NCBI GenBank assembly: GCA_964035575.1
Contig: OZ037927.1
Span: 1 to 64,000 of the forward strand
Direction of reading: 5' to 3'
DNA: 64,000 bases
DNA from: Rhynchopus sp. YZ270_cl-10
Taxonomy: Eukaryota; Euglenozoa; Diplonemea; Diplonemida; Diplonemidae
Part shown: piece by piece, positions 1-64,000 of the stretch
Numbering within the stretch: position 1 is the stretch's first letter
Layout: every line of letters starts with the position of its first letter
Program-made: the position numbers and the translations under genes
The notes under the pieces: generated by a model
Databases searched by the model: none
What the model saw: the letters and a program-made list of their open reading frames with translations, nothing else
What the model was told of the DNA's origin: nothing

Positions 1-3000
1 TTTGCGGGTTTGCGGGTTTGCGGGTTTGCGGGTTTGCGGGTTTGCGGGTTTGCGGGTTTGCGGGTTTGCGGGTTTGCGGGTTTGCGGGTTTGCGGGTTTG
101 CGGGTTTGCGGGTTTGCGGGTTTGCGGGTTTGCGGGTTTGCGGGTTTGCGGGTTTGCGGGTTTGCGGGTTTGCGGGTTTGCGGGTTTGCGGGTTTGCGGG
201 TTTGCGGGTTTGCGGGTTTGCGGGTTTGCGGGTTTGCGGGTTTGCGGGTTTGCGGGTTTGCGGGTTTGCGGGTTTGCGGGTTTGCGGGTTTGCGGGTTTG
301 CGGGTTTGCGGGTTTGCGGGTTTGCGGGTTTGCGGGTTTGCGGGTTTGCGGGTTTGCGGGTTTGCGGGTTTGCGGGTTTGCGGGTTTGCGGGTTTGCGGG
401 TTTGCGGGTTTGCGGGTTTGCGGGTTTGCGGGTTTGCGGGTTTGCGGGTTTGCGGGTTTGCGGGTTTGCGGGTTTGCGGGTTTGCGGGTTTGCGGGTTTG
501 CGGGTTTGCGGGTTTGCGGGTTTGCGGGTTTGCGGGTTTGCGGGTTTGCGGGTTTGCGGGTTTGCGGGTTTGCGGGTTTGCGGGTTTGCGGGTTTGCGGG
601 TTTGCGGGTTTGCGGGTTTGCGGGTTTGCGGGTTTGCGGGTTTGCGGGTTTGCGGGTTTGCGGGTTTGCGGGTTTGCGGGTTTGCGGGTTTGCGGGTTTG
701 CGGGTTTGCGGGTTTGCGGGTTTGCGGGTTTGCGGGTTTGCGGGTTTGCGGGTTTGCGGGTTTGCGGGTTTGCGGGTTTGCGGGTTTGCGGGTTTGCGGG
801 TTTGCGGGTTTGCGGGTTTGCGGGTTTGCGGGTTTGCGGGTTTGCGGGTTTGCGGGTTTGCGGGTTTGCGGGTTTGCGGGTTTGCGGGTTTGCGGGTTTG
901 CGGGTTTGCGGGTTTGCGGGTTTGCGGGTTTGCGGGTTTGCGGGTTTGCGGGTTTGCGGGTTTGCGGGTTTGCGGGTTTGCGGGTTTGCGGGTTTGCGGG
1001 TTTGCGGGTTTGCGGGTTTGCGGGTTTGCGGGTTTGCGGGTTTGCGGGTTTGCGGGTTTGCGGGTTTGCGGGTTTGCGGGTTTGCGGGTTTGCGGGTTTG
1101 CGGGTTTGCGGGTTTGCGGGTTTGCGGGTTTGCGGGTTTGCGGGTTTGCGGGTTTGCGGGTTTGCGGGTTTGCGGGTTTGCGGGTTTGCGGGTTTGCGGG
1201 TTTGCGGGTTTGCGGGTTTGCGGGTTTGCGGGTTTGCGGGTTTGCGGGTTTGCGGGTTTGCGGGTTTGCGGGTTTGCGGGTTTGCGGGTTTGCGGGTTTG
1301 CGGGTTTGCGGGTTTGCGGGTTTGCGGGTTTGCGGGTTTGCGGGTTTGCGGGTTTGCGGGTTTGCGGGTTTGCGGGTTTGCGGGTTTGCGGGTTTGCGGG
1401 TTTGCGGGTTTGCGGGTTTGCGGGTTTGCGGGTTTGCGGGTTTGCGGGTTTGCGGGTTTGCGGGTTTGCGGGTTTGCGGGTTTGCGGGTTTGCGGGTTTG
1501 CGGGTTTGCGGGTTTGCGGGTTTGCGGGTTTGCGGGTTTGCGGGTTTGCGGGTTTGCGGGTTTGCGGGTTTGCGGGTTTGCGGGTTTGCGGGTTTGCGGG
1601 TTTGCGGGTTTGCGGGTTTGCGGGTTTGCGGGTTTGCGGGTTTGCGGGTTTGCGGGTTTGCGGGTTTGCGGGTTTGCGGGTTTGCGGGTTTGCGGGTTTG
1701 CGGGTTTGCGGGTTTGCGGGTTTGCGGGTTTGCGGGTTTGCGGGTTTGCGGGTTTGCGGGTTTGCGGGTTTGCGGGTTTGCGGGTTTGCGGGTTTGCGGG
1801 TTTGCGGGTTTGCGGGTTTGCGGGTTTGCGGGTTTGCGGGTTTGCGGGTTTGCGGGTTTGCGGGTTTGCGGGTTTGCGGGTTTGCGGGTTTGCGGGTTTG
1901 CGGGTTTGCGGGTTTGCGGGTTTGCGGGTTTGCGGGTTTGCGGGTTTGCGGGTTTGCGGGTTTGCGGGTTTGCGGGTTTGCGGGTTTGCGGGTTTGCGGG
2001 TTTGCGGGTTTGCGGGTTTGCGGGTTTGCGGGTTTGCGGGTTTGCGGGTTTGCGGGTTTGCGGGTTTGCGGGTTTGCGGGTTTGCGGGTTTGCGGGTTTG
2101 CGGGTTTGCGGGTTTGCGGGTTTGCGGGTTTGCGGGTTTGCGGGTTTGCGGGTTTGCGGGTTTGCGGGTTTGCGGGTTTGCGGGTTTGCGGGTTTGCGGG
2201 TTTGCGGGTTTGCGGGTTTGCGGGTTTGCGGGTTTGCGGGTTTGCGGGTTTGCGGGTTTGCGGGTTTGCGGGTTTGCGGGTTTGCGGGTTTGCGGGTTTG
2301 CGGGTTTGCGGGTTTGCGGGTTTGCGGGTTTGCGGGTTTGCGGGTTTGCGGGTTTGCGGGTTTGCGGGTTTGCGGGTTTGCGGGTTTGCGGGTTTGCGGG
2401 TTTGCGGGTTTGCGGGTTTGCGGGTTTGCGGGTTTGCGGGTTTGCGGGTTTGCGGGTTTGCGGGTTTGCGGGTTTGCGGGTTTGCGGGTTTGCGGGTTTG
2501 CGGGTTTGCGGGTTTGCGGGTTTGCGGGTTTGCGGGTTTGCGGGTTTGCGGGTTTGCGGGTTTGCGGGTTTGCGGGTTTGCGGGTTTGCGGGTTTGCGGG
2601 TTTGCGGGTTTGCGGGTTTGCGGGTTTGCGGGTTTGCGGGTTTGCGGGTTTGCGGGTTTGCGGGTTTGCGGGTTTGCGGGTTTGCGGGTTTGCGGGTTTG
2701 CGGGTTTGCGGGTTTGCGGGTTTGCGGGTTTGCGGGTTTGCGGGTTTGCGGGTTTGCGGGTTTGCGGGTTTGCGGGTTTGCGGGTTTGCGGGTTTGCGGG
2801 TTTGCGGGTTTGCGGGTTTGCGGGTTTGCGGGTTTGCGGGTTTGCGGGTTTGCGGGTTTGCGGGTTTGCGGGTTTGCGGGTTTGCGGGTTTGCGGGTTTG
2901 CGGGTTTGCGGGTTTGCGGGTTTGCGGGTTTACGGGTTTGCGGGTTTGCGGGTTTGCGGGTTTGCGGGTTTGCGGGTTTGCGGGTTTGCGGGTTTGCGGG

Positions 3001-3307
3001 TTTGCGGGTTTGCGGGTTTGCGGGTTTACGGGTTTGCGGGTTTGCGGGTTTGCGGGTTTGCGGGTTTGCGGGTTTGCGGGTTTGCGGGTTTGCGGGTTTG
3101 CGGGTTTGCGGGTTTGCGGGTTTGCGGGTTTGCGGGTTTGCGGGTTTGCGGGTTTGCGGGTTTACGGGTTTGCGGGTTTGCGGGTTTACGGGTTTGCGGG
3201 TTTGCGGGTTTGCGGGTTTGCGGGTTTGCGGGTTTACGGGTTTGCGGGTTTGCGGGTTTGCGGGTTTGCGGGTTTGCGGGTTTGCGGGTTTACGGGTTTG
3301 CGGGTTT
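1..3307. repeat. 8-bp tandem array (TTTGCGGG)n
   Basis: About 413 perfect or near-perfect head-to-tail copies of TTTGCGGG. The only changes seen are a few TTTACGGG variants, all in the last 400 bases next to the RNA-gene unit. All three frames are open, so the long ORFs here are artefacts. The G-rich strand could form quadruplexes. Short runs of the same unit recur at about 28143-28170 and 44618-44645. Confidence 0.98.
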
Positions 3308-3450
3308 GGTGACAACAAAGATATGGCAAAATACTTTCACAAAAATGCACTTTTCCAAACTTCCTCATCTTGGGATTTTGGTGGTCGAAAAGATGTGGAA
3401 ATAATTTTTCTAAACAATTCCCAAGCAAGAAACTACCTAAATAAAAAGAG

Positions 3451-3522
3451 GGGCTCAGCAGGGAATCGAACCCTGGACCTCTCGCACCCGAAGCGAGAAT
3501 CATGCCACTAGACCACTAAGCC
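3451..3522 (-). tRNA. tRNA-Pro(CGG)
   Basis: Acceptor GGCTTAG/CTGAGCC, anticodon stem CTCGC/GCGAG around loop TTCGGGT, discriminator C as in eukaryotic tRNA-Pro. Decodes CCG. First of nine minus-strand tRNAs that lead to the 5S genes. No intron, and no encoded CCA here or in the other tRNAs. Confidence 0.95.
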
Positions 3523-3616
3523 ACTGATTATTTTCTTCATCCAGATTTACATGATGGCGTTAATATTCAAAAGTCAGAAATTCTTCTCTCCAAAACTTGG
3601 TCTAAAAAAAGGTATT

Positions 3617-3688
3617 TTCCGCTGCGGGGAATTGAACCCCGGTCTGCCGGGTGAGAGCCGGCTGTTCTAACCACTATACTACAGCGGA
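3617..3688 (-). tRNA. tRNA-Glu(CTC)
   Basis: Acceptor TCCGCTG/CAGCGGA with discriminator A; anticodon stem GCCGG/CCGGC around loop CTCTCAC. Decodes GAG. Starts with U1-A72 like the other Glu and Gln genes here. Confidence 0.95.
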
Positions 3689-3778
3689 TCTGATAGTAGG
3701 CAAAACTATTATCTGCATGGGGACATCTTTTCGATCGTTGCATTGAACGAAAATGTGAAGGAAAGTTCAAAAAGAAAT

Positions 3779-3851
3779 TACAGCTAGTCGGGATTGAACC
3801 GACGATCTCTCGCGTGTGAGGCGAGCGTCCTAACCACTAGACGATAGCTGC
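3779..3851 (-). tRNA. tRNA-Val(CAC)
   Basis: Acceptor GCAGCTA/TAGCTGT with a terminal G1-U72 wobble, discriminator A; anticodon stem CTCGC/GCGAG around loop CTCACAC. Decodes GUG. The G1-U72 pair recurs in every Val, Arg and Lys gene of the window. Confidence 0.93.
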
Positions 3852-3915
3852 TACAATAATGACCGGAACTGTTTTCCACAAGAGGTGGGTTTTCTGCGGA
3901 AAAATGGTAATAACG

Positions 3916-3997
3916 TGACGAGAGTGGGGTTTGAACCCACGCCTCCGAAGAGACCAGGGCCTAAACCTGGCGCCTTAGACCGCTCGGCCATCTCGCC
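3916..3997 (-). tRNA. tRNA-Leu(TAG)
   Basis: Class II tRNA with a long variable arm. Acceptor GGCGAGA/TCTCGTC, discriminator A; anticodon stem CCAGG/CCTGG around loop TTTAGGC. Decodes CUA. No intron. Confidence 0.95.
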
Positions 3998-4056
3998 TTC
4001 CCAGTTTTTTATGACTTTTGCAAAGAACAGAAAATGGTTTGAGAAGGGAAAAAAGT

Positions 4057-4129
4057 CTCCTCCTGTTGGGTTCGAACCAACGACCTGCAGGTTAACAGCC
4101 TGACGCGCTACCGACTGCGCCAAGGAGGA
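4057..4129 (-). tRNA. tRNA-Asn(GTT)
   Basis: Acceptor TCCTCCT/AGGAGGA, discriminator G; anticodon loop CTGTTAA between TCAGG and CCTGC. Decodes AAU/AAC. A second Asn gene with the same visible sequence lies at 24967-25039. Confidence 0.95.
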
Positions 4130-4218
4130 CCTGACAAGTGTGCTTTTTGTGTTTTGCACAATCTTGAAAACAAAACAAAAGGGATAGATTGAAAATGAAA
4201 ATGAAAAAGAATAACAAG

Positions 4219-4300
4219 TGACGAGAGTGGGGTTTGAACCCACGCCCCCGAAGGGACCAGGGCCTTAACCTGGCGCCTTAGACCACTCGGCCATCTCGCC
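4219..4300 (-). tRNA. tRNA-Leu(AAG)
   Basis: Class II. Acceptor GGCGAGA/TCTCGTC; anticodon stem CCAGG/CCTGG around loop TTAAGGC. A34 is presumably deaminated to inosine, as is usual in eukaryotes. Differs from the Leu(TAG) gene at few bases, so recent paralogy is likely. Confidence 0.95.
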
Positions 4301-4393
4301 TTCAATAAAAGCCAACAAGAATATGGAAGTGGGAATGCGTTTCAACCAGTCACAGAGGAGAATAACAAGGGACGAAACGGAGAAAAAGGAAAG

Positions 4394-4465
4394 TTCTCCT
4401 ACGCGGATTCGAACCGCGGTCGCGAGATTCAGAGTCTCGAGTGCTAACCACTACACCATAGGAGA
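4394..4465 (-). tRNA. tRNA-Gln(CTG)
   Basis: Acceptor TCTCCTA/TAGGAGA, discriminator A; anticodon stem CGAGA/TCTCG around loop CTCTGAA. Decodes CAG. Confidence 0.95.
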
Positions 4466-4556
4466 TACAATTCTGTCGCTTCCTTCTTTTTCTTTGGTAC
4501 CAAAAAGAATTGAGATCTGGAAATATCACAACAGTGTTTCCAAGCCAAAAAATGTT

Positions 4557-4629
4557 TGGAGATTGAGGGTATCGATCCCTCTACCTCTCGCATGCTGAGC
4601 GAGCGCTCTACCATTTGAGCTAAACCCCC
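4557..4629 (-). tRNA. tRNA-Ala(AGC), C33
   Basis: Acceptor GGGGGTT/AATCTCC keeps the G3-U70 pair that marks tRNA-Ala. Anticodon stem CTCGC/GCGAG is perfect, but the loop is TCAGCAT, so position 33 is C instead of the near-universal U. All three Ala isoacceptors of the window show this. Confidence 0.92.
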
Positions 4630-4723
4630 TTACATTTCTTAAACGAATCTTTACAAGGTGGGGATGAAATTCAAAACCAAAAGGGGAAAAGTAACACACA
4701 GAAAATCTTGAAACAAAAAAGAG

Positions 4724-4795
4724 AGGGCACACCCGGGTTCGAACCAGGGACCGTTCGGACTGCAGCCGAATGCTCTACCACTGAGCTATATACCC
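4724..4795 (-). tRNA. tRNA-Cys(GCA)
   Basis: Acceptor GGGTATA/TGTGCCC, discriminator U, the Cys identity base; anticodon stem TTCGG/CCGAA around loop CTGCAGT. Decodes UGU/UGC. Confidence 0.95.
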
Positions 4796-4878
4796 TTCAA
4801 TAATCATGCTTTGCGCTGAATACTATCAGTTCACTTTTCAACCAACTTCTGTGTGTTACACCACAAATAAGGAAAAAA

Positions 4879-4997
4879 GGATTCAAGCACCCGGACTTCC
4901 CAGCTGGTCACCCACGCCAGTACTATCCAGGCCTGCTGGTGCTTAACTTCTCAAATCAGGCGGGATGAGGTGTATTCACCAGAGTATGGCCGAATCC
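4879..4997 (-). rRNA. 5S: 5S ribosomal RNA (copy 1)
   Basis: A 119-nt match to the eukaryotic 5S fold. Ends GGATTC/GAATCC pair, the internal control region with AGAAGTTAAGCACC is intact, and a T run follows. Transcribed by Pol III into the large-subunit rRNA. About 65 bp of upstream flank (4998-5064) is shared with 5S copy 2 (5738-5804), so gene and flank duplicated together. Confidence 0.95.
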
Positions 4998-5144
4998 AAT
5001 AATGGGTCTGGGTGGAAAACCTTTGAAGAGCTTTATATTTCTGAGCTTGTTTTTGCTTCACTTGTGCAAAAGGTCTTGGGTGTTGCATGGTACAGGAAAC
5101 TTTATTTGTCTCCCCTGTTCCGCTGCACTCTGCATTAGGTCATT

Positions 5145-5540
5145 TCACCTAAAATAAGGCCAGTTTGCGATCTTCTTGGAGTATCTTGGTGTCCAGTACA
5201 GTGTTTCTGGCATTGTGGACTTGCATGTTGTACAGGGCAACTGCCTGGGAATTAGTCCCACTTCTTGCAACAGTTTAGCTATTTCGGCATCCCCAGCGCG
5301 CATGATATTAAGCACAGGAGAATTTTTGGCTGCAGGTGCGCACGTCCCTTCTGGGGAGTATGGATGCCTCTTCCTCAGTTTTTGTTGTGCATTTTTGCAC
5401 CTTCTCACCAAAGGTGAAATTGTGAATGCTGTCATGCAGCATTCACATTCCAGCATGCTCCTGTAGGCTGAAGCACCGTCGGTGGTGTAGTCTCCCCTCA
5501 TTTCTGCTCTCTGGATAGTGCAACAAACACAGGGATACAA
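5145..5540 (-). pseudogene. Possible remnant of an ISXO2/Merlin-like transposase, or an unrecognised RNA locus
   Basis: A 131-codon open frame. Its C-terminal third has a zinc-ribbon look (KLLQEVGLIPRQLPCTTC, then a W about 14 residues on), like the N-terminus of ISXO2-type DNA transposases. The second copy of the region carries a 15-bp insertion that brings in a stop, so it is not under coding constraint. A small-RNA promoter palindrome lies over its upstream end (5538-5573). The minus strand also has a perfect 10-bp hairpin, GTGAATGCTG/CAGCATTCAC, so an RNA gene is the alternative. Confidence 0.25.
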
Positions 5541-5573
5541 GACAGGGTTGTCTTGTTGGAGGTGGGTCAGGGT
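5538..5573 (-). promoter_or_regulatory. Pol III-type palindromic upstream element without an identified gene
   Basis: Minus strand reads ACCCTGACCCACCTCCAAC then the inverted repeat CAAGACA-ACCC-TGTCTTG. The same element lies 25 bp upstream of U6, SRP RNA and the unknown RNA, so a transcript starting near 5513 on the minus strand is predicted. As at 18190-18394, it follows a 5S gene. Confidence 0.6.
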
Positions 5574-5618
5574 CTGGATGTCCTAAAACCACACACCAAC
5601 ACGGAAGAAAAGCAAAAA

Positions 5619-5737
5619 GGATTCAAGCACCCGGACTTCCCAGCTGGTCACCCACGCCAGTACTATCCAGGCCTGCTGGTGCTTAACTTCTCAAATCAGG
5701 CGGGATGAGGTGCATTCACCAGAGTATGGCCGAATCC
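5619..5737 (-). rRNA. 5S: 5S ribosomal RNA (copy 2)
   Basis: Same 119-nt 5S sequence as 4879-4997 apart from one change seen near the 5' end (TGCATTCACC for TGTATTCACC on the plus strand). Terminal helix and T run are intact. Minus-strand transcription leads towards the orphan palindromic promoter at 5538-5573. Confidence 0.95.
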
Positions 5738-6017
5738 AATACTGAGTCAGGTTCGAAAACCTTTGAAGAGCTTTTTATTTCTGAGCTTGTTTTTGCTTCG
5801 GTTGTGAAAACCGGTTTGTGGGTCAGCAGGTTTAACAAGTTTGGCCAGTCCTTAGCACAGCACTTAGTGCGCTGCACTACTGCATCGGAGCAGGTGCCTG
5901 TGTGCTCACAGGTCACCACTCAGTGGTCGATCCCTCTAGACCAGTGTGCTGGGTTTACTGGGTTTACTGGGTAACATGATGGTTTGTGTGATCACGTTTG
6001 TTTTGGTTTGTTTGTTT

Positions 6018-6179
6018 AAAAAGGCGGGTTTGTGCAAAGCACAGCACCGCCGCTGTCAAAAATTTCACTGTGCAAGCCAGCCGAAGCTAGTGCCACCAGT
6101 ATCCCCTGCGCAGTGCAATGCAAGGGCCACTGGTGTGTCGACGCCCTTGTTGATCAGGTCAGACACCAGTAAGGTATGT
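6018..6179 (-). ncRNA. U1: U1 snRNA
   Basis: Recognises 5' splice sites. Stem-loop I carries TGATCAACAAGG, the U1-70K-binding loop type, and stem-loop II carries ATTGCACT, the U1A-type loop. Then come an Sm site AAATTTTTG and a 3' hairpin GGCGG...CCGCC before a T run. The 5' end reads ACATACCTTACTGG, not the usual ATACTTACCTG, so it would pair best with AAG/GTATGT. That fits the GTATGG donor of the SL RNA. The exact 5' base is uncertain by a few nucleotides. Confidence 0.88.
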
Positions 6180-6216
6180 AACCTCTAGCTGAGTTTAACA
6201 ACATGCGAAACTCCAA

Positions 6217-6232
6217 CACCTTCAGGGAAGCG
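6217..6232 (-). promoter_or_regulatory. U1 proximal element (GCTTCCC core)
   Basis: Minus strand CGCTTCCCTGAAGGTG, about 38-53 bp upstream of the U1 5' end. Shares the GCTTCCC(T/A)G core and spacing with the elements upstream of U2, U4, U5 and SL RNA. Confidence 0.55.
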
Positions 6233-6255
6233 TAGTGGTTGTCAAGACTTAAAAA

Positions 6256-6378
6256 CAGATGAGACACAAAGGCCCCTTCAAAAATTATGCTTTCACATAG
6301 TGGCTCTTACCCACGGTCATCTTTAGTAAAAGGCGAAAGATGAGTTCGATATGGGCAAGAACCGTGATATGGCTCTGT
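6256..6378 (-). ncRNA. U5: U5 snRNA
   Basis: Spliceosomal U5. The stem ATCTTT/AAAGAT encloses the invariant loop I GCCTTTTAC (plus strand 6326-6334), which aligns exons. A flanking stem ACGGT/ACCGT, an Sm site AATTTTTG and a short 3' hairpin follow. Ends are estimated from the T run at 6251-6255 and the proximal element spacing. Confidence 0.92.
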
Positions 6379-6379
6379 T

Positions 6380-6842
6380 TTGTTCTATTGCTGTGTGCAC
6401 TTTGCTACACATGGAAGCATGTTGAGAGCGAGGATAGTGTGGTAACTTCTTGATTGATCAAGATGTCCTTGAAGGTGAAAAAAGTAATGTGAAGCCTTTT
6501 TTGAGGTTTTTCTTAAAAACAAGCTGTAAGTGGAAGGGCTGTGCCTGGTACTCTTCCCTGCGCCATACAGGGGAGAGACAAAACAATACAAGAAGTATGT
6601 GACAATCATCGCAAGTGCTCATGCTGCACATGCCCAACCTATGTCATCATCCAGCTTTGGTCTTGTGCCGAAGAAAACAATCTTCAACACGAATGCACTC
6701 AAAAACAGATCCTGTGTAGAGTACAGTCTTGCCCTTGTTTGTTCCACCTATCGGCTGCACAGATGTCTATAGGGAGGCACATTGGCGGTGGTAGTTTTGG
6801 TGTGTTAACTTTACGTGGTGTCTATATGTTACCACCCCAACA
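6380..6842. other. Spacer between U5 and U4
   Basis: Apart from the U5 and U4 upstream elements at its edges I recognise no gene, tRNA fold or tandem repeat. Short open frames on both strands show no coding signature. Confidence 0.6.
6405..6421 (-). promoter_or_regulatory. U5 proximal element
   Basis: Minus strand CATGCTTCCATGTGTAG, matching the U2 element CATGCTTCCCTGTACATG in its first nine bases and lying at the same distance upstream of the RNA. Confidence 0.55.
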
Positions 6843-6859
6843 CACTTCCCTGTGGACAT
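6843..6859 (+). promoter_or_regulatory. U4 proximal element
   Basis: CACTTCCCTGTGGACAT ends 33 bp upstream of the estimated U4 start. Same core and spacing as U2 and SL RNA. Confidence 0.55.
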
Positions 6860-6892
6860 AGCTTTGTGACACGACTGGGAGAAAAGGAGGTA

Positions 6893-7036
6893 TTCTTGCG
6901 CTCGGGATAATTCCATAAGCAATGACCAAATAGGGACGCTGTGGAGAGATTGCTGGTTGAAAACTACCCAATTCCCGCCATGGGCCGCTTCGGCGTTGCC
7001 ACATTGGCAATTTGTGTAGCTGCTTCGGCGGCCTTG
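6893..7036 (+). ncRNA. U4: U4 snRNA
   Basis: Pairs with U6 before spliceosome activation. The 5' part TTGCGC...GGGACGC forms the 5' stem-loop between the two U6-pairing regions. TTGCTGGTTGAAAACTACCC aligns with the conserved human segment around stem I. Further on are CATTGGCAATTTGTG (Sm site) and a terminal hairpin GCTGC-TTCG-GCGGC followed by T5. The 5' end is judged from the fold and is uncertain by several bases. Confidence 0.88.
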
Positions 7037-7135
7037 TTTTTACTAATAAGATTGATCATCACCTTCACTTACTTCCCTGTGACATGGGTGTGTAATCTGC
7101 TTGCCTTGTTGTTTCCTAGTAATATTGATCATAAT

Positions 7136-7153
7136 CATGCTTCCCTGTACATG
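7136..7153 (+). promoter_or_regulatory. U2 proximal element
   Basis: CATGCTTCCCTGTACATG, an imperfect palindrome ending 34 bp upstream of the U2 start. The SL RNA genes have CATGATTCCCAGAACATG at the same distance. A second, similar block, CTTCCCTGTGACATGGGTGT, lies about 65 bp further upstream. Confidence 0.6.
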
Positions 7154-7186
7154 GGTGTCGAATTCGGTATGGACTAAAAAGAAGTC

Positions 7187-7373
7187 ATACCTTCTCGGCC
7201 TTTTGGCTAAGATCAAGTGTATTATCTGTTCTTATCAGCTTAATATCTGATACAGTGCCTTGTGCACTGATGATATTAACGCAATTTCTCATTGGGGTGA
7301 CGGGTCGCCAGGGCAACCTGGTCCGTTCACACATGTTGCCCTGGAGCTGCACAACATCCAGGAGTGGCATACC
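7187..7373 (+). ncRNA. U2: U2 snRNA
   Basis: Starts ATACCTTCTCGGCC with stem I, then AAGATCAAGTGTATTATCTG and TTCTTATCAGCTTAATATCTGATA in short conserved blocks. Stem IIb (CAGTGC/GCACTG), an Sm-like AATTTCTC and 3' stem-loops lead to a T run at 7377-7382. The branch-site pairing region is GTATTA where most eukaryotes have GTAGTA, which predicts a changed branch motif. Trypanosome U2 is also divergent here. Confidence 0.93.
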
Positions 7374-7632
7374 CTCTTTTTTAACAAAACAAAAACAAAC
7401 ATACCATACATACCATACATACACAGTGGTTACCACTGTGATGTGGGTTATTAAAAACAGAGGTCGGAGCGAGCCTCTCAATGTCAGAGGCTTCAAAGCA
7501 TTTCACGAGAAAACTCGCCCCTGTCCTTCTTCATCACTATCACTTGACCGAACACTCCCTGCAAGGAAGCCTGTAAAAGGCGATGCTTAGGCAACAACAC
7601 AGACACAGGGGGGGTGCTGGGTGGGAAAATAT

Positions 7633-7963
7633 AAAAAAGGGTGCTTGCGTTGTGTGCTGGATCGGGACCACCAGTAAACTGGCAGCCCCACATCCAGTTC
7701 TAATATTTGAAGTGTGAAATAGAACGCAGTCAGAATTAGTGTTACACGCTAATGTAAGAATAATCATCATGGGTAATATTCTGTACGAACGTACGGGATT
7801 TACATCATATGAAAGTAGTTCCGCCTTGGGCCATATCAGGCCCAACAGCAGGACCGCATCATAAAAATTGTAAAGAATTTTCTTAAATAGAAAGGTCTTT
7901 TCAAGTTTTAGCTGTTGCTGAACGAGTTGTTTGGTTTCGAAGTAGCACACTAACTTAGCACCC
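7633..7963 (-). ncRNA. Unidentified structured RNA X, form A
   Basis: About 325 nt from a palindromic Pol III-type element exactly 25 bp upstream (7988) to a T6 run. Terminal bases GGGTGCT and AGCACCC pair and would close the molecule. Internal helices include TTGGGCC/GGCCCAA, GTACG/CGTAC and CCAG/CTGG. A diverged second form at 18419-18758 keeps these helices with compensatory changes. The closed-end layout recalls RNase P or RNase MRP RNA, but I cannot match their core motifs. Box C/D-like words are present but do not make a convincing snoRNA. Confidence 0.75.
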
Positions 7964-7987
7964 AAACATAGGGAGAGTATGGGAAAA

Positions 7988-8023
7988 CAAGACAGGGTTG
8001 TCTTGTTGGAGGTGGGTCAGGGT
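7988..8023 (-). promoter_or_regulatory. Pol III-type palindromic element of RNA X
   Basis: Minus strand CCCTGACCCACCTCCAAC followed by CAAGACA-ACCC-TGTCTTG. The palindrome edge is 25 bp from the first base of RNA X. The same spacing holds at U6, SRP RNA and RNA X form B. Confidence 0.75.
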
Positions 8024-8078
8024 GACACACACTTTGTACATGCATCATATGTGTGAATGTTTTTTCTCATGGTGACGT

Positions 8079-8197
8079 AAAAAAGGCCAGTCTCTTTCGA
8101 GGCTGGCCATGTTTGACAAAGTTGTGTGAGAAGAATATAATCTTCATGCTTCCATACCAATGAAGTACAGAAACTGTAGCTTTAGAAATCGTTGGTT
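8079..8197 (-). ncRNA. Spliced-leader RNA 1
   Basis: SL RNA donates its 5' exon to mRNAs by trans-splicing. The leader (8158-8197, 40 nt) starts AACCAACG and ends CTTCATTG, then the donor GTATGG. The intron half has the hairpin GAAGATTATATTCTTC, an Sm-like AACTTTGT, and a GAAA-capped terminal hairpin ending GACTGGCC before T6. The hairpin carries GGCCAGCC and the upstream core is GTTTACC rather than GCTTCCC, so this is the most diverged of the five copies. Confidence 0.93.
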
Positions 8198-8229
8198 GCC
8201 CTTTTTCTTAACATTGCTCTAAGCACCAA

Positions 8230-8249
8230 CATGTACTGGTAAACATGCC
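8230..8249 (-). promoter_or_regulatory. SL RNA 1 upstream element (diverged)
   Basis: Minus strand GGCATGTTTACCAGTACATG occupies the place of the GGCATGCTTCCCAG-type element seen upstream of the other SL genes. The core is altered, so promoter strength may differ. Confidence 0.45.
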
Positions 8250-8355
8250 ACTTGTGGTGAATAATGTGGGTAGGAATGGTCTGGGCAACGTGGTGGGGTG
8301 TATCAACAACACATGTGTATGGTGATGTGGAAACAATGTTCACATGGAAAAATGT

Positions 8356-8674
8356 AAAAAAGAAACGCTTCTCCAGTTCAAGCCATTGAGTTGGAAACAC
8401 CCTCACTCTGCTCTGTGCTGCGATCCTTGAACTGTCCACTGCAGGAGTTATGAGCTGCTCTGTGAGACCAGCCTGGCCCGGTTCACCCCATTTCACTCTG
8501 ATTGTTGCCCTGGTTTACACCAAGGCCGCAAACAGGACAGTAGACTAACACGGACAACACATCAACACAGAAGTTGAAGGTGCCTTTGGTCCACCTCAAA
8601 GAGTGCCCAGTTCTGGAGAAGCTTGCCCCCCCAGAAGCTAGGGGTTTCAGGATGCAGCCAACACATCCCGGCTC
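8356..8674 (-). ncRNA. 7SL: SRP (7SL) RNA
   Basis: RNA scaffold of the signal recognition particle. The minus strand contains GGGGTGAACCGGGCCAGG and, a little further on, AGAGCAGCTCATAACTCC and GGATCGC, which align with helix 8 and helix 5 of human 7SL in order. The 5' end GAGCCGGGATG resembles the 7SL Alu-domain start. Ends are set by the palindromic element 25 bp upstream (8699) and a T6 run (8356-8361), giving about 313-319 nt. The helix 8 apex has GGTCTCACA instead of a clear GGAA-type tetraloop. Confidence 0.88.
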
Positions 8675-8698
8675 AATAGATACCATATTGTCGGAATA

Positions 8699-8732
8699 CA
8701 AGACAGGGTTGTCTAGTTGGAGGTGGGTCAGG
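8699..8732 (-). promoter_or_regulatory. Pol III-type palindromic element of SRP RNA
   Basis: Minus strand CTGACCCACCTCCAACTAGACAACCCTGTCTTG, split here as CTGACCCACCTCCAAC and the imperfect palindrome CTAGACA-ACCC-TGTCTTG, 25 bp from the SRP RNA start. Confidence 0.7.
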
Positions 8733-8820
8733 TCAAAAACGTGGTTTTGAAGATCCTCACTTCTTGTGTGTGTTTTTTTTTGCTTTGCACAAAGACACAC
8801 AAAGACAATCATGCTAACGT

Positions 8821-8939
8821 AAAAAAGGCCAGTCTCTTTCGAAACCGGCCATGTTTGACAAAGTTGTGTGAGAAGAATATAATCTTCATGCTTCCATACC
8901 AATGAAGTACAGAAACTGTAGCTTTAGAAATCGTTGGTT
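8821..8939 (-). ncRNA. Spliced-leader RNA 2
   Basis: Same layout as SL RNA 1: leader 8900-8939, donor GTATGG, Sm-like AACTTTGT, terminal hairpin ending CTGGCC, T6. The leader sequence is unchanged. The upstream core GCTTCCCTG lies at 8980-8986 region, 41-47 bp from the start. Confidence 0.95.
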
Positions 8940-9154
8940 GCTCTTTTTCTCTACACAGCTTTCGACATGTATATGCTCAGGGAAGCATGCCAGTAGCATA
9001 AACCATATGGTCGTTTTTTGAAACCAATATTTCAATGGGTTACTGCAGCCTGCCACTTGCCACCTGTGGGTGATGGGTATGTCTGCACATATGTGTTGGT
9101 CTGGGAAGCATGAAGAAGACACCAGTGTAAAAAATACGTGTGATCCGGGGGACA

Positions 9155-9263
9155 AAAAAAAAGTTGATACTTTCTCGATTAATGCGTGTCATCCTTGCGC
9201 AGGGACCATGCTAATCTTCTCTGTATCGATCCAATTTTAACGGATGTCCCATTTCTGGGGTCC
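9155..9263 (-). ncRNA. U6: U6 snRNA
   Basis: Catalytic spliceosomal RNA. It contains the ACAGAGA box in GATACAGAGAAGATTAGCAT, then the AGC triad and internal stem-loop segment CCCTGCGCAAGGATGACACG. It ends in a T9 run typical of Pol III. The start at 9263 is set by the palindromic element and fits a 5' hairpin CCC-AGAAA-TGGG. Confidence 0.95.
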
Positions 9264-9287
9264 AGTATATATGCACAAGGTGGTTGA

Positions 9288-9323
9288 CAAGACAGGGGCC
9301 CCTTGTTGGAGTTGGGTCAGGGT
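9288..9323 (-). promoter_or_regulatory. Pol III-type palindromic element of U6
   Basis: Minus strand CTGACCCAACTCCAAC then CAAGGGG-CCCC-TGTCTTG. The right half is conserved and the left half is altered. Edge 25 bp upstream of U6. Confidence 0.7.
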
Positions 9324-9400
9324 CTGAATGTGGTTCTAAACTTCTGCTGTTGTTGTGTGGGTTTTTTTGCTTCTTGTGCACAAGACGATCGTGTTAACGT

Positions 9401-9518
9401 AAAAAAGGCCAGTCTCTTTCGAAACTGGCCATGTTTTGACAAAGTTGTGTGAGAAGAATAATCTTCATGCTTCCATACCAATGAAGTACAGAAACTGTAG
9501 CTTTAGAAATCGTTGGTT
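9401..9518 (-). ncRNA. Spliced-leader RNA 3
   Basis: Leader identical to the other copies, 9479-9518. The intron hairpin is two bases shorter (GAAGATTATTCTTC). Sm-like site, GAAA-capped terminal hairpin and T6 are present. Confidence 0.95.
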
Positions 9519-9550
9519 GCCCTTTTTCTCTACAATGTTCTAAGTGCCAA

Positions 9551-9568
9551 CATGTTCTGGGAATCATG
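9551..9568 (-). promoter_or_regulatory. SL RNA proximal element
   Basis: Minus strand CATGATTCCCAGAACATG, edge 33 bp upstream of SL RNA 3 and clearly similar to the U2 element. Equivalent blocks with GCTTCCC(A/T)G lie 41-47 bp upstream of SL 2 (8980-8986), SL 4 (9978-9984) and SL 5 (10412-10418). Confidence 0.65.
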
Positions 9569-9819
9569 CCATATGTATCATTATTATGGTGGGTTTTTTT
9601 TCTAACATAGCCGTAGAGTGGCTTATAAACATACCTAAGGATGCCCAATGTGCTCGAAAGTCCAAAAATCTTGGGAATACGGGATATTTGGGCTCATTTG
9701 AGTCAATTGCGTGGTCGTACAATTTAATCTGAGCATTACACATATCCTAATCACCAAAATATTCGAAGAACATGGGAATCATGTGTGTTTTTTGGGTTTG
9801 CACAAGGTGATGTTAACGT

Positions 9820-9937
9820 AAAAAAGGCCAGTCTCTTTCGAAACTGGCCATGTTTTGACAAAGTTGTGTGAAGAATATAATCTTCATGCTTCCATACCAA
9901 TGAAGTACAGAAACTGTAGCTTTAGAAATCGTTGGTT
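9820..9937 (-). ncRNA. Spliced-leader RNA 4
   Basis: Leader 9898-9937 unchanged, donor GTATGG. Hairpin, Sm-like AACTTTGT and terminal hairpin with T6 intact. Confidence 0.95.
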
Positions 9938-10253
9938 GCCCTTTTTCTCTACAATGTTCTAGGTACCCACTTGTTCTGGGAAGCCTTCTGCCAATGTCTA
10001 TAATACGGTTGCTTTTTCGTACCTGACATCTTGGTCACTGTGAAGGTTCTACATAAAAATATCCTTAAGTGTGATCCTACAGAAGGATATTCGACAGAGT
10101 CAACAGTGGCTTCTGAAGGGGAACAAGTGTCACAAATATGGTTTTGCAGGCGATATAAAAATGGGGTGCAGTAAGCACTTGTGTGTTATGTCATGTGTGA
10201 ATCGTGTGTGTTTTTGGGTTTGCTTCTTGTGCACAAGACGATCATGCTAACGT

Positions 10254-10371
10254 AAAAAAGGCCAGTCTCTTTCGAGACTGGCCATGTTTGACAAAGTTGT
10301 GTGAGAAGATATAATCTTCATGCTTCCATACCAATGAAGTACAGAAACTGTAGCTTTAGAAATCGTTGGTT
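10254..10371 (-). ncRNA. Spliced-leader RNA 5
   Basis: Leader 10332-10371 unchanged. The terminal hairpin GGCCAGTCTC-GAAA-GAGACTGGCC is the only perfect one among the five, followed by T6. Confidence 0.95.
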
Positions 10372-12884
10372 GCCTTTTTTCTCTACAACGTTCTGAGTAC
10401 AGACGTGTCCTGGGAAGCATGCCAGTAGTGTAAAAAATATGATGGTTTTTTTGTACCTAACATCTTGTACACTGAGAAGGTTCTGCACAAGTGGAAGCCT
10501 ATATAAGGATATTCATAAGAGTCAAAAGGGGCTTCTGAAGGGGTATATGGGTAGTATGAGCTCATATGAATCCATTAAAAGCGTCTATGGCATGATCTAA
10601 GCATCACATAATTTCTGAAATCAATACCAACCACAATTTACGGCTATTTTTCCAGCAATAGCCGTATCATGGCTTATAACCATACCTAAGGATGTCCAAT
10701 ATGCTGGAAAAGTTAATAATCTTGGGTGTATAGGGTTTTTGGGCACATTTGAGTCAATTGCGGGGTCTTACGATTTAATCTGAGCATCACACATATCCTA
10801 ATCACCTATATAATCGAAAAACACATACAAAATGACCTACATAGCCGTAAAATGACCCAAATGTGCATATTCGGGTTGAAATTTCATTTTTTCGGAAAGT
10901 TTTTTTTTCTCAACAATTACATGGGTGAGTTCCGAGTACATTATGGGGTCGTAAGTTTTTATTCAAGCATCACACATTATGTAGAATAATTTATGCCATA
11001 CAATGTTACCAAAAAAAGTCGATTTTTGGTCACTTTTTCAAAAATATGAAAATTCGATTTTTGGGTACTAGATAGGTCTTTCCGGTGCAAAAACGACCGT
11101 TAAATGGATTCTCCGGGGTCCTAAGGCCCCAAAAATCACTTTTGGACACACGGGCAATATCCCAGTATACCCTAGGAAATTGGTGGGAACCCAAAAATTG
11201 GCCTCAAAATCCGACCAAAACCAAGGTTTCTGTAGAGGTACATGTGAACCTCATGTGTGTTCTGGAGACCCATTTTGTTTTTAAAAGTGAATCTAAATAG
11301 CCAAAAATTTAAAACTCTTGTAGCGCATTCGGAATAGAGGGGGTATTCGCGAAAACCTGTGCGAAACATTTATCAATTCAGGTCTGACCCACATGGTCAT
11401 GACCCCATATTTTGGGTGCGGAAAACACCCTATCTGTTGACCTACCGGCTTGTATGCCTGTATACCTGGTTGGGTCAACTTTTTGAAAATTTCCTGGGCC
11501 ATATACCCTATTTGGGCCCCCTGAATCCATTGCGACATCGTTTTTTCACATCCGAGTGAAAACTAATATATAGGATAACCCATGGGTATGGGTACCTCGC
11601 TCAATACCCCTAAAATCAGTGCTTTTGAAAATGACCCTATGGAAAAATGTATCCAAAATATTGAAACATGTTCTCCTGGCATCTGCAACACGATATTTTG
11701 GGCCCCCTGGGCCCCGGGGGCCCTACGGGCCCCCATATTCGCGAAAAGTTGGGCATCCCAGCTAGTGGGTCGGTACTGGGTATACAAACATCCCCCCAAA
11801 AAGTGAGATTTTGACCCCCCAAAAATGGCCATTTTTTTACTCCCCGGGACCTTCTCAGGTGTGTATTCGGACCCTCTCGTGGTCTTAAACCGGATTTTTG
11901 GGGCCCCCACACCCTGGAATACCCCCCATAGTGTCGTTTTTTCACCCGCAGGGCCGATTTTTTAGAAAAAAATTGGTTTTTAAGGAACAACATTTACCCT
12001 GCGACACCTTGAAAAACAGGTGATTTTTGCCTTTTTCAGTTGTGTGTGTGCAGTGCCGAATTCCCCAGGCTTGGTGAAAGTTGTGCCTCCAATACCCCTA
12101 TGTGGGTTGGAAAAATCAAATAAAGATAAAATTTTGAGGCAGCCTGGGGGTGTGCTATGGTAAACAATTTGTGTGTGTAAAAATACCCCTAAAAAACACC
12201 CTAAAAATGGCTGTTTTTCGCCTATTTTTGGGGGTCGCCTGAGCTATTTTTTTTATTGTTTTGGCTTTTCCTGGGACCTGAAAATAGGGTCCTGGGCCCA
12301 ATATGTCCCAATGAGGCCATTGGAATATCGATTTTTTCCAGATATGGGCCTCCTAGACCGAAATTTTTGATTTTGGTGTTGCAAAAATTTTCGAAAATCC
12401 TGAAAAGTGCCCAAAAACACGTAAAAACACGTGTATAGGCACACCCTATCGGCCCCCAGCATTGCCCAGGATTGTTGCAAATTTTCCCTGCATGGGGGCC
12501 CTCCGGGCCCCCTGGACCCATTGCGACCCGATTGGTTCACATTCCTGGAAAATTTGGTCCCTAAGACACATACGTGGTTAACATACCCCTGAAAAACACC
12601 CTATTTTTGACCCTAAAAAACACCCTATTTTTGACCCTGAAAACATGATTTTAGCAAATAGGGCAACTAGTTTGGTGATCCAGCGACCGACTCATGGGCC
12701 CAGTATGTCCAACAGGGCCATATGTTTGGTAAATTTTACCGGGGGCAAGGGGATGTACAAAAAAAAAGTGGATTTTTTACCTTAAAAAAATGGCCAAAAA
12801 TAGGCCAAAAATGGCCATTTTTCGGCCATGTGACCCCCACAGCAACCCTATATAGACCCCAAAAAACCTAATATTTTTTTCCCA

Positions 12885-12927
12885 GCGATGTGTCCTGGGG
12901 GCCCTTCGGGCCCCCAGGACACATCGC
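12885..12927. repeat. Perfect 20-bp inverted repeat
   Basis: Arms GCGATGTGTCCTGGGGGCCC and its exact complement are separated by TTC. It would form a very stable hairpin on either strand. Confidence 0.95.
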
Positions 12928-12940
12928 AACCCCGTTTTTT

Positions 12941-12971
12941 CAAAAAGTTGGCCCTACGGGCCAACTTTTTG
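12941..12971. repeat. Perfect 14-bp inverted repeat
   Basis: Arms CAAAAAGTTGGCCC and its complement are separated by TAC, only 13 bp from the previous hairpin. Confidence 0.95.
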
Positions 12972-14039
12972 AGGTGGCCTGTAGGGTGACCCCTTCAAAA
13001 AGCTGGAACCCGGATTTTGGGGTCAGGGGTCCCTTTATGCACTTTTATGTATAAAAAAATGTCTGGGGCGAGAAAATGCAAATTTTTGCCTGCAAACACA
13101 CTGCATACTACGACAGGACCATATTCCATCTTATCAGGAAAAATTTCGGAGGTGTTAGTCATAAAAACAATTTAAAATTTTTTGAAAAAACATGAGATCT
13201 GGATAAAAGTTTTGACTGTACCTGTGGAAGGTGGGATTTTGCCTGTGTTTTGACTTTTTTTTTCAGTAAATAAACTTCTACTCATCTCCGGAGGCCGTCC
13301 GAGGTCGCAATTAACTCATTTTGACACTTTAGGGCCATATACCGCCCGTTTTTTCAAAAAGTTGAAAATTTTGGCCCCCAGGATTGGGTACAGCGTGTAC
13401 TGAACCCTGATTTTCGAAAAATCTCAACTTTTGAAATTCGTCACTTATGGCAGCATGTATCTGACACCCAATTTTGACTTTTCCCGTGAATCCATTCTGG
13501 TGCATATACACTATCTGGCACCCCTGAGTCCATTGCGGGGTCGTTTTTTCAAAAAGTCGACCGGACTAATACCTAATATGACCCTGGGTATAGCGTACCG
13601 TCTCAGAAACACCCCAAAATCAGTGTTTTTGAAGGGTTCTCACAGCTAAAATCGATGAAAAAATGTCAAAATCACTTTCCCGTGACCCAATAGCGTGAAA
13701 TATGGCCCATGTGGGCCCCCAGGACCTATAACACCCCCAATCGGTCGATTCCATGCATATTTCACACCCCCAGATATATGTGCCCATGGGGTGCCAGACC
13801 CCAAAATCATGATTTTTTCATGATTTTTGGCCCGATGCACTGACCTGCAGGGCCATACCGTCTACCGGGGCAACCATATTTTTGAAAAATCGGCCTTGCA
13901 TCGGGCCCAGTATGTCCCACAGGGTATGTTGCCCCAAATTCAGGTCCCCGCACAAGCCAAACCAATATTTTAAAATCGATTTTTTTGAAAAAAATATTTT
14001 TGAAAAAAAATCGTGATTTTTGGGATTTTGGTGATTTTT

Positions 14040-16020
14040 ACAGTTTTGCACACCCTGAAAATCGATTTTTTCGGCTCCGCCGGTGAAATATCGACATAAT
14101 TTAGGTATGTTATGTGCATAATATACCCATTAGAGCCCATTCAAGTCACATTCCGACCATTTTTCGTGAAAAAATGCAACTTTTTGTCACCGTGACCCCC
14201 AAAAATGACGATTTTTTGGTCGATTTTTTCGGCCAAAAATTTCGTACCACAGGGCCATACCATATACTGGGATTATCAACTTTTTGAAAATACGGCCTGG
14301 TATTCGGGTGTATATGTCCCATGGGGCCCATAGTAACCTTACTGGGTCATGCCCAAAGCCAATCTTAATAGTAAAATTCGATTTTCTGTGAAAAATATTT
14401 TGACCAAAAAATCGTCATTTTTCCGATTTTCGTCATTTTTACAGTTTTGCACACCCTGAAAATCGATTTTTTCGGCTCCGCCGGTGAAATATCGACATAA
14501 TTTAGGTATGTTATGTGCATAATATACCCATTAGAGCCCATTCAAGTCACATTCCGACCATTTTTCGTGAAAAAATGCAACTTTTTGTCACCGTGACCCC
14601 CAAAAATGACGATTTTTTGGTCGATTTTTTCGGCCAAAAATTTCGTACCACAGGGCCATACCATATACTGGGATTATCAACTTTTTGAAAATACGGCCTG
14701 GTATTCGGGTGTATATGTCCCATGGGGCCCATAGTAACCTTACTGGGTCATGCCCAAAGCCAATCTTAATAGTAAAATTCGATTTTCTGTGAAAAATATT
14801 TTGACCAAAAAATCGTCATTTTTCCGATTTTCGTCATTTTTACAGTTTTGCACACCCTGAAAATCGATTTTTTCGGCTCCGCCGGTGAAATATCGACATA
14901 ATTTAGGTATGTTATGTGCATAATATACCCATTAGAGCCCATTCAAGTCACATTCCGACCATTTTTCGTGAAAAAATGCAACTTTTTGTCACCGTGACCC
15001 CCAAAAATGACGATTTTTTGGTCGATTTTTTCGGCCAAAAATTTCGTACCACAGGGCCATACCATATACTGGGATTATCAACTTTTTGAAAATACGGCCT
15101 GGTATTCGGGTGTATATGTCCCATGGGGCCCATAGTAACCTTACTGGGTCATGCCCAAAGCCAATCTTAATAGTAAAATTCGATTTTCTGTGAAAAATAT
15201 TTTCACCAAAAAATCGTCATTTTTCCGATTTTCGTCATTTTTACAGTTTTGCACACCCTGAAAATCGATTTTTTCGGCTCCGCCGGTGAAATATCGACAT
15301 AATTTAGGTATGTTATGTGCATAATATACCCATTAGAGCCCATTCAAGTCACATTCCGACCATTTTTCGTGAAAAAATGCAACTTTTTGTCACCGTGACC
15401 CCCAAAAATGACGATTTTTTGGTCGATTTTTTCGGCCAAAAATTTCGTACCACAGGGCCATACCATATACTGGGATTATCAACTTTTTGAAAATACGGCC
15501 TGGTATTCGGGTGTATATGTCCCATGGGGCCCATAGTAACCTTACTGGGTCATGCCCAAAGCCAATCTTAATAGTAAAATTCGATTTTCTGTGAAAAATA
15601 TTTTCACCAAAAAATCGTCATTTTTCCGATTTTCGTCATTTTTACAGTTTTGCACACCCTGAAAATCGATTTTTTCGGCTCCGCCGGTGAAATATCGACA
15701 TAATTTAGGTATGTTATGTGCATAATATACCCATTAGAGCCCATTCAAGTCACATTCCGACCATTTTTCGTGAAAAAATGCAACTTTTTGTCACCGTGAC
15801 CCCCAAAAATGACGATTTTTTGGTCGATTTTTTCGGCCAAAAATTTCGTACCACAGGGCCATACCATATACTGGGATTATCAACTTTTTGAAAATACGGC
15901 CTGGTATTCGGGTGTATATGTCCCATGGGGCCCATAGTAACCTTACTGGGTCATGCCCAAAGCCAATCTTAATAGTAAAATTCGATTTTCTGTGAAAAAT
16001 ATTTTGACCAAAAAATCGAC
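14040..16020. repeat. 401-bp tandem array, about 4.9 units
   Basis: Near-identical 401-bp units, marked by TTTTGCACACCCTGAAAATC and GGCTCCGCCGGTGAAATATC at each start. Each unit has a 61-codon open frame on the minus strand, with no sign of coding use. Units differ at very few positions, so homogenisation is recent. Confidence 0.97.
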
Positions 16021-17850
16021 TTTTTTCAAAATATTTCTCAGTTAGACATTGTGTGATGCTCGGATCTGACCGTACGACCCCGCAATTGACTCAGATGTGC
16101 TCAAATACCCCATATACCCAAGAAAAATGCATTTTAGAGTGAAAATAAGGTTCGTACAGAGGTCATATGCCTGTGTACAGGTAAATTTGCCTGTAACCCC
16201 AATGTTTGAGCACCAGCTAAGTTGTAGAGAGGGCCTGATACTCGGATTTGACCGTGCAACCCCGCAATTGACTCAGATTGGCCCAAAAACCCTATATTCC
16301 CAAGATTTATGCATTTTCGTGCATATTTGAGGTATTTAGATATGGTTATATGCATTTTACACCAAAATACAGGTGTTTGTTGCACCTGTAAAATTTGAGA
16401 CATTATGTGATGCTCTAATCTGATCGTGCGACCCCGCAATTGACTCAAAAGTGCCCAAAAACCCCATATACCCAAGATTTTTGCATTTTCGTGCATATTT
16501 GAGACATTTCCATATGATTATTAGTCATTTTACCCAAAATACAGGTGTTTGTTGCATATTTGAAATTCTAGACATTGTGTGATACTCGGATCTGATCGTA
16601 CGACCCCGCAATGAACTCAGATTGGCCCAAAAACCCTATATACCCAAGATTTCTTCATTTTCGTGCGTATTTGAGACATTCAGATATGGTTATATGCATT
16701 TTACACCAAAATACAGGTGTTTGTTGCACCTGTAAAATTTGAGACATTATGTGATGCTCTAATCTGATCGTGCGACCCCGCAATTGACTCAAAAGTGCCC
16801 AAAAACCCCATATACCCAAGATTTCTTCATTTTCGTGCACATTTGAGGTATTCAGATATGGTTATATGCATTTTACACCAAAATACAGGTGTTTGTTGCA
16901 CCTGTAAAATTTGAGACATTATGTGATGCTCTAATCTGATCGTGCGACCCCGCAATTGACTCAAAAGTGCCCAAAAACCCCATATACCCAAGATTTTTGC
17001 ATTTTCGTGCATATTTGAGACATTTCCATATGATTATTAGTCATTTTACCCAAAATACAGGTGTTTGTTGCATATTTGAAATTCTAGACATTGTGTGATA
17101 CTCGGATCTGATCGTACGACCCCGCAATTGACTCAGATTGGCCCAAAAACCCTATATACCCAAGATTTCTTCATTTTCGTGCGTATTTGAGACATTCAGA
17201 TATGGTTATATGCATTTTACACCAAAATACAGGTGTTTGTTGCATATTTGAAATTCTAGACATTGTGTGATACTCGGATCTGATCGTACGACCCCGCAAT
17301 GAACTCAGATGTGCCCAAAAACCCCATATACCCAAGATTTCTTCATTTTCGTGCACATTTGAGGTATTCAGATATGGTTGTATGCATTTTACACCAAAAT
17401 ACAGGTATTTGTTACACAGGTAAAATTCTAGACATTATGTGATGCTCTAATTTGATCGTGCGACCCCGCAATGAACTCAGATGTGCCCAAAAACCCCATA
17501 TACCCAAGATTTTTGCATTTTCGAGCATATTCTAATTGCTTAGATAGGGTATAAAGGCATTTTGCCCACAATTTTGCGACATTTTACCGATTAGGACACT
17601 TCTGATGCTCCAATCAAATCGTCCGACCCCGCAATGGATTCAGAATGGCCCAAAAACCCTGTATTCCCAAGATTTTTGCACTTTTGAGGGTTTCTGACAT
17701 CCTTAGATAGGATAAAGAGGCATTTTCAGGTATTTTGATAAACGGACATTTTGTCTATTAGGATATGTGTGATGCTCAGATTGATTCATCTGACCTCATA
17801 ATGGATTCAAGAGCCCCTAAATATGCCATTTTCCCAAAAATTTCTCACTT
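16021..17850. repeat. 172-bp satellite array, diverging to the right
   Basis: Units of about 172 bp with CGTACGACCCCGCAATTGAC and ACCCCATATACCCAAGATTT. Adjacent units share long stretches around 16300-17400 and decay towards 17850. This is the reverse orientation of related sequence at 9650-9750, 10680-10800, 19640-20330 and 22780-23560. Confidence 0.9.
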
Positions 17851-17929
17851 TTGACAATTTTGAAGATCCTCAGAAAGAGTGAGGAGACAAAAAAATGAGA
17901 AAAATCTGGAAAAACCAAAATATATTATT

Positions 17930-18000
17930 CGTCTCAGGTGTTGAACCCGGGACCGAAAGAATTTCGGACCACGGTACAACACACTAGGATTTTCTGACGC
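17930..18000 (-). other. tRNA-like fragment
   Basis: Contains GGTTGAACC-like T-arm words (GTGTTGAACCCGGG on the plus strand) but no acceptable acceptor or anticodon stem. It shares GTCTC.GG.GTTGAACCCG with 27995-28066. Confidence 0.3.
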
Positions 18001-18080
18001 AAGTATTTTTTTAGTTTTTTATGGATGCGCACAGCTAAGAACCGGTCTGACAATTTAAATCTATTTTTCGGTGTATTTAT

Positions 18081-18136
18081 CCAGTTGGTCACCCACGCCA
18101 GTACTATCCAGGCTTAGAGGTGTCTAACTTCTCAGG
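18081..18136 (-). pseudogene. 5S rRNA fragment
   Basis: About 55 bp matching the middle and 3' part of 5S (GGTCACCCACGCCAGTACTA and neighbours) with several changes, and no ends. It lies just upstream of the intact 5S copy 3, in the opposite orientation. Confidence 0.8.
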
Positions 18137-18189
18137 TAAATACGGACTGTTAATAAGTCTTCCCAGCTTTTCTATCCAGACCTATTATT

Positions 18190-18308
18190 GGATTCGGCCA
18201 TACTCTGGTGAATACACCTCATCCCGCCTGATTTGAGAAGTTAAGCACCAGCAGGCCTGGATAGTACTGGCGTGGGTGACCAGCTGGGAAGTCCGGGTGC
18301 TTGAATCC
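18190..18308 (+). rRNA. 5S: 5S ribosomal RNA (copy 3)
   Basis: Intact 119-nt 5S with paired ends GGATTC/GAATCC and a T run. It is followed by the Pol III-type element and RNA X form B, the same order as 5S copy 2 and its downstream element. Confidence 0.95.
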
Positions 18309-18359
18309 TTTTTACTTTTCTTCTGTTGTGTTAGGTGTGTGGTTTTGAGGATGTCCAGA

Positions 18360-18394
18360 CCCTGACCCATCTCCAACAAGACGACCCTGTCTTG
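18360..18394 (+). promoter_or_regulatory. Pol III-type palindromic element of RNA X form B
   Basis: CCCTGACCCATCTCCAAC then CAAGACG-ACCC-TGTCTTG. The element ends 25 bp before the first base of RNA X form B, the same spacing as in form A. Confidence 0.75.
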
Positions 18395-18418
18395 TATTCC
18401 GATGTTTGCTGTATGTTT

Positions 18419-18758
18419 GGGTGCTAAGTTAGTGTGCTACTTCGAAACCAAACAACTCGTTCAGCAACAACAAAAACTTGAAAAAGACATTTCTTCTGAG
18501 AAAATTCTTTTACAATTTTGTGTGAAGACCGGTCATGTTTGCGGGCCCGATGTGGCCTGCGACGGACTACTCTCATATGATAGTAAATCCCGTACAATCT
18601 GTACAGAATATTACCATGACGATATTATTCTTACATTCGTGTAAACTAATCTTCCGATTGCGTTCTATTTCACACTTCAAATATTAGAACTGGATGTGGG
18701 GCTGCCAGTTTACTGGTGGTCCCGATCCAGCACACAACGCAAGCACCCAATTTTTTTT
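18419..18758 (+). ncRNA. Unidentified structured RNA X, form B
   Basis: Diverged paralogue of 7633-7963. The first about 60 nt and last about 100 nt are nearly identical and the middle differs. The hairpin GTACG/CGTAC of form A is GTACA/TGTAC here, and TTGGGCC/GGCCCAA is TTGCGGGCC/GGCCTGCGA, so pairing is kept while sequence changes. Terminal GGGTGCT/AGCACCC pairing and a T8 terminator are present. Whether both forms are expressed is unknown. Confidence 0.7.
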
Positions 18759-18859
18759 GCCCCTGCCCGTCCACAGGCCATGTGTGCACCAGTGACCGCA
18801 AACCCACAAACCCCAAGTTAGGTTGTAAAGGTCTGAAAGGAAAGCTCTGAAAAAAACCT

Positions 18860-18931
18860 AGGCCGCTGTGGGGATTGAACCCACGACCCCATCATTACGG
18901 ATGATGTGCTCTACCACTGAGCTAAACAGCC
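18860..18931 (-). tRNA. tRNA-Thr(CGT), C33
   Basis: Acceptor GGCTGTT/AGCGGCC, discriminator U; anticodon stem CATCA/TGATG around loop TCCGTAA, so C33. Decodes ACG. Starts the second tRNA block of the unit. Confidence 0.9.
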
Positions 18932-19005
18932 ACATTTTAGGGAGCAAGGTGTGAAAGCTCTGAGAACCAATTTACACAGGAGGAAACAAATCAGAAAAAA
19001 AACTG

Positions 19006-19077
19006 TGGACCCTGAGAGGTTCGAACTCTCGGCCTCCCGTATGCGGAACGGGCGCTCTTCCACTGAGCTAAGAGCCC
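19006..19077 (-). tRNA. tRNA-Ala(CGC), C33
   Basis: Acceptor GGGCTCT/AGGGTCC with the Ala-specific G3-U70, discriminator A; stem CCCGT/ACGGG around loop TCCGCAT, C33. Decodes GCG. Confidence 0.92.
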
Positions 19078-19154
19078 CACAATTATGATGCTTCTATAAA
19101 ACAACAAGCTTTGGGCGGAAATAGGTTTTAGATGATCACACAACGAAGAAAAAG

Positions 19155-19236
19155 TGACGAGGGTGAGGTTTGAACTCACGCCCCCGAAGAGACTACGACC
19201 TGAACGTAGCGCCTTAGACCACTCGGCCACCTCGCC
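19155..19236 (-). tRNA. tRNA-Leu(CAG)
   Basis: Class II. Acceptor GGCGAGG/CCTCGTC, anticodon stem CTACG/CGTAG around loop TTCAGGT, long variable arm, discriminator A. Decodes CUG. Confidence 0.95.
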
Positions 19237-19357
19237 TTACTAGGCTCCTTCGTTAAAAATTTTTTCACCATTGCGGAGGTATGAAGGAAATTTTTGATGT
19301 GTGCTCTGTACATTTCAAAAGACCCCCTTCAAAGAAAAGAAGATGGAGAGAAAGCAT

Positions 19358-19430
19358 GGCGCTATAGCTCAGTGGTTAGAGCGCTCGCCCAGTAAGCGAG
19401 AGGTCGAGGGTTCGATCCCCTCTAGTGCCT
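19358..19430 (+). tRNA. tRNA-Thr(AGT), C33
   Basis: Acceptor GGCGCTA/TAGTGCC, discriminator U; stem CTCGC/GCGAG around loop CCAGTAA, C32 and C33. In trypanosomes the cognate tRNA-Thr(AGU) undergoes C32-to-U editing (established), which makes this loop of special interest. Confidence 0.92.
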
Positions 19431-19514
19431 TGTTTTTTGTTCACTGTTCTATTTCTAGTCCGTTGTTAGGTCACAAACAACCTGTTCACATGTTGTCCAC
19501 CATGACTCAGTATT

Positions 19515-19633
19515 GGATTCGGCCATACTCTGGTGAATACACCTCATCCCGCCTGATTTGAGAAGTTAAGCACCAGCAGGCCTGGATAGTACTGGCGTGG
19601 GTGACCAGCTGGGAAGTCCGGGTGCTTGAATCC
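19515..19633 (+). rRNA. 5S: 5S ribosomal RNA (copy 4)
   Basis: Intact 119-nt 5S with T run, same sequence as copy 3 as far as seen. No palindromic element follows; satellite sequence begins directly after it. Confidence 0.95.
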
Positions 19634-19639
19634 TTTTTA

Positions 19640-20330
19640 CTATTTTTTACTGAAGCACAAAGTTGTTCTGGATTGCTCACACAGGATCAAAAACGCGAAA
19701 ACGTTGGGAATATGTGTTATTTGGGTGCTCCTGAATGCATTATGAGGTTGGACGATTTGATTGGAGCATCAGAAGTGCCCTGATCGATTTGGCGAAAATG
19801 ACCCAGTAAACTGTCTTTTTTGCCTCTATTCTGCAATAGCAAAAATGGCCAAAAACGCAAAAACGTTGGGAAAATGGGTTATTTGGGCGCTCCTGAATGC
19901 ATTGTGATGTTGTAACCACAAATTGGAGTATCACACATATCCTCAGTGAAACATGGAATTTTCCCATTTTTCACCGGATATTTCGTAACAGCAAAAATGG
20001 TCAAAAACGCGAAAACGTTGGGATAATGGGTTATTCGGCTGCTCCTGAATGCATTATGATGTTGTAAACGCAAATTAGAGCATCAGAAGTGTCCTAATCG
20101 AGGTGGCTAAAATGACCCAGCAAAATGTCATATTCACCGCTATTCTGCAATAGCCAGATCGTCAAAAATGGGAAACTAACGGGAAAATGGGATGTTTGGA
20201 TGCTCCTGAATCCATTATGAAGTCGTAACCGCAAATTGGAGCATCACACATCATGCCCTAATCACTTACTCCCAGTGAAAATTTATTTGGGATGTGTGGA
20301 ATGTACAGGACTTCCCCCTGCACAGCAAAA
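19640..20330. repeat. Dispersed satellite, about 160-bp units
   Basis: Four diverged units with AAACGTTGGGAAAATGGGTT, TGCTCCTGAATGCATTATGA and GGAGCATCAGAAGTG. Same family as 22780-23560. Confidence 0.8.
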
Positions 20331-20339
20331 AGGCAATAA

Positions 20340-20421
20340 CGCGGACGGCAGGATTTGAACCTGCGCGGGCAGAGCCCAATGCATTTCGAGTGCACCTCCG
20401 TAACCACTTGGATACGTCCGC
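20340..20421 (-). tRNA. tRNA-Ser(CGA)
   Basis: Class II. Acceptor GCGGACG/CGTCCGC, discriminator G; loop CTCGAAA. Decodes UCG. Confidence 0.95.
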
Positions 20422-20503
20422 TACTGTTCCTTTGCAACTTCTGGAGGAGTCATCGAAAGAACAGGAGGAATGAACAGTGTTTCACAGAACAAAAAAAAGG
20501 CTT

Positions 20504-20576
20504 TGCTCCCGGCGGGGTTTGAACCCGCGATCCCAGGCTCATAAGACCTGTGCCTTAACCACTAGGCCACGAGAGC
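20504..20576 (-). tRNA. tRNA-Ile(TAT)
   Basis: Acceptor GCTCTCG/CGGGAGC, discriminator A; stem CAGGT/GCCTG around loop CTTATGA. Decodes AUA. No intron. Confidence 0.93.
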
Positions 20577-20602
20577 GTCGAGCCCTTTTATCCCTTGATA
20601 AG

Positions 20603-20673
20603 GCGACCGTGGTCTAGTGGCATGATGGACCCCTCCCAAGGGTTCGACCCGGGTTCGATTCCCGGCGGTCGCA
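20603..20673 (+). tRNA. tRNA-Gly(CCC)
   Basis: Acceptor GCGACCG/CGGTCGC, discriminator A; stem GACCC/GGGTT around loop CTCCCAA. Decodes GGG. Confidence 0.93.
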
Positions 20674-20723
20674 CAGGCTTTTTTAAGCTGGGCATGTAGA
20701 AAACATCGTTGGAAGTAATTAGA

Positions 20724-20796
20724 AGCAGAGTGGCGCAGTGGTCAGCGCGGTGGGCTCATAACCCACAGGTCATAGGATCGAAACCTATCTCTGCTA
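20724..20796 (+). tRNA. Initiator tRNA-Met(CAT)
   Basis: Acceptor AGCAGAG/CTCTGCT with the initiator-specific A1-U72 pair. Anticodon stem ends in three G-C pairs (GTGGG/CCCAC) around CTCATAA. The T loop starts with A (ATCGAAA), as in eukaryotic initiators. U33 is kept, unlike the elongator Met gene. Confidence 0.95.
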
Positions 20797-20899
20797 GAAA
20801 ACCTTTTTCGATGAACCCATTTTTTTTGACCTGAAAAAAATTTTTTGCACACCAAAAAAAAAGTTGGTCAGACCCTTGCCAACATCTCACTAAGTTTGG

Positions 20900-20972
20900 G
20901 CAGCTATCGTCTAGTGGTTAGGACGTCCGCCTTACACGCGGAAGATCGCTGGTTCAATCCCAGCTAGTTGTA
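20900..20972 (+). tRNA. tRNA-Val(TAC)
   Basis: Acceptor GCAGCTA/TAGTTGT with G1-U72, discriminator A; stem TCCGC/GCGGA around loop CTTACAC. Decodes GUA. Confidence 0.93.
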
Positions 20973-21063
20973 CTTTTCATTTTTGAATTTCCTTCACAAT
21001 TTTTACAGGTGGTGTTGACTGTGAAGGGACACTTCCTTAAAACAAGAAAAGAATATGAAACAA

Positions 21064-21136
21064 GCCCCATTGGCGCAATGGATAGCGCGTTGGACTTCTA
21101 ATCCAAAGGTTGTGGGTTCGAGTCCCACATGGGGTA
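21064..21136 (+). tRNA. tRNA-Arg(TCT)
   Basis: Acceptor GCCCCAT/ATGGGGT with G1-U72, discriminator A; stem TTGGA/TCCAA around loop CTTCTAA. Decodes AGA. Confidence 0.94.
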
Positions 21137-21224
21137 ATTCTTTTCTTTGTTTTTTATTTTTCAGATTCGGTGTGATTGAAGACTTTCTCTGGACGCATTC
21201 ATTTTAAAAACAGGCTTCATTGTA

Positions 21225-21296
21225 TCCTCGGTAGTATAGAGGTCAGTATTTCCGCCTGTCACGCGGAAGACCCGGGTTCAATTCCCGGCCGGGGAA
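21225..21296 (+). tRNA. tRNA-Asp(GTC), intact
   Basis: Acceptor TCCTCGG/CCGGGGA, discriminator A; stem TCCGC/GCGGA around loop CTGTCAC. This is the intact counterpart of the Asp gene split by a mobile element at 27649-29002. Confidence 0.95.
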
Positions 21297-21399
21297 CTCT
21301 TTTTATGTGTTGTGTTTTCTTCTGTTTCTCTCTTTTTCTCCGTTTTGGTTGTCCTTTCTCATCGTTCTCATTTCATTTCTAATATAAATCTGTTGGCAA

Positions 21400-21481
21400 G
21401 GCAGGATGGCCGAGAGGTCTAAGGCGGAGGACTCAAGTTCCTTTCTCTTCGGAGGCGTGGGTTCAAACCCCACTCCTGTCA
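21400..21481 (+). tRNA. tRNA-Leu(CAA)
   Basis: Class II. Acceptor GGCAGGA/TCCTGTC, discriminator A; stem GAGGA/TCCTT around loop CTCAAGT. Decodes UUG, with no intron in the anticodon loop. Confidence 0.93.
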
Positions 21482-21588
21482 CACTTTTTTCCTTCTGTTG
21501 TCCAGAATCAATTTTTCAAGGAATCAGTTTTTTCACAATTTGTTTTTTCTGACAAAAAATTTGTGACACAAAATCTCGAAAAAAAGAG

Positions 21589-21660
21589 GGGCTCAGCAGG
21601 GAATCGAACCCTGGACCTCTCGCACCCAAAGCGAGAATCATGCCACTAGACCACTAAGCC
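21589..21660 (-). tRNA. tRNA-Pro(TGG)
   Basis: Differs from Pro(CGG) at 3451 essentially in the wobble base: loop TTTGGGT. Acceptor GGCTTAG/CTGAGCC, discriminator C. Decodes CCA. Confidence 0.95.
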
Positions 21661-21783
21661 TTCGTTTTGTACCCATATTCCCATTTTCTTCTGTCCAAAA
21701 TTTTTTTTTTATTTTGACACAGTTTTGGGTTCTGGGTGGTGAATGCACACACCATCTCGTTTCTATGAACCATATAAATGTCA

Positions 21784-21857
21784 GCACCTATGGTCTAGTT
21801 GGTTATGACGCCTCGTTAACACCGAGGAGGTCTCCGGTTCAAACCCGGATAGGTGTA
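21784..21857 (+). tRNA. tRNA-Val(AAC)
   Basis: Acceptor GCACCTA/TAGGTGT with G1-U72, discriminator A; stem CCTCG/CGAGG around loop TTAACAC. A34 is likely inosine. Confidence 0.93.
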
Positions 21858-22471
21858 CACTTCTTTTTGTGTGTTTGTTTTTTGGCCTTGTGTTGTCCAT
21901 TTTTTTTGGGGTGAGCGCACATCCGCAAACACGTGTCATAATGCTAACGTTTGCGGCTGTGCTACTCTGCCTATTTTTTTGGATTTGGTGAAAAATGGTA
22001 CCAAAATCAAATCCCGGAGCGATCAGTTTTTGTTGCCGGAAGCACATGTGGAAATGGGTGGGAATTCCTTAACATTTCCGCATGTGCTTCCTTTTCAGTC
22101 CTTTCCATCTCGAACGAACTTTGATCAGTGGGAACATGAAACAGACTGACAGGTTACATAGCGTCTCAGCTCAACCTGATTGCAGGCCAAAAAATAATTT
22201 TCGGCCAAAATTTTTTTTAAGTTTTTGTTGCCAGAAGCCATATGCTGAAACTTTGCACAGCACACAGTGAGCTGTGCGCCCACAACGGAGGGCCTGTTCT
22301 GTGCGCCCACAATGGGGGGGTGTTCTGTGCGCCCATATCGGGGTCTGCACCCAACATACCAAAAAATTTTCGTCCAAAAAATTGGGATGTAGTAGCACAG
22401 CGCACTTTTCCAATGTAGTAGCACAGCGCACATTGAAAATTGTTATTAGAGTTGAGGGGAAAAAAGAGAAG
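21858..22471. other. Spacer with short direct repeats
   Basis: No gene recognised. Three copies of CTGTGCGCCCA(C/T)A at 22270-22340 and two of ATGTAGTAGCACAGCGCAC near 22390-22430. Confidence 0.6.
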
Positions 22472-22488
22472 TGCCTCCACCTGGGATT

Positions 22489-22537
<49 letters not shown>

Positions 22538-22544
22538 AAGAGGC
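22472..22544 (-). tRNA. tRNA-Phe(GAA)
   Basis: Acceptor GCCTCTT/TGGAGGC with one mismatch at the inner pair, discriminator A; stem TCAGA/TCTGA around loop CTGAAGA. Decodes UUU/UUC. Confidence 0.93.
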
Positions 22545-22622
22545 CTTGTTTTAGGGTATGCATATTTTTTACACGGCCAACATTTTTTGAACAGGTCAAA
22601 GTCAAAGTAGTAGAAAAAGTAT

Positions 22623-22695
22623 TGGTCGTGACAGGGCTCGAACCTGGGACCGTTGGCTTATTAGACCAATGCTCTACCGACTGAGCTACACGACC
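22623..22695 (-). tRNA. tRNA-Ile(AAT)
   Basis: Acceptor GGTCGTG/CACGACC, discriminator A; stem TTGGT/GCCAA around loop CTAATAA. A34 is likely inosine. Confidence 0.94.
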
Positions 22696-22779
22696 GACAA
22701 TAATGACGAAAGGAATCGCCAACCTGGGGTACACACTATTTTTTTTCTGTTGTGCACAAAACTGTATTTGCATGACCTC

Positions 22780-23560
22780 ATCTTACTGATACTCTGCAAC
22801 AGCAAAATGGTCAAAAATGCGAAAATGGGTTATTTGGGTGCTCCTGAATGCATTATGAGGTTAAACGATGTGATTAGAGCATCAGAAGTATCCTGATCGA
22901 GTTGGCGAAAATGACCCAGTAAACTGCCTATTGTACTGCCATTCCGCAATAGCAAAAATAGTCTAAAATGTGAAAACGTTGGGAAAATGGGTTATTTGGG
23001 TGCTCTTGAATCCATTATGAGGTCAGAACCGCAAATTGGAGCACCAGAAGTGTCCCCTGATCGAGTTGGCGAAAATGACCCAGTAAACTGCCTATTGTAC
23101 TGCCATTCCGCAATAGCAAAAATAGTCTAAAATGTGAAAACGTTGGGAAAATGGGTTATTTGGGTGCTCTTGAATCCATTATGAGGTCAGAACCGCAAAT
23201 TGGAGCACCAGAAGTGTCCCCTGATCGAGTTGGCGAAAATGACCCAGTAAAATGACTTTTGTGCCACCATTCCACGAATGGCAAAATGTTCAAAAATGTG
23301 AAAATATTTGGAAAACGGGTTATTCGGCTGCTCATGAAGCCATTATGAGGTCAGAATCGCCAATTGGAGCATCAGAAGTGTCCTGATAGAGTTGGTTAAA
23401 ATGACCCAGTAAAATGCCTATTGTACCACTATTGCGTAATAGCAAAATGCTCAAAAATGTGAAAACGTTGGGAAAATGGGTCATTTGGATGTTCCTGAAC
23501 ACATTATGACATCAGACTCGCCAATTGGACCATCACACACATCCTCATCGCAGGCACTGC
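22780..23560. repeat. Satellite, 164-bp units
   Basis: Units starting near 22777, 22941, 23105 and 23270, two of them virtually identical over 164 bp. They share TGGCGAAAATGACCCAGTAAA and GGGTTATTTGGGTGCTC with the repeats at 19640-20330. Confidence 0.9.
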
Positions 23561-23635
23561 ACAATGGTGCCAGTTCATATTTTTGTGTGTTAACTGGCCC
23601 AACCAAAAAATAATCAACAAAATAAGGCAAAAAAA

Positions 23636-23707
23636 TGGACATTGAGGGGTTCGAACCCTCGGCCTCCCGTATGCAGAACGGGCGCTCTACCACTGAGCTA
23701 AACGCCC
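23636..23707 (-). tRNA. tRNA-Ala(TGC), C33
   Basis: Acceptor GGGCGTT/AATGTCC with G3-U70, discriminator A; stem CCCGT/ACGGG around loop TCTGCAT, C33. Decodes GCA. Confidence 0.93.
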
Positions 23708-23819
23708 CTGATAAATGTCCCTCAAGGAGACGTACTTGGGGCACTTTCTGTTCGTCTTTTTGTCAGTTTTTTTCAAGAACGCAACAAGCCTTGAAATCAC
23801 TCTTTCCTTTAAAACGAAT

Positions 23820-23891
23820 GCCCGCCTAGCTCAGCGGTAGAGCGTTGGACTTTTAATCCAATGGTCGTGGGTTCGATCCCCACGGCGGGTG
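23820..23891 (+). tRNA. tRNA-Lys(TTT)
   Basis: Acceptor GCCCGCC/GGCGGGT with G1-U72, discriminator G; stem TTGGA/TCCAA around loop CTTTTAA, normal U33. Decodes AAA. Confidence 0.95.
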
Positions 23892-23968
23892 CCTACTTTT
23901 TTGGATCGATTGGATTCTCTTTTTTGTGCCCATTTTCAGGATCTGGGGCGTTGTACTTCCTCAACTAT

Positions 23969-24050
23969 GCTGACGTATCCAAGTGGTTACGGAGGTGGAC
24001 TTGAAATCCACTGGGCTCTGCCCGCGCAGGTTCGAACCCTGCCGTCAGCG
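23969..24050 (+). tRNA. tRNA-Ser(TGA)
   Basis: Class II. Acceptor GCTGACG/CGTCAGC, discriminator G; stem GTGGA/TCCAC around loop CTTGAAA. Decodes UCA. Confidence 0.95.
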
Positions 24051-24164
24051 TTCTTTACCTTTTCGTTTGATTTCTGTGATCTATGTTTTGTCATCAAATG
24101 CAGAGATTGAAGATGTGTGTGACAAAGCTCCAAAAAATATTGAAAACACTTGGAAAAAGAAAAG

Positions 24165-24236
24165 TTCTCCCACGCGGGTTTGAACCGCGGCTACTGGATT
24201 CAAAGTCCAGGGTGCTAACCACTACACCATAGGAGA
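24165..24236 (-). tRNA. tRNA-Gln(TTG)
   Basis: Acceptor TCTCCTA/TGGGAGA, discriminator A; stem CTGGA/TCCAG around loop CTTTGAA. Decodes CAA. Confidence 0.95.
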
Positions 24237-24338
24237 GATAATCCGGATCCTTTTGTTCACGCAACAACGATGGAAAATGTGATGGTTGCAGGTACACACA
24301 AGTACCCCATCTTGATTCTTTGGTTTAAGTTAATATGA

Positions 24339-24411
24339 GCCTCCCTAGCTCAGTCGGTAGAGCGCAAGGCCCTTAACCTTGTGGTCGCGGGTTCGAGCCC
24401 CGCGGGAGGTG
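24339..24411 (+). tRNA. tRNA-Lys(CTT), C33, gene 1
   Basis: Acceptor GCCTCCC/GGGAGGT with G1-U72, discriminator G; stem CAAGG/CCTTG around loop CCCTTAA, so C33 although Lys(TTT) keeps U33. A second copy lies at 30666-30738. Confidence 0.93.
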
Positions 24412-24631
24412 CTTTTTGTATTGATACCTGAATTTTTCTGGAATTTTTTAAATTTGTTGGAAAACATGGTGTGTCGGCCGTCGTGCAATGAGCTCACCAT
24501 CGCGCGAAATCGTGCCCAAAAAATTTTTTTGGTGGTCACAATTGCGATGATTTTTGGTGACCACACAAGTGATCACTAACGTGTCGTTAAACAAAGTACA
24601 AGCTTCGTCCTAAGTACTGACAGGTAATTAA

Positions 24632-24713
24632 GCGGACGTACCCAAGTGGTTACGGGGCTCGCCTGCTAAGCGAGTGTGCTCTGCATGCGCAAGTTCGAAC
24701 CTTGCCGTTCGCG
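24632..24713 (+). tRNA. tRNA-Ser(GCT)
   Basis: Class II. Acceptor GCGGACG/CGTTCGC, discriminator G; stem CTCGC/GCGAG around loop CTGCTAA. Decodes AGU/AGC. Confidence 0.95.
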
Positions 24714-24966
24714 TTTTTTATACACTGCATCGATCCCTTTTTTCATTCTGTTCTGAACTTTTTCAAACTCAAAAAAAAAACCTGACAAAATCTGTTTTAT
24801 CTTCAGGTCAACAATCTCCAAGTTAGGACAGCATTCAAGATGTTTGGTTTTTTTGGTGAGACAACCTTGGAAATCTGAAAAATAGTTTCAACATCAAGAT
24901 GACACACAATGTGGATTTTTAGCTCAAAATCAAAAATAGAATCAAAAACTCAAAAAAATGAAAAAT

Positions 24967-25039
24967 CTCCTCCTGTTGGGTTCGAACCAACGACCTGCAG
25001 GTTAACAGCCTGACGCGCTACCGACTGCGCCAAGGAGGA
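24967..25039 (-). tRNA. tRNA-Asn(GTT), gene 2
   Basis: Same sequence as the Asn gene at 4057-4129 within the gene; flanks differ after a few bases. Confidence 0.95.
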
Positions 25040-25153
25040 TCTGATTGTTAGCGAAGACAGCATTTACATGGGGACCTTATTCAAAACGAAAACACACACA
25101 AGGAATGATGGAAACTTATGGCCTTGGTACGAAGAGAATGCGAGAGAATTCGT

Positions 25154-25225
25154 GGCTCGGTGGTCTAGTGGCATGATTCTCGCTTAGGGTGCGAGAGGTC
25201 CGGGGTTCAATTCCCCGCCGAGCCC
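25154..25225 (+). tRNA. tRNA-Pro(AGG)
   Basis: Acceptor GGCTCGG/CCGAGCC, discriminator C; stem CTCGC/GCGAG around loop TTAGGGT. A34 is likely inosine. Confidence 0.94.
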
Positions 25226-25322
25226 TTGTCTTTTTGGATTTTCATTTTTATTTATTTTTTCGTTTGAAATTCCGTGTTCCTTGCACAAAAGTACCCTTTT
25301 TGGATTGTGCCTAAGTATCACC

Positions 25323-25394
25323 TCCCCTTTAGTACAGTGGTTAGTATACCTGGCTTTCACCCAGGCGACCCGGGTTCAAACCCCGGAGGGGGAA
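25323..25394 (+). tRNA. tRNA-Glu(TTC)
   Basis: Acceptor TCCCCTT/AGGGGGA, discriminator A; stem CCTGG/CCAGG around loop CTTTCAC. Decodes GAA. Confidence 0.94.
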
Positions 25395-25505
25395 TCCTTT
25401 TTAATTGCTTTCAAATTTCGGAGCTGTTTTTTGATATTTTCGCATTTCTGAATTTTCAATTTGGCAAAGGAGGAAATCTAAAAATATTTTGGAATGAACA
25501 AAAAG

Positions 25506-25577
25506 TACTCGCGGCGGGGATCGAACCCGCAACCTCCGGCGTCGGGAACCGACGCGCTTCCATTGCGCCACGCGAGC
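25506..25577 (-). tRNA. tRNA-Arg(CCG), C33
   Basis: Acceptor GCTCGCG/CGCGAGT with G1-U72, discriminator A; stem TCGGT/GCCGG (two wobbles) around loop TCCCGAC, C33. Decodes CGG. Confidence 0.88.
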
Positions 25578-25639
25578 TTATCTTGTTTCCCAAGATCTCA
25601 GATTATGGAGAAGGTTTGGCAATGTCTAAAAAAAAGTTC

Positions 25640-26640
25640 AAAAATTGATAAAACAGCCAGTTGCCCTTGGTGCATGACTGGTTGTACTGTGGTGGACCCG
25701 TGCACTTTCCGTACAGTCCTAGGCCAGCAAACCCACACACGCAATGGGCATACGGGTTTGCTATGCCATCCATTGCACCTGTGCATAAGATAAGGCACAT
25801 GTCCAGCATGTATTCCCCCATCGTGAAACTCCCTTGTGCACCCAACATACCACACCCCTGGCCATATTGGTAAGGCATATTAGTAAGGGTACCTGGTCAG
25901 ATCTGACCAGGCACCTGGTCACAGTGACTAGGTAGGTGGGCGCACAGGGGGTAAGCTAATCGGGCGCACAGGGGGATCCCTAATCGGGCGCACAGGGGGG
26001 TATTCCTAATCGGGCGCACAGGGGGGTAAGCTAATCGGGCGCACAGGGGGGTATTCCTAATCGGGCGCACAGGGGGGTAAGCTAATCGGGCGCACAGGGG
26101 GGTTGGCCCGCAAACGTGATGTCTCTGACCAGTGCACCGGCCATATCTTGGGAATTTTGTGAAGAAATATACATGTAAGTCAGGTTGGGTTTATGAACAT
26201 GTTGTAGTCCCAACCTGACTTACATGGTTATGAAAAACCTGACTTACATGGTTATTAACCCAGGGAATTTTGTGAACAAATAAACATGTAAGTCAGGTTT
26301 TTCATAAACACGTAAGTTAACCCAAAAACATGCGGCCACCAGAGCGGCCATACTGACTTACATGTTTATGAACTGGGATTTTTGTGAACAAATAAACATG
26401 TAAGTCAGCATGGGTTTATAAACATATGAGTCAAATTTTTTTTCGATTGTGACGGAAGTTGTGACTGAACTGACTTACTATGTCGAGCAAAAACCGGCAT
26501 CAGACAAAAAATTTCTTTCTCCACTAAGAATCCTTACACAAGAAAGAGTACATATCATTTCCACTTTTTCGTTTTGAACGAGTTTGTGACTGACCTGAAA
26601 CTGTCCGAAACCATATTGTTTTGCTTTTGTCAATCGCAAA
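25640..26640. repeat. Short-repeat spacer
   Basis: Holds seven or so copies of CTAATCGGGCGCACAGGGGG (25935-26105). From 26165 to 26430 it has many ACTTACATG boxes in both orientations, like those at the ends of the mobile element at 27701-28975. No gene recognised. Confidence 0.75.
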
Positions 26641-26647
26641 AAGAGAG

Positions 26648-26718
26648 TGCGTAATCCGGGAATCGAACCCGGGCCGACCCCGTGGCGGGGGGCCATTCTA
26701 CCACTAGACCAATTACGC
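26648..26718 (-). tRNA. tRNA-Gly(GCC), C33
   Basis: Acceptor GCGTAAT/ATTACGC, discriminator A; stem GCCCC/GGGGT around loop CCGCCAC, C33. Decodes GGU/GGC. Confidence 0.9.
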
Positions 26719-26834
26719 TACGATATTAGTCGAAATTGTGCTCGAGTTGCCGCTCGTTGCATGGTTGAAAAATATTTCACAATATCCCTCGAAATAAAAC
26801 CCTTTCTGAGATCCCAATAAGTGGGAATATTCAA

Positions 26835-26906
26835 GCGGTTATGGTTTAGTGGTTAGAACACCCGTTTGTGGCACGGGAGACCCGAGTTCAATTCTCGGTA
26901 ACCGCT
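26835..26906 (+). tRNA. tRNA-His(GTG)
   Basis: Acceptor GCGGTTA/TAACCGC; stem CCCGT/ACGGG around loop TTGTGGC. G-1 is not encoded as part of the helix. Decodes CAU/CAC. Confidence 0.94.
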
Positions 26907-26994
26907 TTTTTAGCTGTACAATCAACCGTCTAAATTTTTTTTCAACTCCAAAAATATGCAGGCCACATAAAAAATACTATTGCCTAAAGACATG

Positions 26995-27066
26995 GACCGT
27001 GTGGCTCAATGGAAGAGCGCCTGACCACGGATCAGGCGGTTGCAGGTTCGAGTCCTGCCACGGTTG
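26995..27066 (+). tRNA. tRNA-Arg(ACG), C33
   Basis: Acceptor GACCGTG/CACGGTT with G1-U72, discriminator G; stem CCTGA/TCAGG around loop CCACGGA, C33. A34 is likely inosine. Confidence 0.92.
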
Positions 27067-27155
27067 CTTCTTTTTTTAGGCAATTTGAAGAATTTGAAAT
27101 TATTTTCATTTTGAAATCGCCCCTCACAAAGAAAACACTTTGCATGAAAGTAACA

Positions 27156-27227
27156 GCACTTATGGTATAACGGTTAGTATTCTCGCCTTCCAAGCGAGCG
27201 GCCCGGGTTCGACTCCCGGTAAGTGCA
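27156..27227 (+). tRNA. tRNA-Gly(TCC)
   Basis: Acceptor GCACTTA/TAAGTGC, discriminator A; stem CTCGC/GCGAG around loop CTTCCAA, normal U33. Decodes GGA. Confidence 0.94.
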
Positions 27228-27513
27228 GTTCTTTTTTTAAAGGGGGAAGCAAAATTTTCATGTTCAGAAAATTTTTTCTGAAATGTCAGCTTTTCAAAGA
27301 ATTTCCAGTTTTCAAGTTTTTCCCAAAAATTTTTCAAGGTTCTTATGGGTGGGTTGACTACCAAAAAATCCAAAATCCCGGGGTGACCCCTTCCCACTGG
27401 ACCCAATGTTTTTATCTGTTGTGACTGTAACTTGTCACTGTAATTCATTTGACACCAACCTCTCACTTTTTTGTGTTTTCAAAAAAGTTCAAAAAAACAA
27501 TGTTCAAAAAGTT

Positions 27514-27586
27514 AACCCCGTGCGGGACTCGAACCCGCAACCTTTGGATTCGAAGTCCAACGCGCTATCCATTGCGCCAACGGGGC
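27514..27586 (-). tRNA. tRNA-Arg(TCG)
   Basis: Acceptor GCCCCGT/ACGGGGT with G1-U72, discriminator U; stem TTGGA/TCCAA around loop CTTCGAA. Decodes CGA. Confidence 0.93.
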
Positions 27587-27648
27587 CTGATTTGATTTTC
27601 ATCAGAAAAGAAACGAAACAATGAGTGGGAGCCCTGTACAAAAAAGAA

Positions 27649-27700
27649 TTCCCCGGCCGGGAATTGAACCCGGGTCTTCCGCGTGACAGGCGGAAATACT
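27649..27700 (-). pseudogene. tRNA-Asp(GTC), 3' part of a split gene
   Basis: Identical to the 3' two thirds of the intact Asp gene (loop CTGTCAC, T-arm, acceptor CCGGGGA), then broken off in the D-stem region at AGTATTT. The missing 5' part sits 1.28 kb away at 28976-29002. Confidence 0.95.
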
Positions 27701-28975
27701 GGGCCATACTGACTTACATGGTTATGGGAAAACTTACATGTTTATGGAAAAAACTGACTTACATGTTTATGAAAAACATGACTTACATGTTTATTAAGCC
27801 GGGGATTTTTGTGTACAAATAAACATGTAAGTCATGTTTTTCATAACCATGTAAGTCATGTTTAGATTTTTGCCGGTTCATAACCATGTAAGTCATGTTT
27901 TTCATAAACATGTAAGTCAGTTTTTTTTTGAGGTCAGGTCGACATTCAATACCCGGGTCGGGAACATATTTCTGCCACTTAGCCAAAAACTGACTTGTCT
28001 CGGGGGTTGAACCCGCTACCATAAGAAAAATTTTACCTGCGTGGTAACCACTCGGCTACACTGTCTCATACTTCTCCACACAGTTTTTCTGAAGAGGTCC
28101 TGACCAATTGCGGGTTCTAGGTTACGTTATCTGACTGGTGGCTGTGCGGGTTTGCGGGTTTGCGGGTGCGCGGGTTTGCGGGTTCGAGGTTGCGTTATCT
28201 GGCTGGTGTGGTGGTGCGGGTGCGCGGGGTTCGGGCAACGTTATCTGGTTCGTGGGTTAATAAGCTGGCTGGTGGGTGCGGGTGCGCGGGAACCTGCTGG
28301 TTCTAGGTTGCGTTATCTGGCTGGTGGTTGTGCGGGTTTGCGGGTTGACGGGTGCGCGGGTTTGCGGTCCCTAGCTGGTTCGTGTGGTTGTGCGGGTGCG
28401 CGGGGTTCGGGCAACGTTATCTGGCTGGTGTGGTTAATAAGCTGGCTGGTGGGTGCGGGTGCGCGGGAACCTGCTGGTTCTAGGTTGCGTTATCCGGTTG
28501 GTGTGGTTGTGCGGGTGCGCGGGGTTCGGGTAACGTTATCTGGTTCGTGGGTTAATAAGCTGGCTGGTGGGTGCGGGTGCGCGGGAACCTGCTGGTTCTA
28601 GGTTGCGTTATCTGGTTCGTGTGGCTGATAGGGTTCTCGGGGGTCAGTTACTTAGCTGGCTCGTGTGCTATGTTATGTGGGTGAACACCATCAGTATCCT
28701 TCCCCACGGACTAAGGGTAAAACACTTTGCACACAGACACAAAAATTTTGCCAGAGGTCTTCTCATAAGAAATTTTTCACAGGCAAAAAAAAAATTTTTT
28801 TTTTCGAACGAGCTTTTTCTGAAGAAAAATTTTTTTTGTGTAGAAAAAATTTTTTGGCCTGTAAGTGGGTCAACCTGAAAATCCATAAACATGTAAGTTT
28901 CCCACCATAAACATGTAAGTCATGTTTTTCCCAAAACATGTAAGTGGATCCCAAAACATGTAAGTCATGGTCACC
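27701..28975. mobile_element. 1275-bp non-autonomous mobile element inside tRNA-Asp
   Basis: Flanked by a perfect 7-bp duplication AAATACT (27694-27700 and 28976-28982); removing the element and one copy restores tRNA-Asp exactly. Ends are loosely inverted: GGGCCATACTGACTTACATG on the left, and GGTGACCATGACTTACATG reading in from the right. Both sides carry many subterminal boxes ACTTACATG-TTTATG in both orientations. The interior has a G-rich minisatellite (28130-28680, units with GGCTGGTGGGTGCGGGTGCG) that includes TTTGCGGG units, and a tRNA-like stretch. There is no transposase, so it is presumably moved by another element. Confidence 0.85.
27995..28066 (-). other. tRNA-like fragment within the mobile element
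   Basis: Reads TAGCCGAGTGGTTACC (D-arm-like) and GCGGGTTCAACCCCCG (T-arm-like), but the acceptor ends do not pair and the anticodon arm is disrupted. Probably a tRNA-derived remnant. Confidence 0.4.
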
Positions 28976-29002
28976 AAATACTGACCTCTATACTACCGAG
29001 GA
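28976..29002 (-). pseudogene. tRNA-Asp(GTC), 5' part of the split gene
   Basis: Matches the first 27 bases of the intact Asp gene (acceptor TCCTCGG, TAGTATAGAGGTC, then AGTATTT), ending in the target-site duplication. Confidence 0.95.
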
Positions 29003-29100
29003 TACAATCTTCACTCTGATTTAATTTCGCGCATCAAAATGGTCTAAAATGAGCACAGAAACGACGAAAATGCACGAAAATTCGTGAACAAAAAATGAAT

Positions 29101-29182
29101 CGCAGTCGGCAGGACTTGAACCTGCGCGGGCAGAGCCCAATGGATTTCTAGTCCACCTCCGTAACCACTTGGATACGACTGC
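29101..29182 (-). tRNA. tRNA-Ser(AGA)
   Basis: Class II. Acceptor GCAGTCG/CGACTGC, discriminator G; loop CTAGAAA. A34 is likely inosine. Decodes UCU/UCC. Confidence 0.94.
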
Positions 29183-29259
29183 TGTAATTCTCACCGTTCT
29201 TTGTTTTTAGGCAGTCATCTGTTTGCAGAAAATAATCTGGAACACGAAAACGAAAAAAA

Positions 29260-29343
29260 TCCTCTCGGCCGGAATCGAACCAGCGACCGCTCGATAACCG
29301 AGTATTCTACAGTCGAGCGCTCTACCAATTGAGCTACGAGAGG
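29260..29343 (-). tRNA. tRNA-Tyr(GTA) with 11-nt intron
   Basis: Acceptor CCTCTCG/CGAGAGG gives the eukaryotic C1-G72 Tyr pair, discriminator A. The anticodon stem CTCGA/TCGAG encloses CTGTAG, then an 11-nt intron AATACTCGGTT (plus strand 29296-29306), then A. It is the only intron-bearing tRNA seen. Trypanosome tRNA-Tyr also has an 11-nt intron. Confidence 0.94.
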
Positions 29344-29467
29344 TTCTACAACTGTCATTGTTTTCACAGAAGCCCATAAAATTTTTTGGCTCAAAAAAAT
29401 TTTTTTGCCACACAAACCTGTAGAAATTTGCACCCCATGTATTTCTTAATGATACGATAATATCAAG

Positions 29468-29540
29468 GCGAGGTTGGCGCAGTCGGGAGCGCGTAGGTCC
29501 CATAATCCTAAGGTCGTCAGTTCGATCCTGGCACCTCGCA
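29468..29540 (+). tRNA. Elongator tRNA-Met(CAT), C33
   Basis: Acceptor GCGAGGT/ACCTCGC, discriminator A; stem TAGGT/TCCTA (U31-U39 as in human elongator Met) around loop CCCATAA, C33. The T loop is TTCGATC, not the initiator form. Confidence 0.92.
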
Positions 29541-29625
29541 CTTTTTTGTGTGTCTTTTTCCTTTGTGTGGGATTTTCAGCAAAATTTCCACCTTCATGCT
29601 AAACGCATTGAAGCCCTAAATCATG

Positions 29626-29696
29626 GGCCCTATGGTGTAGCGGTAGCACTATGGATTCCAAATCCATCAACGGCGGTTCGATTCCGTCTAGGGTCA
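29626..29696 (+). tRNA. tRNA-Trp(CCA)
   Basis: Acceptor GGCCCTA/TAGGGTC, discriminator A; stem ATGGA/TCCAT around loop TTCCAAA. Decodes UGG. Confidence 0.93.
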
Positions 29697-29778
29697 TTTC
29701 TTTTTTTACACACTTTCCTTTCTGTGTTGTCTTGAAAAACTTCTTCGCAGGAGAAACAGCAAAAGCATCTTAATCAGC

Positions 29779-29850
29779 GGCGATTTAGCTCAGTGGCAGA
29801 GCATTGGTCTTGTAAACCAAGGGTCGGGGGTTCGATCCCCCCAGTTGCCT
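29779..29850 (+). tRNA. tRNA-Thr(TGT)
   Basis: Acceptor GGCGATT/AGTTGCC, discriminator U; stem TTGGT/ACCAA around loop CTTGTAA. It keeps U33, unlike the other two Thr genes. Decodes ACA. Confidence 0.94.
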
Positions 29851-30660
29851 TTCTATTTTTTGGTGATGTGATGTGATGTGGTTGTGCTGAAGAAGCAGCA
29901 ACTGAGCACTGGATGTGACAGGCAGGAACGCAGAAGGGAGATGGCCTGGCCGTACTCCAGTACAGGCCCGAGCGAGTGCTCACAGAATGGGCTCCAAAAA
30001 CCAGCACAGAATGGAATGGCTGGAGACTTATAGGCTTACTGTAAGGATTTGTTAGGAGTGGAAAAAAAAACTCCTGACCCGGGTATTGAATTTTCAGATC
30101 ATTTTCTCAGTCACAATGCAAGCACAGAATGGAAACGAAAAACCAGCACAGAATGGAATGGCTGGAGTCTTATAGCCGTGTTCCATTCTGTGCTTGGTTT
30201 TGGTTTCCATTCTGTGCTTGCATTGTGACTGAGAAAATGATCCGAAAATTCAATAGCCAGGTCAGGAGTTTTTCCATCTGAATTATGGATTGCTAAGGAT
30301 TTCCCAGCCATTCCATTCTGTGCTGGATTCCACCATTCTGTACTGGTGAGTCGCCAAGAAGCGGCAGCTGAGCACACTGGACATGCCCAGAAAGGAGATA
30401 AGTTGTGGGGCTGAAACGTGCTATCCCCAGCAAAAGGGTCTGGCACTTTTCGCGAGTGGAAGCAGTTCACACCTGGTTGAACGCAAAACCTACACCGGTC
30501 GGTGGGAGTCCTGTGTTGGTTCGGAAAACACATATTTTCACCCAAATTCCACTCTCAACTTGCCAACGAAACAGAACTGAGATCAAGTGGAGGAAATATT
30601 TTTTGGTTTTCATTTGCCTCAAAATCTCAGAAACCTGCAAAATCGTAAACATTCAAAAAG
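29851..30660. repeat. Spacer with CCAGCACAGAATGG inverted repeats
   Basis: CAGCACAGAATGGAATGGCT and its complement recur between 29980 and 30340. One long inverted pair (about 30070-30170 against 30178-30270, with CATTTTCTCAGTCACAATGC) could fold into a hairpin. Possibly a palindromic mobile remnant. No gene recognised. Confidence 0.6.
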
Positions 30661-30665
30661 AAAAG

Positions 30666-30738
30666 CACCTCCCGCGGGGCTCGAACCCGCGACCACAAGG
30701 TTAAGGGCCTTGCGCTCTACCGACTGAGCTAGGGAGGC
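30666..30738 (-). tRNA. tRNA-Lys(CTT), C33, gene 2
   Basis: Same gene sequence as 24339-24411 with loop CCCTTAA, so C33 is not a sporadic change. Confidence 0.93.
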
Positions 30739-30846
30739 TCACATTCATTTAAACCAAAGAATCATTGTGGGGGGTGGTCATGCAGAAAAGTCTCTTGTCC
30801 TAAATTTGACCACCCCAGAGAAAAGGAAAGAAGGTAAAACTATTAG

Positions 30847-30919
30847 GCCCGTGTAGCCCAATGGATAAGGCGTTCGCTTCCTAAGCGAAAGATTGTGGGT
30901 TCGATCCCCACCATGGGTA
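30847..30919 (+). tRNA. tRNA-Arg(CCT)
   Basis: Acceptor GCCCGTG/CATGGGT with G1-U72, discriminator A; stem TTCGC/GCGAA around loop TTCCTAA. Decodes AGG. Last gene of the unit before it restarts. Confidence 0.94.
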
Positions 30920-31133
30920 TTCTCTTTTTCACTGGGAAGTGAAAATATGGAAAATGATTTTTCAAGATTCTCTCACCATCTTGGGATTTTGGTGACAACA
31001 AAGATATGGCAAAATACTTTCACAAAAATGCACTTTTCCAAACTTCCTCATCTTGGGATTTTGGTGGTCGAAAAGATGTGGAAATAATTTTTCTAAACAA
31101 TTCCCAAGCAAGAAACTACCTAAATAAAAAGAG

Positions 31134-31205
31134 GGGCTCAGCAGGGAATCGAACCCTGGACCTCTCGCACCCGAAGCGAGAATCATGCCACTAGACCACT
31201 AAGCC
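31134..31205 (-). tRNA. tRNA-Pro(CGG), second unit
   Basis: Same sequence as 3451-3522; loop TTCGGGT. Confidence 0.95.
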
Positions 31206-31299
31206 ACTGATTATTTTCTTCATCCAGATTTACATGATGGCGTTAATATTCAAAAGTCAGAAATTCTTCTCTCCAAAACTTGGTCTAAAAAAAGGTATT

Positions 31300-31371
31300 T
31301 TCCGCTGCGGGGAATTGAACCCCGGTCTGCCGGGTGAGAGCCGGCTGTTCTAACCACTATACTACAGCGGA
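31300..31371 (-). tRNA. tRNA-Glu(CTC), second unit
   Basis: Same sequence as 3617-3688; loop CTCTCAC. Confidence 0.95.
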
Positions 31372-31461
31372 TCTGATAGTAGGCAAAACTATTATCTGCA
31401 TGGGGACATCTTTTCGATCGTTGCATTGAACGAAAATGTGAAGGAAAGTTCAAAAAGAAAT

Positions 31462-31534
31462 TACAGCTAGTCGGGATTGAACCGACGATCTCTCGCGTGT
31501 GAGGCGAGCGTCCTAACCACTAGACGATAGCTGC
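31462..31534 (-). tRNA. tRNA-Val(CAC), second unit
   Basis: Same sequence as 3779-3851, including G1-U72. Confidence 0.93.
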
Positions 31535-31598
31535 TACAATAATGACCGGAACTGTTTTCCACAAGAGGTGGGTTTTCTGCGGAAAAATGGTAATAACG

Positions 31599-31680
31599 TG
31601 ACGAGAGTGGGGTTTGAACCCACGCCTCCGAAGAGACCAGGGCCTAAACCTGGCGCCTTAGACCGCTCGGCCATCTCGCC
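31599..31680 (-). tRNA. tRNA-Leu(TAG), second unit
   Basis: Same sequence as 3916-3997; loop TTTAGGC. Confidence 0.95.
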
Positions 31681-31739
31681 TTCCCAGTTTTTTATGACTT
31701 TTGCAAAGAACAGAAAATGGTTTGAGAAGGGAAAAAAGT

Positions 31740-31812
31740 CTCCTCCTGTTGGGTTCGAACCAACGACCTGCAGGTTAACAGCCTGACGCGCTACCGACTG
31801 CGCCAAGGAGGA
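31740..31812 (-). tRNA. tRNA-Asn(GTT), second unit
   Basis: Same sequence as 4057-4129; third Asn gene of the window. Confidence 0.95.
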
Positions 31813-31901
31813 CCTGACAAGTGTGCTTTTTGTGTTTTGCACAATCTTGAAAACAAAACAAAAGGGATAGATTGAAAATGAAAATGAAAAAGAATAACAA
31901 G

Positions 31902-31983
31902 TGACGAGAGTGGGGTTTGAACCCACGCCCCCGAAGGGACCAGGGCCTTAACCTGGCGCCTTAGACCACTCGGCCATCTCGCC
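31902..31983 (-). tRNA. tRNA-Leu(AAG), second unit
   Basis: Same sequence as 4219-4300; loop TTAAGGC. Confidence 0.95.
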
Positions 31984-32076
31984 TTCAATAAAAGCCAACA
32001 AGAATATGGAAGTGGGAATGCGTTTCAACCAGTCACAGAGGAGAATAACAAGGGACGAAACGGAGAAAAAGGAAAG

Positions 32077-32148
32077 TTCTCCTACGCGGATTCGAACCGC
32101 GGTCGCGAGATTCAGAGTCTCGAGTGCTAACCACTACACCATAGGAGA
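32077..32148 (-). tRNA. tRNA-Gln(CTG), second unit
   Basis: Same sequence as 4394-4465; loop CTCTGAA. Confidence 0.95.
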
Positions 32149-32239
32149 TACAATTCTGTCGCTTCCTTCTTTTTCTTTGGTACCAAAAAGAATTGAGATC
32201 TGGAAATATCACAACAGTGTTTCCAAGCCAAAAAATGTT

Positions 32240-32312
32240 TGGAGATTGAGGGTATCGATCCCTCTACCTCTCGCATGCTGAGCGAGCGCTCTACCATTTG
32301 AGCTAAACCCCC
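32240..32312 (-). tRNA. tRNA-Ala(AGC), C33, second unit
   Basis: Same sequence as 4557-4629; the C33 loop TCAGCAT is kept. Confidence 0.92.
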
Positions 32313-32406
32313 TTACATTTCTTAAACGAATCTTTACAAGGTGGGGATGAAATTCAAAACCAAAAGGGGAAAAGTAACACACAGAAAATCTTGAAACAAA
32401 AAAGAG

Positions 32407-32478
32407 AGGGCACACCCGGGTTCGAACCAGGGACCGTTCGGACTGCAGCCGAATGCTCTACCACTGAGCTATATACCC
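32407..32478 (-). tRNA. tRNA-Cys(GCA), second unit
   Basis: Same sequence as 4724-4795; loop CTGCAGT. Confidence 0.95.
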
Positions 32479-32561
32479 TTCAATAATCATGCTTTGCGCT
32501 GAATACTATCAGTTCACTTTTCAACCAACTTCTGTGTGTTACACCACAAATAAGGAAAAAA

Positions 32562-32680
32562 GGATTCAAGCACCCGGACTTCCCAGCTGGTCACCCACGC
32601 CAGTACTATCCAGGCCTGCTGGTGCTTAACTTCTCAAATCAGGCGGGATGAGGTGTATTCACCAGAGTATGGCCGAATCC
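32562..32680 (-). rRNA. 5S: 5S ribosomal RNA, second unit copy 1
   Basis: Counterpart of 4879-4997, no change seen. Confidence 0.95.
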
Positions 32681-33316
32681 AATAATGGGTCTGGGTGGAA
32701 AACCTTTGAAGAGCTTTATATTTCTGAGCTTGTTTTTGCTTCACTTGTGCAAAAGGTCTTGGGTGTTGCATGGTACAGGAAACTTTATTTGTCTCCCCTG
32801 TTCCGCTGCACTCTGCATTAGGTCATTTCACCTAAAATAAGGCCAGTTTGCGATCTTCTTGGAGTATCTTGGTGTCCAGTACAGTGTTTCTGGCATTGTG
32901 GACTTGCATGTTGTACAGGGCAACTGCCTGGGAATTAGTCCCACTTCTTGCAACAGTTTAGCTATTTCGGCATCCCCAGCGCGCATGATATTAAGCACAG
33001 GAGAATTTTTGGCTGCAGGTGCGCACGTCCCTTCTGGGGAGTATGGATGCCTCTTCCTCAGTTTTTGTTGTGCATTTTTGCACCTTTGCGCTCATCTCCA
33101 TCTCACCAAAGGTGAAATTGTGAATGCTGTCATGCAGCATTCACATTCCAGCATGCTCCTGTAGGCTGAAGCACCGTCGGTGGTGTAGTCTCCCCTCATT
33201 TCTGCTCTCTGGATAGTGCAACAAACACAGGGATACAAGACAGGGTTGTCTTGTTGGAGGTGGGTCAGGGTCTGGATGTCCTAAAACCACACACCAACAC
33301 GGAAGAAAAGCAAAAA

Positions 33317-33435
33317 GGATTCAAGCACCCGGACTTCCCAGCTGGTCACCCACGCCAGTACTATCCAGGCCTGCTGGTGCTTAACTTCTCAAATCAGGCG
33401 GGATGAGGTGCATTCACCAGAGTATGGCCGAATCC
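33317..33435 (-). rRNA. 5S: 5S ribosomal RNA, second unit copy 2
   Basis: Counterpart of 5619-5737. The palindromic element that follows it in copy 1 recurs at about 33236-33271. Confidence 0.95.
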
Positions 33436-33715
33436 AATACTGAGTCAGGTTCGAAAACCTTTGAAGAGCTTTTTATTTCTGAGCTTGTTTTTGCTTCGGT
33501 TGTGAAAACCGGTTTGTGGGTCAGCAGGTTTAACAAGTTTGGCCAGTCCTTAGCACAGCACTTAGTGCGCTGCACTACTGCATCGGAGCAGGTGCCTGTG
33601 TGCTCACAGGTCACCACTCAGTGGTCGATCCCTCTAGACCAGTGTGCTGGGTTTACTGGGTTTACTGGGTAACATGATGGTTTGTGTGATCACGTTTGTT
33701 TTGGTTTGTTTGTTT

Positions 33716-33877
33716 AAAAAGGCGGGTTTGTGCAAAGCACAGCACCGCCGCTGTCAAAAATTTCACTGTGCAAGCCAGCCGAAGCTAGTGCCACCAGTAT
33801 CCCCTGCGCAGTGCAATGCAAGGGCCACTGGTGTGTCGACGCCCTTGTTGATCAGGTCAGACACCAGTAAGGTATGT
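33716..33877 (-). ncRNA. U1: U1 snRNA, second unit
   Basis: Counterpart of 6018-6179 with the same ACATACC 5' end, U1A-type loop and Sm site. Confidence 0.88.
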
Positions 33878-33953
33878 AACCTCTAGCTGAGTTTAACAAC
33901 ATGCGAAACTCCAACACCTTCAGGGAAGCGTAGTGGTTGTCAAGACTTAAAAA

Positions 33954-34076
33954 CAGATGAGACACAAAGGCCCCTTCAAAAATTATGCTTTCACATAGTG
34001 GCTCTTACCCACGGTCATCTTTAGTAAAAGGCGAAAGATGAGTTCGATATGGGCAAGAACCGTGATATGGCTCTGT
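33954..34076 (-). ncRNA. U5: U5 snRNA, second unit
   Basis: Counterpart of 6256-6378; loop GCCTTTTAC kept. Confidence 0.92.
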
Positions 34077-34590
34077 TTTGTTCTATTGCTGTGTGCACTT
34101 TGCTACACATGGAAGCATGTTGAGAGCGAGGATAGTGTGGTAACTTCTTGATTGATCAAGATGTCCTTGAAGGTGAAAAAAGTAATGTGAAGCCTTTTTT
34201 GAGGTTTTTCTTAAAAACAAGCTGTAAGTGGAAGGGCTGTGCCTGGTACTCTTCCCTGCGCCATACAGGGGAGAGACAAAACAATACAAGAAGTATGTGA
34301 CAATCATCGCAAGTGCTCATGCTGCACATGCCCAACCTATGTCATCATCCAGCTTTGGTCTTGTGCCGAAGAAAACAATCTTCAACACGAATGCACTCAA
34401 AAACAGATCCTGTGTAGAGTACAGTCTTGCCCTTGTTTGTTCCACCTATCGGCTGCACAGATGTCTATAGGGAGGCACATTGGCGGTGGTAGTTTTGGTG
34501 TGTTAACTTTACGTGGTGTCTATATGTTACCACCCCAACACACTTCCCTGTGGACATAGCTTTGTGACACGACTGGGAGAAAAGGAGGTA

Positions 34591-34734
34591 TTCTTGCGCT
34601 CGGGATAATTCCATAAGCAATGACCAAATAGGGACGCTGTGGAGAGATTGCTGGTTGAAAACTACCCAATTCCCGCCATGGGCCGCTTCGGCGTTGCCAC
34701 ATTGGCAATTTGTGTAGCTGCTTCGGCGGCCTTG
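34591..34734 (+). ncRNA. U4: U4 snRNA, second unit
   Basis: Counterpart of 6893-7036, no change seen. Confidence 0.88.
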
Positions 34735-34884
34735 TTTTTACTAATAAGATTGATCATCACCTTCACTTACTTCCCTGTGACATGGGTGTGTAATCTGCTT
34801 GCCTTGTTGTTTCCTAGTAATATTGATCATAATCATGCTTCCCTGTACATGGGTGTCGAATTCGGTATGGACTAAAAAGAAGTC

Positions 34885-35071
34885 ATACCTTCTCGGCCTT
34901 TTGGCTAAGATCAAGTGTATTATCTGTTCTTATCAGCTTAATATCTGATACAGTGCCTTGTGCACTGATGATATTAACGCAATTTCTCATTGGGGTGACG
35001 GGTCGCCAGGGCAACCTGGTCCGTTCACACATGTTGCCCTGGAGCTGCACAACATCCAGGAGTGGCATACC
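34885..35071 (+). ncRNA. U2: U2 snRNA, second unit
   Basis: Counterpart of 7187-7373; the GTATTA branch-pairing variant is present here too. Confidence 0.93.
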
Positions 35072-35330
35072 CTCTTTTTTAACAAAACAAAAACAAACAT
35101 ACCATACATACCATACATACACAGTGGTTACCACTGTGATGTGGGTTATTAAAAACAGAGGTCGGAGCGAGCCTCTCAATGTCAGAGGCTTCAAAGCATT
35201 TCACGAGAAAACTCGCCCCTGTCCTTCTTCATCACTATCACTTGACCGAACACTCCCTGCAAGGAAGCCTGTAAAAGGCGATGCTTAGGCAACAACACAG
35301 ACACAGGGGGGGTGCTGGGTGGGAAAATAT

Positions 35331-35661
35331 AAAAAAGGGTGCTTGCGTTGTGTGCTGGATCGGGACCACCAGTAAACTGGCAGCCCCACATCCAGTTCTA
35401 ATATTTGAAGTGTGAAATAGAACGCAGTCAGAATTAGTGTTACACGCTAATGTAAGAATAATCATCATGGGTAATATTCTGTACGAACGTACGGGATTTA
35501 CATCATATGAAAGTAGTTCCGCCTTGGGCCATATCAGGCCCAACAGCAGGACCGCATCATAAAAATTGTAAAGAATTTTCTTAAATAGAAAGGTCTTTTC
35601 AAGTTTTAGCTGTTGCTGAACGAGTTGTTTGGTTTCGAAGTAGCACACTAACTTAGCACCC
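35331..35661 (-). ncRNA. Unidentified structured RNA X form A, second unit
   Basis: Counterpart of 7633-7963 with its palindromic element at about 35686-35721. Confidence 0.75.
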
Positions 35662-35776
35662 AAACATAGGGAGAGTATGGGAAAACAAGACAGGGTTGTC
35701 TTGTTGGAGGTGGGTCAGGGTGACACACACTTTGTACATGCATCATATGTGTGAATGTTTTTTCTCATGGTGACGT

Positions 35777-35895
35777 AAAAAAGGCCAGTCTCTTTCGAGG
35801 CTGGCCATGTTTGACAAAGTTGTGTGAGAAGAATATAATCTTCATGCTTCCATACCAATGAAGTACAGAAACTGTAGCTTTAGAAATCGTTGGTT
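35777..35895 (-). ncRNA. Spliced-leader RNA 1, second unit
   Basis: Counterpart of 8079-8197, including the diverged upstream core. Confidence 0.93.
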
Positions 35896-36053
35896 GCCCT
35901 TTTTCTTAACATTGCTCTAAGCACCAACATGTACTGGTAAACATGCCACTTGTGGTGAATAATGTGGGTAGGAATGGTCTGGGCAACGTGGTGGGGTGTA
36001 TCAACAACACATGTGTATGGTGATGTGGAAACAATGTTCACATGGAAAAATGT

Positions 36054-36372
36054 AAAAAAGAAACGCTTCTCCAGTTCAAGCCATTGAGTTGGAAACACCC
36101 TCACTCTGCTCTGTGCTGCGATCCTTGAACTGTCCACTGCAGGAGTTATGAGCTGCTCTGTGAGACCAGCCTGGCCCGGTTCACCCCATTTCACTCTGAT
36201 TGTTGCCCTGGTTTACACCAAGGCCGCAAACAGGACAGTAGACTAACACGGACAACACATCAACACAGAAGTTGAAGGTGCCTTTGGTCCACCTCAAAGA
36301 GTGCCCAGTTCTGGAGAAGCTTGCCCCCCCAGAAGCTAGGGGTTTCAGGATGCAGCCAACACATCCCGGCTC
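36054..36372 (-). ncRNA. 7SL: SRP (7SL) RNA, second unit
   Basis: Counterpart of 8356-8674, no change seen in the helix 8 region. Confidence 0.88.
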
Positions 36373-36518
36373 AATAGATACCATATTGTCGGAATACAAG
36401 ACAGGGTTGTCTAGTTGGAGGTGGGTCAGGTCAAAAACGTGGTTTTGAAGATCCTCACTTCTTGTGTGTGTTTTTTTTTGCTTTGCACAAAGACACACAA
36501 AGACAATCATGCTAACGT

Positions 36519-36637
36519 AAAAAAGGCCAGTCTCTTTCGAAACCGGCCATGTTTGACAAAGTTGTGTGAGAAGAATATAATCTTCATGCTTCCATACCAA
36601 TGAAGTACAGAAACTGTAGCTTTAGAAATCGTTGGTT
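36519..36637 (-). ncRNA. Spliced-leader RNA 2, second unit
   Basis: Counterpart of 8821-8939; leader unchanged. Confidence 0.95.
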
Positions 36638-36852
36638 GCTCTTTTTCTCTACACAGCTTTCGACATGTATATGCTCAGGGAAGCATGCCAGTAGCATAAA
36701 CCATATGGTCGTTTTTTGAAACCAATATTTCAATGGGTTACTGCAGCCTGCCACTTGCCACCTGTGGGTGATGGGTATGTCTGCACATATGTGTTGGTCT
36801 GGGAAGCATGAAGAAGACACCAGTGTAAAAAATACGTGTGATCCGGGGGACA

Positions 36853-36961
36853 AAAAAAAAGTTGATACTTTCTCGATTAATGCGTGTCATCCTTGCGCAG
36901 GGACCATGCTAATCTTCTCTGTATCGATCCAATTTTAACGGATGTCCCATTTCTGGGGTCC
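36853..36961 (-). ncRNA. U6: U6 snRNA, second unit
   Basis: Counterpart of 9155-9263; ACAGAGA box and AGC triad kept. Confidence 0.95.
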
Positions 36962-37098
36962 AGTATATATGCACAAGGTGGTTGACAAGACAGGGGCCCC
37001 TTGTTGGAGTTGGGTCAGGGTCTGAATGTGGTTCTAAACTTCTGCTGTTGTTGTGTGGGTTTTTTTGCTTCTTGTGCACAAGACGATCGTGTTAACGT

Positions 37099-37216
37099 AA
37101 AAAAGGCCAGTCTCTTTCGAAACTGGCCATGTTTTGACAAAGTTGTGTGAGAAGAATAATCTTCATGCTTCCATACCAATGAAGTACAGAAACTGTAGCT
37201 TTAGAAATCGTTGGTT
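37099..37216 (-). ncRNA. Spliced-leader RNA 3, second unit
   Basis: Counterpart of 9401-9518. Confidence 0.95.
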
Positions 37217-37517
37217 GCCCTTTTTCTCTACAATGTTCTAAGTGCCAACATGTTCTGGGAATCATGCCATATGTATCATTATTATGGTGGGTTTTTTTTC
37301 TAACATAGCCGTAGAGTGGCTTATAAACATACCTAAGGATGCCCAATGTGCTCGAAAGTCCAAAAATCTTGGGAATACGGGATATTTGGGCTCATTTGAG
37401 TCAATTGCGTGGTCGTACAATTTAATCTGAGCATTACACATATCCTAATCACCAAAATATTCGAAGAACATGGGAATCATGTGTGTTTTTTGGGTTTGCA
37501 CAAGGTGATGTTAACGT

Positions 37518-37635
37518 AAAAAAGGCCAGTCTCTTTCGAAACTGGCCATGTTTTGACAAAGTTGTGTGAAGAATATAATCTTCATGCTTCCATACCAATG
37601 AAGTACAGAAACTGTAGCTTTAGAAATCGTTGGTT
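37518..37635 (-). ncRNA. Spliced-leader RNA 4, second unit
   Basis: Counterpart of 9820-9937. Confidence 0.95.
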
Positions 37636-37951
37636 GCCCTTTTTCTCTACAATGTTCTAGGTACCCACTTGTTCTGGGAAGCCTTCTGCCAATGTCTATA
37701 ATACGGTTGCTTTTTCGTACCTGACATCTTGGTCACTGTGAAGGTTCTACATAAAAATATCCTTAAGTGTGATCCTACAGAAGGATATTCGACAGAGTCA
37801 ACAGTGGCTTCTGAAGGGGAACAAGTGTCACAAATATGGTTTTGCAGGCGATATAAAAATGGGGTGCAGTAAGCACTTGTGTGTTATGTCATGTGTGAAT
37901 CGTGTGTGTTTTTGGGTTTGCTTCTTGTGCACAAGACGATCATGCTAACGT

Positions 37952-38069
37952 AAAAAAGGCCAGTCTCTTTCGAGACTGGCCATGTTTGACAAAGTTGTGT
38001 GAGAAGATATAATCTTCATGCTTCCATACCAATGAAGTACAGAAACTGTAGCTTTAGAAATCGTTGGTT
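37952..38069 (-). ncRNA. Spliced-leader RNA 5, second unit
   Basis: Counterpart of 10254-10371 with the perfect terminal hairpin. Confidence 0.95.
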
Positions 38070-41000
38070 GCCTTTTTTCTCTACAACGTTCTGAGTACAG
38101 ACGTGTCCTGGGAAGCATGCCAGTAGTGTAAAAAATATGATGGTTTTTTTGTACCTAACATCTTGTACACTGAGAAGGTTCTGCACAAGTGGAAGCCTAT
38201 ATAAGGATATTCATAAGAGTCAAAAGGGGCTTCTGAAGGGGTATATGGGTAGTATGAGCTCATATGAATCCATTAAAAGCGTCTATGGCATGATCTAAGC
38301 ATCACATAATTTCTGAAATCAATACCAACCACAATTTACGGCTATTTTTCCAGCAATAGCCGTATCATGGCTTATAACCATACCTAAGGATGTCCAATAT
38401 GCTGGAAAAGTTAATAATCTTGGGTGTATAGGGTTTTTGGGCACATTTGAGTCAATTGCGGGGTCTTACGATTTAATCTGAGCATCACACATATCCTAAT
38501 CACCTATATAATCGAAAAACACATACAAAATGACCTACATAGCCGTAAAATGACCCAAATGTGCATATTCGGGTTGAAATTTCATTTTTTCGGAAAGTTT
38601 TTTTTTCTCAACAATTACATGGGTGAGTTCCGAGTACATTATGGGGTCGTAAGTTTTTATTCAAGCATCACACATTATGTAGAATAATTTATGCCATACA
38701 ATGTTACCAAAAAAAGTCGATTTTTGGTCACTTTTTCAAAAATATGAAAATTCGATTTTTGGGTACTAGATAGGTCTTTCCGGTGCAAAAACGACCGTTA
38801 AATGGATTCTCCGGGGTCCTAAGGCCCCAAAAATCACTTTTGGACACACGGGCAATATCCCAGTATACCCTAGGAAATTGGTGGGAACCCAAAAATTGGC
38901 CTCAAAATCCGACCAAAACCAAGGTTTCTGTAGAGGTACATGTGAACCTCATGTGTGTTCTGGAGACCCATTTTGTTTTTAAAAGTGAATCTAAATAGCC
39001 AAAAATTTAAAACTCTTGTAGCGCATTCGGAATAGAGGGGGTATTCGCGAAAACCTGTGCGAAACATTTATCAATTCAGGTCTGACCCACATGGTCATGA
39101 CCCCATATTTTGGGTGCGGAAAACACCCTATCTGTTGACCTACCGGCTTGTATGCCTGTATACCTGGTTGGGTCAACTTTTTGAAAATTTCCTGGGCCAT
39201 ATACCCTATTTGGGCCCCCTGAATCCATTGCGACATCGTTTTTTCACATCCGAGTGAAAACTAATATATAGGATAACCCATGGGTATGGGTACCTCGCTC
39301 AATACCCCTAAAATCAGTGCTTTTGAAAATGACCCTATGGAAAAATGTATCCAAAATATTGAAACATGTTCTCCTGGCATCTGCAACACGATATTTTGGG
39401 CCCCCTGGGCCCCGGGGGCCCTACGGGCCCCCATATTCGCGAAAAGTTGGGCATCCCAGCTAGTGGGTCGGTACTGGGTATACAAACATCCCCCCAAAAA
39501 GTGAGATTTTGACCCCCCAAAAATGGCCATTTTTTTACTCCCCGGGACCTTCTCAGGTGTGTATTCGGACCCTCTCGTGGTCTTAAACCGGATTTTTGGG
39601 GCCCCCACACCCTGGAATACCCCCCATAGTGTCGTTTTTTCACCCGCAGGGCCGATTTTTTAGAAAAAAATTGGTTTTTAAGGAACAACATTTACCCTGC
39701 GACACCTTGAAAAACAGGTGATTTTTGCCTTTTTCAGTTGTGTGTGTGCAGTGCCGAATTCCCCAGGCTTGGTGAAAGTTGTGCCTCCAATACCCCTATG
39801 TGGGTTGGAAAAATCAAATAAAGATAAAATTTTGAGGCAGCCTGGGGGTGTGCTATGGTAAACAATTTGTGTGTGTAAAAATACCCCTAAAAAACACCCT
39901 AAAAATGGCTGTTTTTCGCCTATTTTTGGGGGTCGCCTGAGCTATTTTTTTTATTGTTTTGGCTTTTCCTGGGACCTGAAAATAGGGTCCTGGGCCCAAT
40001 ATGTCCCAATGAGGCCATTGGAATATCGATTTTTTCCAGATATGGGCCTCCTAGACCGAAATTTTTGATTTTGGTGTTGCAAAAATTTTCGAAAATCCTG
40101 AAAAGTGCCCAAAAACACGTAAAAACACGTGTATAGGCACACCCTATCGGCCCCCAGCATTGCCCAGGATTGTTGCAAATTTTCCCTGCATGGGGGCCCT
40201 CCGGGCCCCCTGGACCCATTGCGACCCGATTGGTTCACATTCCTGGAAAATTTGGTCCCTAAGACACATACGTGGTTAACATACCCCTGAAAAACACCCT
40301 ATTTTTGACCCTAAAAAACACCCTATTTTTGACCCTGAAAACATGATTTTAGCAAATAGGGCAACTAGTTTGGTGATCCAGCGACCGACTCATGGGCCCA
40401 GTATGTCCAACAGGGCCATATGTTTGGTAAATTTTACCGGGGGCAAGGGGATGTACAAAAAAAAAGTGGATTTTTTACCTTAAAAAAATGGCCAAAAATA
40501 GGCCAAAAATGGCCATTTTTCGGCCATGTGACCCCCACAGCAACCCTATATAGACCCCAAAAAACCTAATATTTTTTTCCCAGCGATGTGTCCTGGGGGC
40601 CCTTCGGGCCCCCAGGACACATCGCAACCCCGTTTTTTCAAAAAGTTGGCCCTACGGGCCAACTTTTTGAGGTGGCCTGTAGGGTGACCCCTTCAAAAAG
40701 CTGGAACCCGGATTTTGGGGTCAGGGGTCCCTTTATGCACTTTTATGTATAAAAAAATGTCTGGGGCGAGAAAATGCAAATTTTTGCCTGCAAACACACT
40801 GCATACTACGACAGGACCATATTCCATCTTATCAGGAAAAATTTCGGAGGTGTTAGTCATAAAAACAATTTAAAATTTTTTGAAAAAACATGAGATCTGG
40901 ATAAAAGTTTTGACTGTACCTGTGGAAGGTGGGATTTTGCCTGTGTTTTGACTTTTTTTTTCAGTAAATAAACTTCTACTCATCTCCGGAGGCCGTCCGA

Positions 41001-41737
41001 GGTCGCAATTAACTCATTTTGACACTTTAGGGCCATATACCGCCCGTTTTTTCAAAAAGTTGAAAATTTTGGCCCCCAGGATTGGGTACAGCGTGTACTG
41101 AACCCTGATTTTCGAAAAATCTCAACTTTTGAAATTCGTCACTTATGGCAGCATGTATCTGACACCCAATTTTGACTTTTCCCGTGAATCCATTCTGGTG
41201 CATATACACTATCTGGCACCCCTGAGTCCATTGCGGGGTCGTTTTTTCAAAAAGTCGACCGGACTAATACCTAATATGACCCTGGGTATAGCGTACCGTC
41301 TCAGAAACACCCCAAAATCAGTGTTTTTGAAGGGTTCTCACAGCTAAAATCGATGAAAAAATGTCAAAATCACTTTCCCGTGACCCAATAGCGTGAAATA
41401 TGGCCCATGTGGGCCCCCAGGACCTATAACACCCCCAATCGGTCGATTCCATGCATATTTCACACCCCCAGATATATGTGCCCATGGGGTGCCAGACCCC
41501 AAAATCATGATTTTTTCATGATTTTTGGCCCGATGCACTGACCTGCAGGGCCATACCGTCTACCGGGGCAACCATATTTTTGAAAAATCGGCCTTGCATA
41601 GGGCCCAGTATGTCCCACAGGGTATGTTGCCCCAGATTCAGGTCCCCGCACAAGCCAAACCAATATTTTAAAATCGATTTTTTTGAAAAAAATATTTTTC
41701 AAAAAAAATCGTGATTTTTGGGATTTTGGTGATTTTT
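38070..41737. repeat. Degenerate satellite-like spacer, second unit
   Basis: Counterpart of 10372-14039, including both perfect hairpins (40583-40625 and 40639-40669). No gene recognised. Confidence 0.65.
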
Positions 41738-43703
41738 ACAGTTTTGCACACCCTGAAAATCGATTTTTTCGGCTCCGCCGGTGAAATATCGACATAATTT
41801 AGGTATGTTATGTGCATAATATACCCATTAGAGCCCATTCAAGTCACATTCCGACCATTTTTCGTGAAAAAATGCAACTTTTTGTCACCGTGACCCCGAA
41901 AAATGACAATTTTTTGGTTGATTTTTTCGGCCAAAAATTTTGTACCACAGGGCCATACCATATACTGGGATTATCAACTTTTTGAAAATACGGCCTGGTA
42001 TTCGGGTGTATATGTCCCATGGGGCCCATAGTAACCTTACTGGGTCATGCCCAAAGCCAACTTTAATAGTAAAATTTGATTTTCTGTGAAAAATATTTTG
42101 ACCAAAAAATCGTCATTTTTCCGATTTTCGTCATTTTTACAGTTTTGCACACCCTGATAATCGATTTTTTCGGCTCCGCCGGTGAAATATCGACATAATT
42201 TAGGTATGTTATGTGCATAATATACCCATTAGAGCCCATTCAAGTCACATTCCGACCATTTTTCGTGAAAAAATGCAACTTTTTGTCACCGTGACCCCCA
42301 AAAATGACGATTTTTTGGTCGATTTTTTCGGCCAAATATTTTGTACCACAGGGCCATACCATATACTGGGATTATCAACTTTTTGAAAATACGGCCTGGT
42401 ATTCGGGTGTATATGTCCCATGGGGCCCATAGTAACCTTACTGGGTCATGCCCAAAGCCAATCTTAATAGTAAAATTCGATTTTCTGTGAAAAATATTTT
42501 GACCAAAAAATCGTCATTTTTCCGATTTTCGTCATTTTTACAGTTTTGCACACCCTGAAAATCGAATTTTTCGGCTCCGCCGGTGAAATATCGACATAAT
42601 TTAGGTATGTTATATGCATAATATACCCATTAGAGCCCATTCAAGTCACATTCCGACCATTTTTCGTGAAAAAATGCAACTTTTTGTCACCGTGACCCCC
42701 AAAAATGACGATTTTTTGGTCGATTTTTTCGGCCAAAAATTTCGTACCACAGGGCCATACCATATACTGGGATTATCAACTTTTTGAAAATACGGCCTGG
42801 TATTCGGGTGTATATGTCCCATGGGGCCCATAGTAACCTTACTGGGTCATGCCCAAAGCCAATCTTAATAGTAAAATTCGATTTTCTGTGAAAAATATTT
42901 TGACCAAAAAATCGTCATTTTTCCGATTTTCGTCATTTTTACAGTTTTGCACACCCTGAAAATCGATTTTTTCGGCTCCGCCGGTGAAATATCGACATAA
43001 TTTAGGTATGTTATGTGCATAATATACCCATTAGAGCCCATTCAAGTCACATTCCGACCATTTTTCGTGAAAAAATGCAACTTTTTGTCACCGTGACCCC
43101 CAAAAATGACGATTTTTTGGTCGATTTTTTCGGCCAAAAATTTCGTACCACAGGGCCATACCATATACTGGGATTATCAACTTTTTGAAAATACGGCCTG
43201 GTATTCGGGTGTATATGTCCCATGGGGCCCATAGTAACCTTACTGGGTCATGCCCAAAGCCAATCTTAATAGTAAAATTCGATTTTCTGTGAAAAATATT
43301 TTGACCAAAAAATCGTCATTTTTCCGATTTTCGTCATTTTTACAGTTTTGCACACCCTGAAAATCGATTTTTTCGGCTCCGCCGGTGAAATATCGACATA
43401 ATTTAGGTATGTTATGTGCATAATATACCCATTAGAGCCCATTCAAGTCACATTCCGACCATTTTTCGTGAAAAAATGCAACTTTTTGTCACCGTGACCC
43501 CCAAAAATGACGATTTTTTGGTCGATTTTTTCGGCCAAAAATTTCGTACCACAGGGCCATACCATATACTGGGATTATCAACTTTTTGAAAATACGGCCT
43601 GGTATTCGGGTGTATATGTCCCATGGGGCCCATAGTAACCTTACTGGGTCATGCCCAAAGCCAATCTTAATAGTAAAATTCGATTTTCTGTGAAAAATAT
43701 TTT
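41738..43703. repeat. 401-bp tandem array, second unit, cut off on the right
   Basis: Five units in register with 14040-16020. The first two carry private substitutions (for example CCCCGAAAAATGACAATTTT near 41895). The array stops abruptly after AAAAATATTTTAC. Confidence 0.97.
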
Positions 43704-44291
43704 ACAGGTAGCACAGATTGCTGCTGGAACTGCTGCTGGAACTGCTTTTGGAAACGCTCTTGCTGCTGCAGAAGCCGTTGGAACTGCTGTTTAAACTGCT
43801 GTTGTGCCTGCTGTTGGACCTGCTGTTGGAACCGCTGCTGCAGAAGCCTTTGGAACTGCTGGTGAAAAAGCTGTAGAGCCTGCTGTTGGAACTGCTGCTG
43901 TAAAGACCTTTGGAACTGCTGCTGCTGCACACCAGGGGTGATACTGGGACCCCACCCAGGACTCCGAAGATTTCGTTTTTGCTGCTATCACAGTTGCAGC
44001 CACTGATGTGGTTGGGCATACATTGCCTCTTTTTGGGGATATCATGGGGGGAAGGGGGGTGTGGGTTGTTGGGCTCAAGAGGCCTCTTTTTGGGGTAAAA
44101 AAGGGGGGGAAGGGGGCTCCTGCCACTGATGAGGAAGCTGTTGTAGCATAGGAAGCTGCCGCTCCTGCTGTTGGTGCTCCTGCTACTGCTGTTGATGCAG
44201 CTCATGTTGTTGCTGCTGTTGCTGCTGTTGCTGCTGTTGCTGCTGTTGCTGCTGTTGCTGCTGTTGCTGCTGTTGCTGCTGTTGCTGCTGT

Positions 44292-44324
<33 letters not shown>

Positions 44325-44642
44325 AGCTGGTGTGGCATATGTTGTTGCTGCTGCTGTTGGTGTAGCACCTGTTTCTGCTGCTGTTGCTGCTGTTGTTGCT
44401 GCTGCTGCTGATGTTGCTGCTGTTGCTGCTGTTGCTGTTGTTGCTGTTGTTGCTGCTGCTCTTGCTGTTGCTGCTGTTGCTGCTGTTGCTGCTGTTGCTG
44501 CTGTTGCTGCTGTTGCTGCTGCTGTTGGTGTAGCACCTGCTGCTGCTGCTGATGCAGACATGCAGCACCACCCACAACGCCCCCAAAAGGGCCTTCCTCC
44601 TCATTTGGTGACGGCAAACCCGTAAACCCGTAAACCCGTTTG
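43704..44642 (-). mobile_element. LINE leader region, partial copy
   Basis: In minus orientation it repeats the order seen at 50290-49000: NEEEGPFGGVV-type start, a TGCTGTTGC-type trinucleotide array (44200-44560), a unique block (43920-44160 matching 49190-49490) and imperfect CTGCTGTTGGAACTG repeats cut at 43704. At its junction with the next copy (44618-44645) lie CCCGTAAA and TTTGCGGG units. Confidence 0.8.
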
Positions 44643-47600
44643 CGGGCCATGTACTCCTCGCAGAAAGCCGCAGACCCAATGGGGATGCCCAAGAAATCGA
44701 ACCCATCCACATCCAACAGCCGAAACCCGCCTTCACCCATGGCGTCCTGTCCACCCTCGTTCAACGTGAACCCCACGGCCTCGAGATCCTCCTTGGAGAC
44801 GCCACCAGTGGAGATGAGCTCACACTTGTTCGCGTTCACCTCCAACCCCAGTTCGGAGCTACGAGTGCACAGAACCTGGTACGCCTCAAAAACCGCCTTA
44901 GGGGACCCCCGCAGAGAGCCGTCATCGAGGTACCACAAAGTCCCATCCAGGCCTGGGTGCCCCTTCAGCTCTAGCGCCATCTGGTGGATGGTCAGGGAGA
45001 AGAGAAGCGGGCCCAAGGGATCTCCTTGTTGAGCTCCGCGCTGTGACCTTATGGTATCTCCACCATAAAACAGGCTGGAGGGCTCCAGGTAACACCATCG
45101 CACCCATGGGGCCAGCTCGGGGAGGTTGGCGTCGACCGCTCTTAGCATCGACAGGCGGTCTACGCAGTTGAACGCGTTACGGTAGTCAATTTTCAAAATG
45201 ACTTTACCTTTTCCGCGGTTGCGCACGGCGTACTGCGAGATAACATCAGTCGCCACTGCCGCCCCCCTTGCCGTTGCCACCCCCACCTGGTTCCCTCGAA
45301 GAAGAAGCGTCCTAGCAGGCACCCGCACTCGCGCCGACAGAATCTTTCCCACCAGTCTGCGGAGAGTGTCCCCAACCGCAATCGGTCGCACGTCCTCCTC
45401 CAGGCCCGGCCCCTTTGCAGGCTTCCGGAGAGCCACCAAGTTAGCGCCGGCGAAGAACTCAGCCACCTCCACTGGAGCATTTCCTCGTGCCAAAGACGTC
45501 AACACTGCGGCCAGCGCTGCCAAAGTGCCCTTAGCCCGCCTCTGTAGGCAAAGTGTACGAAGGTGCGCGCCCGTCACGTTCGAGGGACCCGCCGCCGATG
45601 ACTTCGGCATGCTCCGCAGGGCCTTCATCACCTCCACCACTGTCACCGGTGGGACCTCCTGAGGCTGGGGCCAATCCGCCTGCTCCAGGGCCTTGGAGTC
45701 GGCAGCGGCTGGGTGCTTCGTCTGAAGCTTTTCCAGCGTCGCCGGTGTCTGTGGGGCGAGGCCGTCGCTGGTAGCGCATGACATGGCCTGGCTCGGGAGT
45801 CCTGCTCTCGCTTTGGCGATGGTGCGCTTCCGTCTCCCTTCGTCAGTGTCTTCATCCGACCACCCCGAGGGCCTTGGCTTCCGCTCCTCTACCGTTTGCT
45901 CCCACAGGGCGACATACTGGCCAGCCTTCCAAGCCTCCAAGTCCTTCCCCCAGGTGCTCGTCAAACGTCGCTCCTGGTCCTTGCCCCCTCGTTCTGTCCG
46001 TGTCCGGTGCAACACTGTGAAGAACAGTGCAAGGCGCTTCCAGGCCACCTCGTCCTGGTACTCCAGGATGTCCATGAGGACCCTCAGGAAGAGCTCGCTG
46101 TACAGCTGTAGGTGTTTGTCTGGGCACCCGCCCTTCAGCTGGATCCTGGTGGTCCCCATGACTTCAAAGGAGGGGAGGTCATCCTGATCTGTCAGCATTC
46201 CTCGACTGGAGGGAGACGGAGCGGTGAAGCCTTCTTCGCCAAAGTGCACCGTACAGGTGTTGCAGACCTCCTTGCTCTGCGGCAATAGCATGTCGCACTG
46301 ATCGTTCGCACAGCGCGACATGCCCAAGTGGCCCAACAGCTCGTCGGGGATGTACGCTCCATCCGCCTGGTGGCGACGCATATGCTGCAGCAAGCCCTTA
46401 CGAGACAGGCCCCCGACCGCATCACTCGAAGACAAAATTCCCGCTCTGCATCCATCAAAGGGGCAGAACACCCGATCCGCATTGATGTGCCCCAGCTTGG
46501 TAGCCAGGGGGGCGGTGGTGGTGGTGTTGGTGGGGATGATGCCATCCAAATGCGCTGTGTCCAGCACTGCCTGCCGAGCCTCCTTCCTCATCTTCTCTGC
46601 CATCCCCTCCTTGGTCTTCCCCACCTCCGGGACAAGCTCCACTGCCTCAAAGTGAGAGTCACAGAGAGCGATGACGACCGTGGGAAGTTTCGCTTGGAAG
46701 CTCTCCGCGTACGACTTGGCGACTCTTTTGCTACCAGGGGTGATGCGCACGAGGGGGTTCTCTTCCGACGCCTGCACCACCACGATGTTGATGCGGGATG
46801 CTGTCGCGGTGAGCTGAAGCCCCAAGTGGTTGAGGTGGGCCTCGCCGGTCACACCATTGGCAAACTCCGTCATGGCCTCCTGCGACCCCAGCACCTGCAC
46901 CAGGCGGTTCGACACCTCCACTGCTGTGTCATACAGCTGCTTGCGCATTGCCCTCACGTCCGGCTGCGTGTCGTGGTCCCAGAGGTGTAGTGCCACATAA
47001 CCACAATCATTTGTGGACACGTTGGGGATGCGTTTAGCTCCAAACTTCGCCAGAGTCGCGTCCACAGACACCGCTTGCTCTGTATACGCAGGAGCGTTCA
47101 CGTTTGCGCACCCACCGGTCAACGCAAACGGGGACAAGCTGATCGGGTGCTCCGGATCCGCAGGGGCAGGGCGCAGGTCCCAGGGCGTCACCGCTCGCCA
47201 CAACAGCGACAGCAAGACCAGTAGGGACACCACCAGCATGCCAAATGCCATCCCGATCCTACGAGTCCACCTGCGTGCTGCCACACGGCGCACCTCCAAG
47301 AGAAGAACCCAGCCAAGTGGGCGCGCGACGCCGACCAGTGCCACAAAACCCGCCAAACAACCACCTGCGGACCATGCAACCCACACCCACTCGGCTGCAC
47401 ACACCGACAACTGACCCACCCCCATCACACTGGCCCTCACCAAGCTGGCAGCCACTCGGATCCCTCCGGTCCATCGGCGCACTCGCTCGCTCGCCCCTTC
47501 CAGCCACCGCCATCCTCTCCGAACGCGGCACAGTCCCCGCAGCACACCCACCCCCAGCACCTCCGCGTCCCGAAAAAGCGCGCAACCCAAAACATGTGGC

Positions 47601-48091
47601 GCTGACCTCCCAAGCTCAGACCCCACAAAAACCAGAACCCAGATGGCCACACACTGCAAAGCACCTCTCAACGCATCGGTGACCCTGATCCTGCGGAAAA
47701 CTGGGTGCGCTGCCGGAGAGGGCGGACGATTGCAGGGCGCCTTGCGCCGACGGAGCCTGCCCGCCTGTGACTTGGTCCAGTTCAAGGACCGGTGTCCTCG
47801 TCGCGTCCTCCTGGTCCTCCTGCCCACTAGCCACAAAATGAGATGACTGAGGGTAGGGGCGCGTCTGTCCTTCCACAGATCCAGGACCGCGAACGACACA
47901 AACACTCCCCACTCAGGTGCCTCGACTACCCAGCAGGGGTCAGGTTGACGCAAGGAGGTGAAGACTTCCCAGAGGTTGCACCACCAGTCGAACCAAAACT
48001 CTATCTGTACACACCCCTTTTGCCACACCCGCATCATCACACAGCCACTCTGTCCTTCTCGCCCCTCAAGGCTGACCCCGAACACCAGCAT
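44643..48091 (-). pseudogene. Truncated copy of the RLE-type LINE protein (OTU1, zinc fingers, RT)
   Basis: About 99% identical at DNA level to 60464-63912 (offset 15,821). It starts at the same MLVFGVSLEG and covers the first OTU-like domain, the zinc fingers and reverse transcriptase with YLDDG. It then stops at the residue equivalent to about 1150, where the frame runs on into leader repeats (KRVYGFTGLP). The whole endonuclease, OTU2, RING and tail half is missing. The frame is open upstream too, only because the leader repeats lack stops. Confidence 0.85.
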
Positions 48092-50290
48092 ACCTCGCTC
48101 ACCACCCCCTAAGTTGTTGTTGCTGCGTCTGCTGTTGATGTTGGTGCTGCTGTTGGACCTGCTGTTGGAACTGCTGCTGCAGAAGTCTATGGAACTGCAG
48201 TTGAAACTGCTGTTGTGCCTGCTGTTGGAACTGCTGCTGGAACTGCTTTTGGAGACGCTGTTGGACCTGCTGTTGGAACCGCTGCTGCAGAAGTCTTTGG
48301 AACTGCTGTTAAAACTGCTGTTAAGCCTGCTGTTGGAACTGCTGTTGGACCTGCCGTTAGAGCTGCTGCCGCAGAAGTCCTTGGAACTGCTGATGAAACT
48401 GCTGTTGTGCCTGCTGTTGTGCCTGTTGCTGGAACTGCTTTTGGAAACGCTGTTGGAACTGCTGCTGCAGAAGCCATTGGAACTGCTGTTTAAACTGCTG
48501 TTGTGCCTGCTGCTGGAACTGCTTTTGGAAACGCTGTTGGAACCGCTGCTGCAGAAGTCTTTGGAACTGCTGTTAAAACTGCTGTTAAGCCTGCTGTTGG
48601 AACTGCTGTTGGACCTGCCGTTAGAGCTGCTGCCGCAGAAGTCCTTGGAACTGCTGATGAAACTGCTGTTGTGCCTGTTGCTGGAACTGCTTTTGGAAAC
48701 GCTGTTGGAACTGCTGCTGCAGAAGCCATTGGAACTGCTGTTTAAACTGCTGTTGTGCCTGCTGTTGGAACTGCTGCTGGAACTGCTTTTGGAAACGCTG
48801 TTGGAACTGCTGCTGGAACTGCTGTTGGAGACGCTGCTGGACCCGCCGTTGGAGCTGCTGCCGCAGAAGCCATTGGAACTGCTGTTGAAACTGCTGTTGT
48901 GCCTGCTGTTGGACCTGCTGTTGGAGCTGCTGCTGCAGAAGTCTTTGGAACTGCAGTTGAAACTGCTGTTGTGCCTGCTGTTGGAACTGCTGCTGGAACT
49001 GCTTTTGGAAACGCTCTTGCTGCTGCAGAAGCCGTTGGAACTGCTGTTTAAACTGCTGTTGTGCCTGCTGTTGGACCTGCTGTTGGAACCGCTGCTGCTG
49101 AAGCCTTTGGAACTGCTGGTGAAAAAGCTGTAGAGCCTGCTGTTGGAACTGCTGCAGTAAAGGCCTTTGGAACTGCTGCTGCTGCACACCAGGGGTGATA
49201 CTGGGACCCCACCCAGGACTCCGAAGATTTCGTTTTTGCTGCTATCACAGTTGCAGCCACTGATGTGGTTGGGCATACATTGCCTCTTTTTGGGGATATC
49301 ATGGGGGGAAGGGGGGTGTGGGTTGTTATGACAACAGTTCTTTACTTTGTTGCCTCCACACACGTTTTTGTTGCTGCTATCAAAGCTGCAGCTGCTTGGG
49401 TTGTTGGGCTCAAGAGGCCTCTTTTTGGGGTAAAAAAGGGGGGGAATGGGGCTCCTGCCACTGATGAGGAAGCTGTTGTAGCATAGGAAGCTGCCGCTCC
49501 TGCTGTTGGTGCTCCTGCTACTGCTGTTGATGCAGCTTATGTTGTTGCTGCTGTTGCTGCTGTTGCTGCTGTTGCTGCTCTTGTTGCTACCGTTGTTGCT
49601 TCTGCTGCAGTTGCAGCTGGTGTAGCATATGCTGCTGTTGCTGCTGTTGCTGCTGTTGCTGCTGTTGCTGCTGTTGCTGCTGTTGCTGCTGTTGCTGCTG
49701 TTGCTGCTGTTGCTGCTGTTGCTGCTGTTGCTGCTGTTGCTGCTGTTGCTGCTGTTGCTGCTGTTGCTGCTGTTGCTGCTGTTGCTGCTGTTGCTGCTGT
49801 TGCTGCTGTTGCTGCTGTTGCTGCTCTTGTTGCTACCGTTGTTGTTTCTGCTGCAGTTGCAGCTGGTGTAGCATATGCTGCTGTTGCTGCTGTTGCTGCT
49901 GTTGCTGCTGTTGCTGCTGTTGCTGCTGTTGCTGCTGTTGCTGCTGTTGCTGCTGTTGCTGCTGTTGCTGCTGTTGCTGTTGTTGCTGCTGTTGCTGCTG
50001 TTGCTGCTGTTGCTGCTGTTGCTGCTGTTGCTGCTGTTGCTGCTGTTGCTGCTGTTGCTGCTGTTGCTGCTGTTGCTGCCGTTGTTGCTGCTGCTGCAGT
50101 TGCAGCTGGTGTAGTATATGCTGCTGTTGCTGCTGTTGCTGCTGTTGCTGCTGTTGCTGCTGTTGCTGCTGTTGCTGCTGTTGCTGCTGTTGCTGCTCTT
50201 GTTGTTGCTGCTGGTGTAGCTCCTGCTGCTGCTGCTGATGCAGACATGCAGCACCACCCACAACGCCCCCAAAAGGGCCTTCCTCCTCAT
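48092..50290 (-). mobile_element. LINE 5' leader, repeat-rich
   Basis: Three parts in minus orientation: a long array of GCAACAGCA 9-mers (50260-49520), a unique 300-bp block (49490-49190), and imperfect repeats built on CAGCAGTTCCAACAGCAG (49190-48120). The array is open in several frames, giving poly-Q, poly-N/S or poly-A/T by frame. The same leader begins again upstream of the third copy at 63913. Confidence 0.75.
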
Positions 50291-50640
50291 TTTTAAAAAA
50301 GCAAAAACCAAAAAACGAAAACAAAGAAGGACAAGACACACTACGCCTTGCGCTTCGCCGGCCTGCACTCCTCTACCGTTGCCCAGGGACCGCCCCGTGG
50401 AGGCGTACAAGGCTCACAATAAACCCGCACAAAGGAAAGGGGGAGGGAGGGAGGGTAAAAAGAAAGGACAAGTGTGTTGTAATGTGTAAAAAAATGGTCC
50501 CCGTAAAAAAATGGTCCCCTGTAAAAAAATGGTCCCCTGTGTAAAAAATGGTCCCCTGTGTAAAAAATGGTCCCCTGTCATGTTCTGCACACTTTTTCCA
50601 AAAAACAGATGGGTTTTTGACACTGTCAGCAGGCTTCCTA
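50291..50640. other. Short spacer with ATGGTCCCCTGTGTAAAAAA repeats
   Basis: No gene. Five copies of a 19-bp T-rich unit (50490-50580), the complement of ACAGGGGACCATTTTTTTAC, related to the array at 54078-54485 in opposite orientation. Confidence 0.7.
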
Positions 50641-50650
50641 GTACAGATAC

Positions 50651-52395
50651 ATGTGGAGCTGTGGAGCTGTGGAGCTGTGGAGCTGTGGAGCTGTGGAGCT
50701 GTGGAGCTGTGGAGCTGTGGAGCTGTGGAGCTGTGGAGCTGTGGAGCTGTGGAGCTGTGGAGCTGTGGAGCTGTGGAGCTGTGGAGCTGTGGAGCTGTGG
50801 AGCTGTGGAGCTGTGGAGCTGTGGAGCTGTGGAGCTGTGGAGCTGTGGAGCTGTGGAGCTGTGGAGCTGTGGAGCTGTGGAGCTGTGGAGCTGTGGAGCT
50901 GTGGAGCTGTGGAGCTGTGGAGCTGTGGAGCTGTGGAGCTGTGGAGCTGTGGAGCTGTGGAGCTGTGGAGCTGTGGAGCTGTGGAGCTGTGGAGCTGTGG
51001 AGCTGTGGAGCTGTGGAGCTGTGGAGCTGTGGAGCTGTGGAGCTGTGGAGCTGTGGAGCTGTGGAGCTGTGGAGCTGTGGAGCTGTGGAGCTGTGGAGCT
51101 GTGGAGCTGTGGAGCTGTGGAGCTGTGGAGCTGTGGAGCTGTGGAGCTGTGGAGCTGTGGAGCTGTGGAGCTGTGGAGCTGTGGAGCTGTGGAGCTGTGG
51201 AGCTGTGGAGCTGTGGAGCTGTGGAGCTGTGGAGCTGTGGAGCTGTGGAGCTGTGGAGCTGTGGAGCTGTGGAGCTGTGGAGCTGTGGAGCTGTGGAGCT
51301 GTGGAGCTGTGGAGCTGTGGAGCTGTGGAGCTGTGGAGCTGTGGAGCTGTGGAGCTGTGGAGCTGTGGAGCTGTGGAGCTGTGGAGCTGTGGAGCTGTGG
51401 AGCTGTGGAGCTGTGGAGCTGTGGAGCTGTGGAGCTGTGGAGCTGTGGAGCTGTGGAGCTGTGGAGCTGTGGAGCTGTGGAGCTGTGGAGCTGTGGAGCT
51501 GTGGAGCTGTGGAGCTGTGGAGCTGTGGAGCTGTGGAGCTGTGGAGCTGTGGAGCTGTGGAGCTGTGGAGCTGTGGAGCTGTGGAGCTGTGGAGCTGTGG
51601 AGCTGTGGAGCTGTGGAGCTGTGGAGCTGTGGAGCTGTGGAGCTGTGGAGCTGTGGAGCTGTGGAGCTGTGGAGCTGTGGAGCTGTGGAGCTGTGGAGCT
51701 GTGGAGCTGTGGAGCTGTGGAGCTGTGGAGCTGTGGAGCTGTGGAGCTGTGGAGCTGTGGAGCTGTGGAGCTGTGGAGCTGTGGAGCTGTGGAGCTGTGG
51801 AGCTGTGGAGCTGTGGAGCTGTGGAGCTGTGGAGCTGTGGAGCTGTGGAGCTGTGGAGCTGTGGAGCTGTGGAGCTGTGGAGCTGTGGAGCTGTGGAGCT
51901 GTGGAGCTGTGGAGCTGTGGAGCTGTGGAGCTGTGGAGCTGTGGAGCTGTGGAGCTGTGGAGCTGTGGAGCTGTGGAGCTGTGGAGCTGTGGAGCTGTGG
52001 AGCTGTGGAGCTGTGGAGCTGTGGAGCTGTGGAGCTGTGGAGCTGTGGAGCTGTGGAGCTGTGGAGCTGTGGAGCTGTGGAGCTGTGGAGCTGTGGAGCT
52101 GTGGAGCTGTGGAGCTGTGGAGCTGTGGAGCTGTGGAGCTGTGGAGCTGTGGAGCTGTGGAGCTGTGGAGCTGTGGAGCTGTGGAGCTGTGGAGCTGTGG
52201 AGCTGTGGAGCTGTGGAGCTGTGGAGCTGTGGAGCTGTGGAGCTGTGGAGCTGTGGAGCTGTGGAGCTGTGGAGCTGTGGAGCTGTGGAGCTGTGGAGCT
52301 GTGGAGCTGTGGAGCTGTGGAGCTGTGGAGCTGTGGAGCTGTGGAGCTGTGGAGCTGTGGAGCTGTGGAGCTGTGGAGCTGTGGAGCTGTGGAGC
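50651..52395. repeat. 8-bp tandem array (AGCTGTGG)n
   Basis: About 218 perfect copies; I see no variant. It abuts directly on the poly(A) end of the truncated LINE (T run from 52396). Long ORFs on both strands here are artefacts of the period. Confidence 0.98.
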
Positions 52396-52976
52396 TTTTT
52401 TTTTTTTTTTTTTTTTTTTTTACAAGGCTTAGAGTTTTTGTTGTGAGGGTGGTGGGAAGGAAACGCGATGGGGAAATAAAGCACAGTGGATAACCCTTTC
52501 CAGATGAAAGTGAGGGTAAGAGGTAGAAAATGACTAAGAGGCACTGGGGCGACTACAGACATTATCATCCACTGAAAAGAAACTGAAAAGAAAAACAAAT
52601 GGAACAACAATAACACAAACGGGGCAGAAGGAACACCGGCACCACAGGGTGTGTGAGACACTGTGAAATTCGCTGAAATCGCAGGGCTACTCCAGAAAAC
52701 TGTGAGGGGGGTGGGAAATTGTGGGAAACAAACAAAGGACAAGAGAAATTGTTTTCTGTACATCTAATCATTCACAAAAAATTTATTTACATTCTACCTT
52801 CTAGAAAAAAAAAAACTGTACAGCACAAAAAAAAAAAAAAAAAAAAAAAAAAACGGAAAAGTAAAAAGTAAAAAAGGGGGACGCTCCTGCACCCGCTCCT
52901 GTGGGGACAACCCCGGCTTGCGCCGGGGCAGTCGCCCTTTGCGGGCCCCTGAGCTTCCCCAAAACCTTGCTCGACG

Positions 52977-53025
<49 letters not shown>

Positions 53026-54060
53026 CCTTGTTGTCTGAAAAAATGGGGGAGGAGAAATTAAAAAGGAAAAAACACCCTGAGGGCCCTGAGAGGAGAACAC
53101 TCCTGGAAAGACCCGGGCTGTGAACAAAGGGGAAAGGGAAAGGGGAGAAAAAACCATAGAAAAAACACACATGGGGGAAAAAATTCACAATCTACACATT
53201 ACAAATGGGAGAAGAAAAAAGGGGGGAGGCTCAGCGTCGCTTTGTCCCCCTGCCGCCGCCTCCCCCGCGGCCGGGGGCGCGCACGTTCACCTCCTGGTGT
53301 ACCACTCGCGCCTGCCGCGCATGCACCGGAGCCGAGGCCGTTTTCTCCAGGAAAATGGCACTGGCCCCTGCGACCACCTGGGATGACCGGTCTCCAGTCC
53401 TAGCTCCAGCGGGGCGCTCTACCTTCTTGACGGACGAGGAGGGCACAGGTTGGGCGTTGGAGGTGTAGCTGCCACTGCCTGTGCTGGGGGAGGAGGAGGA
53501 AAGGTGGGATGGCTGGGCTTGAGGATCTCGACCCTGCCGCGACGCTTCTTCTCGCGCCTGTCGCTCTTGCACGGCTTTGTCCCAATCCTTGCGGGCGGCT
53601 TTGTTCGAGACCAGCGAGTTCCGGGTTTTTGCGGCCGTGGACACCTCCTCCTTGGACCACTTCGCAGCCACCCCGGCGGCCCGCATTACCGCTAGCCACT
53701 CCTTGAAAGCTATCAGGGTCATCTGACTAGTAGGGAGACAGCTTTTACCCCTACCCTGTCTGTAGTGGAACATGTCGATCCACTGGGTCACACCGGAAGG
53801 GACAGGGTTACCCATGGAGAGGCAAGGGTAGAGGCCCTCCCGCACGTGGATGTCCGTCTTTTTCCATTTCCAAACCTCGTTCGCCTCCTTCAGGATGTCC
53901 CTGACCGTCTCCCGAGCCTTCTCGTCCGTCATACGCTTCACGTTGAAAGGCACAGGCGGTGGTGTTTCGGGGGACTTGTGATCTTCCGGGGGCTCGATCT
54001 TCACCTTGGGAGGGGATTCAGTCGGAGCGGCCTCCATTTTCACTTTGGGGGGAGACCCCG
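52396..54060 (-). mobile_element. 5'-truncated relative of the LINE with poly(A) end
   Basis: Minus orientation: a reading frame (53231-54043) matching the C-terminal part of the full LINE protein, about 800 bp of 3' UTR, then an A26 tail (plus-strand T 52396-52421). Long T runs lie in the 3' UTR on the minus strand (plus-strand A at 52826-52853 and 52977-53022). Sequence differs widely from the copy at 55180 onwards, so it is another family member, not a recent duplicate. Confidence 0.7.
53231..54043 (-). CDS. C-terminal LINE domain protein, 270 aa
   Basis: Open frame of 270 codons ending in a basic GRGGGGGRGTKRR-type tail. Residues 45-150 align with the last conserved domain of the 2571-aa LINE protein: FPCLTMGSPVPSSVTKW there, YPCLSMGNPVPSGVTQW here, and FHYRQG in both. 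The N-terminus (MKMEAAPTESPPKVKIEPPE) is acidic and proline-rich. The domain is unknown to me; position and basic tail suggest nucleic-acid binding. Protein similarity without DNA similarity implies past selection on the domain. It may be just a truncated insertion remnant that happens to be open. Confidence 0.6.
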   Translation of the reverse strand: MKMEAAPTESPPKVKIEPPEDHKSPETPPPVPFNVKRMTDEKARETVRDILKEANEVWKWKKTDIHVREGLYPCLSMGNPVPSGVTQWIDMFHYRQGRGKSCLPTSQMTLIAFKEWLAVMRAAGVAAKWSKEEVSTAAKTRNSLVSNKAARKDWDKAVQERQAREEASRQGRDPQAQPSHLSSSSPSTGSGSYTSNAQPVPSSSVKKVERPAGARTGDRSSQVVAGASAIFLEKTASAPVHARQARVVHQEVNVRAPGRGGGGGRGTKRR

Positions 54061-54077
54061 CCTGCTTCTTCTGCCAT

Positions 54078-54485
54078 GGGGTTCATTTTTTTTTACAGGG
54101 GTTCATTTTTTTTTACAGGGGTTCATTTTTTTTTACAAAAAAGGGGTTCATTTTTTTTTACAAAGGGGTTCATTTTTTTTTACAAAGGGGTTCATTTTTT
54201 TTTACAAAGGGGTTCATTTTTTTTTACAAAGGGGTTCATTTTTTTTTACAAAGGGGTTCATTTTTTTTTACAAAGGGGTTCATTTTTTTTTACAAGGGGT
54301 TCATTTTTTTTTACAAGGGGTTCATTTTTTTTTACAAGGGGTTCATTTTTTTTTACAAGGGGTTCATTTTTTTTTACAAGGGGTTCATTTTTTTTTACAA
54401 GGGGTTCATTTTTTTTTACAAGGGGTTCAATTTTTTTTTACAGGGGTTCATTTTTTTTTACAGGGGTTCATTTTTTTTTACACAA
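54078..54485. repeat. T-rich tandem repeat (GGGGTTCATTTTTTTTTACA)n
   Basis: About 20 units of 19-20 bp, some with an extra AAA. They sit at the 5' break of the truncated LINE. Confidence 0.95.
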
Positions 54486-55177
54486 AAAACTATGTTAAGA
54501 CGAAATCCTACCGATGTGCCTACATGGGGCGTCCCCCGTTAGTAGTGCGCCAGATGAGGGGCATGAAGCGAAAAGCGGCTAAAGGTGCAGGCCTGTGTTG
54601 CAGCACAGGTCTGGAGAGTTGAGGCAACTCGCCTGCTGAGCGTGAGAGGAATCAAGGCAGAGGTTCGCTGTCCAAGTAAAACCTACCCTGGTCATCCTCT
54701 GCCTGTTTTGTTTTCTGTCGTGATTGTTTGTGTTTGTGGGCGGGATCAGATGGGTGGAGGGTGTTTGCTTTTTGTTTAGCTTGGAGAAGGGCCACTCTCG
54801 CACACTCCTTGTTATCTATCATCTAGTTTCATTTTTTCATGCATCCCCAAAGTATGTAGACAGAGAGTCAAGACCACCTTGGCCAAAAGGGTTTTTTCAC
54901 CACACTTTTCTTTTGCTTCCATTCGTGGAAGCGTTTGCTTTTCTTCTGTTCCTGGCCTGACGTGTGTTCAACAGGTGTGCTATTTTTACTGAGTGGAATC
55001 CATTTTTCTTTTTCCAGGTGAGGCACTAAAACAAGACATCCTGCAGACAACGAAACAATGGGCACGTGTGTTTTTTATTCTCCCTTCCCTTCTTTTAAGT
55101 AAGGAGGATTAGGTCTTCTTTTTTTCCTTTTTTTGCCCCATAAGTGTGACGCCTGTGTATTCAAATTGATTAAAAAG

Positions 55178-55179
<2 letters not shown>
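54486..55179. other. Spacer with no recognised feature
   Basis: No tRNA, small-RNA motif or convincing coding frame. Pyrimidine-rich stretches only. Confidence 0.6.
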
Positions 55180-55218
<39 letters not shown>

Positions 55219-56196
55219 GTGTTGTTCAACTTAGCCCTAGGCTCGCTTTTTTTATCTACATCCAGTGACAGAGGGGGTACTTACTAGTCAAGCGAGTATG
55301 TAAACAGCTAGATGTCCAGACAAGGGCACTTTACTATTGTACTGGCAAGACAGTGCCTGAAAACACAGTTAGGAGCACTAAAATAGAAAACATGTGGGAC
55401 AATTACAACCAACACTTCCCTGCAAATAAGCAAAAGGGTCGTATGTGAGTGCAATTTTTCCCAAAAGGAAAAGGGGAGGGGATGGGACGGGAGGGTTGCT
55501 CTGTCTACCGGTGTAGTTTTATTTTGCTTTGTCTTGGGGAGGGGAGGGGAGGAGAAGGAGAAGGAGGGGATTGAGTGAGCCGTTTCCTCTGTAACACACA
55601 AACAAATAAAAAGGAAGTTCCATAATCTTTTTAGTAGTTTTCTTTTTGGTGAAAATTTTTGAGAACTTCAGTAAGTGTGACCTGACCCGACTGACTGACA
55701 CCCAAAGGGTAAAACAACAATAACGCACAACAAAATCAACAACAACAATGGTGGGTCTCGTGCTTACCTGTGGTGGTTTTGAAAAATGAAAAATTGAAAT
55801 TGACCTTCACAAGGTAAAAATGAAAAACTAAAGGAGTGAAAAAAGGAACTCAAAGGACAAGAGTTCTGTACAAACTCTACTCTACTGCACAATCTATAAA
55901 AGTGGCCCAATGGCTCCTGATGCCACTGGCCTGGCTCTTAGACAGGTCTTACTCCGAGACTGCCCTCTACCCTCAGAGCCTCGTCCAAGGGGTAAGGGCC
56001 GTCGCTGGGGTAGACCCGTCCTAGCCAGCAGCCAACCAAAAATATTAACAAATAGGAAGGGGGGCGGAAAGGGGGGAAAGGGGGGGCAAACCCCAAAGGA
56101 TGAAAAGAACAAAAAACACAAAATAAAAAGGGTTAAAAATAAACATGGGGCAAACTGTCATTCTCACACACTCTCACCCTCTAACTCTCTAACTCT

Positions 56197-59100
56197 CTAA
56201 TTCTTTTTATTCCCCTTTTTCCCCTTCCTTCCTCCGCTCTGTCTCCCCTTCTGACCACCACCGCGACCATTGCGCCCTCTCTGCACCTCCTGGGGCGAGA
56301 GCACATGCTGCGTCGCTTGTGCCACTGCGTCGGTGAACACGTTCGACGTGTTGGACCTACCCTGAGCTGCATGGCGCTGGGGTCCTTTGGGAGCTGGGGA
56401 AGGAGCAGGTTGGGCGGAGGAGGTTGCATTGCCACGGCCTGCCGATGAGGAGGAGGAAGAAGTGGAGACTGCAGGTTGGGCGATGGAGGTTGTAGTGCCA
56501 CGGCCTGCAGAGGTGGAGGAAGAAGAAGAAGAAGAGGAGGCTTGAGGTTGTCGGCCTATTCCCTCTCGAGCCGCTCGTGCCTCATTCTCCCTCCTTGTAC
56601 TCTCCGCTGCAAAGGCCTGCCCCCTACTGCTCCGGTTGTCCGTCAGGGCATGCAACGTCGACTTTGCCTTGCACTTTTCCTGAACCGACCACTCATGCAA
56701 ACCCACCACCTTCATCACCTCATACCACTGAGTGAAAGTAGCGGTAGAGAGGGGGAGTGACAACAAGGGTCTGCCATCCTGTTTCTCTCCCTGACGGTAG
56801 TGGAACAGGGAGATCCACTTCGTCACAGAAGAAGGCACCGGCGACCCCATGGTGAGGCACGGGAAAAGACCCCCCCTCTCCGTCCGCTCCTCCTCCGTCC
56901 ACATCCAAGCCTCGCTCTGCGCCCTCAGCAATTCCCTCACCCTCGCTTGCTTCTTCTGGTCAGGGATGCCTTCCACTGACAGAGAAAGCGAGCGATCCGC
57001 CCCCTCCATCGCGGTGTCGAGGTCCTCCTCCTGCTCCTGCTCATCATCATCCATCTCCTCCACCTTCACACGCACCTCGGTGTCTGCCGCCTCGGCCTGT
57101 CGCCCCACCTCCTCCTCCAGCTGATCCCGAGAAGGGGTTCCCCAGCTGACCCTGCCTTCCCGAACGACGATGACCGCGCTGGTCTTGCCCCAGGTGTCGC
57201 AGTATCCGGCCTCCCCTGCTATCTTCCTAACCGCCTGACGGGCGACCACCGACTCCGGGCAATCACCGTCCCCCTCCCCGTTCCCACTCCACGGCTGCTG
57301 TGTCGCCCAGCAGTACAGGAACTCGCCCGGGCACGGAGAAGCACCTTGAGGACCAAAGAGAGCCATCCAGTCGCCGACACAGTCAGGTTCGAGTCCTTCA
57401 GGGTCGTCGCCCACCGCTCTCCGCACCGCATGGCAGGGGAGGAATAGCCGCCCTTCGCACACCACCCCAAAGCACCGCCCGTATGCCACCATGCGTTCTG
57501 CCTCCAGCTGTCGGGAGAGGTTCACCGCCGTCAACAACAGAGTGGTCGCCTTCTGCTCCGACTCATGCTTAGCTGCGATGGCGTAATGCCTCTCGCAGCG
57601 TTGCCTGTCATACTCCGCCCGGAGCGACTCTCCTGCTTCGGGGTGCCGATCGCAGTCTTCCAAGTACTGCGCATGCATCTTCTTCGCGTCCTCTGCGAGT
57701 TCCCGCTTGTGCCTGGCGGTCAGCTCCTCCACACGATGCCTGTCCGCCGCCTTCGCCTGGTCCAGACGCACATTCTGTTCCTCCAGGAAACGACTCAACT
57801 CCTGCTGGCGGTCGCCAAAAGTGCCCCGAAGCGCGGCCAAATCCGGTCCCCACGACCGACGATGCTCCCGCCGTACCTCCAGGGCTTGCTGCCACGCGTC
57901 CGACGCACGCTGCAACGCTTCCTTCTTCACCTGGTCCGCCTTTTGTTGTTGCTGCTTCTTCTGTTTCCGTTGCTTCTCGTGCTTCTGCTGCTTCTGTTCT
58001 GCCTGCTGCCCCTCTTCGCCCGCCATTGGCATGTCTACCTCCTCGACGTCCTCGCCCTCGGGAGCTGGCACTGCTGGAGAAGGAGCCCGTTTAGGTGGTG
58101 GGTCTCCGCTCCCCTCCGCAGAGGCAGCCTGAGCCGGAACATTCGAGTGCAAAAAAGACAGGGCACTGAAATATTCCGCCCTGCCAATTTGCGACAGAGG
58201 GCAGTGCTTGGACCCCTGAGCGCAGTGCAGACATGCCAAGCCACCACACGTGTGACAGCAGAAGTGTGCGTCCGACGCATCGAAGAGCTTGCTGCATTGT
58301 TCGCACTGCAGGAAAGTGTTCGACGCCTCCGCCTCCCTCGCTCCCACAAAAGCCATGGGGCGCTCTGACTGGCACTCCCCCTTACCACCTGTGGCCTCAA
58401 AAGACAGGATGTGCTGCTGCAGAGCCGGGTCCATGGTGAGGGGCTCGTAGTGTCCCGGGATACTGCCGGATCCATCTGCCGCATCCTGGTCACCCGAGTG
58501 GAGGAGAAGGACCACTGCCTTAGGCCGTTTTCTTGGCACCATCAGAGAAGGGCGGGCGAACTCGTTGAGGATGACCACAGATACCTCAAGAGCCTCCCCT
58601 GCCCCCGCCACTGCAATGGCATCCGCCCACGTACGCTCGTCTCCTCTGTCCCCACTCGTCATCAGCCGCTGCCAGACCCCAAAATTAGGGACAGCCGCAC
58701 TCGACAGATCAGCGCGGCCCTGGACCTTCTTCACTGCCGCCTGGCGCAGACCCTCCACCGACAAATCCGTGCGCCCAGTGGCGAAGAGCAAAGCCTCAAA
58801 AGCACAGTCCCCCGCCACAAACGACCAAGTCACCTTCGAGGCTCCCAGCTTGGCCGCCTGTTCCGTCGCCCGAGGCCTCTGCGCTGCCGGGCACTCACGC
58901 AAAAACTCCCACTCACGCACCACATCGAGACCCGGCCCTTCCGGAATCACGGTAGCCGAATCGAACCTCCCGGTCCGCTTCCTCGGTGGCTCCACGTGGT
59001 CCGGCTTCACGTCCCTCTTGCGCTTCCCCTGCTGCTCCTCCGACCGGTCTGGAGCAGGACGACTCATATCGTCGTCAGGGTTCGCATCATCACAGAGAGG

Positions 59101-62100
59101 TTCCACGGCCCCTGCACTGCGGCGTCCAAACCGGTCCATGTCCTCTGCAGACGGTGCCACATCTACCTCCACACACGGCTCCCGCTTCAGGGTGGCAATC
59201 CCTACACACATAGCACCCCGCTCCAGAAAGGAAGATGCGACCTTTTTCTGGTACGCCACCGCAATGCTCTCCCGGATGCGCAACTCTGCCGACCCTGTCA
59301 GGTGCGACGTCTGTCCCGTCGTCAGGCCTCCAAGCTGCGCAATCAAGAGGTTCGCCTCGTCGCCTGCACCCCCGAAGGCTTCAAACACAATAGGGGAGAA
59401 CTTGGTGTTGATCTTGTTCAAATCCCGCTCGTGCTTCTCCCGTTTGACCTGGCCCTGGTTCTTCGCCGACCAGCCCACAAACTTCGAGGCCCCTGTTCTG
59501 TAGGAAGGCAAGGTGGGGCACACGTGGGTGATGTCCAAACAACGAGGTCCATTTTCCGCCACTCCTACTGGGAGGTAGACGTCGCCTGGCCGCTTCTTCG
59601 ACTCCAAATCCACTCTCACGGTCTCCTCCAAAGCAGGGTCCAAGCCCGCCCCTTGAGCCGCTCTGTACACCGAATCCCGCAAGGCGTTGTGGCGGGCGAC
59701 GCGGTGTTTGGCGTAGGGGCAGCCAAAGGTGTGGTCGCCAAAGGAGTCCATGACAACCCTTTTCTGCCCCCCCTGACATGCCGAGCAAGTCGTTCCCTCC
59801 GCATGGATGGCCACCCCTAGTCGGAAACGGGTCACAACCGCAAAGTCCGCTGAAGACATCTGGTTCCTTGCTGAGGGTGTCGCCGTGAGGTACGTCCCAG
59901 AAAGCGGCAGGAGAAGGGACTTCATCCGTGCTCGGTCTCGCATGCAGAGCTGTTGCATCAACTTGTCTGCCTGGGCGTCAATCACCGCAGACGACAGACT
60001 CTGCTGCTCCAGGATCTTCTTCGGCTGAGCCCTGTCCACGTGAAACGCCACCGGTACCCTGGAGTTGTACTCCTCAGCCGCGCTGTTCCATCTCTCCTCA
60101 TCCCAGGTGAACGCAGGGTCCAAGGCCTGCGACAGTTGCAGGTTCCCTGACTGAGAGGCGAGGGACGCAGCCGTCCGATGGTCCACTGTGCGACGGATAC
60201 CCAGCCCCCCAAGCGCCACAGGAAGCGCCGCCTGCGCCCTTGCCAACTCCGGCAGCGCCCCATCCGGGTCATGCAGAAGCGCAGCCAGGCACCTGTCAAT
60301 CAGGTCGTCAAAAGCCGTCAGGTACTCCGCGCACTGTGGGATCCCCCGCATGTAGAACACCATGCGGCAGTAGCCTTCGCAGTATCTCAGTACGTAGAAG
60401 GCTGCCTGGGAGTCCCCGAGGTCCACAAGGGCTTCCAGGTTGCGGCGGGAATCGTCCACCTTCCGGGCCATGTACTCCTCGCAGAAAGCCGCAGACCCAA
60501 TGGGGATGCCCAAGAAATCGAACCCATCCACATCCAACAGCCGAAACCCGCCTTCACCCATGGCGTCCTGTCCACCCTCGTTCAACGTGAACCCCACGGC
60601 CTCGAGATCCTCCTTGGAGACGCCACCAGTGGAGATGAGCTCACACTTGTTCGCGTTCACCTCCAACCCCAGTTCGGAGCTACGAGTGCACAGAACCTGG
60701 TACGCCTCGAAAACCGCCTTAGGGGACCCCCTCAGAGAGCCGTCATCGAGGTACCACAAAGTCCCATCCAGGCCTGGGTGCCCCTTCAGCTCTAGCGCCA
60801 TCTGGTGGATGGTCAGGGAGAAGAGAAGCGGGCCCAAGGGATCTCCTTGTTGAGCTCCGCGCTGAGACTTTATGGTATCCCCACCATAGAACAGGCTAGA
60901 GTGCTCCAGGTAACACCATCGCACCCATGGGGCCAGCTCGGGGAGGTTGGCGTCGACCGCTCTTAGCATCGACAGGCGGTCTACGCAGTTGAACGCGTTA
61001 CGGTAGTCAATTTTCAAAATGACTTTACCTTTTCCGCGGTTGCGCCCGGCGTACTGCGAGATAACATCAGTCGCCACTGCCGCCCCCCTTGCCGTTGCCA
61101 CCCCCACCTGGTTCCCTCGAAGAAGAAGCGTCCTAGCAGGCACCCGCACTCGCGCCGACAGAATCTTTCCCACCAGTCTGCGGAGAGTGTCCCCAACCGC
61201 AATCGGACGCACGTCCTCCTCCAGGCCCGGCCCCTTTGCAGGCTTCCGGAGAGCCACCAAGTTAGCGCCGGCGAAGAACTCAGCCACCTCCACTGGAGCA
61301 TTTCCTCGTGCCAAAGACGTCAACACTGCGGCCAGCGCTGCCAAAGTTCCCTTAGCCCGCCTCTGTAGGCAAAGTGTACGAAGGTGCGCGCCCGTCACGT
61401 TCGAGGGACCCGCCGCCGATGACTTCGGCATGCTCCGCAGGGCCTTCATCACCTCCACCACTGTCACCGGTGGGACCTCCTGAGGCTGTGGCCAATCCGC
61501 CTGCTCCAGGGCCTTGGCATCAGCTGCGGCTGGGTGCTTCGTCTGAAGCTTTTCCAGCGTCGCCGGTGTCTGTGGGGCGAGGCCGTCGCTGGTAGCGCAT
61601 GACATGGCCTGGCTCGGGAGTCCTGCTCTCGCTTTGGCTATGGTGCGCTTCCGTCTCCCTTCGTCAGTGTCTTCATCCGACCACCCAGAGGGCCTTGGCT
61701 TCCGCTCCTCTACCGTTTGCTCCCACAGGGCGACATACTGGCCAGCCTTCCAAGCCTCCAAGTCCTTCCCCCAGGTGCTCGTCAAACGTCGCTCCTGGTC
61801 CTTGCCCCCTCGCTCTGTCCGTGTCCGGTGCAACACTGTGAAGAACAGTGCAAGGCGCTTCCAGGCCACCTCGTCCTGGTACTCCAGGATGTCCATGAGG
61901 ACCCTCAGGAAGAGCTCGCTGTACAGCTGCAGGTGTTTGTCTGGGCACCCGCCCTTCAGCTGGATCCTGGTGGTCCCCATGACTTCAAAGGAGGGGAGGT
62001 CATCCTGATCTGTCAGCATTCCTCGACTGGAGGGAGACGGAGCGGTGAAGCCTTCTTCGCCAAAGTGCACCGTACAGGTGTTGCAGACCTCCTTGCTCTG

Positions 62101-63912
62101 CGGCAATAGCATGTCGCACTGATCGTTCGCACAGCGCGACATGCCCAAGTGGCCCAACAGCTCGTCGGGGATGTACGCTCCATCCGCCTGGTGGCGACGC
62201 ATGTGCTGCAGCAAGCCCTTACGAGACAGGCCCCCGACCGCATCACTCGAAGACAAAATTCCCGCTCTGCATCCATCAAAGGGGCAGAACACCCGATCCG
62301 CATTGATGTGTCCCAGCTTGGTAGCCAGGGGGGCGGTGGTGGTGGTGTTGGTGGGGATGATGCCATCCAAATGCGCTGTGTCCAGCACTGCCTGCCGAGC
62401 CTCCTTCCTCATCTTCTCTGCCATCCCCTCCTTGGTCTTCCCCACCTCCGGGACAAGCTCCACTGCCTCAAAGTGAGAGTCACAGAGAGCGATGACGACC
62501 GTGGGAAGTTTCGCTTGGAAGCTCTCCGCGTACGACTTGGCGACTCTTTTGCTACCAGGGGTGATGCGCACGAGGGGGTTCTCTTCCGACGCCTGCACTA
62601 CCACGATGTTGATGCGGGATGCTGTCGCGGTGAGCTGAAGCCCCAAGTGGTTGAGGTGGGCCTCGCCGGTCACACCATTGGCAAACTCCGTCATGGCCTC
62701 CTGCGACCCCAGCACCTGCACCAGGCGGTTCGACACCTCCACTGCTGTGTCATACAGCTGCTTGCGCATTGCCCTCACGTCCGGCTGCGTGTCGTGGTCC
62801 CAGAGGTGTAGTGCCACATAACCACAATCATTTGTGGACACGTTGGGGATGCGTTTAGCTCCAAACTTCGCCAGAGTCGCGTCCACAGACACCGCTTGCT
62901 CTGTATACGCAGGAGCGTTCACGTTTGCGCACCCACCGGTCAACGCAAACGGGGACAAGCTGATCGGGTGCTCCGGATCCGCAGGGGCAGGGCGCAGGTC
63001 CCAGGGCGTCACCGCTCGCCACAACAGCGACAGCAAGACCAGTAGGGACACCACCAGCATGCCAAATGCCATCCCGATCCTACGAGTCCACCTGCGTGCT
63101 GCCACACGGCGCACCTCCAAGAGAAGAACCCAGCCAAGTGGGCGCGCGACGCCGACCAGTGCCACAAAACCCGCCAAACAACCACCTGCGGACCATGCAA
63201 CCCACACCCACTCGGCTGCACACACCGACAACTGACCCACCCCCATCACACTGGCCCTCACCAAGCTGGCAGCCACTCGGATCCCTCCGGTCCATCGGCG
63301 CACTCGCTCGCTCGCCCCTTCCAGCCACCGCCATCCTCTCCGAACGCGGCACAGTCCCCGCAGCACACCCACCCCCAGCACCTCCGCGTCCCGAAAAAGC
63401 GCGCAACCCAAAACATGTGGCGCTGACCTCCCAAGCTCAGACCCCACAAAAACCAGAACCCAGATGGCCACACACTGCAAAGCACCTCTCAACGCATCGG
63501 CGACCCTGATCCTGCGGAAAACTGGGTGCGCTGCCGGAGAGGGCGGACGATTGCAGGGCGCCTTGCGCCGACGGAGCCTGCCCGCCTGTGACTTGGTCCA
63601 GTTCAAGGACCGGTGTCCTCGTCGCGTCCTCCTGGTCCTCCTGCCCACTAGCCACAAAATGAGATGACTGAGGGTAGGGGCGCGTCTGTCCTTCCACAGA
63701 TCCAGGACCGCGAACGACACAAACACTCCCCACTCAGGTGCCTCGACTACCCAGCAGGGGTCAGGTTGACGCAAGGAGGTGAAGACTTCCCAGAGGTTGC
63801 ACCACCAGTCGAACCAAAACTCTATCTGTACACACCCCTTTTGCCACACCCGCATCATCACACAGCCACTCTGTCCTTCTCGCCCCTCAAGGCTGACCCC
63901 GAACACCAGCAT
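56197..63912 (-). CDS. LINE polyprotein, 2571 aa: OTU1 - Zn fingers - RT - RLE - OTU2 - RING - coiled coil
   Basis: Copies its RNA into DNA at a nicked target. Residues 1-300 contain hydrophobic stretches (145-157, 232-265, 283-299) and may not all be translated, so the start is uncertain. OTU-like cysteine protease 1 is at 345-490 (D362 C363, H480). Zinc-finger-like Cys/His pairs lie at 543-613. The RT spans about 815-1150: motif A KIDYRNAF (D969), motif B QRGAQQGDP (1017), motif C YLDD (1054). The endonuclease has C1376-X2-C, H1394-X3-C, RHNALRD (1407), RPGD (D1444) and LDITH (D1460). OTU-like domain 2 is at 1690-1827 (D1702 C1703, H1821 in GHYEPL). A RING-like Cys/His cluster is at 1870-1904, a coiled coil at 1965-2120, a conserved C-terminal domain shared with the 270-aa ORF at about 2310-2420, and an SR/RGG-K tail. 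Protease targets (self-cleavage or host ubiquitin) are inference. Confidence 0.88.
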   Translation of the reverse strand: MLVFGVSLEGREGQSGCVMMRVWQKGCVQIEFWFDWWCNLWEVFTSLRQPDPCWVVEAPEWGVFVSFAVLDLWKDRRAPTLSHLILWLVGRRTRRTRRGHRSLNWTKSQAGRLRRRKAPCNRPPSPAAHPVFRRIRVADALRGALQCVAIWVLVFVGSELGRSAPHVLGCALFRDAEVLGVGVLRGLCRVRRGWRWLEGASERVRRWTGGIRVAASLVRASVMGVGQLSVCAAEWVWVAWSAGGCLAGFVALVGVARPLGWVLLLEVRRVAARRWTRRIGMAFGMLVVSLLVLLSLLWRAVTPWDLRPAPADPEHPISLSPFALTGGCANVNAPAYTEQAVSVDATLAKFGAKRIPNVSTNDCGYVALHLWDHDTQPDVRAMRKQLYDTAVEVSNRLVQVLGSQEAMTEFANGVTGEAHLNHLGLQLTATASRINIVVVQASEENPLVRITPGSKRVAKSYAESFQAKLPTVVIALCDSHFEAVELVPEVGKTKEGMAEKMRKEARQAVLDTAHLDGIIPTNTTTTAPLATKLGHINADRVFCPFDGCRAGILSSSDAVGGLSRKGLLQHMRRHQADGAYIPDELLGHLGMSRCANDQCDMLLPQSKEVCNTCTVHFGEEGFTAPSPSSRGMLTDQDDLPSFEVMGTTRIQLKGGCPDKHLQLYSELFLRVLMDILEYQDEVAWKRLALFFTVLHRTRTERGGKDQERRLTSTWGKDLEAWKAGQYVALWEQTVEERKPRPSGWSDEDTDEGRRKRTIAKARAGLPSQAMSCATSDGLAPQTPATLEKLQTKHPAAADAKALEQADWPQPQEVPPVTVVEVMKALRSMPKSSAAGPSNVTGAHLRTLCLQRRAKGTLAALAAVLTSLARGNAPVEVAEFFAGANLVALRKPAKGPGLEEDVRPIAVGDTLRRLVGKILSARVRVPARTLLLRGNQVGVATARGAAVATDVISQYAGRNRGKGKVILKIDYRNAFNCVDRLSMLRAVDANLPELAPWVRWCYLEHSSLFYGGDTIKSQRGAQQGDPLGPLLFSLTIHQMALELKGHPGLDGTLWYLDDGSLRGSPKAVFEAYQVLCTRSSELGLEVNANKCELISTGGVSKEDLEAVGFTLNEGGQDAMGEGGFRLLDVDGFDFLGIPIGSAAFCEEYMARKVDDSRRNLEALVDLGDSQAAFYVLRYCEGYCRMVFYMRGIPQCAEYLTAFDDLIDRCLAALLHDPDGALPELARAQAALPVALGGLGIRRTVDHRTAASLASQSGNLQLSQALDPAFTWDEERWNSAAEEYNSRVPVAFHVDRAQPKKILEQQSLSSAVIDAQADKLMQQLCMRDRARMKSLLLPLSGTYLTATPSARNQMSSADFAVVTRFRLGVAIHAEGTTCSACQGGQKRVVMDSFGDHTFGCPYAKHRVARHNALRDSVYRAAQGAGLDPALEETVRVDLESKKRPGDVYLPVGVAENGPRCLDITHVCPTLPSYRTGASKFVGWSAKNQGQVKREKHERDLNKINTKFSPIVFEAFGGAGDEANLLIAQLGGLTTGQTSHLTGSAELRIRESIAVAYQKKVASSFLERGAMCVGIATLKREPCVEVDVAPSAEDMDRFGRRSAGAVEPLCDDANPDDDMSRPAPDRSEEQQGKRKRDVKPDHVEPPRKRTGRFDSATVIPEGPGLDVVREWEFLRECPAAQRPRATEQAAKLGASKVTWSFVAGDCAFEALLFATGRTDLSVEGLRQAAVKKVQGRADLSSAAVPNFGVWQRLMTSGDRGDERTWADAIAVAGAGEALEVSVVILNEFARPSLMVPRKRPKAVVLLLHSGDQDAADGSGSIPGHYEPLTMDPALQQHILSFEATGGKGECQSERPMAFVGAREAEASNTFLQCEQCSKLFDASDAHFCCHTCGGLACLHCAQGSKHCPLSQIGRAEYFSALSFLHSNVPAQAASAEGSGDPPPKRAPSPAVPAPEGEDVEEVDMPMAGEEGQQAEQKQQKHEKQRKQKKQQQQKADQVKKEALQRASDAWQQALEVRREHRRSWGPDLAALRGTFGDRQQELSRFLEEQNVRLDQAKAADRHRVEELTARHKRELAEDAKKMHAQYLEDCDRHPEAGESLRAEYDRQRCERHYAIAAKHESEQKATTLLLTAVNLSRQLEAERMVAYGRCFGVVCEGRLFLPCHAVRRAVGDDPEGLEPDCVGDWMALFGPQGASPCPGEFLYCWATQQPWSGNGEGDGDCPESVVARQAVRKIAGEAGYCDTWGKTSAVIVVREGRVSWGTPSRDQLEEEVGRQAEAADTEVRVKVEEMDDDEQEQEEDLDTAMEGADRSLSLSVEGIPDQKKQARVRELLRAQSEAWMWTEEERTERGGLFPCLTMGSPVPSSVTKWISLFHYRQGEKQDGRPLLSLPLSTATFTQWYEVMKVVGLHEWSVQEKCKAKSTLHALTDNRSSRGQAFAAESTRRENEARAAREGIGRQPQASSSSSSSSTSAGRGTTTSIAQPAVSTSSSSSSAGRGNATSSAQPAPSPAPKGPQRHAAQGRSNTSNVFTDAVAQATQHVLSPQEVQRGRNGRGGGQKGRQSGGRKGKKGNKKN

Positions 63913-64000
63913 ACCTCGCTCACCACCCCCTAAGTTGTTGTTGCTGCGTCTGCTGTTGATGTTGGTGCTGCTGTTGGACCTGCTGTTGGAACTGCTGCTG
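63913..64000 (-). mobile_element. Start of LINE leader repeats at the window edge
   Basis: Matches 48092-48179 base for base as far as seen, so the leader type is shared by both copies; its outer end lies outside the window. Confidence 0.85.

Follow-up and report, generated by a model that had tools for sequence, protein, structure and literature searches.

Ten elongator tRNA species encoded with C33 in a diplonemid, possible substrates for C-to-U editing at the U-turn base

In the diplonemid Rhynchopus sp. YZ270_cl-10, ten elongator tRNA species are encoded with C at position 33, where U33 makes the anticodon U-turn. They are Ala(AGC, CGC, TGC), Thr(CGT, AGT), Lys(CTT), Arg(CCG, ACG), Gly(GCC), and elongator Met. 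U33 is present in 97% of known tRNAs (PMC11096365). Judging from the DNA, we take these to be real elongator tRNA genes, and the fate that we favor for their C33 is deamination to U at the RNA level, a view to which we give just under an even chance.

The C33 genes and their array

We analyzed positions 1-64,000 of contig OZ037927.1 (the window), part of a 152-Mb genome. ARAGORN detected 56 tRNA genes in the window, and removal of duplicates, with the tRNA-Tyr intron excluded, gave 45 distinct sequences. That tRNA-Tyr(GTA) gene was initially called as Ser(aga) at 29260; it carries an intron, and the reassignment leaves the C33 claim unaffected. The array also includes genes for 5S, U2, U4, U5, U6, and SRP RNA and spliced-leader-like genes. 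A spliced-leader-like exon occurs five times in the first array unit. The two units are 99.7% identical over the first 12.7 kb.

Table 1. Positions in the window of the tandem array, the C33 tRNA genes and the initiator tRNA-Met
Feature	Position	Strand	Details
Tandem array, unit of about 27.7 kb	3305..43703	.	carries the C33 tRNA genes listed and initiator Met
Second array unit	starts about 30988		incomplete
tRNA-Ala(AGC)	4557..4629	-	C33 at 4597; loop TCAGCAT, 5-bp stem; ARAGORN
tRNA-Ala(AGC), identical copy, second unit	32240-32312		C33 at 32280
tRNA-Thr(CGT)	18860..18931	-	C33 at 18900; loop TCCGTAA
tRNA-Ala(CGC)	19005..19077	-	C33 at 19046; loop TCCGCAT
tRNA-Thr(AGT)	19358..19430	+	C33 at 19390; loop CCAGTAA
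initiator tRNA-Met(CAT), contrast	20724..20796	+	U33 kept; loop CTCATAA
tRNA-Ala(TGC)	23636..23707	-	C33 at 23676
tRNA-Lys(CTT) gene 1	24339..24412	+	C33 at 24371; loop CCCTTAA
tRNA-Arg(CCG)	25505..25577	-	C33 at 25546; loop TCCCGAC
tRNA-Gly(GCC)	26647..26718	-	C33 at 26687; loop CCGCCAC
tRNA-Arg(ACG)	26995..27067	+	C33 at 27026; loop CCACGGA
elongator tRNA-Met(CAT)	29468..29541	+	C33 at 29500
tRNA-Lys(CTT) gene 2	30665..30738	-	C33 at 30706; sequence same as gene 1

The original prediction of ten C33 species, with the other 35 retaining U33, held, with every C33 base re-read at its coordinate: 10 of the 45 distinct sequences have C33 and 35, initiator Met among them, have T33. As also claimed, both Lys(CTT) genes, which share one tRNA sequence, have C33, and the anticodon stems of the C33 tRNAs are sound, with 7-nt anticodon loops on 5-bp stems. 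The sole unpaired anticodon-stem position in the set is T31/T39 of elongator Met, and a U31oU39 pair is described as normal for elongator tRNA-Met (PMC9023262). A1:U72, A54, and A60 mark the initiator tRNA-Met (20724) against the elongator (29468), and the initiator has T33 in all seven further copies read outside the window as well. At least four T residues lie within 30 nt downstream of all 12 C33 genes and all 44 U33 genes in the window. A trivial source of C33 would be a mistake in the assembly or in base reading, or a wrongly placed anticodon loop; with the identical bases present on many contigs and the loops and stems intact, we consider this refuted for practical purposes.

Among the 45 window sequences, every departure from U33 is to C (10/10) and never to a purine, and the departures span six amino-acid families. 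Other conserved U positions do not share the pattern. T8 and U55 are intact in 45/45 sequences each, and U54 is replaced by A in two, Ala(AGC) and initiator Met. Because C is found in 0/90 readings at U8 and U55 pooled versus 10/45 at position 33 (Fisher P 8e-6), C33 is not a product of chance. Of 240 position and base tests for sequence features marking the C33 tRNAs, none survived correction; the best raw P was 0.0017, for A23 at position 23, in a table in which one row of 45, Lys(ttt), was wrongly parsed. Nor did any of anticodon bases 34-36, taken on its own, differ significantly between C33 and U33 species.

Copies elsewhere in the genome

Copies outside the window are uniform. At ten other array sites, the C33 species had C33 in 68/68 readings and the remaining species had T33 in 256/256. 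For Ala(TGC), all 81 genome places within two mismatches have C33; 80 of them contain an identical 28-base stretch and one is a diverged, dispersed copy on contig C54, outside the arrays, also with C33. A search at three mismatches gave 90 places, of which 19 are among the matches listed. Elongator Met has C33 in 83/83 genome matches (82 exact and one with three mismatches), and Lys(CTT) in 18/18 matches in the 311,417 bases examined.

The C33 tRNAs could be bypassed if the array copies were silent and the working tRNAs came from U33 genes elsewhere, the circumstance named against the original prediction. A genome-wide search for U33 versions covered nine of the ten species, all but Lys(CTT), and found none. 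Exact T33 patterns had zero matches in the genome for Ala, Thr(AGT, CGT), Arg(ACG, CCG), and Gly(GCC), while the C33 forms of these patterns recovered the window genes; elongator Met with T33 likewise had no genome match. The same Ala, Thr, Arg, and Gly T33 patterns yielded no U33 copies that might be retrocopies of edited tRNA. On viral contigs the C33 tRNA-Ala(TGC) stretch and the spliced leader each gave 0 matches. The dispersed Ala(TGC) copy demonstrates that a tRNA gene can lie outside the arrays, and a U33 gene for Lys(CTT), or one differing within the patterns, could have escaped the search. However, that dispersed copy is itself C33, T-runs follow all tRNA genes in the window, and U33 species sit in the same arrays as C33 species. 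We consider silent array copies very unlikely.

Codon load, wobble U34, and the fate of C33

Of 4106 sampled codons, 1100 (about 27%) fall to C33 species under standard wobble rules, among them every Ala codon, AUG, and AAG. The sample is small: 11 reading frames, some perhaps with wrong ends and three of them near-copies of one gene, made up of nine of 13 candidates (four doubtful ones were dropped by eye) and two deaminase genes. With such a load, poorly working C33 tRNAs would be costly.

The wobble position bears on when C33 might be changed. In the mixed families (Thr, Lys, Arg, and Gly), C33 occurs in 0/5 U34 species, and U33 is kept by the U34 species in 4/4 families (stratified one-sided P 0.033, in a test devised after seeing the data). 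Unstratified, C33 is present in 1/13 U34 species versus 9/32 others (two-sided P 0.24), the exception being Ala(TGC), which has U34 and C33 together. Elongator requires U33 (PMC11096365). That U34 species keep U33 while Elongator needs it argues against editing completed early, a weak clue that hints at C33 persisting at least until Elongator acts.

The same pattern can be accommodated if C33 is kept in the mature tRNAs, with ribosomes or other loop modifications making the C33 loop adequate and U33 enforced only where Elongator must modify wobble U34. Natural C33 genes exist, namely for animal initiator tRNA-Met (PMC9023262) and Sulfolobales tRNA-Cys(GCA) (PMC7668247), each a single tRNA species; here, in contrast, ten elongators are C33 and the initiator keeps U33. 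Nor did searches of the genome turn up a large set of deaminases: PF00383 matched four times and the DYW domain once. Against such tolerance, Ala(TGC) combines U34 with C33, and over a quarter of sampled codons, AUG and AAG included, would rely on C33 tRNAs. In yeast, replacing U33 of tRNA-Gln(CUG) by C or A, but not by G, leads to a pseudohyphal phenotype, attributed in that study to deficient decoding of CAG or deficient charging (PMC3664417). We regard tolerance as a substantial possibility, if one we would not bet on.

It is also conceivable, though improbable, that C33 becomes some other base able to stand in for U33, for example a cytidine modified to carry a hydrogen-bond donor at N3. 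Lysidine and agmatidine at position 34 are such cytidines. A modification of this kind would account for C-only departures with no C-to-U signal, but we know of none at position 33.

Among these readings we lean slightly toward late C-to-U editing, again from genes and genome matches. It is favored by the exclusive departure to C at position 33 with no C for U at U8 or U55; by the uniformity of C33 among copies, the lack of a T33 match for nine species, and the downstream T-runs; and by the high codon load and the C-to-U precedents in relatives and at C8. The C33 genes would be expressed, C33 would be deaminated to U in the tRNA, and the mature tRNAs would regain a normal U-turn. The change would come late, after or independent of wobble-U34 modification. 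With the editor in place, further drift from U33 to C33 in tRNA genes would be harmless. We judge it possible, at somewhat short of even confidence, that U33 is regained in this way in ten nuclear-encoded elongator tRNAs, which would be the first system aimed at the U-turn base.

The enzyme may be ADAT2/3, which might act together with a methyltransferase as it does on trypanosome C32, or one of the CDA type. Genes for ADAT2, for a cytidine deaminase, and for a single PPR-DYW deaminase are present in the genome; the best solved relatives of the ADAT2 protein carry the name tRNA-specific adenosine deaminase 2. An ADAT3-like gene was not among the PF00383 matches, a search that a diverged or split subunit could escape. 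The usual substrates of ADAT2/3 are A34 tRNAs. The Lys, Gly, and Met members of the C33 set fall outside these, which counts against editing by ADAT2/3.

Host lineage, precedents, and significance

Sequence comparisons indicate that the host is a diplonemid. The closest organism-named match of its PPR-DYW protein, the single DYW match in the genome, is from Diplonema papillatum (66% identity), and its ADAT2 is 67% identical to D. papillatum tad2 and 68% to a transcriptome protein labelled 'Rhum', which we read as Rhynchopus humris. The LSU rRNA model was matched contiguously, in one piece (1-3401), a feature reported to separate diplonemids from other euglenozoans. The spliced-leader-like exon and the lack in the window of a Leu(TAA) gene, for tRNA-Leu(UAA), agree with this placement.

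As diplonemids are sister to kinetoplastids, the C32 precedent from trypanosomes comes from a closely related lineage (PMC6382703, PMC12699882). In trypanosomes, each of the three tRNA-Thr undergoes C32-to-U editing, and ADAT2/3 activity was demonstrated with tRNA-Thr(AGU) (PMC6382703). Like the C33 set, the tRNAs edited in Trypanosoma brucei by ADAT2/ADAT3 with Trm140 are nuclear-encoded and the position adjoins 33 in the loop (PMC6382703); ADAT2 is present in both organisms. However, position 32 is not a universal U and the trypanosome substrates are tRNA-Thr isoacceptors, whereas the diplonemid set involves position 33 and six families. C32 is also not common to all tRNA-Thr isoacceptors here as it is in trypanosomes: Thr(AGT) and Thr(TGT) have C and Thr(CGT) has T. 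Imported tRNA-Trp of trypanosomatid mitochondria undergoes C34-to-U editing and contains s2U33 (PMC6382703, PMC4394434), a further euglenozoan case of anticodon-loop changes at 33 and 34, but in a single mitochondrial tRNA with position 33 encoded as U. C-to-U editing also occurs in diplonemid mitochondria (PMC12699882).

Another close parallel is Methanopyrus kandleri, where many tRNA species have an encoded C at a position that is otherwise always U: C8, present in 30/34 tRNA genes, is edited to U8 by CDAT8 (PMC3695527). That organism is an archaeon, the position is 8, and the editing is proven (PMC3695527), whereas the diplonemid is a eukaryote with intact U8 and with C33 in 10/45, where editing is a proposal. 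Among the papers listed in literature searches, no title or opening of an abstract dealt with C33 across many elongator tRNAs, and 'C33' and 'U33' are absent from the main text of the D. papillatum genome paper.

The original prediction left editing and tolerance as alternatives, and both survive: the C32 precedent lies in a sister lineage, a U33 substitute was looked for and not found for nine species, and the U34 pattern speaks weakly against very early editing. Ten C33 species, nine with no detected U33 alternative, imply either a new tRNA editing activity or ribosomes that manage without U33, and either outcome revises what counts as fixed in tRNA. The set is a natural test of the dependence of Elongator on U33. 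If editing is correct, about a quarter of codon reading in this diplonemid would hinge on repair of the U-turn base.

C33 tRNA genes in the repeat array

The window is the opening 64 kb of contig C95 in an assembly of 152 Mb and 126 contigs. Its tandem array has two units that are 99.7% identical over the first 12.7 kb. The first unit codes for 47 tRNAs (ARAGORN), 5S rRNA, U2, U4, U5, U6, and SRP RNA, and holds five spliced-leader-like genes. The unit is a housekeeping-RNA super-array and its tRNA genes are present again on many contigs. For the TTTGCGGG string at the contig start, no title on protist telomeres appeared among the literature matches listed.

Position 33, the U-turn base of the anticodon loop, is C in 10 and T in 35 of the 45 distinct tRNA sequences, and a purine in none. 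The C33 carriers are Ala(AGC, CGC, TGC), Thr(CGT, AGT), Lys(CTT, two genes), Arg(CCG, ACG), Gly(GCC), and elongator Met, the same list as in the original prediction of ten C33 species beside 35 with U33. The initiator tRNA-Met, identified by A1:U72 and A54/A60, keeps U33. At U8 and U55 C is found in 0/90 cases versus 10/45 at position 33 (Fisher P 8e-6). Position 54 is T except in the initiator and tRNA-Ala(AGC), which carry A there.

Features of the window and of one dispersed gene copy
Location	Feature	Remarks
1-3290	Telomere-like 8-base repeat (TTTGCGGG)n, about 3.3 kb	Contig start; a few TTTACGGG variants
3305-43703	Tandem array, unit about 27.7 kb	Directly after the telomere-like repeat
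4557-4629	tRNA-Ala(AGC)	T-loop ATCGATA with A54 and A60, shared with initiator tRNA
29260-29343	Ser(aga), rejected	Arises if introns are disallowed; gene is tRNA-Tyr(GTA) with an 11-nt intron
44183-50410 and 56197-63912, minus strand	Two long reading frames with a reverse-transcriptase domain	Adjoining the array
50652-52395	(TGTGGAGC)n block	Separates the two reverse-transcriptase frames
4948-5019 of stretch L025 (contig C54)	Lone dispersed Ala(TGC) copy	A few changes, C33 retained; no T-run within 17 bases 3' of the gene

C33 across the genome

Reading further array copies at ten sites, on as many contigs, gave 324 tRNA genes; of the 20 stretches read, three had none. All 68 genes of the ten species have C33 and all 256 others T33. 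Lys(CTT) has C33 in 18 of 18 genes across all the sequence examined. A search of the whole genome for Ala(TGC) with T33, at up to 3 mismatches, matched 171 places, none of them exactly. The 80 with one mismatch and the one with two are all C33; of the 90 with three, the 19 listed are all Ala(CGC)-type with C33. A pattern for elongator Met open to either base found C33 at 83 of 83 places, 82 of them exact. Exact T33 patterns for the three Ala, Thr(A/C GT), Arg(A/C CG), and Gly(GCC) species had no match genome-wide, a search that diverged U33 genes could escape; their C33 forms recovered the window's own genes. The U33 substitutes sought elsewhere as a challenge to the original prediction were not encountered with these exact patterns or that for elongator Met. 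The C33 finding is real and, as far as tested, genome-wide.

Gene function and host lineage

Every tRNA gene in the window, 12 with C33 and 44 with U33, is followed by at least four T residues within 30 nt downstream. In a small, hand-picked sample of 11 reading frames, with tRNAs assigned by standard wobble rules, 1100 of 4106 codons (27%) fall to C33 species, including all Ala codons, AUG, and AAG. No other elongator Met turned up in the sequence examined. The C33 tRNAs therefore very probably work.

Judged by sequence, the host genome is that of a diplonemid. Its ADAT2 is 67% identical to that of Diplonema papillatum, with transcriptome proteins also among the relatives, and the single DYW-deaminase match sits in a PPR protein with 66% identity to a D. 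papillatum protein. The LSU rRNA is contiguous, in one piece, and the spliced leader is of euglenozoan type. Outside contig C111 there are 19 occurrences of an 18S-type motif with two mismatches to a consensus (stretches L021-L023 among them), perhaps dispersed rDNA pieces. No tRNA-Leu(TAA) gene was found in the window, the unit at 3450-32478 included, although TTA codons are in use (13 of the 4106 sampled). The D. papillatum genome likewise lacks this gene (PMC10161547).

Editing or retention of C33

We tentatively favor late C33-to-U editing of the tRNAs, at slightly under an even chance. With a C33 editor present, tRNA genes would be free to drift from U to C, and such drift would fit the C-only departures across six families. 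Encoded deaminases are ADAT2, cytidine deaminase, RibD, a fourth read as dCMP-deaminase-like, and the PPR-DYW gene. As the original prediction had noted for tRNA-Thr(AGU), trypanosomes edit C32 to U; this occurs in all three tRNA-Thr, after Trm140 methylation, with a role of ADAT2/3 shown for tRNA-Thr(AGU) (PMC6382703). C-to-U editing occurs in the mitochondria of diplonemids, the sister group of kinetoplastids (PMC12699882), and the D. papillatum authors, in a different context, suggest that its ADAT enzymes might also perform C-to-U changes (PMC10161547).

Somewhat less probably, the mature tRNAs keep C33, as known from a few single natural tRNAs. However, in yeast tRNA-Gln U33C and U33A, not U33G, give a phenotype, for which the authors invoke poor decoding or charging (PMC3664417). 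Elongator, which modifies wobble U34, requires U33 (PMC11096365). Were C33 to persist until Elongator acts, tRNAs with U34 would be expected to retain U33. C33 is in 0/5 U34 species of the four families with both states (stratified one-sided P 0.033, test devised post hoc) and, over all families, in 1/13 versus 9/32 others (two-sided P 0.24); Ala(TGC), with U34 and C33 together, is a plain exception. The pattern speaks, weakly, against early editing in the nucleus and for either tolerance or editing at a late stage.

In animals the initiator tRNA has C33 (PMC9023262); here the reverse holds, with U33 in the initiator and C33 in ten of the elongators. No report of a comparable C33 set was found in the parts of the literature searched. 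In the tests made, the set belongs to neither the Methanopyrus nor the trypanosome system; these C33 tRNAs may work in a similar way.
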